DNA of 24,252 bases, from the IMG/VR virus record IMGVR_UViG_3300007345_000270, positions 1 to 24,252 of that record; one strand, given 5' to 3'. This DNA comes from a virus. The position numbers and the translations under genes were made by a program. Shown here piece by piece: positions 1 through 24,252 of this stretch (the stretch's first letter is position 1; each line of letters opens with the position of its first letter). The notes below the pieces were generated by a model, which ran no database searches, was not told the DNA's origin, and was given only the letters and a program-made list of their open reading frames with translations.

Positions 1-2
1 AA

Positions 3-116
3 TCGGCAGATACGATTGAGAACCTTATGGCTGTTTGTAGAACGTGCCACGTTAAATATGGAGATGTTCCAAGCAAGAAGGAATGGCTCAAGAAAATTCA
101 CAACAGAAACCTTTAA
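3..116 (+). CDS. HNH endonuclease-like protein, C-terminal fragment
   Basis: This is the 3' end of a gene that begins before the window; the frame is open from base 3 to a TAA at 114-116 (37 codons). The visible residues read NLMAVCRTCHVKYGD followed by a KEWLKKIHNRN tail. The N-L-x-x-x-C-x-x-C-H pattern is typical of the last beta-hairpin and helix of HNH nucleases, where the two cysteines often bind a structural zinc and the N/H residues belong to the active site. Phage HNH proteins cut DNA and may assist packaging, or act as homing nucleases. The longer ATG-initiated reading in another frame across this stretch (from 16) is best read as a shadow of this gene. The catalytic first histidine lies outside the window, so the call rests on a short C-terminal motif only. 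Confidence 0.6.
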   Translation, partial: SADTIENLMAVCRTCHVKYGDVPSKKEWLKKIHNRNL

Positions 117-129
117 CACCAAAAGAGAG

Positions 130-255
130 ATGACTGACCAAGAGAAAGCCACAAAGATTTTATTCTACCTTTTAGCGTTTACGATAGCGATGTTTGCACT
201 AAGTGTATTAGCATTGATGTATGTTTATGTTCACCCTACAATAACTTTACGATGA
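130..255 (+). CDS. Small single-pass membrane protein
   Basis: A 41-residue protein starting MTDQEKATK, with one hydrophobic segment at about residues 10-33 (LFYLLAFTIAMFALSVLALM region) and a short polar tail. The frame is open further upstream to 16, but that part overlaps the HNH-like gene in another frame and looks non-coding; the ATG at 130 lies 13 bases after the HNH stop and follows an A/G-rich stretch, so I prefer it. Its stop overlaps the next start as ATGA (252-255), suggesting translational coupling. One short transmembrane helix alone does not identify a holin or any other role. Function unknown. Confidence 0.5.
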   Translation: MTDQEKATKILFYLLAFTIAMFALSVLALMYVYVHPTITLR

Positions 256-785
256 TAGTATTAGACCAACAACAAAAGATTGCAGATTATTGGAAGAATA
301 TATGCAAGAATTACAGCATTCAAAACAACAGACAAAGACACAACGTTATCTACCGACACGCATTTGCAATGGCGGTTCTTGAGAACAGCGTTCTACCTAT
401 GAAGGTTATCGGCAATATGATTGACCGAGACCACGCTACGGTAATCCACGCAAGAAAGAATCATCAGACCAATTACTTGTACGACAAGAAGTATGCTGCT
501 GCATACCTTCAGATAAGTAATAAAATCAAAGATTTTTGTGAGGAATATGACGATAGTCTTATGGTATTGCTCAAGAGTCGAGCGGTCAAGATAACAGATG
601 AGGGATTGCTAAGAGAACTTGAAGAAACTCAAGAACGTAAAATAAAGCGTTTAGAGGACAAATATAAGTCAGAGGCGGAAACCCTCCGCTTGGAGAACAA
701 AGCACTCTCTAAAACGCTTACAAAAGCCTTAGAAAGAAACCATTATCTTCACGAGGAGTTAGCAAGACTAAAGAATATAATATGA
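252..785 (+). CDS. DnaA domain IV-like DNA-binding protein with C-terminal coiled coil
   Basis: A 177-residue protein. Residues about 25-75 resemble the C-terminal DNA-binding domain of the replication initiator DnaA: a helical run (RHAFAMAVLEN), then MKVIGNMIDRDHATVIHARK, which carries the D-H-A-T-V-x-H-A signature (D60 to A67) used by DnaA to read DnaA boxes. There is no AAA+ ATPase domain, so it is not a full initiator. The C-terminal third (about 117-177) is charged and heptad-like (LEETQERKIKRLEDKYK), predicting a coiled coil for self-association. Likely roles are binding phage or host origin sites, or a transcription regulator; this is inference. It overlaps its neighbours on both sides (ATGA at 252; next start at 782), consistent with one operon. 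Confidence 0.7.
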   Translation: MIVLDQQQKIADYWKNICKNYSIQNNRQRHNVIYRHAFAMAVLENSVLPMKVIGNMIDRDHATVIHARKNHQTNYLYDKKYAAAYLQISNKIKDFCEEYDDSLMVLLKSRAVKITDEGLLRELEETQERKIKRLEDKYKSEAETLRLENKALSKTLTKALERNHYLHEELARLKNII

Positions 786-1285
786 TTGAGGTTGCTGTAA
801 CACCTTCTATGTATAGAGCTGCTAAACAGCGTTTCGAGTTCGGAGCGTTGAGGGCTTCGATAACAAAAGGTGGAGGCAACCTTGCCGGTGCTTTGGGTGA
901 ACTTGCATATATAGAGTGGCTAACCAAACAAGGGTATAGGGTTGAGGATACAAGCACCTACGATTATGATATAATAGTCAATGGCTTCAAGGTCGATGTC
1001 AAGACCAAGAGGATAAACAACAAACCGGCTGACAATTATCGTGTTGCTGTTGCCTCAGCAAACACAACTCAGAAGTGCGACTTCTATTTCTTTGCATATT
1101 GCTTGTACAACACGAACAAGGTTTACTTGTCGGGCTATTGTGCGAAGGCTCAATACTTCGAGAAAGCATCTTTCAGAAAGCAAGGTATGGCTGACCCAAA
1201 CGGAGACAATCCTAACTACAAATTCGCTGCGGATTGCTACATTATGAAGCATATAAGCCTAAATAAATTCAAGACTTTTGGTTAA
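782..1285 (+). CDS. PD-(D/E)XK nuclease-like protein
   Basis: A 167-residue protein with the ordered acidic motifs of a PD-(D/E)XK nuclease core: GALGELAYIEWL (E40) in the first helix, YDYDIIV (D63) at the first catalytic strand, and FKVDVKTKR (D72-x-K74) at the second. The N-terminal G-x-x-G-E-x-A helix followed by Y-D-I and V-D-V-K-T is common in phage and R-M-linked nucleases of this fold. The C-terminal half is aromatic-rich (CDFYFFAYCL) and probably completes the beta-sheet. It starts 4 bases before the upstream gene ends. Substrate is unknown; a role in phage recombination, host DNA degradation or structure-specific cleavage is possible. A non-catalytic relative cannot be excluded. Confidence 0.6.
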   Translation: MIEVAVTPSMYRAAKQRFEFGALRASITKGGGNLAGALGELAYIEWLTKQGYRVEDTSTYDYDIIVNGFKVDVKTKRINNKPADNYRVAVASANTTQKCDFYFFAYCLYNTNKVYLSGYCAKAQYFEKASFRKQGMADPNGDNPNYKFAADCYIMKHISLNKFKTFG

Positions 1286-1308
1286 TTAAAATACTTTTTT
1301 TAACATTG
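1277..1308 (+). promoter_or_regulatory. Putative Bacteroidota-type promoter (-33/-7)
   Basis: TTTG at 1277-1280, a 20-base spacer, then TAACATTG at 1301-1308, one mismatch from TAnnTTTG, the -7 element of Bacteroidota primary-sigma promoters. The spacer ends in ACTTTTTTTAA, which recurs in the second candidate promoter at 3530-3560. The site overlaps the end of the upstream gene and lies 24 bases before the ATG at 1332. It would drive the small-gene block that follows. Not experimentally supported. Confidence 0.5.
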
Positions 1309-1331
1309 AGTGTTTAACCAACTTAAATTTT

Positions 1332-1673
1332 ATGGAAACTGTTACAAAACACAACTACGAAAGCGTCCAAGGATTAGAAGGTCGCTATGTAAATCAGCAC
1401 TTATGGTCTGATGTTAATCCGGTAGGAAAGATTATCTCTACACGAGGTAAGAATTTCGTTACGATTCAACCAATGTCTGCCGGAGAGAACAAGACCAAGA
1501 TGGAATTTGTGGTCGGAGGTTTTTCCGGTCATTGCATAAATCAGTATGCGCAGAAATACGATTTCTTTGAGGACGGAGAGCCTTATGAAGTCAGAATAAG
1601 TAAAACACAATTAGCTAATCGTTTTTGGAAAATCGAGGATAGTCCTTGCAAATACTACGATTACAACTTTTAA
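1332..1673 (+). CDS. Hypothetical phage protein
   Basis: A 113-residue protein that I do not recognise. It alternates short hydrophobic strands (VGKIISTRGKNFVTI, KMEFVVGGFSG) with polar turns and probably forms a small beta-rich domain, ending in a tyrosine-rich tail (KYYDYNF). No catalytic motif, membrane segment or signal peptide is visible. It is the first gene after the candidate promoter at 1277-1308 and is followed directly by a perfect hairpin (1682-1702), so it may be transcribed partly as its own unit. The ATG at 1332 has an AT-rich leader containing AACCAACT, which also occurs before two later starts. Confidence 0.65.
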   Translation: METVTKHNYESVQGLEGRYVNQHLWSDVNPVGKIISTRGKNFVTIQPMSAGENKTKMEFVVGGFSGHCINQYAQKYDFFEDGEPYEVRISKTQLANRFWKIEDSPCKYYDYNF

Positions 1674-1681
1674 TCAAAATC

Positions 1682-1706
1682 GGGAGGGTGCAAATCCCTC
1701 CCTTAT
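1682..1706 (+). terminator. Hairpin, probable weak terminator or attenuator
   Basis: GGGAGGG (1682-1688), a 7-base loop, and CCCTCCC (1696-1702) form a perfect 7-bp GC-rich stem, followed by TTATTA rather than a clean T-run. It sits 8 bases after the stop of one gene and 11 bases before the ATG of the next. The poor T-tract suggests partial termination or mRNA end protection. Confidence 0.55.
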
Positions 1707-1713
1707 TACAACT

Positions 1714-1944
1714 ATGGGAACAAATGTAAAAGTTCAAAACAAGAAGAATCTAAGACACGTAATACTATCCGGCTGTGATTGGTATATCGAGGCAGACTTC
1801 CACGAAGGACAAGAAGGTGATTGGAACAATCCTCGTATTGAGCACCATTGGGAAATCCTAACTATCTACAATAGCGATATGCAAGAGGTCTCTTATGGCG
1901 AGATATGGGACGCTATCGCAGAAAGAGCAGAGCATATATTGTAA
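1714..1944 (+). CDS. Hypothetical small phage protein
   Basis: A 76-residue protein without a family I can name. It starts MGTNVKVQNKK and is rich in aromatic and acidic residues (CDWYIEADFHEG, WNNPRIEHHWEILTIY), suggesting a small alpha/beta fold. No catalytic motif or membrane segment is visible. It follows the hairpin at 1682-1702; its ATG is preceded by TTATTACAACT with no Shine-Dalgarno sequence. Its stop codon overlaps an ATG in another frame (TAATG), but the better continuation is the coiled-coil gene starting at 1951. Confidence 0.55.
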   Translation: MGTNVKVQNKKNLRHVILSGCDWYIEADFHEGQEGDWNNPRIEHHWEILTIYNSDMQEVSYGEIWDAIAERAEHIL

Positions 1945-1950
1945 TGAGCT

Positions 1951-2226
1951 ATGAATGGTTTTGCTACCTATGCTCTACGGGAGCAGTTGATTATCTTGTC
2001 AGAGATGATAAAGGACAACTTAGACAATCGTACTGCGGTATTACAACTCGAAGCACTTTACGCATCAATCAGCTTTTGTATCACATCAATCGAAAAGATT
2101 GAGAAGCGTATCCTTGATGCTCAAATCAAGAACGGATATCTCGAGATGGATATCCAAAAGCTCAAGTCTGAAAACAAGGAGTTGATAAAAAAAGTCGAGG
2201 ACTTGACCGAGCGTATCGAATTATAG
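1951..2226 (+). CDS. Hypothetical coiled-coil protein
   Basis: A 91-residue, almost wholly helical protein. The C-terminal half (from about residue 45) shows clear heptads (IEKIEKRILDAQIKNGYLEM, then LKSENKELIKKVEDLTERIEL), predicting a coiled coil that forms dimers or higher oligomers. A competing frame starts at 1944 with a TAATG junction but ends at 2102; this frame continues with codon use like its neighbours, so it is preferred. Small coiled-coil proteins next to phage replication genes are common but have no single function. Function unknown. Confidence 0.55.
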   Translation: MNGFATYALREQLIILSEMIKDNLDNRTAVLQLEALYASISFCITSIEKIEKRILDAQIKNGYLEMDIQKLKSENKELIKKVEDLTERIEL

Positions 2227-2257
2227 TTTATATTCCACGGTATGAACCGATTATGGA

Positions 2258-2782
2258 ATGACGCTTCTTGACAAACTTGCAGAGAGAGATTCTGATTGGA
2301 TAAGAATGGCTCAGTCTTTCGGATTAACCATTGATTCTGCAAGAGAACTTGTGCAAGATATGTACGTCAAACTCTACGACAAAACCACTCTCGATAAAAT
2401 CAAGTACGGAGATGATGATGTGAACACGTTCTATGTTTACGTTACTTTAAGGAACTTATACTATGATAGGCAGAGAGTTAAGATAACCTATGTTGATTTA
2501 GATGAAGCTATCAATGACGAGCCGGATTTGATTGAGTCAAAGCATTTGCTTGAGGAATTGCTCAACGCAATATCAGACACCATAGAAGATTTGCATTGGT
2601 ACGACAAGAAGATATTTGAAATCTACTACGGAGACAATAAAACAATCAGAGCCTTGAGTGAGGATAGTAAGATAAGTCAAAGTTCAATTTTTAATACACT
2701 AAAAAATGTCAGAACAAAAATCAAAGAAAACCACAAGGAAGCGTACGAAGAGTACCGCCAAGCCAAAGGTGAAAAAGAGTAG
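2258..2782 (+). CDS. Sigma-70-like RNA polymerase sigma factor
   Basis: A 174-residue protein with the two-domain layout of small sigma factors. Residues about 12-72 (MAQSFGLTIDSARELVQDMY, then FYVYVTLRNLYYD) resemble region 2, which binds RNA polymerase and the -10/-7 element. Residues about 96-155 resemble region 4: a helical stretch, then YDKKIFEIYYGDNKTIRALS and a helix-turn-helix ending SSIFNTLKNVRTKIKE. It is short even for an ECF sigma and may work as a dedicated phage sigma for later genes or as a regulator bound to host polymerase. Its last 77 bases overlap the next gene in another frame. Target promoters are unknown; the two promoter-like sites in this window look like host consensus. 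Confidence 0.65.
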   Translation: MTLLDKLAERDSDWIRMAQSFGLTIDSARELVQDMYVKLYDKTTLDKIKYGDDDVNTFYVYVTLRNLYYDRQRVKITYVDLDEAINDEPDLIESKHLLEELLNAISDTIEDLHWYDKKIFEIYYGDNKTIRALSEDSKISQSSIFNTLKNVRTKIKENHKEAYEEYRQAKGEKE

Positions 2783-3155
2783 AGGTCTCGGAGATGATAT
2801 CGAGAAGATTACAGAAGCAACCGGTATCAAGAAAGCAGTAGAATGGTTCAGCGAAGCAACCGGAATCGATTGTGGCTGTGATGCTCGTAAGGAGAAGCTC
2901 AACAGAATCTTCCCCAACAAGAGTAATGTCCTTTGCCTTGAGCAAGGAGAGTATGAAACTCTCAAGCAATTCTTCAGCAACTTTGATGGCAGAGCAATCG
3001 AGGGACAATACCAAGAACCATTAGCAAGAATACACGCAAGAGTATTCCAACATAAGTTCGCAGTTCCTTGTACGTGTTCTCCGAAGGAATGGAAATACCT
3101 AATCGCTGACTTGAAAGGCATATACAAATCCTATGACTCCGGAGCAACTGTTTAA
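2706..3155 (+). CDS. Hypothetical conserved phage protein with CxC motifs
   Basis: A 149-residue protein with a strongly basic N-terminus (KKTTRKRTKSTAKPKVKKS) followed by GLGDDIEKITEATGI and a region containing two C-x-C motifs, GIDCGCDARKEKLN and VPCTCSPKEWK. The paired cysteines could bind a metal, and the basic tail could bind nucleic acid; both are inference. I recognise similar sequences in phages of Bacteroidota but know no assigned function. The only ATG in the frame is at 2706, so it overlaps the sigma-like gene by 77 bases, and its basic tail is encoded by the same DNA as the sigma C-terminus. Its end overlaps the next gene start by 23 bases. Confidence 0.6.
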   Translation: MSEQKSKKTTRKRTKSTAKPKVKKSRGLGDDIEKITEATGIKKAVEWFSEATGIDCGCDARKEKLNRIFPNKSNVLCLEQGEYETLKQFFSNFDGRAIEGQYQEPLARIHARVFQHKFAVPCTCSPKEWKYLIADLKGIYKSYDSGATV

Positions 3156-3525
3156 TATCGTCAAGATTACACACGTTCCGGATTTAAAATGGAGTGATAC
3201 TTACAACGCAAAAGTCGATTGTTACTCGGAGAGGTACAAAATGGACATAGAGTTGAAGTGTCGCAATAAGCATTACGATGAGCTTATGATTGAGAAGGAT
3301 AAGTATGATTCGTTGATGCAAAGGTCAAGTAGGTATAACACCACTCCTATTTACATAAACAGCACTCCTAAGGGTGTTTTTGTGTTCAACCTTGGGGCTG
3401 TGCCGGAACCTCAATGGAAAGACAAGGGTGGGCTTCCTACGACCTCACACTTCAACAACAAAACATTGATAGTCAAGACGGTAGGATTCCTACCTATTAA
3501 CTTAGCTAAGAAAATAAGTGAGTAA
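3133..3525 (+). CDS. Putative nuclease-like protein (DxExK motif)
   Basis: A 130-residue protein. Residues 27-45 contain KVDCYSERYKMDIELKCR, in which M-D38-I-E40-L-K42 resembles the (D/E)-x-K strand of PD-(D/E)XK nucleases, followed by a helix rich in charged residues (YDELMIEKDKYDSLM). The remainder (TTPIYINSTPKGVFVFNL) fits the later beta-strands of such a fold. The first catalytic acidic residue is not clear, so activity is uncertain. The start overlaps the end of the upstream gene by 23 bases. It is the last gene before a candidate promoter at 3530-3560. It could instead be a binding protein with no catalysis. Confidence 0.45.
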   Translation: MTPEQLFNIVKITHVPDLKWSDTYNAKVDCYSERYKMDIELKCRNKHYDELMIEKDKYDSLMQRSSRYNTTPIYINSTPKGVFVFNLGAVPEPQWKDKGGLPTTSHFNNKTLIVKTVGFLPINLAKKISE

Positions 3526-3529
3526 TTTT

Positions 3530-3560
3530 TTTGTTAATAACTAAACTTTTTTTAAACTTG
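3530..3560 (+). promoter_or_regulatory. Putative Bacteroidota-type promoter (-33/-7)
   Basis: TTTG at 3530-3533, a 19-base spacer, and TAAACTTG at 3553-3560, one mismatch from TAnnTTTG. The spacer contains GTTAAT and ACTTTTTTTAA, shared with the promoter-like site at 1277-1308, so the two may be a duplicated regulatory cassette. It lies in a real intergenic gap. A transcript starting just downstream would include the ATG at 3591 with a leader of roughly 25 bases, supporting that start over the ATG at 3564. Confidence 0.55.
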
Positions 3561-3590
3561 CTTATGGAACTAACTAAAAAACAACCAACT

Positions 3591-3749
3591 ATGAATTATT
3601 CAATGATTATCAATCGTGTCGAGCTTGACTCTGACAATCTAAACGACCTTATCGAGATTGCTGTCGATTATGGTGTGTGTCCATCTACCGAGATTTACAA
3701 GAATGGTGTCCCGATGAGAGAGACTATGGCAGATTTTATTCAGTACTAA
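3591..3749 (+). CDS. Hypothetical small acidic protein
   Basis: A 52-residue protein starting MNYSMIINRVELD, with an acidic helix (SDNLNDLIEIAVDYG) and a C-terminal MRETMADFIQY. The frame is open back to 3531 with an ATG at 3564, but the promoter-like -7 element ends at 3560, which would leave that ATG nearly leaderless. The ATG at 3591 is directly preceded by AACAACCAACT, a sequence also found before 3769, so I prefer it. No family recognised. First gene of a short block ending in the RecE-like exonuclease. Confidence 0.5.
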   Translation: MNYSMIINRVELDSDNLNDLIEIAVDYGVCPSTEIYKNGVPMRETMADFIQY

Positions 3750-3768
3750 TCAATAACAACCAACTATT

Positions 3769-4095
3769 ATGACGATTGCAGAACACTTTTACAACCGTAT
3801 GGAAGACATCGAGGAGATGATGATTATGCAAGACCACGAAGGTCTTGACAATTACGGATTATCACTAACGTACAATCCCGATGACGATGAATGGGTATGG
3901 CTATTATCTTGGGGAGGTCCTTCTGAGGAGATAGTTATGATTGGCAGAGGCAACAATGCTAAGTTCAGATATATCTACAAGGATTGGTTTACGAGAAAGG
4001 AGTACGGAATTACCTCACCTATGGAGGAGGTAGCTCTCAAGACATTATTCAATGATTGGTTTAACTGCGAAGAATTGAGAGATGTTTTACAGTAA
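3769..4095 (+). CDS. Hypothetical acidic protein
   Basis: A 108-residue protein, strongly acidic and tryptophan-rich (NPDDDEWVWLLSWGG, FRYIYKDWF, FNDWF). It looks like a small globular alpha/beta protein without membrane segment or catalytic motif. Acidic, tryptophan-rich small phage proteins are sometimes inhibitors or DNA mimics, but nothing here proves it. Its ATG follows AACAACCAACTATT, like the start at 3591. It overlaps the next gene by 14 bases if that gene starts at 4082. Function unknown. Confidence 0.6.
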   Translation: MTIAEHFYNRMEDIEEMMIMQDHEGLDNYGLSLTYNPDDDEWVWLLSWGGPSEEIVMIGRGNNAKFRYIYKDWFTRKEYGITSPMEEVALKTLFNDWFNCEELRDVLQ

Positions 4096-4870
4096 CAAAG
4101 AAATCTTGATGCTCGATGGCATCTACCACGAGGTAGGTCATCTTGAGCAGTTAGCTAAGGAGGACGAGCATTACTACGGATACTTGGGCAAGGCAGCATT
4201 GTCCTCAAGTTCTATCAAGATGCTATTACAATCTCCCAAGACTTACCATTATGTTACTACCTATGGTCAAGACAACAATTCCAAGGCATTGCTTATCGGT
4301 AAGCTGTTTCACTTAGCGGTACTCGAGCCACACAAGATGGACGAGGTAAGAGTCGTACCGGTCAAGAGTAGAAATACTAAGGCATTCAAGGAGGCAGCCG
4401 AAGAAGGAGGAGAGGTTATAACGGAAGCAGAAGAAAGTCAGATTAGAAGATTGCAAGATGCGATGCTTCGCAATGAGAAGGTACTTAGTTATCTCAAAGG
4501 TGCTCAGTTTGAAATCCCTCGAGTAGATGAGCTTGATGGAATGCCATTCCGAGCTAAGGCAGATATCCTTCAAGGAGACCATATCATTGACCTCAAGACA
4601 ACAAGCGACCTCAACGCATTCAAGTATTCAGCATATAAATATGGTTACGATATTCAAGCGTATATTTACTGCAACCTATTTGGAGTGCCACCGGAGAACT
4701 TCCATTTCGTAGCTATCGACAAAGGTAGCCTTGACATCGGAGTGTATCACGTTAGTGAGGAGTTCTATGAGAAGGGCAAGGAGAGGACTCGTAAGGGTAT
4801 AGATTTGTACCGTAAGTTCTTCCAAGAAGGTATTGACTTAGACAGCTACTATATAGAGGAGACGTTATGA
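4082..4870 (+). CDS. RecE-like PD-(D/E)XK exonuclease
   Basis: A 262-residue protein of the phage exonuclease group related to RecE/exodeoxyribonuclease VIII (DUF3799-like). Motifs in order: LSSSSIKMLLQSPKTY (40-55), GKLFHLAVLEP with H77, FEIP with E144, FRAKADI with D161, IIDLKTTS with D170-x-K172, and YDIQAYIY with Q192 and Y194. These match the G-x-x-x-H, E, D, (D/E)-x-K and Q-x-x-x-Y series of lambda-exonuclease-type enzymes that resect double-stranded ends for single-strand annealing. A recognisable annealing partner is not in this window. Family members often begin close to the GIYHE motif, so the ATG at 4109 (residue 10) is a credible alternative start. It overlaps the next gene by 4 bases. 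Confidence 0.75.
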   Translation: MFYSNKEILMLDGIYHEVGHLEQLAKEDEHYYGYLGKAALSSSSIKMLLQSPKTYHYVTTYGQDNNSKALLIGKLFHLAVLEPHKMDEVRVVPVKSRNTKAFKEAAEEGGEVITEAEESQIRRLQDAMLRNEKVLSYLKGAQFEIPRVDELDGMPFRAKADILQGDHIIDLKTTSDLNAFKYSAYKYGYDIQAYIYCNLFGVPPENFHFVAIDKGSLDIGVYHVSEEFYEKGKERTRKGIDLYRKFFQEGIDLDSYYIEETL

Positions 4871-5595
4871 TACCAAAGAAGATTCATCAGATTTACTTTC
4901 CGTGGAATGGTCCTTTCGAGGACATTCCTATTTTTGTTAAGAGCAGAAAGATTATCCTTGACTTGCATCCGGATTGGGAATACAAGTTATGGGGAGAGGA
5001 GGAATCTCTTGAGCTTGTTAGGAAACACGCTCCCGATATGGAGCTATTCTATCTTGGTCTAAGATACAACATACAACGAGTAGACTTCATCAAGTTTCTT
5101 GTTCTCAAGGTACACGGTGGATTCTATGTAGACTTAGACTCGTATTGCATCAAGCCGTTTGATGATTTAATCGGCAAGAGGTTCATACTGCATACGCTTC
5201 AGCATATGCTACCCGACCACAAGGAATTTGTGCAGAATGACTTTATGGCTTCCGAGCCTAACTTCAAGTTTTGGGATATAATCTTCAAGGAGATAGTTAC
5301 CAATTATAACGAGAAGTCGAGCAACCCTATATACGACCAATGGAAAGGTCGATTTGTTTTGCAAACCACCGGTCCCCGCTTTTTATCAAGAGTCGTTAAA
5401 AACGTCCTACCGAGCTACAAGCCACACAAAGTGGTGTGGACAAAGTGGCGTAACAATAATTGGGAACGTTTTGATAGAAACGACTATTACTTCGAATCAT
5501 TTCAAACCGGCTCTTGGCTGTCTGATGTAAGCCCGAGCCTAAAAGCTAATAAATTATTCAACAAAAATGAAAACAGAGAAGATAGCGATAGGTAA
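4867..5595 (+). CDS. GT32-like glycosyltransferase with DXD motif
   Basis: A 242-residue protein that begins MIPKKIHQIYFPW, the typical opening of OCH1/GT32-type transferases (Gly_transf_sug family). Residues 67-100 carry the signature R71-x-D73 and GGFYVDLDSY, where D89-x-D91 is the metal and nucleotide-sugar binding DXD motif. The rest holds the acceptor side of a GT-A fold. In bacteria such enzymes usually build surface glycans; here the gene lies directly before ParB-, TAGT- and TET/JBP-like genes, so a role in glycosylating a modified DNA base is plausible, but this is inference. Start overlaps the exonuclease stop (ATGA) and its last 29 bases overlap the next gene. Acceptor and sugar donor unknown. 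Confidence 0.8.
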   Translation: MIPKKIHQIYFPWNGPFEDIPIFVKSRKIILDLHPDWEYKLWGEEESLELVRKHAPDMELFYLGLRYNIQRVDFIKFLVLKVHGGFYVDLDSYCIKPFDDLIGKRFILHTLQHMLPDHKEFVQNDFMASEPNFKFWDIIFKEIVTNYNEKSSNPIYDQWKGRFVLQTTGPRFLSRVVKNVLPSYKPHKVVWTKWRNNNWERFDRNDYYFESFQTGSWLSDVSPSLKANKLFNKNENREDSDR

Positions 5596-6154
5596 GGTAT
5601 TCTTATCTCCAACGAATCCGAGAGTAATCAAGAACGACAAGTTCAAGAAACTTGTGAATAGCATTAGGGAGTTCCCCGAGATGCTCAAGGTTAGACCTAT
5701 TGTTGTAGATGAGGACAATGTTGTTCTTGGAGGCAATATGCGATTACGTGCTTGTATCGAAGCCGGTCTGAAAGAAGTGCATATTATCAAGGCATCAGAG
5801 TTCAACGATGAGCAGAAGAAAGAGTTTGTCATCAAAGACAACAGCTCATTCGGAGAATGGGATTGGGATATTCTTGCTAACGAATGGGAGATAGAGGACT
5901 TGAATGATTGGGGATTGGATATTCCGGCATCATACTTTGATGATGATGTTGAGCCGGAGTTCGATATGGACGAGCTTGACAAAGAGCTTGATACATACAT
6001 CAACGCAAAGGTCAAGCAGATTACTATGTACTTTGACAACGACCAATACGAGCAAGTTTTAAGCAGTCTACAATCTATTGCAATCAGCGAAGGTCTTGAC
6101 AACAATACCGATGTTGTGTTGCACCTAATCGAAATGTATGAAGCTGAAGAATAA
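5567..6154 (+). CDS. ParB/Srx-like domain protein
   Basis: A 195-residue protein with a ParB-type N-terminal domain: SPTNPRV (14-20), RPIVVDEDNVVLGGNMRLRA (43-62) carrying the G-G-N-x-R-x-R-A nucleotide-binding motif, then AGLKEVHII and FVIKDNSSFGEWDWD. In many phages this domain is fused to a DNA methyltransferase; here no methylase motif (DPPY-like or PCQ) follows. Instead there is an acidic linker (EPEFDMDELDKELD) and a small C-terminal domain (KQITMYFDNDQYEQVLSSL). ParB-like domains bind CTP or act as nucleases, and they recur in phage DNA-modification islands, where they may target enzymes to DNA. It overlaps both neighbours (29 and 17 bases). Confidence 0.75.
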   Translation: MKTEKIAIGKVFLSPTNPRVIKNDKFKKLVNSIREFPEMLKVRPIVVDEDNVVLGGNMRLRACIEAGLKEVHIIKASEFNDEQKKEFVIKDNSSFGEWDWDILANEWEIEDLNDWGLDIPASYFDDDVEPEFDMDELDKELDTYINAKVKQITMYFDNDQYEQVLSSLQSIAISEGLDNNTDVVLHLIEMYEAEE

Positions 6155-6869
6155 ATGGTTGGCTCTTGTTCCAAGCAAGGGCAGACCGGAGGAATTTGCC
6201 AAGAGCTGTAAGCCATTACTTGAGACATTGCCGATTGATTCGGCAGTTTTACTTGAGAAAAGCGACTACGATAAGTACGACTATCCGAACAAGATACTAC
6301 TCGACAAAGAGAACCAAGGCATCGGATATGCTATACACTTTGCTCGGCTATGGGCAGAGGAAAACGGATACGATGTTATCTTCAAGATAGATGATGATGT
6401 TACCAAGATAGGAGCAGTCCACGAGGACTTGGAGACTATCGACCATTACCTACATAAATATGAGGATTGTGCCGGAGTGAGCTTCCCATACTCTTTTGAG
6501 TTTTACGATGTTACCAAGAAAAAGTTGTTCAGTCATATAAATAAACGCTTCCAAACTTGTTATATAATAAAGACTAAATTCTTCAAGACAACGGAAAGGC
6601 TCAAGCAGATAGAGGATTTCTTCTACTATATGATGGCTATTAGAAACAACGGATTTGTGCTGAGGTGTTCAAAACACCCTATGCACACAGCACCGGTTGG
6701 AAGCAATGAGGGAGGAGCGCAATGCTTTGACCGAGCCAAGCTTTACCTTGAGGACATAAAGTTATTTAAGGAAATCGACCCGACAATCAAGGTTATCCAC
6801 AAACCGGATAAGCATTGGAAGTACGAGCCGAAACTAACTGATAAAATGTACAAGGCTAAGCCGATATGA
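6138..6869 (+). CDS. TET-associated-type glycosyltransferase (TAGT-like)
   Basis: A 243-residue GT-A fold glycosyltransferase. It opens with LALVPSKGRPEEF (8-20), the motif of the phage family called TET-associated glycosyltransferases, has KENQGIGYAIHFA (57-69), and the metal-binding acidic triad FKIDDDV (D85-D87). The C-terminal part contains MAIRNNGFVLRC and TAPVGSNEGGAQ, likely acceptor and donor loops. Known relatives sit beside TET/JBP dioxygenases and add sugars to hydroxylated pyrimidines in phage DNA. Here the dioxygenase-like gene follows at once (start 6866, 4-base ATGA overlap), which strongly supports that role. The sugar and exact base are not deducible from sequence. No signal peptide, consistent with cytoplasmic DNA modification. 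Confidence 0.7.
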   Translation: MKLKNKWLALVPSKGRPEEFAKSCKPLLETLPIDSAVLLEKSDYDKYDYPNKILLDKENQGIGYAIHFARLWAEENGYDVIFKIDDDVTKIGAVHEDLETIDHYLHKYEDCAGVSFPYSFEFYDVTKKKLFSHINKRFQTCYIIKTKFFKTTERLKQIEDFFYYMMAIRNNGFVLRCSKHPMHTAPVGSNEGGAQCFDRAKLYLEDIKLFKEIDPTIKVIHKPDKHWKYEPKLTDKMYKAKPI

Positions 6870-7765
6870 AAGAACTACACCTCGAACGTAACGAGATTGA
6901 TGTTGCTAAGTTCAAGAAACGAACAGCAAAACGCTCTGATGTAAGCCAAGTAATCAAAGAAGATGTAATCATCTACTGCGATAACGAACCGGTCATACTA
7001 TACAAGAAGCTCAATACAGATACCTCAGCGCTTCGTTGGGCTGTTAAAAATATCGGCTATTCCACCGGTAAGCGTTCGAGAGGATTGGTCTCTACAAGCG
7101 CTATATTTGGTTACTCGCCACGAATAGCAATGAGGCACGACTACTGTACCGTAACGGCTATGGCTATAAACGAGAAGAAGCAACATTATGTTATCACACA
7201 ATTTGCAAAGGAGCTCGTAGGATATTACAAAGAACACTTTCCCGAGAGATACGAGTTCCATACCAAGCTCGTAGAAGAACGAGTGATGCAAGATTGGACT
7301 ATCGGAGGAAGTCCGTTTACATCGGGTATCGTAAACAAGAACAATCAACTCAAGTACCACTACGATGCCGGTAACTTCAAAGGTGTGCTATCCAATATGG
7401 TTGTATTCAAGAAAGATGTTTCGGGAGGGTATCTTGTAATACCCGAGTTTGACCTCGCACTCGAAGTAGCAGACGAGACCGTAACAATCTTCAACGGACA
7501 AGATATTCTACACGGAGTAAGCACAATAGAATACGACAACGAACACGCATATAGATATTCTGCCGTATATTACTCACTCGAACAAATGTGGAAGTGTGAA
7601 CCTCTCGATGATGAGATAGCAAGAATCCGTAAAATAAAAACCGAGAGAGAACATAAACGTCTCGATGAGGAACACTTAGATACGCTTAGAATAAGAAAGG
7701 AAGAACTACAAGGTGCGAGTATAAACGAGCTACTGAAGAACAAGAAGAAGAATGACAAAAACTGA
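6866..7765 (+). CDS. TET/JBP-like 2-oxoglutarate/Fe(II) DNA-base dioxygenase
   Basis: A 299-residue protein with the double-stranded beta-helix iron site in its C-terminal half: KYHYDAGN gives H165-x-D167-x-x-N170, matching the H-x-D-x-x-N pattern of TET/JBP enzymes; ILHGVST gives the distal H216; and HAYRYSAVYY gives R230 for binding 2-oxoglutarate. Strands between them (GVLSNMVVFKKDVSGGYLVI) fit the fold. TET/JBP enzymes hydroxylate the methyl of 5-methylcytosine or thymine in DNA. The N-terminal ~140 residues are of unknown detail and the last ~55 form a charged helical tail, possibly DNA binding. It follows the TAGT-like gene and overlaps the small terminase gene by 14 bases. Substrate base unproven; no C5-methylase is in the window. 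Confidence 0.75.
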   Translation: MKELHLERNEIDVAKFKKRTAKRSDVSQVIKEDVIIYCDNEPVILYKKLNTDTSALRWAVKNIGYSTGKRSRGLVSTSAIFGYSPRIAMRHDYCTVTAMAINEKKQHYVITQFAKELVGYYKEHFPERYEFHTKLVEERVMQDWTIGGSPFTSGIVNKNNQLKYHYDAGNFKGVLSNMVVFKKDVSGGYLVIPEFDLALEVADETVTIFNGQDILHGVSTIEYDNEHAYRYSAVYYSLEQMWKCEPLDDEIARIRKIKTEREHKRLDEEHLDTLRIRKEELQGASINELLKNKKKNDKN

Positions 7766-8099
7766 CACAACTAAAAAGGCAATGCTTCAAGCACTTGAGA
7801 AAAGTTTAGGTGTTGTTACAACGGCTTGTAAAAGCGTAGGTATCTCAAGAGAAACACACTACAAATGGCTTCGTGAGGACGAGTCCTACAAGGAGTCCGT
7901 AGATGACCTTGTGAATGTAGCTTTGGACTTTGCAGAAACACAACTGCACAAACAAATCAGCAAAGGGAATCCCACGTCTACGATATTCTATCTCAAGACC
8001 AAAGGCAAGAACAGAGGATATATCGAGCGACAAGAGATACAGCACGATGGCGGAGAGGGATTGCGTATAGAGATTATAGATGGCAACGCTTCAGACTAA
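7752..8099 (+). CDS. terS: Terminase small subunit
   Basis: A 115-residue protein directly before the large terminase gene, overlapping it by 20 bases. Residues 12-40 (LQALEKSLGVVTTACKSVGI, then RETHYKWLRED) form a helix-turn-helix of the type found in phage small terminases, followed by a helical oligomerisation region (VDDLVNVALDFAETQLHKQI) and a motif common in this group, NPTSTIFYLKTKGKNRGY. The acidic C-terminal tail (GGEGLRIEIIDGNASD) probably contacts the large subunit or portal. Small terminases form rings that recognise the packaging site on phage DNA. Confidence 0.8.
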   Translation: MTKTDTTKKAMLQALEKSLGVVTTACKSVGISRETHYKWLREDESYKESVDDLVNVALDFAETQLHKQISKGNPTSTIFYLKTKGKNRGYIERQEIQHDGGEGLRIEIIDGNASD

Positions 8100-9243
8100 T
8101 GTAGTATTTAGACATCTCCAAAATAGCGATAGCAGAATTGTTATAGAGCAAGGAGGCACACGTTCCGGCAAGACGTACAATATCCTTATATGGATTCTCA
8201 CCTATTGTCTTGCTCCCGAGAACACCGGTCAAATCATTACTATATGCCGTAAAACCTTTCCGGCTGTTCGGGCAACAGTTATGAGGGACTTCTTTGAGAT
8301 AATAGAACGTGCCGGTGTCTATGACCCGGAGACTCACAACAAGAGTAGCAATGAGTATAGGCTTGGCGGTAATATGATTGAGTTCATATCGCTCGACCAA
8401 CCTCAAAAGGTACGTGGTAGAAAGCGTAACTTACTTTACTTGAACGAAGCTAACGAAGTAGACTTTGAGTCGTGGCAGCAGCTTATTATGAGAACATCGG
8501 GTAAGGTTATCATTGACTACAATCCGTCTATGGAATACCATTGGATATACGACAAGGTAATACCAAGAGATGATGCTGAGTTCTACAAGACAACATACCT
8601 TGATAATCCGTTCCTATCCAAGACGCTTATAGATGAGATTGAAAGACTCAAGCAAACCGATGAGCAGTATTGGCAGATATATGGTCTTGGTGAGCGTGGT
8701 CAAAGCAAGGCAATCATATTCCAACACAACGAGGTAGAGATGATACCCGAAGGAGCATCACTCATCTCAGCGGGTATGGACTTTGGATTTACCAATGACC
8801 CTACGACACTTGTACTTGCATATCGTAAGGACTTAGACTTGTACTTCGAGGAGCTTGTGTATCAGACCGGTTTGACAAACCGAGATATACACCATAAGCT
8901 AAGGACGATTGGCTTTGACAAGAGGACTGAGATATTTGCAGATAGTGCTGAACCCAAGAGTATCAAGGAGCTTCAGTTGTTTGGTTGGAATATCAAGCCA
9001 ACAGCCAAAGGAAGGGATTCAGTAATGGCGGGTATTGATATGCTCAAGAGATATAGACTTAATGTAACTAAATCAAGTATTAACTTGATTAAGGAGCTAA
9101 GAAATTATAAATTCGTAGAGGACATAAATGGTAGAGTTTTGAATAAACCTATTGACGAGAACAACCACGCTATTGATGCAGTACGATACGCAACATACAA
9201 CCGACTCAGTAGACCTAACTACGGAAGGTACGCTGTAAGATAA
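8080..9243 (+). CDS. terL: Terminase large subunit
   Basis: A 387-residue packaging motor and nuclease of the Terminase_3 type. The ATPase domain has Walker A GGTRSGKT (25-32), a RKTFPAVR coupling-type segment (57-64) and Walker B LLYLNEANE (118-126). The RNase H-like nuclease domain has AGMDFGFTNDP (D234), FADSAEPKS (D288) and NNHAIDAVRYA (D366), three acidic metal ligands in the usual order. It packages DNA into the prohead through the portal and cuts concatemers. Length is slightly short for the family (often about 400-450) but all motifs are present. It follows the small subunit and is followed after 15 bases by the chaperone-like gene. Confidence 0.93.
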   Translation: MATLQTNVVFRHLQNSDSRIVIEQGGTRSGKTYNILIWILTYCLAPENTGQIITICRKTFPAVRATVMRDFFEIIERAGVYDPETHNKSSNEYRLGGNMIEFISLDQPQKVRGRKRNLLYLNEANEVDFESWQQLIMRTSGKVIIDYNPSMEYHWIYDKVIPRDDAEFYKTTYLDNPFLSKTLIDEIERLKQTDEQYWQIYGLGERGQSKAIIFQHNEVEMIPEGASLISAGMDFGFTNDPTTLVLAYRKDLDLYFEELVYQTGLTNRDIHHKLRTIGFDKRTEIFADSAEPKSIKELQLFGWNIKPTAKGRDSVMAGIDMLKRYRLNVTKSSINLIKELRNYKFVEDINGRVLNKPIDENNHAIDAVRYATYNRLSRPNYGRYAVR

Positions 9244-9258
9244 ATCAGTTACTTGGAT

Positions 9259-9924
9259 ATGAAGGTAGACATCATTGTACCGGAAGGACTACACGAGATT
9301 ACGCTCGAGCAGTATCAGAAGTTTCTTGCTCTAAAAAGTGAGGACGATATCTTCTTGACACAAAAGTGTGTTGAGATATTCTGCAACGTGCCGTTGCTTA
9401 TTGTAGACCGTATGCCATACAACAAGGTAAATAGCCTTGCTAAGCGTGTATTTAATTACTTCGGAGGGAAGCCTTCGCTAAAAAAACAAACGACTCTTAG
9501 AAAGCGTTTATTTGGCTTCATACCGAACTTAGAACAAATAAGCCTTGGGGAATACGTAGACCTTGACAACAACATAACGGATTGGCAGAATATGCACCGA
9601 GCTATGGCTGTGCTGTATCGACCGATAGTCTCAGAAGCAAGAGAGCTATATGAGATAGAAGAATATGATGGCACCGATAAGTATGCCGACTATATGAAGG
9701 AGGTTACAATGGACGTGGTATTGGGAGCGTTGGTTTTTTTTTATCATTTAGGAACGGACTTAGCGACAGCTATGATGGACTATTTGGAGGAGGAGAGCAA
9801 GACCTTAGCGCACAAGCAAACTTCGGAAGAAAGTGGGGTTGGTATAGCAGCTTCTATCAACTCTCTCAAGGAGACGTTACAAGATTTGAAGCAGTTAGCC
9901 GACTTCCCTTACATACCGCATTGA
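9259..9924 (+). CDS. Putative tail assembly chaperone, zero-frame product
   Basis: A 221-residue protein starting MKVDIIVPEGLHEITLEQYQ; a TTG in frame 6 bases earlier is less likely. No motif names the family with certainty. It is mostly helical, with a basic patch (KKQTTLRKRLFGF). At codons 159-161 it reads V-F-F from GTTTTTTTTTAT (T-run 9734-9742), giving an in-frame T TTT TTT heptamer. The -1 frame stays open from there to 9983 and encodes a protein-like sequence, the layout of phage tail assembly chaperones (lambda G/GT), where most ribosomes make the short form and a minority the extended one. The zero-frame end reads SLKETLQDLKQLADFPYIPH. Tail chaperones bind tape measure protein during tail building. 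Confidence 0.55.
   Translation: MKVDIIVPEGLHEITLEQYQKFLALKSEDDIFLTQKCVEIFCNVPLLIVDRMPYNKVNSLAKRVFNYFGGKPSLKKQTTLRKRLFGFIPNLEQISLGEYVDLDNNITDWQNMHRAMAVLYRPIVSEARELYEIEEYDGTDKYADYMKEVTMDVVLGALVFFYHLGTDLATAMMDYLEEESKTLAHKQTSEESGVGIAASINSLKETLQDLKQLADFPYIPH
9734..9742 (+). promoter_or_regulatory. Putative -1 programmed ribosomal frameshift site
   Basis: A run of nine T (9734-9742). In the zero frame it is G-TT TTT TTT T, so 9735-9741 is a perfect X XXY YYZ-type heptamer (T TTT TTT) whose tRNAs re-pair fully after a one-base backward slip. After the slip the next codon is TTA at 9741, and the new frame is open for 80 codons. I did not find an obvious strong stem-loop immediately downstream by eye, nor a clear upstream Shine-Dalgarno-like stimulator. 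Confidence 0.55.
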
Positions 9925-9983
9925 TGTATTTGGAGTTCGAAAAAGAGAAAACGGATATAGAACGTAAGTTACTTAAAGTATGA
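9741..9983 (+). CDS. -1 frame extension of tail assembly chaperone (frameshift product)
   Basis: From the slip site at 9741 this frame is open for 80 codons to a TGA at 9981-9983, but it has no ATG until 9924, so it is missed by simple gene finding. The translation contains FGRKWGWYSSFYQLSQGDV, then RLPLHTALMYLEFEKEKTD and a basic end (IERKLLKV). The K-W-G-W-Y, G-D-V and L-x-x-H-x-x-L-x-x-L-x-F-E-K pattern resembles proteins I associate with the distal part of tail assembly chaperones in Bacteroidota phages. The fused product would be about 241 residues (161 from the zero frame plus 80). Its stop overlaps the next ATG (9980, ATGA). Alternative: a separate 19-codon ORF from the ATG at 9924. 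Confidence 0.55.
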   Translation, partial: LSFRNGLSDSYDGLFGGGEQDLSAQANFGRKWGWYSSFYQLSQGDVTRFEAVSRLPLHTALMYLEFEKEKTDIERKLLKV

Positions 9984-10444
9984 GAGGATACTACGACATA
10001 TTAGAAAAGCTACGCACAACGCTCGAGTCAAACGAGAGCATCAACACAGTAACGGAAGGAGACTTACTTGATGTGGACTTAGCCAAGCAGACAATCTTTC
10101 CATTGGCTCATATCGTGATTCAGAACGTAACGTTCCAAGAGCATACTATGACGTTCAATATGAACATACTATTTATGGACGTAGTGGACTTCAACAAGGA
10201 CGAGCCTAAAGCGGGCATACCATTCCGAGGTAACGACAACGAGCAAGATGTGTTGAACACAATGCTCGCAGTAGCCAATAGAATGTGGAGTGTGCTATCA
10301 AGAGGTGGTTTATTCCAAGACAAGTTTCAGATAGAAGGCAGTCCTTCTTGTGAGCCATTCGTAGAAAGGTTTGATAACCAAGTAGCCGGTTGGGATATGA
10401 CTTTGAATATCTCAATACCGAACACCGACATATCAGCTTGTTAG
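9980..10444 (+). CDS. Putative tail terminator / tail completion protein
   Basis: A 154-residue protein starting MRGYYDILEKLRTTLESN. The N-terminal helix, a central beta-hairpin (HIVIQNVTFQEHTMTFNMNI) and a later beta region (WDMTLNISIPNT) resemble the small alpha/beta fold of tail terminators. NEQDVLNTMLAVANRMWSVL is a helix recurring in related phage proteins. Tail terminators cap the tail tube and join it to the head. Evidence is position (between chaperone-like and gp10-like genes) and general pattern, not a named motif. It is translationally coupled to the frameshift extension (ATGA at 9980-9983). Confidence 0.45.
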   Translation: MRGYYDILEKLRTTLESNESINTVTEGDLLDVDLAKQTIFPLAHIVIQNVTFQEHTMTFNMNILFMDVVDFNKDEPKAGIPFRGNDNEQDVLNTMLAVANRMWSVLSRGGLFQDKFQIEGSPSCEPFVERFDNQVAGWDMTLNISIPNTDISAC

Positions 10445-10445
10445 T

Positions 10446-10973
10446 GTGGGACTGTTCAAGACCACATACCTCAAGGAAACGTTTGAGAGCTTCGGTAAGT
10501 ACGTTGTACAACAAAGCCGAAGCAACCTAACCAAAAAGAAAAAGAACGTCTCTAAGACGCTCTATGATAGTTTGGGTTACGACTTCCGAGCAAGTGGCTC
10601 GGGTGCATCGTTTAGCTTTGTGTTCGAGATGGAGGACTACGGAGAGTTCCAAGACAAAGGTGTGAGTGGTATCAAGAAGAAGTACAATACGCCATACAGC
10701 TACAAGAACAAGATGCCACCTCGAGGTCCTATTGATAAGTGGGTTGTTCGCAAAGGTCTCAAGGGAGTAAGAGATGAGCAAGGTAGATTCGTATCTCGTA
10801 AGAGTCTAAGCTATTTAATACAAAGACATCTGTACTACAATGGCATCAAACCAAGTTACTTCTTTACAAGGGCATTCAAGTTGGGCTTTCAGAAGCTACC
10901 TTCTGACATACGAACAGCATTCAAACTTGATGTCGAAGAATTTATGAAGTTCACACTAAAAAGTATATTCTAA
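10446..10973 (+). CDS. HK97 gp10-like tail-completion / neck protein
   Basis: A 175-residue basic protein. The start is a GTG at 10446, one base after the upstream stop; later ATGs would remove most of the protein. The core carries FEMEDYGEFQDKGVSG, a tract of TPYSYKNKMPPRGP, and a C-terminal IKPSYFFTRAFKLGF, a layout seen in HK97 gp10-like and related neck/tail-completion proteins of phages. Such proteins join the tail to the head or to the tail terminator. The family assignment is from pattern memory. It overlaps the following ATG by one base (TAATG at 10971-10975). Confidence 0.5.
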   Translation: MGLFKTTYLKETFESFGKYVVQQSRSNLTKKKKNVSKTLYDSLGYDFRASGSGASFSFVFEMEDYGEFQDKGVSGIKKKYNTPYSYKNKMPPRGPIDKWVVRKGLKGVRDEQGRFVSRKSLSYLIQRHLYYNGIKPSYFFTRAFKLGFQKLPSDIRTAFKLDVEEFMKFTLKSIF

Positions 10974-12175
10974 TGCCAAGCATTATTGCACCTTCAACAC
11001 TTTCAGTCGCAAGAAGCCCGATATTCGTTACCGTTGCCGGAGCAGTAAACGAGATTCAGTCTATTGTGGACTGCACAATAAAGGTTTTTATATGGAGTGG
11101 TTCTTACTCAAGCCGTCCTACCAATCCCGACTACACGCTGTTCAGAGATAAGTTTGTTTCTAACGCAGAGGAAGTTGGGTTTGACATAGCACCTTTGGTT
11201 CGTGAAGAACTTGGTGGTGTTTTTGACACCAACATTACAAGAAACTCACCAACATCAGAACAAAACAACAACGTTGTTTGGGTAGATGTAGATTATATAA
11301 TTAACTACTATTCAGTATCAGCACCAACAGTTATAACTAACGCTACGGGAAGCTCAAGCACTTTTCCGGTTTCAGAAGGATACTATGGATACGAGCAAGA
11401 CTTAGATTCAGCAGTTATCATAGCGGGTTTTTTGAACAACGCAACAACAATACATACCAAAACAAGTGGTAATGAAATGGTTTCTTTGTGGCTTGGTTCT
11501 TACGGAGCTGAAACGATAGATAGTGTTAGGTACAAGGTAGGTGGTGTAACAAAGCATACTTTTGATATTACAAGTTATCAAGCTAATGTTCAGCCGGAGA
11601 ATCAAATTACTCGTATTCCTATCGGAGATACCGGCTTGAATAATTGGCTAACAAGCGATGGCTATACCGGAGCATCTTCAGATAGACCTATCAATCAAGA
11701 TACTTATCAAATTGTACTTGTTGATGACGGCTCAAATGAGGTAGCAACACTCAACGTAGTGAAAGAGTGTGAGCCTAAGTACACAATACAGACAATACGC
11801 TTCTTAAACAAATATGGAACTTGGGAGTTCTTGAACTTTTTCAAGCGTAGTGATGATGACTTTGAGGTGCAACACGAACAATATCGCAAGGGTAACTTGA
11901 CCATAAGCAGAAGCGGAGTCTCTCACGATACTGACCTTGAGCAATACAAACGTATCAACACAAATGGTAAACTAAAGATTACCTTGAACACCGGTTGGGT
12001 AGATGAGAGCAACAGCGATACTATCAAAGACCTTATGATGAGCGAGAGAGTTATGTTGGACACTTCTCCGGTCAATGTTATAAGTGGCTCAATGAGGCTA
12101 CAAAAGTCTATTAACGACAAGATGATTAACTACACGATTGAGGTAGAACAAGCATTCGACACAAGGTATGTATAG
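10973..12175 (+). CDS. Tail/baseplate structural protein (hypothetical)
   Basis: A 400-residue protein, rich in beta-strand and serine, threonine and asparagine, typical of virion structural proteins. The N-terminal part (SIIAPSTLSVARSPIFVTVA) looks like a beta-sandwich. The C-terminal third has TIQTIRFLNKYGTWEFLNFF, then EVQHEQYRKGNLTISRSG and LMMSERVMLDTSPVNVI, a pattern I have seen in unnamed tail proteins of Bacteroidota phages. Position between neck-type genes and a hub-like protein suggests a distal tail or baseplate part. Start from TAATG coupling. It overlaps the next gene by 8 bases. Confidence 0.5.
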   Translation: MPSIIAPSTLSVARSPIFVTVAGAVNEIQSIVDCTIKVFIWSGSYSSRPTNPDYTLFRDKFVSNAEEVGFDIAPLVREELGGVFDTNITRNSPTSEQNNNVVWVDVDYIINYYSVSAPTVITNATGSSSTFPVSEGYYGYEQDLDSAVIIAGFLNNATTIHTKTSGNEMVSLWLGSYGAETIDSVRYKVGGVTKHTFDITSYQANVQPENQITRIPIGDTGLNNWLTSDGYTGASSDRPINQDTYQIVLVDDGSNEVATLNVVKECEPKYTIQTIRFLNKYGTWEFLNFFKRSDDDFEVQHEQYRKGNLTISRSGVSHDTDLEQYKRINTNGKLKITLNTGWVDESNSDTIKDLMMSERVMLDTSPVNVISGSMRLQKSINDKMINYTIEVEQAFDTRYV

Positions 12176-14189
12176 AGTAGAGCTTTACATTGATGGTGTA
12201 TTAGCAGATATGTTTGGTGATGAGTCAATAGAAATGACTCTAACCACTCAAAACGTAAAAGATATATCCAAGAACTTTGGAGACTATACTAACGGATTTA
12301 CGTTACCGGCATCACCTAAGAACAACGGCATATTCAAGCACTACTACAATGTTGATTTGTTAGGTGGCTTTGATGCCAACCTAAGAGTCGATGCTTTCAT
12401 AGAGATAAACAACAACTTATTTCGTCAAGGCGTATTAGAGCTTGAGGAGGTTCAACTAAAGAACAACGAGCCCACTGCCTACTCCGTAACCTTTTACAGC
12501 AACACAACGTCCCTAAAGGACTTGTTTGGTGAAGATACGCTCAACGACCTTGACCTCTCAGCTCAAGACCATACTTACAACGACACGAATCTTATCAATG
12601 GGCTTGTTAATTATGTAGCCGGCACGGGAGATGCTGTAATCTACCCATTGATATCACCGGTTCGTACTTGGTATTACAATAGTAGCGGAAGCGACCACGA
12701 ACCCGAGAACATTTATTACCATTCCGGACACAACGAACACGGAGTATTCTTCTATGACCTCAAACCGGCAGTCAAACTGCAAAAGATTATAGATGCTATT
12801 GAGACCAAGTATGGTGTAACCTTTGATAGCGATTTCTTTGCAACGGCTGACTTTGGTAAGTTGTTTATGTGGTGTCATAGGAGAGCCGGATATATGTTCA
12901 AAGACCAAGAGTTTGGGTTCACACCGACACCTATTCAGTTTACTTCAGCGACAAATAGTAATTGGGATTTGTCAAGCCACAGCCTAACGATAGACAACAC
13001 GAGTTGGACTAACGCTGCCGGACAACACATCATAGGTTACAGCTACGATATCACATCAACCTCAGACTACAAGATACAAGCATTTGTAAACGGAGAGATG
13101 CGGACAAGCAGACCACATAGTGGTGATGTAACCGGTCAGTTTGTACGCTTGGGAGAGGTTCAGTTTGGAGATGTGATAGACTTTAGGATATCCGTTCCCG
13201 ATGATTGGAACGGAAGTCCAATAACGATAAATACGATAGACTTAGACATTGACTACTTTGATGGAACATACAAGACTATTGTTGATGTATCAAGGTCTAC
13301 AAACCAATCTGTAACACGCAAAGTATTTATTGCCGACCAACTGCCCGAGCAAAAGATTACAGACTTCATAGGGAGTCTAATACGAGCCTTTAATTTGGCT
13401 ATTTCAACCAAAGGAAATATGGCTTACTATGTTGAGCCGTTAGACGATTGGTATGCTGACGGAACAACACACGAAATATCTAAACACATAGACACGAGCT
13501 CAAGCTCGGTCAAAAAAACAGAATTATATCGAAGAATATCATTCAGCTATAACGAAACGGAAGCAATTCTTGGAGAACAGTTTAGGTTGCAGAACGATAT
13601 TGGCTATGGTGATTTACGAGCCGACTTCAACTATGACGGAGAGGACTTTGATATTGAGGTTGGCTTCGACAATATGTTGTTTGAGAGACTCACCGACCAA
13701 ACCGGTGGAGCATTGACAAGCATAGGAATAGGGAGAAGTGTAACAAGAGAGCTTGAGCCTTACATCGGCTCACCTTTTATCTTCTATCTTGCCGGTCAAG
13801 TTACCTCGGGAGAATCATTCGCTTACATTCCAAGTGGTAATAGCCCTACGGAAGTTGAGGTAACATCATATCACTTGCCGAGCAATGTAAATGCTCTCAC
13901 AGCACCGGACGTTACCAAGACCTTGAATTTTGGAGGAGAGATTGACCCTTACATTAGGGTAACATTTAATGAAGGTCTATACGATACGTATTGGAAAGAT
14001 TATATAACAGATTTGTATGATGCGAGTCGTAGACTTTTTGTTATGAATGCACGTTTGCCGTTGCATATAATGCTTAACTTGAAGAACAACGACAAGCTAA
14101 CAATCAATGCAAGAGACTATATCATAAACAGCATAAAGATGAACCTCACTACCGGTGAGGCATCACTCGAATTGCTCAACGATGTGTAA
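12168..14189 (+). CDS. Putative baseplate hub / tail tip protein
   Basis: A 673-residue structural protein. The opening (YRVELYIDGVLADMFGDESI) followed by NFGDYTNGFTLPASPKN is common to a family of large tail proteins in Bacteroidota phages. The middle includes aromatic beta-rich stretches and the end (SRRLFVMNARLPLHIMLNLK, then NDKLTINARDYIINSIKMNL) has the alternating pattern of gp27/hub-type barrel domains: receptor or tail-tip proteins often end with such a 'put on axis, store in grid' barrel. No peptidase or lysozyme motif is visible. Position directly upstream of the tape measure gene fits a tail tip initiator. The call is from layout and pattern. Confidence 0.5.
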   Translation: MYRVELYIDGVLADMFGDESIEMTLTTQNVKDISKNFGDYTNGFTLPASPKNNGIFKHYYNVDLLGGFDANLRVDAFIEINNNLFRQGVLELEEVQLKNNEPTAYSVTFYSNTTSLKDLFGEDTLNDLDLSAQDHTYNDTNLINGLVNYVAGTGDAVIYPLISPVRTWYYNSSGSDHEPENIYYHSGHNEHGVFFYDLKPAVKLQKIIDAIETKYGVTFDSDFFATADFGKLFMWCHRRAGYMFKDQEFGFTPTPIQFTSATNSNWDLSSHSLTIDNTSWTNAAGQHIIGYSYDITSTSDYKIQAFVNGEMRTSRPHSGDVTGQFVRLGEVQFGDVIDFRISVPDDWNGSPITINTIDLDIDYFDGTYKTIVDVSRSTNQSVTRKVFIADQLPEQKITDFIGSLIRAFNLAISTKGNMAYYVEPLDDWYADGTTHEISKHIDTSSSSVKKTELYRRISFSYNETEAILGEQFRLQNDIGYGDLRADFNYDGEDFDIEVGFDNMLFERLTDQTGGALTSIGIGRSVTRELEPYIGSPFIFYLAGQVTSGESFAYIPSGNSPTEVEVTSYHLPSNVNALTAPDVTKTLNFGGEIDPYIRVTFNEGLYDTYWKDYITDLYDASRRLFVMNARLPLHIMLNLKNNDKLTINARDYIINSIKMNLTTGEASLELLNDV

Positions 14190-14192
14190 AAT

Positions 14193-14330
14193 ATGACCTA
14201 CTTACGTTACTTGATAGAAGCACTTCCATACGTTGAGGCTAAAACGGAGAACCTTGCCATTGCAAAGGGCAAGTACCAAGAGCCAAAGACTTGGACACAA
14301 TACCTAAAAAAGCTAAAGAATGGCTATTAA
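14193..14330 (+). CDS. Small ORF (45 aa) before the tape measure gene
   Basis: A 45-residue ORF beginning MTYLRYLIEALPYVEAK and ending in a basic WTQYLKKLKNGY. It starts 3 bases after the hub-like stop and overlaps the tape measure ATG by 11 bases, so it would fill the only gap between these two genes. Codon use is like the neighbours (AAG-rich, GCA, CTT). Mainly helical, charged, no membrane segment. Function unknown; small proteins at this place may be tail chaperone partners or simply coupling peptides. Confidence 0.6.
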   Translation: MTYLRYLIEALPYVEAKTENLAIAKGKYQEPKTWTQYLKKLKNGY

Positions 14331-16188
14331 AGAAACAGTTCAGATTGATGTAGACACTAATGCCGACAAGGCAGCAGATGACCTTACGTCAGCCATTCGA
14401 GACTTGCAGAAAGCCGTTGAGCAAATGTCTACTTCTATGAATGATGGCTTTTCTGAAGCCAATCAGAACATAAGCAAGGTAGACGAAGGAATCAAAGACG
14501 TAGGGGATAGTGCTAAGGATAGTGCTAAGTCTACCGGTAAGCTCGGTAAGGCATTTGGTAATCTCGGAAAGACATCGGGTATTTTCTTCATTATAGATGG
14601 TGCGCTTAGCATCATCAAGGACTTGTTTATGGAGAACCAAATTGCCGTTGATGCCTTCAATACGGTATTTGAGTTCCTATCTATCGCAGTAAACGACTTC
14701 ATCAATTTTATTGTTGGCAACACCGACAAGGTAGTAGGCTTCTTCAAGTCAATCTTTGATGACCCGAAACAAGCGATGATAGACTTCAAGGACGCTTTCG
14801 TTGAGAACATAATTGAGCGTTTTAATTCCTTCTTAGACACACTTGGTTTTATCGCAAGTGCAGTCAAAAAGGTTTTTAGCGGTGATTTCAAAGGTGCGTT
14901 AGAAGATGTTAAGAATGCCGGTAAGGAAGTTGTCGATGTATTCACCGGAGTCGATGGAAGTTTCGACAAGGCTGCGGAGGCAACATCTAAATACGTCAAA
15001 GAAACGGCAAAAGCAGCATCAGAGAACGTCAAACTTGCAAAGGCGGCAGAGCTTGCCGATGTAAAGAGACAAGGACTCTTAGAGAAGTATGATTTGGAGG
15101 CTGAGAAGCTACGACAAATCAGAGACTCGGAACGCAATACTCTTGAGGAGAGAATACAAGCCAACAAAGACCTTGGCGATGTACTCGACAAGCAAGAGAA
15201 AGAGATGTTGGCTCAAGCTCAAATAAGGCTCGACCTTGCTCAAAAAGAAGCCGACAAAAAGAAGGGTAACCTCGAAGCAGAAAAAGCTCTTATAGAGGCT
15301 AAAAACGAGATGGCGGGTATCGAGGCACAGATTACCGGTATGAGAGCCGAGCAGTTATCCAACGAGGAGGCATTGCTTCGTGAATCTTTAGAGCTTACAA
15401 GAGGCAAGGCAGAAGCCGAGCAAGAGGCAGCTCAAATGGAGAAACAAGCATTGATAGATGCGGAGATAGATGTGCTAAAACGCATTGAGCTTGAGAAAGA
15501 GTTAGCTGAGGAAGTCAAGAACGGACGTATTGGGTTGATTGATGAGGAACTTGCTATCACAAAAGAGGGTACGCTACGCTATCAAGAGTTGCTCAACGAG
15601 AGGTTACTTGCAGAAGCAGAATATCAAGCAGAAAGCAATCGTCTTGACAAAGAAACGGAAGATGAGAAGTTGGTAAGGAGACAAGAATCTCAAGCTGCCT
15701 ACACACAAATAGCCTCTCAAGGCTTTGATGCGTTGTCCGCATTGTCAGAGGCATTTGCCGGAGATAGTGAGGAGCAACAAAGGAGAGCATTTGGAGTGCA
15801 AAAGGCATTGTCTATGGCTAATACTGTTATTGGCACTTACGAGGCTGCACAAAACGCATTTACAACAGCGCAGAAAAGCCCTATTACCGCAGTCAATCCG
15901 GCATATCCTTACATTCAAGCCGGTCTTGCAACAGCATTTGGTGTTGCTAAGTTAGCAAGTATTGCTCGTACAAAGTTTGATAGCTCAAGTCAGCCTTCAC
16001 CCGACTCGGACTCGGGAGGTGCGCCAAGTGCTATGATACCGCAATTTAATGTTGTAGGTGCAAGTGGCACTAACGCCATTGCTCAAAGTTTACAACAGCA
16101 AGGTCCGGTACGTGCGTACGTTGTAGGAAGCGATGTAACTTCGCAACAAGAATTAGACAGAAGAAGAATAAATAATACATCATTGTGA
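14320..16188 (+). CDS. Tail tape measure protein
   Basis: A 622-residue protein with the low-complexity, alanine/lysine/glutamate-rich helical composition of tape measure proteins. It has an N-terminal region with repeats of small residues (SISKVDEGIK-type), a hydrophobic stretch at about 85-105 (GIFFIIDGALSIIKDLF) and another at about 115-165, a long coiled coil at about 230-460 (LEKYDLEAEKLRQIRDSERN and similar), and a second hydrophobic helical part at about 500-560 (VIGTYEAAQNAFTTAQ). Such proteins set tail length and may enter the host membrane on DNA ejection. At 0.15 nm per residue, the usual rule, this predicts a tail of roughly 90 nm, short for a siphovirus. GTGA junction with the protease gene. 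Confidence 0.85.
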   Translation: MAIKETVQIDVDTNADKAADDLTSAIRDLQKAVEQMSTSMNDGFSEANQNISKVDEGIKDVGDSAKDSAKSTGKLGKAFGNLGKTSGIFFIIDGALSIIKDLFMENQIAVDAFNTVFEFLSIAVNDFINFIVGNTDKVVGFFKSIFDDPKQAMIDFKDAFVENIIERFNSFLDTLGFIASAVKKVFSGDFKGALEDVKNAGKEVVDVFTGVDGSFDKAAEATSKYVKETAKAASENVKLAKAAELADVKRQGLLEKYDLEAEKLRQIRDSERNTLEERIQANKDLGDVLDKQEKEMLAQAQIRLDLAQKEADKKKGNLEAEKALIEAKNEMAGIEAQITGMRAEQLSNEEALLRESLELTRGKAEAEQEAAQMEKQALIDAEIDVLKRIELEKELAEEVKNGRIGLIDEELAITKEGTLRYQELLNERLLAEAEYQAESNRLDKETEDEKLVRRQESQAAYTQIASQGFDALSALSEAFAGDSEEQQRRAFGVQKALSMANTVIGTYEAAQNAFTTAQKSPITAVNPAYPYIQAGLATAFGVAKLASIARTKFDSSSQPSPDSDSGGAPSAMIPQFNVVGASGTNAIAQSLQQQGPVRAYVVGSDVTSQQELDRRRINNTSL

Positions 16189-17093
16189 GAATAGTAGAAC
16201 TTATACTTGACGAAGAAGAAATGCTGAGTGGCGTACAAGCCATTAGCATCGTGGAATATCCGGCAATAGAATCTGACTTCATAACGCTATCGAAAGAGCA
16301 AGAGATAAAACTTGCAGAGGTAGACAAGGAGAAGCGTATTCTTATGGGACCGGCATTGATACCTAACAAGACAATCTTTCGCAAGAAAGAAGATGACGAA
16401 TACTACATATACTTTTCTAAGGATACGGTACGCAAGGCAAGTGAGTTGTTCCTAACGAGAGGCAATCAAAACAAGAGCACACTTGAGCATAGCTTCGAGC
16501 TTCAAGGCTTGAGTGTTGTTGAGTCTTGGATTGTTGAGAGTGATGAGGACAAGAGCAAGGCATACGGATTTGATGTTCCCGAAGGAACGTGGATGGTAAG
16601 TATGAAAGTCTACAACGATGAGGTGTGGGAAGATTACGTCAAAGAAGGTAAGGTCAAAGGATTCTCAATAGAAGGTTACTTTGCCGACAAGGTAAATATG
16701 AGTGCCGAGAGTGAGGAGGAAATGGAAGCTCAAATTAAATTAGATAGTATTAAAAATGTTATTTTAGAGGCTTTAGGGAACAAATCACATAAATTAGAAC
16801 TGAATATCCTTAGTGACTTTACGTTAGGTTCAATGGATTTGAAAAAGGCAGTGGAAAAACTTGAGACTGAGCTAAAGGAAGTTAGCAGAACAGTTTCTTC
16901 TATGGTAAAAAATATTGAGAGTGATTTTTCTAAGGCTGAAAATGCTTATAAAGAAATACAGAAAAAGTCAAAAGAGTTGGGTATTTCATTTAAAGATTTA
17001 GCGGGACCAATTTCTATTAAGGTTTTTGAAGAGGCTAAAAATAATTACAAAAAGTACAAAAATATCGCTAAACAGATTTCTAAAATAAGTTAA
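16185..17093 (+). CDS. XkdF-like prohead protease with appended C-terminal helical module
   Basis: A 302-residue protein starting at a GTG that overlaps the tape measure stop (GTGA). Residues 1-170 match the XkdF-type phage serine protease: GPALIPNKTIF (55-65), YYIYFSKDTV (73-82), LEHSFELQGLSVVESWIVE with H102, and KGFSIEGYF with S161, the likely His/Ser catalytic pair. It would cut the capsid or scaffold during head maturation. From about residue 183 (base 16731) the DNA turns clearly AT-rich (AAA, TTA, ATT codons instead of AAG, CTC, ATC) and the protein becomes a helical module ending KELGISFKDLAG and a lysine-rich tail. That module resembles the neighbours at 18126 and 18524, so it looks added by recombination. 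Confidence 0.7.
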   Translation: MRIVELILDEEEMLSGVQAISIVEYPAIESDFITLSKEQEIKLAEVDKEKRILMGPALIPNKTIFRKKEDDEYYIYFSKDTVRKASELFLTRGNQNKSTLEHSFELQGLSVVESWIVESDEDKSKAYGFDVPEGTWMVSMKVYNDEVWEDYVKEGKVKGFSIEGYFADKVNMSAESEEEMEAQIKLDSIKNVILEALGNKSHKLELNILSDFTLGSMDLKKAVEKLETELKEVSRTVSSMVKNIESDFSKAENAYKEIQKKSKELGISFKDLAGPISIKVFEEAKNNYKKYKNIAKQISKIS

Positions 17094-17097
17094 GGAT

Positions 17098-17490
17098 ATG
17101 AACGAAAAAGAAGCATCTCTAAAAATAAACCTTATTCGTGCCCTCATCAATGAAGAACTTCTTGAAGAAAAAGGTATCGAACTTGAAAGTTACTCGGACT
17201 ATGGTGAGGGTGTTCGTAACAATGCAAAGAAAGGTATTGAGATGAACAAAAAGGTGGACAACAAATGCGCCACGCAAGTGGGCAAGGTACGTGCTCAGCA
17301 ACTTGCTAACGGAGAGAAGATAACAGTCGCTACGATTAAAAGAATGTATTCGTATCTTTCACGAGCAGAACCTAACTATGACCCGAGCGACTCTAAGGCT
17401 TGTGGTACTATTAGCTTCTTGCTATGCGGAGGCAAAGCCGGACTCGGTTGGTCAAGGAACAAGCTAAGAGAATTAGGAGAGATAGAGTAA
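17098..17490 (+). CDS. Hypothetical conserved phage head-region protein
   Basis: A 130-residue protein with three conserved-looking blocks: SDYGEGVRNNAKKG (33-46), ITVATIKRMYSYLSRAE (75-91) and CGTISFLLCGGKAGLGW (102-118). I recognise this domain from phage genomes, where it is often fused to, or next to, prohead protease or portal proteins, but its function is not assigned. A helical N-terminus (SLKINLIRALINEELLEE) precedes it. The start lies 4 bases after the protease stop, so it may be a part split from a longer protease gene. The cysteines (57, 102, 110) could be structural. Confidence 0.6.
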   Translation: MNEKEASLKINLIRALINEELLEEKGIELESYSDYGEGVRNNAKKGIEMNKKVDNKCATQVGKVRAQQLANGEKITVATIKRMYSYLSRAEPNYDPSDSKACGTISFLLCGGKAGLGWSRNKLRELGEIE

Positions 17491-17526
17491 AAATGAAACA
17501 AGTAAAAAACAAATAGTTAATTAGTT

Positions 17527-18126
17527 ATGAGTGCAAAAGAAACCTTATCTAAGATTGCCGGTATGCTGAATGTAGACTTGGCAGAAGAAATCGCTTTAGA
17601 GAGCGTTAAATTAGAAAACGGGGCAGTGCTTGAGGCGGAGAAGTTCGAAGCCGGAGAGAGTGTCTTTATAGCCACAGAGGACGAGAAAGTCGCTGTACCT
17701 ATTGGCGAGTACAAAATGGAAGATGGTCGTACCCTCGTTGTAGAAGAAGAAGGTTTGATTGCTTCTATCCTTGAAGCCGGTGAGGAGAAAGAGGAAGAAG
17801 AAGTCGAAGTCGAGGCTGCTGAAGAAGAAGAAAAAGAGGAAGAAATGGCTTACGCTACCAAAGAAGAATTAGGAGCTGCGATGGACGAACTCAAAGAGAT
17901 GATTGAGGAAGTCAAGCAAATGGTTTCTCCAAAAGAGGAGAAAGAAGATATGAGCGCAGAGGAGACTGTTGTGGAAGATACCAAAGAGGAACTTTCAGCA
18001 CAAGAACCGGCTGCGAAACCTATTAAGTCAAATCCGGAAGCTAAGGCTAAAAAGGATATGATTCAGTTTGGCTCAAATCGTGGTCAATCTACATTAGACC
18101 GTGTATTCTCTAAAATGTCAAGATAA
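17527..18126 (+). CDS. Acidic scaffold-like head assembly protein
   Basis: A 199-residue, very acidic protein. Residues about 24-80 form a small beta domain (KLENGAVLEAEKFEAGESVF, VPIGEYKMEDGRTLVV), followed by a glutamate tract (about 85-110), a coiled coil (TKEELGAAMDELKEMIEEVKQM, about 112-133), a low-complexity linker, and a conserved-type C-terminus (QFGSNRGQSTLDRVFSKM). Its position between a protease-like gene and the capsid gene, acidic helical character and low complexity fit a scaffolding protein that shapes the prohead and is then removed. This is inference. It shares a TAATG junction with the next gene. Confidence 0.5.
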   Translation: MSAKETLSKIAGMLNVDLAEEIALESVKLENGAVLEAEKFEAGESVFIATEDEKVAVPIGEYKMEDGRTLVVEEEGLIASILEAGEEKEEEEVEVEAAEEEEKEEEMAYATKEELGAAMDELKEMIEEVKQMVSPKEEKEDMSAEETVVEDTKEELSAQEPAAKPIKSNPEAKAKKDMIQFGSNRGQSTLDRVFSKMSR

Positions 18127-18521
18127 TGAAGCAAGTTCAAAAAGTATGGGAGCAGTTAGCTTCCCAAAAGGTAGAGCTTAGCAAGATTCAAGACCTAAAA
18201 GCTCTTGCACAAGAGGCAAGGTCGCTTCCAAGTTTTATGGAAATCACCTCTGACCTTGACAGAATTTCGGGTATGTTAAACGAAATGACAAGAGAAGCAA
18301 GAAGGGTAGTGACTGATGCTCGAAGCATTACTAAAGAATACGGCTCTCTTGTTCGTGAAATAGAAGCAACAGCGAAAGAACTTGGAGTTAGTTACAACGA
18401 CTTAGGAATCCAAAGCGATATGGAGGCTTTGACTAATGTAGAGTTGGATATGGAATTGTACGAAGCGTTAGATGCTGAACTACCGATAGCAAAAAGAGCT
18501 ATTGACGATTTAATGATGTAA
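18126..18521 (+). CDS. Helical head-region protein, paralogue A
   Basis: A 131-residue, almost wholly helical protein beginning MKQVQKVWEQLASQKVEL. It is similar in layout to its neighbour at 18524 (both open MK-x-[VI]-x-x-VW) and has a segment EIEATAKELGVSYNDLG (about 80-96) close to the C-terminal module of the protease gene (EIQKKSKELGISFKDLAG). The end is acidic (ELDMELYEALDAELP). Function unknown; a scaffold component or internal virion protein is possible by position. It starts inside the upstream stop (TAATG) and ends 2 bases before the next gene. Confidence 0.55.
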   Translation: MKQVQKVWEQLASQKVELSKIQDLKALAQEARSLPSFMEITSDLDRISGMLNEMTREARRVVTDARSITKEYGSLVREIEATAKELGVSYNDLGIQSDMEALTNVELDMELYEALDAELPIAKRAIDDLMM

Positions 18522-18523
18522 TT

Positions 18524-18937
18524 ATGAAGAAGATAGAATCAGTATGGGCGGATATTACCGCCAAGAATGAAGCGTACAAGCAGAAATTCTCCAAGCAAGA
18601 GAAGGTAGATTTATCTGAACTTGAGAAGGTAGAACTTGGTGTTATTGATGAGCTAAAGTCTCTTGAGAAACAAGCTCGTGATATTGCCTCAGACCGTATT
18701 GCAGAATCAAAAGAAGTTGAAAAACTATATCAGCGAGTAAACAAAGAAAACTTTGCAGCAAAAGAAAAGATTGATGGGTTTAGAAAAGAGGCTTTCAGAA
18801 TAGCTATGGACGCAGAACGAGTTTTAAAAGACTTAGGAATGGACGTTCCAAATGAGCTTTTTACAAGAGTCGATGCCGTTGCTGAAGCCGGTGGCAAAAT
18901 ACCTACAAGTAGAAACGCTAATGTTTTTTCAATTTAA
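18524..18937 (+). CDS. Helical head-region protein, paralogue B
   Basis: A 137-residue helical protein beginning MKKIESVWADITAKNEAY, with charged coiled-coil-like stretches (LSELEKVELGVIDELKSLEK; EVEKLYQRVNKENFAAKEKI) and a segment RVLKDLGMDVPNELF that aligns with KELGVSYNDLG of paralogue A and KELGISFKDLAG of the protease C-terminus. AAA-rich codon use here is closer to that AT-rich module than to the tail genes. Probably arose with paralogue A by duplication. Function unknown; followed after 13 bases by a decoration-like gene. Confidence 0.55.
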   Translation: MKKIESVWADITAKNEAYKQKFSKQEKVDLSELEKVELGVIDELKSLEKQARDIASDRIAESKEVEKLYQRVNKENFAAKEKIDGFRKEAFRIAMDAERVLKDLGMDVPNELFTRVDAVAEAGGKIPTSRNANVFSI

Positions 18938-18950
18938 TAAATAAAACAAA

Positions 18951-19379
18951 ATGGCAATAACAAACGTAGACACCACGCATTCGGTGTCAAACATATCAAA
19001 CCCTCCGACAAGAATCGCTCTTGAAACGAACACTATCAGCGCATCAGCAACCCTTACCAAAGGAGATAGCGGTGAAGTTTTCTTTTTAAGCGGTGCAGTT
19101 GGTGGTACTGTTACAATGCCGGCACCCTTTGCCGGTGGGCGAGTAAAGTTTGTAATGACTGAAAATGACCCTACAACAGCTTTCACTATTGATTGTGGTG
19201 CGGGGTTGCTTATGGGTAACTTACAAAACGCATCGGGACACGCAAGAGCAAACAACGACCAAAACGTTGTGTTTGGAACAACATCAGTAAAAGGAGACTT
19301 TGCAGATTTATGTTCTGACGGAACAAATTGGTATGTTGCTGCAACAACAGCAATCAGTGGAGCAATTACATTTAGTTAA
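18951..19379 (+). CDS. Putative capsid decoration / head fibre-like protein
   Basis: A 142-residue protein rich in glycine, serine and threonine with alternating short strands (GEVFFLSGAVGGTVTMPAPF, RVKFVMTENDPTTAFTI) and the end SDGTNWYVAATTAISGAITFS. This beta composition is typical of exposed virion proteins such as capsid decoration or fibre domains. Its place immediately before the major capsid gene supports a decoration role, but no family motif is firm. No signal peptide or catalytic motif. Leader AATAAATAAAACAAA is A-rich, as expected for strongly translated Bacteroidota genes. Confidence 0.45.
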   Translation: MAITNVDTTHSVSNISNPPTRIALETNTISASATLTKGDSGEVFFLSGAVGGTVTMPAPFAGGRVKFVMTENDPTTAFTIDCGAGLLMGNLQNASGHARANNDQNVVFGTTSVKGDFADLCSDGTNWYVAATTAISGAITFS

Positions 19380-19403
19380 AAATAAAAATAATCAATAATT
19401 AGT

Positions 19404-20366
19404 ATGGCAACAACTACTAACATTACATCTACTTATGCCGGTGAATTTGCCGGTAAGTATATTAGTGCAGCGTTACTTTCTGCTGACACTATCGAGAACG
19501 GTGGTATTACCGTTAAACCTAACGTGAAGTACAAAGAGGTATTGAAAAAGGTATCAACAGATGACATCGTAAAAGATGGCTCTTGTGATTTCTCTGATAC
19601 TTCTACATTGACTCTTACAGAGCGTATCCTTCAGCCGGAGGAGTTCCAAGTAAACTTGGAGTTATGTAAGCAAGACTTCCGTTCAGATTGGGAGGCTATT
19701 CAAATGGGATATTCTGCATTTGACTCTTTGCCACCTTCATTCTCTGACTTCCTTATCGGACACGTTTCTGCGAAGGTAGCTCAGCGTATGGAAACAAACA
19801 TTTGGGCGGGAGTAGACAGCGGAAACAGCGGTCAGTTCGATGGCTTCTTAACAACATTAGCTGCTGACTCTGACGTTGTAGACGTATCCGCTGCGACAAT
19901 CACTGCTGCGAACGTTATCGCTCAGTTAGGTGCTGTTGTAGATGCTATTCCTACTACTGTTTACGGTAAGGAAGATTTACACGTTTATATTGCACCAAAC
20001 ATAGCTCGTGCTTATGTTCGTGCTTTAGGTGGTTTTGGTTCTATAACAAACGGAACGGGAGCAACTCAATCCGGTGCAGCCGGTGCTAATGGTGTAAACA
20101 ACCAAGGTACATTGTGGTACGGAATGGGACAAAACTTGGCTTTCGATGGTGTTAAATTGTTCGTTTGTCCGGGCTTACCGGATAACCGTATGGTTGCAGC
20201 TCAGAAAGAGAACTTGTTCTTCGGTACTTCATTGCTTTCTGATATGAACGAGGTTCGTGTCTTAGATATGGCTGACCTTGATGGTTCTCAGAATGTGCGT
20301 GTAGTAATGCGTTTTACTGCCGGTATCCAACACGGACTCGGTTCTGAAATTGTATTATACTCTTAA
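19404..20366 (+). CDS. Major capsid protein
   Basis: A 320-residue protein. Segments such as GGITVKPNVKYKEVLKKVST, TLTLTERILQPEEFQVNLEL, FSDFLIGHVSAKVAQRMETN and the glycine-rich GNSGQFDGFLTT look like the N-arm, E-loop and P-domain helix of HK97-type capsids, and EDLHVYIAPNIARAYVRAL followed by GLPDNRMVAAQKENLFFGT is a common capsid pattern. The gene uses a distinct, narrow codon set (GAC/GAG/CGT, GTA, GCT), typical of a highly expressed gene. It is closed by a strong terminator (20390-20425) and has its own A/T-rich leader (19380-19403). It has the usual length for a small capsid protein. Confidence 0.8.
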   Translation: MATTTNITSTYAGEFAGKYISAALLSADTIENGGITVKPNVKYKEVLKKVSTDDIVKDGSCDFSDTSTLTLTERILQPEEFQVNLELCKQDFRSDWEAIQMGYSAFDSLPPSFSDFLIGHVSAKVAQRMETNIWAGVDSGNSGQFDGFLTTLAADSDVVDVSAATITAANVIAQLGAVVDAIPTTVYGKEDLHVYIAPNIARAYVRALGGFGSITNGTGATQSGAAGANGVNNQGTLWYGMGQNLAFDGVKLFVCPGLPDNRMVAAQKENLFFGTSLLSDMNEVRVLDMADLDGSQNVRVVMRFTAGIQHGLGSEIVLYS

Positions 20367-20389
20367 TAAGAGAATTTGAATAATAATTA

Positions 20390-20425
20390 AAGGGGTAGGT
20401 GGGTACAATCTGCCTACCCTTTTTT
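20390..20425 (+). terminator. Rho-independent terminator after the capsid gene
   Basis: GGGTAGGT (20393-20400) pairs with GCCTACCC (20412-20419; one G-T pair) around an 11-base loop, and upstream A's can extend the stem into the following T-run (20420-20425). It stands 24 bases after the capsid stop and 14 bases before the next ATG. It would limit read-through from the capsid gene into the tube/portal block and raise capsid mRNA relative to it. Confidence 0.8.
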
Positions 20426-20438
20426 AATAAGAAATAAT

Positions 20439-20990
20439 ATGGCGTGTGATTTAACAAAAGGACGTATCGTTCCTTGTCGTGATTCGGTTGGTGGGATTGC
20501 AGAAGTTTACTTCGTAGATTACGGAGACTTAGGTAATATCACTGTTGCCGCTGATGATGAGGTTACAGATGCAGACGGTACGTTTAATGCGTATCAATAC
20601 TTACTCAAGGGCAATAGCTCTTTGACACAAAACGTTACCGCTTCTCGTGAGAACGGTACGGTATTCTTCGAGCAAGTTCTTGAGCTTACCTTGCCTAAGA
20701 TGAGTAAAGAGGACAACAAAGAATTGAAGTTGTTGGCTTATGGTAGACCTCACATTGTTGTGGTAGACTATAATGGTAATGCTTTTATGATGGGACGTGA
20801 GCACGGTTGTGATGTAACCGGAGGTACAGTAGTTACCGGTGCAGCAATGGGAGACTTGAGTGGCTACACTTTATCTTTCTCTGCAATGGAATTGGCTCCG
20901 GCTAACTTCATAGCTTCTCCGGCAGCCGGTAATCCTTTCAATGGCTTAACAAGTGCTGTTGAAACTATTGTAGCCGGTACGGACTTCTAA
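20439..20990 (+). CDS. Putative major tail (tube) protein
   Basis: A 183-residue, beta-rich protein starting MACDLTKGRIVPCRDSVGG. It includes RENGTVFFEQVLELTLPKMS, GRPHIVVVDYNGNAFMMGRE and a glycine/threonine/alanine-rich VTGGTVVTGAAMGDLSGYTL followed by a beta strand and AMELAPANF. Such glycine-spaced strands and a late 'GYTLSFSAMELAPA' segment fit the fold shared by tail tube and related proteins. Isolated between two strong terminators, it appears to be its own transcription unit, as expected for an abundant structural protein. A head protein of similar fold is possible. The start ATG has the A-rich leader AATAAGAAATAAT. Confidence 0.5.
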   Translation: MACDLTKGRIVPCRDSVGGIAEVYFVDYGDLGNITVAADDEVTDADGTFNAYQYLLKGNSSLTQNVTASRENGTVFFEQVLELTLPKMSKEDNKELKLLAYGRPHIVVVDYNGNAFMMGREHGCDVTGGTVVTGAAMGDLSGYTLSFSAMELAPANFIASPAAGNPFNGLTSAVETIVAGTDF

Positions 20991-21011
20991 GAGTTCATTG
21001 GTTTATAACAA

Positions 21012-21040
21012 GGGGAGGGCTAAGGCTCTCCCTTTTTTTT
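21012..21040 (+). terminator. Strong rho-independent terminator
   Basis: GGGAGGGC (21013-21020) and GCTCTCCC (21025-21032) form an 8-bp stem (one G-T pair) with a TAAG loop, followed by eight T's (21033-21040). It sits 22 bases after the stop of the tail-tube-like gene and 31 bases before the next ATG. The T-run also lies where a TTG codon could start the next gene, but that codon is unlikely to be used. Confidence 0.88.
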
Positions 21041-21071
21041 GCAAAATACTTTTTACAATCGTTACTTAGGT

Positions 21072-21407
21072 ATGCACATAGTAAGTACAACAGACAAGAC
21101 AATTAAATTTGTTCCAAGAAAGGTGCAAACAGATTTGTCTATTAAGATTACGGACGAGCAAGAAAACGATTCTGCATTGGAAAGCGTAACCGGTGGTGAT
21201 AGCGGTAACTTTGTCAAGATTGCACCGACATATACATTCAAAGAAGGAAGGTTTTACTATATTGTAATTACCGGAACTGATGAAGAAGAATTGTATCGTG
21301 GTAAAGTTTTTTGTACCAATCAAACAGATTTTGATAAGTTTACGGTCAATGAGAATGTATATACTGAATATGAAAAGGCAAATGCCAATGAATACATTGT
21401 AATATGA
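21072..21407 (+). CDS. Hypothetical beta-rich virion-region protein
   Basis: A 111-residue protein starting MHIVSTTDKTIKFVPRK. The frame is open back to a TTG at 21039, but that lies inside the terminator T-run, so the ATG at 21072 is chosen. Strand-forming stretches (KIAPTYTFKEGRFYYIVITG) and the end LYRGKVFCTNQTDFDKFTVN, then YEKANANEYIVI recur in unnamed proteins of Bacteroidota phages. It ends in an ATGA junction with the portal gene (21404-21407), so it probably acts with the head-tail joining proteins. No function can be assigned. Confidence 0.6.
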   Translation: MHIVSTTDKTIKFVPRKVQTDLSIKITDEQENDSALESVTGGDSGNFVKIAPTYTFKEGRFYYIVITGTDEEELYRGKVFCTNQTDFDKFTVNENVYTEYEKANANEYIVI

Positions 21408-23272
21408 AGCTACACGCTATAAATCTTGCGAGTTATACGAAGCCCGAAATCATAGAGAGAAAGAATCGTGATTGGGTAGAGTACGGAGCTGACAACGACT
21501 ACTATCAGTATTTGATAGACCGATTCAACGGCAGTCCAACAAACAACGCCATTATAAACGCTATCAGCGACCTTATCTACGGAAAAGGTATAGATGCTAC
21601 GGACAGCAATAGAAAGCCCGATGAGTACGCTAAAATGCGTTCTTTGATTAAAGAAGATTGCTTGAGAAAAGTAACGAGTGATTTGAAGTTGATGGGACAA
21701 TGTGCCTTTCAGATTATCTACACCAAGACCGGAAGGCAGATTGCTCAAGTAGAACACATTCCTATTCAGACTCTAAGGGCTGAAAAGATGAATGAGGAAG
21801 GGGATATTGAGGCTTACTACCATTGTGCTGATTGGTCGGAGTTAAAACCGGCTGACGTGCCAACACGCATACCGGCATTCGGTACATCAAAAGAAGCTAT
21901 TGAGATATATTGTGTCAAGCCATATCGTGCCGGATACTATTACTATTCTCCGGTAGACTACCAAGGTGGTATTCCGTATGCTGAACTCGAAGAAGAAGTA
22001 GCAAACTACCATATCAACAACATCAAGAATGGTCTTGCACCTTCGATGATGATAAACTTCAACAACGGAGTTCCCGATGAGGAGGAGCGTATGTTGATTG
22101 AGTCGAAGATTAGAGACAAGTTTAGTGGCTCAAGCAATGCCGGTAACTTTATACTTGCTTTCAACGAGAGCAAGGAGTTAGCTGCAACTATTGATGCTGT
22201 TCCATTGTCTGATGCACCGGCACAATACGAGTTTTTATCCTCAGAAGCAATGCAGAAGCTAATGGTTGCTCACCGAGTAACATCACCTATGCTTTTAGGT
22301 ATCAAGGATAATAGTGGACTTGGAAACAATGCGGAAGAAATAGAGACTGCAACGTTGTTGTTTGACAACACGGTTATCCGTCCGTTCCAAAACTTGATTA
22401 TCAAGGCATTAGAGCAGATTCTTGCTGTAAATAGCATCAATCTTGACCTATACTTCAAGACACTACAACCTCTTGAGTTTACTGACCGCAGTGCAGCGGT
22501 AACAAAAGAGGAGCAAGAGAAAGAAACCGGAGAGAAATTGTCTGCACAAGATTGTGGTTGCAAGACTGAACTGAAAGATGACCCTTGTTGGGACGGCTAT
22601 GTAATGGTCGGATTCAAGGAGAAAGACGGAAAGAAAGTTCCTAACTGCGTACCGGAGGAGAGCATCAATGCTAATGCAGATGCTTTGATTGACTTAGGAG
22701 AGGACATAAACCTTGACGAGTGGGAATTGGTAGACGAAAGAGACGTGGACTACGACCAAGAGGAAGCTCTTGACAAGATGATTGGTCTTGCCTCGACCGG
22801 TTCTGCCCGTCCTAATGCGAAAAGCTCTCAAGACGGCTCTAACGCTGAAGGAGATAAGTTCTTGGTTCGTTACCAATACTCTCCGCTGAAAGCCGGAGCG
22901 AATAGTCGTGAGTTCTGCAAGAAAATGGTCGCTGCGAAGAAGGTCTATCGCAAGGAAGATATCATAAGAATGGAGCAACTTTCAGTCAATGCCGGATTCG
23001 GACCTAACGGCTCGAACAATTACTCGGTATGGCTATACAAAGGAGGAGCTCGATGCCAACACAAATGGGTTCGCAAGACCTATATGTATAAGAATGGTGT
23101 GAAGCCGGACGTAAAAAGTCCTAATGCTGAAACTATCAGCACTACCAAGGCAAGAGGTAAAGGTTTTAGAGCACCGGCAAACGAGAACAAGGTAAGCGTT
23201 GCACCAAACAAGATGAAAAACAAGGGATTCATAAACCCACCAAGTAAAAAAGACATACAAGGAGGAATATAA
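21404..23272 (+). CDS. Portal protein with extra C-terminal domain
   Basis: A 622-residue protein. Residues 1-360 carry portal features: SPTNNAIINAISDLIYGKG (44-62), TSDLKLMGQCAFQIIYTKTG (91-110), HIPIQTLRA (118-126), a long helical stem region, and MVAHRVTSPMLLGI (287-300). Portals form the dodecameric ring at one head vertex for DNA passage. After residue 380 there is an added region: a cysteine-rich segment (CGCKTELKDDPCWDGYVMVG, about 384-403, then VPNCVP), then about 485-565 SREFCKKMVAAKKVYRKEDI and YKGGARCQHKWVRKTY, a separate domain with C505 and C551-x-H553. Its length (622) is long for a portal. It follows the capsid block, an unusual order. It ends at TAATG with the connector gene. 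Confidence 0.75.
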   Translation: MKLHAINLASYTKPEIIERKNRDWVEYGADNDYYQYLIDRFNGSPTNNAIINAISDLIYGKGIDATDSNRKPDEYAKMRSLIKEDCLRKVTSDLKLMGQCAFQIIYTKTGRQIAQVEHIPIQTLRAEKMNEEGDIEAYYHCADWSELKPADVPTRIPAFGTSKEAIEIYCVKPYRAGYYYYSPVDYQGGIPYAELEEEVANYHINNIKNGLAPSMMINFNNGVPDEEERMLIESKIRDKFSGSSNAGNFILAFNESKELAATIDAVPLSDAPAQYEFLSSEAMQKLMVAHRVTSPMLLGIKDNSGLGNNAEEIETATLLFDNTVIRPFQNLIIKALEQILAVNSINLDLYFKTLQPLEFTDRSAAVTKEEQEKETGEKLSAQDCGCKTELKDDPCWDGYVMVGFKEKDGKKVPNCVPEESINANADALIDLGEDINLDEWELVDERDVDYDQEEALDKMIGLASTGSARPNAKSSQDGSNAEGDKFLVRYQYSPLKAGANSREFCKKMVAAKKVYRKEDIIRMEQLSVNAGFGPNGSNNYSVWLYKGGARCQHKWVRKTYMYKNGVKPDVKSPNAETISTTKARGKGFRAPANENKVSVAPNKMKNKGFINPPSKKDIQGGI

Positions 23273-23772
23273 TGGCAACAGCATTATTTATAACACGAAC
23301 CGACCTTGTTAGAAACACTTTCCTATCGGGAAATGTAGATACTGACAAGTTCATTCAGTTTATTAAGATAGCACAAGAGATACACGTTCAGCAATATCTC
23401 GGCTCGAAGCTATACGACAAGATAGCAAACGACATAATAGCTGACTCACTTACCGGAAACTATCAGAGTTTGGTGAATGATTATATTCAGCCAATGTTGA
23501 TTCACTATGCTATGACTGAATACTTACCTTTTAGTGCGTTTACAGCATCGAATGGTGGTGTGTATAAAAAGACTGTTGAGAACGGAGAAACAGCTACTCG
23601 TAACGACCTTGCTTTTTTGATAGAAAAAGAGCGTAATCTTGCCGAGTATTATACTCGTAGGTTTATAGACTATATGTCTTTCAATCAGAACCTATTCCCC
23701 GAGTACAATCAGAACGTAAATGACGATATATATCCTTCAAAGGATAGCACTTTTAACGGATGGGTATTATAA
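23272..23772 (+). CDS. Head-tail connector protein (DUF6712-like)
   Basis: A 166-residue helical protein beginning MATALFITRTDLVRNTFLSG. KFIQFIKIAQEIHVQQYLGS, then LYDKIANDII and LVNDYIQPMLIHYAMTEYLP are the helices seen in the DUF6712/gp6-type connector family of Bacteroidota phages, which forms a ring under the portal. The tail NQNLFPEYNQNVNDDIYP is also typical. Position right after the portal gene supports the assignment. Its start is coupled to the portal stop (TAATG) and its end overlaps a small basic ORF by 13 bases. Confidence 0.7.
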   Translation: MATALFITRTDLVRNTFLSGNVDTDKFIQFIKIAQEIHVQQYLGSKLYDKIANDIIADSLTGNYQSLVNDYIQPMLIHYAMTEYLPFSAFTASNGGVYKKTVENGETATRNDLAFLIEKERNLAEYYTRRFIDYMSFNQNLFPEYNQNVNDDIYPSKDSTFNGWVL

Positions 23773-23852
23773 AAACATACAAACCAAAAGCTACCAATGT
23801 AAAGAAACTCAAGGTTTACTTATCAAAGGTTGCGAAACGAGATAAGCAATGA
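23760..23852 (+). CDS. Small basic ORF (30 aa)
   Basis: A 30-residue, strongly basic ORF reading MGIIKTYKPKATNVKKLKVY and ending SKVAKRDKQ. It starts 13 bases inside the connector gene and ends in an ATGA overlap with the next start (23849), filling the only gap here. Position, coupling and lysine-rich sequence suggest a real small protein that may bind DNA, RNA or an acidic partner. No family can be named and the length is below most gene-finding limits. Confidence 0.55.
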   Translation: MGIIKTYKPKATNVKKLKVYLSKVAKRDKQ

Positions 23853-24067
23853 GTGATTTAGAAGGATACGGTAAAATCTATGATTCTACTTGGTGGGGAG
23901 TAGGCAGAGATAACAACATTAGTTGGGGTATTGTCTATGCCAATTTAGGAAGCATTGCACCTCAATTAGTTAGTGCTTTTAAGACTCGTGTAGAGGCTGA
24001 TGGTGGTAGCGTAGAGAATACTGCTTGTCTTACTACTGATGTTGAATTTCTAACTCAAAACCCTTAA
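23849..24067 (+). CDS. Hypothetical small virion-region protein
   Basis: A 72-residue protein beginning MSDLEGYGKIYDSTWWGVGR. Two tryptophan-rich stretches (STWWGVG, ISWGIVY) precede a short helix (LVSAFKTRVEADGG) and an end with a single cysteine (SVENTACLTTDVEFL). I recognise similar small proteins near the portal/connector genes of Bacteroidota phages but not their function. ATGA coupling with the small basic ORF upstream; the next gene begins 5 bases after the stop. No membrane segment. Confidence 0.55.
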   Translation: MSDLEGYGKIYDSTWWGVGRDNNISWGIVYANLGSIAPQLVSAFKTRVEADGGSVENTACLTTDVEFLTQNP

Positions 24068-24071
24068 CGAT

Positions 24072-24252
24072 ATGAGTTTTTACGATGATGCAAGTTTAGT
24101 ATTCTTACCAAGCGGAGGAGCGGGAAAAGACACTAAAGCGTATAGCATAAAGCCTACAAATGGAGATGGGGACTTCACCTTTTCAAGAGGTTCAAACCTA
24201 ACGGCTACAAGGGTAGATAGCAACGGACTGATAGAGAAAGGAAGGGAGAACT
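24072..24252 (+). CDS. Fibre/appendage-like protein, N-terminal fragment
   Basis: The first 60 codons of a gene cut by the window end. The N-terminus MSFYDDASLVFLPSGGAGKD, then IKPTNGDGDFTFSRGSNLTA and TRVDSNGLIEKGREN is shared by large beta-rich tail fibre or appendage proteins in Bacteroidota phages, where it precedes a concanavalin A/LamG-like region that may bind host glycans. Only the N-terminal part is visible, so the later domains and receptor role are inference. Confidence 0.6.
   Translation, partial: MSFYDDASLVFLPSGGAGKDTKAYSIKPTNGDGDFTFSRGSNLTATRVDSNGLIEKGREN

Follow-up and report, generated by a model that had tools for sequence, protein, structure and literature searches.

Seven short words are wholly missing from 24 kb of a tailed phage genome, probably of a marine flavobacterial host: a likely outcome of Type II restriction

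The 24,252-bp stretch of viral DNA analysed here, called the window, raises the question of what can remove a set of short words from a phage genome altogether. Zero copies are found of GATC, CATG, CTAG, GGCC, CGCG, CAGG, CCTG, CCAG and CTGG, the only 4-mers with a zero count; these nine tetramers amount to seven strand-symmetric words, five of them palindromes and two of them reverse-complement pairs (CCAG/CTGG and CAGG/CCTG). A first-order model of the whole window gives 574 expected copies of the nine together, against 0 observed. The preliminary description had reported GATC, CATG and GGCC as absent where near 90, 90 and 43 copies were expected, and had noted CGCG with doubt. The recomputed independent-base expectations are GATC 86, CATG 86, GGCC 43 and CGCG 43 with 0 observed for each, which confirms all four absences, but the list was incomplete in that CTAG, CAGG/CCTG and CCAG/CTGG were missed. 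The remarks on codon choice made there (codons before ATG; Asp before C) are a direct consequence of the absence of CATG and GATC, and the palindromes stated to be present are indeed present (AGCT 110, TCGA 84, GTAC 73, GCGC 11), GCGC at a level about 3-fold under the codon null. The observation is thus real and had been understated.

The absence does not originate in composition. Maximum-order Markov z-scores are -11.9 for GATC, -10.3 for CATG, -10.1 for CTAG, -6.5 for GGCC and -4.3 for CGCG. In a codon null of 200 synonymous shuffles of the window genes, which preserve the proteins and the codon usage, the missing words return at means of GATC 75, CATG 49, CTAG 56, GGCC 29, CGCG 25, CAGG 66, CCTG 28, CCAG 42 and CTGG 55, and the lowest count for any of the nine in any shuffle is at least 14; i.e. 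the comparison with Markov and codon-shuffled nulls that had been proposed for these words yields zero counts that the shuffles never approach. The 1,442 bp outside genes likewise contain 0 of the nine tetramers vs 28 expected under the first-order model. Since about 8,900 possible single substitutions in the window would each make one of the absent words, this purity needs active upkeep.

Codon alignments with seven relatives show how the sites were lost. None of the 994 copies of the absent words that the relatives carry at homologous codons is kept in the window, as compared to 12-30% of comparison words (4-mers with at least two G/C), and 467 of the 994 were lost without any amino-acid change. 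This pattern is as expected if every site were lethal and removed by the cheapest nearby change. The record G041 (the IMG/VR record behind locus L143; 31,111 bp) matches the whole length of the window at 99.8%, so G041 is a near-complete small phage genome of which the window is about three quarters. The part of G041 beyond the window, 6,862 bp, was held out and played no part in the definition of the words; it contains 1 copy (CTGG at 771) vs 153 expected. A third record, L144, matches the window at 99.7% over 5.6 kb. The differences between the window and G041, otherwise near-identical, concentrate at 19772-19848 and include several small indels inside gene 19404-20366, by its position a putative major capsid protein.

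A mutation or repair bias in place of selection (very-short-patch, or VSP, repair acting on CTAG, methylcytosine deamination, or TA instability) has some precedent, in that many genomes are poor in CTAG and a known cause is VSP repair, a process that converts CTAG to CCAG (PMC4687349). The L034 clade, with CTAG 0/43 alongside CCAG 143/43, fits that expectation. Depletion of CTAG driven by VSP repair would, however, generate CCAG and CCWGG and leave them normal or raised, and in the window CCAG, CAGG and CTAG are all zero. Deamination does not apply to GATC and CATG because these are usually adenine-methylated. Furthermore, a bias yields depletion rather than 0/574, and relatives with similar proteins keep GATC high: its count is zero in L001-L004 and 114 in L008. 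Bias is therefore a very unlikely source of the missing words.

The relatives considered here were related to the window through its terminase or its TET dioxygenase, genes that lie in or next to a block (4867-7765) of two sugar transferases, a ParB-like protein and the dioxygenase that sits immediately before the terminase:

4867..5595, + strand, putative sugar transferase with DXD motif (Gly_transf_sug, PF04488; Pfam E 1.7e-12)
5567..6154, + strand, ParB-like protein (matches N-terminal parts of the phage ParB-nuclease and ParB-methyltransferase families)
6138..6869, + strand, TET-associated glycosyltransferase (TAGT, PF20691; Pfam 28.3 bits, cut-off 27.5; phrog_842 3e-5)
6866..7765, + strand, TET/JBP-family 2-oxoglutarate dioxygenase (PF12851, 5.4e-12, 45.7 bits, cut-off 34.9)
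7752..8099, + strand, terminase small subunit (phrog_309, 2e-8)
8080..9243, + strand, terminase large subunit (TerL), basis of the tree of relatives

Phages of this group habitually lose some tetramers altogether, terminase relatives and TET relatives alike; CATG, for example, is gone from 55 of 67 terminase loci and from 47 of 59 TET loci. The purged sets differ among relatives, and the terminase tree shows repeated gains and losses of each set. On that tree of 71 loci, a quick tree with a few long branches, the minimum state changes are 7 each for GATC and CTAG, 6 each for CCAG and GGCC, 5 for CATG, 4 each for CCGG and TCGA, and 3 each for CGCG and CAGG. The window's close relatives retain GGCC and mostly retain CAGG, while two TET-positive loci have purged AGCT+CATG+CCAG+CCGG+CTAG+GATC+TCGA (L155) and ACGT+CATG+CCGG+CTAG+GATC+GGCC+GTAC+TCGA (L213). 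In another TET-positive contig (L211, 1-12159) eight palindromes are nearly or fully lost, AATT among them (2 vs 118 expected). Among non-palindromic words, CCAG and CAGG are repeatedly lost in TET-positive loci and ACAG and CCCG once each; among TerL loci there are besides three losses of CCCG and one of CCGC. In the relatives, CCAG can be lost or kept independently of CAGG (L024/L025 vs L072/L077), which makes them two separate specificities and rules out a single word CCWG in their place.

The dioxygenase has the features of a TET cassette enzyme: its residues H165-x-D167, H216 and R230 are invariant in nine aligned homologues, including that of Nonlabens phage P12024L, and it has sugar transferases as neighbours, the TAGT barely above its cut-off and the DXD transferase, the latter kept in most close relatives and missing from G004. 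The ParB-like protein is without its methyltransferase half. For C5-methylases (PF00145) there is no match in the window, in G041, which is near-complete, or in G002, and among the further TET-positive records tested there is one weak match only, below the cut-off, in G043; 5-methylcytosine, if that is the substrate, would then have to come from the host. L009, which lies inside the TET-positive clade, has no TET and carries a C5-methylase fragment at its contig edge; it has lost CCGG, a word that its close relatives retain.

These genes bring in another kind of short-word system, such as restriction based on phosphorothioates, or nucleases that depend on modification and would be set off by what the phage's own TET produces. 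In its favor are the TET and glycosyltransferase genes themselves, and the raw means of 3.6 purged words in TET-positive vs 1.7 in TET-negative loci, which are confounded by phylogeny and GC. On independent pairs, however, TET presence shows no significant association with the number of purged words (median p 1), and CATG, CGCG, CCAG and GGCC are purged by TET-negative relatives as well. A protection of GpC by TET is unsupported, GGCC and AGCT being purged in TET-positive phages. GATC and GGCC are known phosphorothioate targets, but CATG, CTAG and CGCG are not among the motifs found in the paper concerned, in which CCAG and CAGG also find no match (PMC11931770). We consider such a system improbable.

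Selection by an enzyme of the phage itself, one that cuts host DNA at these words so that the phage avoids self-damage, is extremely unlikely. The open reading frame at 782-1285 encodes a small protein with PD-(D/E)XK nuclease likeness that scores weakly against a Type II enzyme model (3.9e-5), but seven unrelated words are too many for a single small nuclease to recognise, and among the close relatives with largely the same purged words no clear homologue of it was found.

Among bacterial assemblies the nearest terminases (61%) come from short contigs of two MAGs, one of Winogradskyella and one of Flavobacteriaceae, which points, weakly, to a host that is probably a marine member of the Flavobacteriia. 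More distant terminase relatives (37-40%) sit in long contigs of Flavobacterium genomes, several of which (L099-L107) contain phage loci, apparently prophages, without GATC and in many cases also without CATG and GGCC. In five such Flavobacterium phage loci CATG is found 0 times vs 98-108 expected and GATC and GGCC 0 or 1 times; 40 kb of each host's chromosome contains CATG 57-91, GATC 27-92 and GGCC 9-82 times. Equal depletion in the host, named in the preliminary description as evidence against restriction avoidance, is not seen in seven genomes, all bearing only distantly related phage loci, whose chromosomes retain the words. It is accordingly extremely unlikely that the phage merely mirrors its host in codon bias or in the use of words. 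GATC and CATG are slightly scarce in some Flavobacterium chromosomes, but these hold tens of copies per 40 kb vs zero in their phage loci, a contrast on which host composition is rejected as the cause; moreover, 25-75 copies per word return in the shuffles even though codon usage is preserved.

One of these genomes contains a candidate agent. Flavobacterium aquaticum encodes an M.DpnII-like methylase (E 8e-82 to PDB 2dpm) and, directly after it, a protein that fits a model of Type II restriction enzymes (E 1e-139), and in the phage locus of this genome GATC stands at 0 vs 46 expected; this methylase and nuclease are a plausible cause of the GATC loss in that locus. PF00145 was not found in the F. 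aquaticum genome, though its phage locus is without GGCC, and C5-methylases are absent from several of the host genomes searched. The Flavobacteriaceae MAG bearing the related phage contig has neither PF02086 nor PF00145, and no C5 or D12 methylases were found in the Flavobacteriaceae and Winogradskyella MAGs. Single genomes therefore do not explain the whole purged set. The match to host specificities that had been called for is thus obtained for GATC in one Flavobacterium; in this particular phage we infer restriction enzymes as the selecting agent for each word.

We therefore think it highly probable that the window belongs to a tailed phage, probably of marine Flavobacteriia, whose sites were purged under the Type II restriction enzymes of several hosts. 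Avoidance of host restriction sites, the reading offered in the preliminary description, is the only tested explanation that fits, because the loss came about by silent codon changes and is found in non-coding DNA too, because close relatives have lost differing sets, and because the hosts of related prophages keep the words. Hosts in the population would carry differing Type II enzymes that cut these words in unmodified incoming DNA, and a genome once cut would be dead. Substitutions that abolish a site, many of them silent at the codon level, would be fixed until no copy remains, with seven 4-base words wholly lost in this way and several 5-6-base words nearly so, and the purged set would shift between relatives as phage lineages meet different sets of enzymes.

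Type II targets are usually palindromes, and the five absent palindromes (GATC, CATG, CTAG, GGCC and CGCG) are targets of known Type II cutters. That all eliminated words are palindromic except the two CAG-type words is in line with Type II selection. Longer sites were sought with a second null in which synonymous codon arrangements were sampled with the nine tetramers already forbidden. The observed/expected counts under this conditional null are CGNCG 0/53, GTYRAC 0/22, CTRYAG 0/21, GTSAC 2/29, GGATG 3/33, CTCTTC 3/25, GCNNGC 5/38, CCSGG 2/15 and AAGCTT 1/15. We take GTYRAC, CTRYAG, GTSAC, GGATG, CTCTTC, CCSGG and AAGCTT to be the described Type II targets of HincII, SfcI, Tsp45I, FokI, EarI, NciI and HindIII. 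The over-representation of CCGG relative to the plain codon null (104 vs 36.5) is not a separate signal; the conditional null already gives a mean of 88.6 (range 80-95), so that the excess is largely an effect of the forbidden words.

Several points count against restriction by Type II enzymes as the full account. We know of no restriction enzyme that cuts CCAG or CAGG, and F. aquaticum is without PF00145 yet its locus is without GGCC. Reported elimination concerns mainly orthodox Type II sites, in dsDNA phages that are not temperate, and the Flavobacterium loci appear to be prophages, where strong elimination is less expected (PMC6286503). Base-modifying phages avoided few sites in the same study, coliphages with a DNA hydroxymethylase avoiding 2.4% of host sites vs 55.8% in related phages without it (PMC6286503), yet the phage of the window has such genes. 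The coexistence of modification genes with extreme site loss suggests that the modification may be sequence-limited or directed at something else. One tentative reading, which we put forward as possible though doubtful, is that CCAG/CTGG and CAGG/CCTG represent two undescribed, widespread asymmetric 4-base restriction specificities in Flavobacteriia, and that TET and TAGT act on host-methylated cytosines to give partial protection alongside purging.

Site elimination is a mechanism known for decades, and the best explanation of the window is that it was here taken unusually far. What is notable is the extent, the two unexplained non-palindromic words, the rapid turnover among relatives and the presence of a TET cassette in the purged genome; base-modification genes and purged sites in one phage run counter to what hydroxymethylating coliphages tend to show. 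The absent words record, in readable form, which restriction systems an uncultured phage lineage has faced; as this record differs between close relatives it could help to link phages to hosts, and it could reveal undescribed restriction specificities (CCAG, CAGG) without culturing. No report of flavophages lacking such sites was found in the literature searched.

Among known systems, the F. aquaticum prophage (L099) resembles the window in having zero CATG, GATC and GGCC, and 1 CAGG, over 21 kb, but it is integrated in the chromosome, its TerL is only about 39% identical, and no TET was found in those Flavobacterium genomes. Nonlabens phage P12024L (NC_018272; L223) shares the 2OG-dioxygenase, its HxD, H and R residues intact, and has a sugar transferase gene beside it; an annotated methyltransferase adjoins its cassette, unlike the window and G041, which have no C5-methylase family match. 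Its only fully absent word is GGCC (0 vs 45 expected), with CCGG at 2 vs 30 expected. The closest general parallel is with the non-temperate dsDNA phages of Rusinov et al. 2018 (PMC6286503), in which Type II words, mostly palindromic, fall genome-wide to observed/expected ratios <0.1. Unlike those cases, the window has seven words at exactly zero at once, including two non-palindromic 4-mers, together with several 5-6-base sites, and unlike the hydroxymethylating coliphages of that study, in which few sites are avoided, it combines site loss with a TET cassette.

Follow-up and report, generated by a model that had tools for sequence, protein, structure and literature searches.

An exchangeable gene slot beside a ParB-TET pair in a marine phage suggests a DNA-hypermodification operon acting on thymine

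Gene Content of the Locus

The window (the whole stretch of DNA that was analysed, 24,252 b) is a virus record holding the partial genome of a marine, flavobacterial-type phage. The same phage is represented by a second, nearly complete contig (L002, 31,111 b, TET 100% identical), which spans the window and about 6.9 kb more. The gene cluster under study lies directly before the DNA-packaging genes and reads as follows.

4082-4870, + strand: PDDEXK exonuclease (DUF3799 / exonuclease VIII-like); PF12684 80.8 bits, phrog_412 (exonuclease VIII) 2.9e-41
4867-5595, + strand: GT32-type (DXD) glycosyltransferase, optional accessory gene; PF04488 48.3 bits, D89-L-D91
5567-6154, + strand: ParB/Srx-type domain protein; phrog_940, phrog_498 and phrog_620 at about 1e-25, PDB ParB 1.9e-6
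6138-6869, + strand: TAGT (TET-associated glycosyltransferase), GT-A fold in a predicted model, DDD motif; PF20691 28.3 bits
6866-7765, + strand: TET/JBP-class Fe(II)/2-oxoglutarate dioxygenase; PF12851 45.7 bits, TET-class fold, HxDxxN...H...R
7752-8099, + strand: terminase small subunit (HTH), overlapping the TET gene; phrog_309 / phrog_4044 at about 2e-8
8080-9243, + strand: terminase large subunit; PF04466, PF17288

The four ORFs from GT32 to TET are intact, overlap one another and stand 5' of the terminase at the coordinates of the original prediction, and neighbouring ORFs share 4-29 nt from the exonuclease through to the terminase large subunit. The exonuclease, 5' neighbour of the accessory slot occupied by GT32, probably has a replication or recombination role. 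The motifs on which the four family assignments had been based were all present, and the assignments held in profile searches, three of them over the Pfam cut-off and that of the ParB-type protein through PHROG and PDB profiles. No tRNA was found in the window, an Rfam search of it gave no match, and a scan of GTDB genomes with the TET as query detected no relative.

The TET/JBP Dioxygenase

The product of 6866-7765 exceeds the Pfam cut-off for Tet_JBP (PF12851, 34.9 bits). Its H165, D167, N170, H216 and R230 are conserved at 97-100% in 88 homologues (99-100% for H165, D167, H216 and R230), and its predicted model (pLDDT 83) has a TET-like double-stranded beta-helix. The original prediction would have failed with a gene of a non-TET family such as the protein hydroxylases; the fold search gave the TET class instead, the top 26 PDB matches of the model all being TET, CcTet, NgTET1 or CMD1. 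Single-sequence PDB searches with TET or TAGT returned no useful match, the PDB matches of both coming from profile and fold searches, and NCBIfam gave nothing further for TET, TAGT or GT32. Families, catalytic residues and predicted fold support the earlier proposal that the operon hypermodifies DNA and encodes a dioxygenase of TET/JBP type.

A Swappable Slot between ParB and TET

Across 80 related contigs, ParB and TET are fixed and the gene between them is exchanged. This slot usually holds a divergent TAGT, and in some relatives a thymidine-hypermodification set, defined here as ADDT (amino acid:DNA transferase), a P-loop kinase and an FAD oxidoreductase. In 782 pairs of loci whose TETs are 70-95% identical, ParB identity is at least 59%, and the slot protein is less than 35% identical in 59% of the same pairs. 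In L050-L052 (TET 66% identical), ADDT, FAD oxidoreductase and kinase replace TAGT, and in L075 the slot holds a GATase/ADDT. The exchange is seen at short distance as well: among Nonlabens-phage relatives L100 carries ADDT and kinase and L101 carries TAGT with TETs that are 99.7% identical, and among mycobacteriophages L114 (ADDT) and L118 (TAGT) have TETs 92% identical. L118 and L114 are probably the mycobacteriophages Acadian and Reprobate, and the cultured Nonlabens phage P12024L likewise pairs TAGT with a TET, of another TET class. On the TET tree the ADDT label changes at least 7 times on supported branches.

ADDT was counted in 11 of 54 TET records, and ADDT-type genes lie beside TET in several of the loci L094-L103. 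Those of L095 and L100 were missed by Pfam hmmscan and were assigned by the genome search, where the L095 gene scored 84 bits, and a purpose-built profile. The window itself holds neither a 5hmU kinase nor ADDT/aGPT-PPlase. A "queuine tRNA-ribosyltransferase" annotation in the mycobacteriophage relatives was rejected as wrong.

Proposed Source and Identity of the Modified Base

The ADDT pathway acts on 5hmdU in DNA (PMC6449724). As TAGT exchanges with ADDT, the exchanging enzymes probably share this substrate, and because the ADDT-pathway enzymes are known to use 5hmU in DNA, the TET is most likely a thymine oxidase, predicted to hydroxylate the 5-methyl group. This assignment, which we infer from the gene exchange and from what is known of ADDT and its kinase, would need no C5-methylase and accounts for the absence of one. 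None had been seen in the window by the original prediction, which proposed to look for one, or for a thymidylate-type gene, in the rest of the genome. Contig L002 (31 kb, near-complete) yielded neither a C5-methyltransferase (PF00145, a divergent C5-MT query and a motif scan) nor a gene of the thymidylate-synthase/dCMP-hydroxymethylase family. That prediction had left the base as 5-methylcytosine or thymine; the TAGT/ADDT exchange and the missing C5-methyltransferase favour thymine.

The alternative is that a C5-methyltransferase of the host, or an overlooked one of the phage, makes 5mC, that the TET converts it to 5hmC, and that the two glycosyltransferases then attach one or two sugars to this cytosine; the TET clusters characterised from metaviromes are the model for this. 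The phage TETs that Burke and colleagues characterised in 2021 are reportedly 5mC oxidases. PMC12730594, citing Burke et al. 2021, places the phage TETs described so far on 5mC, beside C5-methyltransferases and glycosyltransferases. By motif scan, divergent C5-MT-like ORFs occur in three relatives (L014, L076 and L103; one of 219 aa), that of L103 directly upstream of TET. Two of the three escaped Pfam altogether and the third scored under the cut-off; methylases can therefore be overlooked. A version of the ADDT and kinase enzymes acting on 5hmC is also possible. Against a cytosine pathway, PF00145 was over its cut-off in 0 of 68 TET records, the contig of the same phage is near-complete and lacks such a gene, and it is a 5hmU-specific ADDT/kinase set that repeatedly replaces TAGT. 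Moreover, Leu238 of the phage TET aligns with the 5mC-contacting His of TET2 (H1904). We consider the cytosine pathway unlikely, although it is the alternative that survives best.

The Two Glycosyltransferases

The TAGT passes the Pfam cut-off of 27.5 bits narrowly. Its FKIDDDV motif spans residues 82-88, with D86 of the DDD motif invariant, and BLAST against named phages gave no match. The best PDB matches of its AF2 model (pLDDT 90) are GT-A folds. It is predicted to transfer the first sugar to the hydroxymethyl base. The GT32 is over its Pfam cut-off of 23 bits, and BLAST against named phages gave two weak matches only. It is present in 13 of the 33 loci that have both flanks, and in 8 the exonuclease directly abuts ParB. 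Once phage kinship is allowed for, its association with TAGT is weak (partial r 0.27, p about 0.014). In relatives its position is filled by GT4-like, GT2-like and O-methyltransferase genes, that is, by other sugar-tailoring functions. GT32 is an optional enzyme and a candidate for the addition of a second sugar, and so we infer rather than report a branched or two-sugar product. The original prediction had taken such a two-sugar modification for an undescribed variation, which does not stand: phage bases carrying a disaccharide built by two glycosyltransferases have long been known, as in T6, where the second sugar of gentiobiose is attached by a TAGT (PMC13216743, PMC13390438).

The target of GT32 could be other than DNA. 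One or both glycosyltransferases might act on host surface polysaccharide or virion proteins, with the TET working alone or with another partner. GT32 enzymes elsewhere use glycans and glycolipids as substrates, the occurrence of GT32 in only 13 of 33 loci would fit this, and in the fold search the TAGT resembles polysaccharide glycosyltransferases. Yet the PF20691 TAGT is TET-linked throughout, its T6 family member works on DNA (PMC13216743), and the gene overlaps ParB on one side and TET on the other and exchanges with the DNA-modifying ADDT; GT32, for its part, overlaps ParB and sits where relatives have sugar-tailoring genes. A non-DNA target is therefore improbable.

The ParB-Type Protein

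The 5567-6154 product falls just under the Pfam cut-off for ParB_N (24.9 against 26.3), and the PHROG ParB-like families match it at E 1e-25. Searched with a profile of its family, the PDB yields solved ParB structures at E 2e-6. The sequence GGNMRLRA (residues 55-62) retains the GxxRxxA motif. The solved ParB chains align over about residues 4-97 only of its 195 aa, and the C-terminal part has a conserved pattern of its own; the HTH DNA-binding and C-terminal dimerisation domains of chromosomal ParB were not matched in a profile search against the PDB. Type II DNA methyltransferase models (phrog_498, PDLC03229) match it too, through their ParB portion. In 74 of 75 loci of the HxDxxN TET class, from flavophages and actinophages, a ParB lies near TET, and we regard the protein as a probable DNA-binding or targeting partner of the TET. 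That it is instead the partition gene of a plasmid-like prophage, adjoining an unrelated modification operon by chance, is very unlikely: it does match the N-terminal domains of chromosome and plasmid ParB, but the short alignment, the lack of any ParA seen in the window, the methyltransferase-model matches and the near-constant pairing with TET all speak against it.

Proposed Pathway

On this evidence of gene families and gene order, the probable product of the operon is a glycosylated thymine resembling base J, formed in the DNA of the phage itself as thymine is oxidised to 5hmU and this in turn becomes glycosyl-5hmU. The TET would convert the thymine 5-methyl group in DNA to 5-hydroxymethyluracil with Fe(II), O2 and 2-oxoglutarate, and the TAGT would place a sugar on the 5hmU hydroxyl. 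The optional GT32 might then add a further sugar or tailor the first. The ParB-type protein would work with the TET on DNA, probably in site choice. A likely use of the modified DNA would be shielding from host nucleases before packaging.

More tentatively, ParB and a thymine-oxidising TET may be a constant core that places 5hmU at ParB-chosen sites of packaged DNA, with freely exchanged neighbour enzymes (adding a sugar, a sugar with O-methyl or second sugar, or an amino acid) giving many thymine modifications. If true, this class of phage TETs would be thymine hydroxylases, as base J synthesis requires, without a C5-methylase, and the chemistry past 5hmU would be a plug-in choice. The near-identical TETs beside TAGT or ADDT offer a direct test set for phage TET substrate, and the system may supply enzymes with which thymine could be tagged at specific sites.

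Comparison with Known Systems

TET/TAGT operons and disaccharide phage bases such as the T6 gentiobiose were already known. What this locus adds is an invariant ParB-TET core whose tailoring slot is interchangeable, together with the proposed thymine assignment. Phage TET/JBP-TAGT operons likewise have Tet_JBP and TAGT in one operon, with the same catalytic residues and fold; the characterised members (Iyer et al. 2013; Burke et al. 2021) reportedly oxidise 5mC from a linked C5-methyltransferase, whereas the window has no linked one and its context favours thymine.

The thymidine-hypermodification systems of M6, ViI and phiW-14 and the five-gene system of Tonitrus, arranged ParB-TET-aGPT-PPlase2-kinase (PMC11955845), resemble those TET relatives that carry ADDT, a 5hmU-kinase-like gene and an FAD oxidoreductase in the same slot, while the window has glycosyltransferases in place of their ADDT and kinase. 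In M6-type phages 5hmdU is made as nucleotide; in our model the TET would form it directly in DNA. In that respect the proposed chemistry is like that of kinetoplastid base J (JBP1/2 and the J glucosyltransferase), with thymine oxidised in DNA and a sugar set on 5hmU, but base J synthesis lacks the ParB, the GT32 and the phage packaging context of the window. Gentiobiosyl-hmC of T2/T6 and the arabinobiose of RB69 share with our model two glycosyltransferases and a disaccharide on a phage pyrimidine, and T6 has a TAGT. Their hmC, however, is made as nucleotide without TET, their partner enzymes are GT-B rather than GT32, and the T6 TAGT adds the second sugar on hmC, as against the predicted first sugar on hmU.

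The CmoX carboxymethylcytosine systems use another chemistry (Cx-SAM and a C5-MT homologue) and no TET, but there too the modification genes are often joined by one for a ParBc-domain protein (PMC12783734). The proposed core, if true, would give a candidate role to the ParB-domain proteins that recur beside DNA-modification genes.

The TET Dioxygenase and Its Operon

The 24,252-b virus record carries four ORFs within a gene run that starts with a PDDEXK exonuclease and finishes with two terminase subunits. They lie where the original prediction placed them, without internal stops and each overlapping the next, and the motifs and residue numbers it gave were correct.

Genes of the operon
4867-5595: GT32/Gly_transf_sug glycosyltransferase (Pfam, above curated cut-off)
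5567-6154: ParB-type protein (Pfam ParB_N slightly below cut-off; PHROG ParB families, ~1e-25)
6138-6869: TET-associated glycosyltransferase, TAGT (Pfam, above curated cut-off)
6866-7765: Tet_JBP dioxygenase (Pfam, above curated cut-off)

The operon is a real DNA-hypermodification operon. Its dioxygenase (6866-7765) was checked for membership of a non-TET family, the outcome that would have refuted the original prediction, and kept its assignment: by family profile and predicted fold it is a TET-class enzyme. Residues H165, D167, N170, H216, and R230 are almost fully conserved in 88 homologues, and the family profile matched CMD1 and TET2 in the PDB, and CcTet more weakly. In a fold search with the AlphaFold2 model (pLDDT 83), the first 26 matches were CcTet, NgTET1, CMD1, and TET2, with AlkB/FTO-type enzymes well behind. 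The His of TET2 eight residues after the 2OG arginine contacts 5mC; this position is Leu238 in the window TET, a Leu conserved in its class, whereas most members of the other phage TET class have Arg there.

Exchange of Modules beside a Fixed Core

Most informative in the analysis is that sugar modules and amino-acid modules are naturally swapped around a ParB-TET core that stays fixed. ParB, slot, TET, and terminase follow one another in this order in nearly all of the 80 IMG/VR loci compared that encode relatives. Among locus pairs with TETs 70-95% identical, ParB identity is always at least 59% while the slot proteins are <35% identical in 59% of pairs: the slot gene is replaced and does not simply drift. 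L050-L052 carry TETs with 66% identity to the window TET; their slot holds no TAGT but an amino acid:DNA transferase (ADDT) together with an FAD oxidoreductase and a P-loop kinase. In L075, GATase and ADDT follow TET. Relatives of Nonlabens phage P12024L carry, downstream of TET, either TAGT or ADDT with a kinase; L100 (ADDT with kinase) and L101 (TAGT), both from this group, are opposite in content although their TETs share 99.7% identity. Mycobacteriophage relatives show ParB-TET, then Ploopntkinase3 and variably TAGT or ADDT. A TET tree requires 7 or more switches of the ADDT label along its supported branches.

In L024 (958-1863), L030, L073, and L081 the slot encodes a ~300-aa protein resembling another glycosyltransferase type; for the L024 protein, neither Pfam nor PHROG gave a match. 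L083 (Pelagibacter phage HTVC112P) and L088 (cyanophage MED4-117) combine ParB and TET with an FkbM-type O-methyltransferase replacing the glycosyltransferase, which suggests an O-methylated product. In L094-L106, the gene directly after TET (e.g., L094 6864-7337), between it and TAGT/ADDT, encodes a ~150-aa protein that is PD-(D/E)XK nuclease-like by eye and without a match in Pfam or PADLOC.

Some annotations need correction. KayaCho gp3 (L084 1802-2377) is not a terminase small subunit; it matches Ploopntkinase3 (PF18751, 1.3e-110), has counterparts in mycobacteriophage relatives, and is probably a 5hmU DNA kinase. KayaCho gp2, annotated as queuine tRNA-ribosyltransferase, is a TET, and the "DNA methylase" of MED4-117 carries a ParB domain.

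Thymine as the Likely Target

The kinases and transferases of thymidine hypermodification use 5hmdU in DNA (PMC6449724). Since TAGT and the ADDT set interchange next to nearly identical TETs, the most economical interpretation is that both would use the TET product and that this would be 5hmU formed from thymine. The operon is thus most likely thymine-directed, and with thymine as TET substrate a missing C5-methylase (C5-MT) is expected. Its absence, first noted in the window, extends to the L002 contig of this phage (31,111 b), which is nearly complete because both ends lie inside what is one tail gene in relatives: no C5-MT was found there by Pfam, a divergent C5-MT query, or a motif scan, and no thymidylate-synthase/dCMP-hydroxymethylase gene. 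Among 68 TET-bearing records, which include several complete phage genomes, none scored above the PF00145 cut-off. Short C5-MT-like ORFs (PPC...EN), missed by PF00145 or below its cut-off, occur in three relatives (L014, L076, and L103), so such genes are occasional companions and not a constant part.

C5-MT-like ORFs with coordinates
L014 record, L139 2168-2827, - strand: PPC...EN
L103 1883-2536: PPC...EN

The ParB Partner

The ParB family profile matches solved ParB chains in the PDB, and the ParB part resembles ParB fused to DNA methyltransferases (phrog_498, PDLC03229). ParB lies near TET in 74 of 75 HxDxxN-TET loci with enough upstream sequence versus 1 of 20 HxDxxD-TET loci, an association and not a mechanism, as the two TET types are largely two clades. 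As in the window operon, a ParBc protein stands beside modification genes in CmoX loci (PMC12783734), and ParB has been described as part of the Tonitrus thymidine-hypermodification set (PMC11955845). A targeting or clamp role may be envisaged.

Glycosyltransferases and a Nuclease-like Protein

The TAGT model (pLDDT 90) has a GT-A fold, as reported for T6 TAGT (PMC13216743). The two-sugar product proposed for the operon is not new in kind, since disaccharide phage bases have long been known, including the gentiobiose of T6, where TAGT adds the second sugar (PMC13216743, PMC13390438). At the accessory position upstream of ParB (33 loci), GT32 is present in 13; 8 are empty, with the exonuclease abutting ParB, and 12 have other inserts, among them, in freshwater relatives, genes of GT4-like and GT2-like type and a sugar-type O-methyltransferase (Methyltransf_24). 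With TAGT constant and GT32 optional, we tentatively favour TAGT for the first sugar and GT32 for the second. Support for this order is weak: GT32 and the slot protein show a partial correlation of 0.27 once TET kinship is accounted for (permutation p ~0.014).

A PD-(D/E)XK nuclease-like protein (VDVKTK) is encoded at 782-1285 (+) and matches the PADLOC REase_II Type II restriction enzyme model (3.9e-5); it possibly spares the phage's own modified DNA. A homologue (39%) occupies the accessory position upstream of ParB in L017-L019 and L025.
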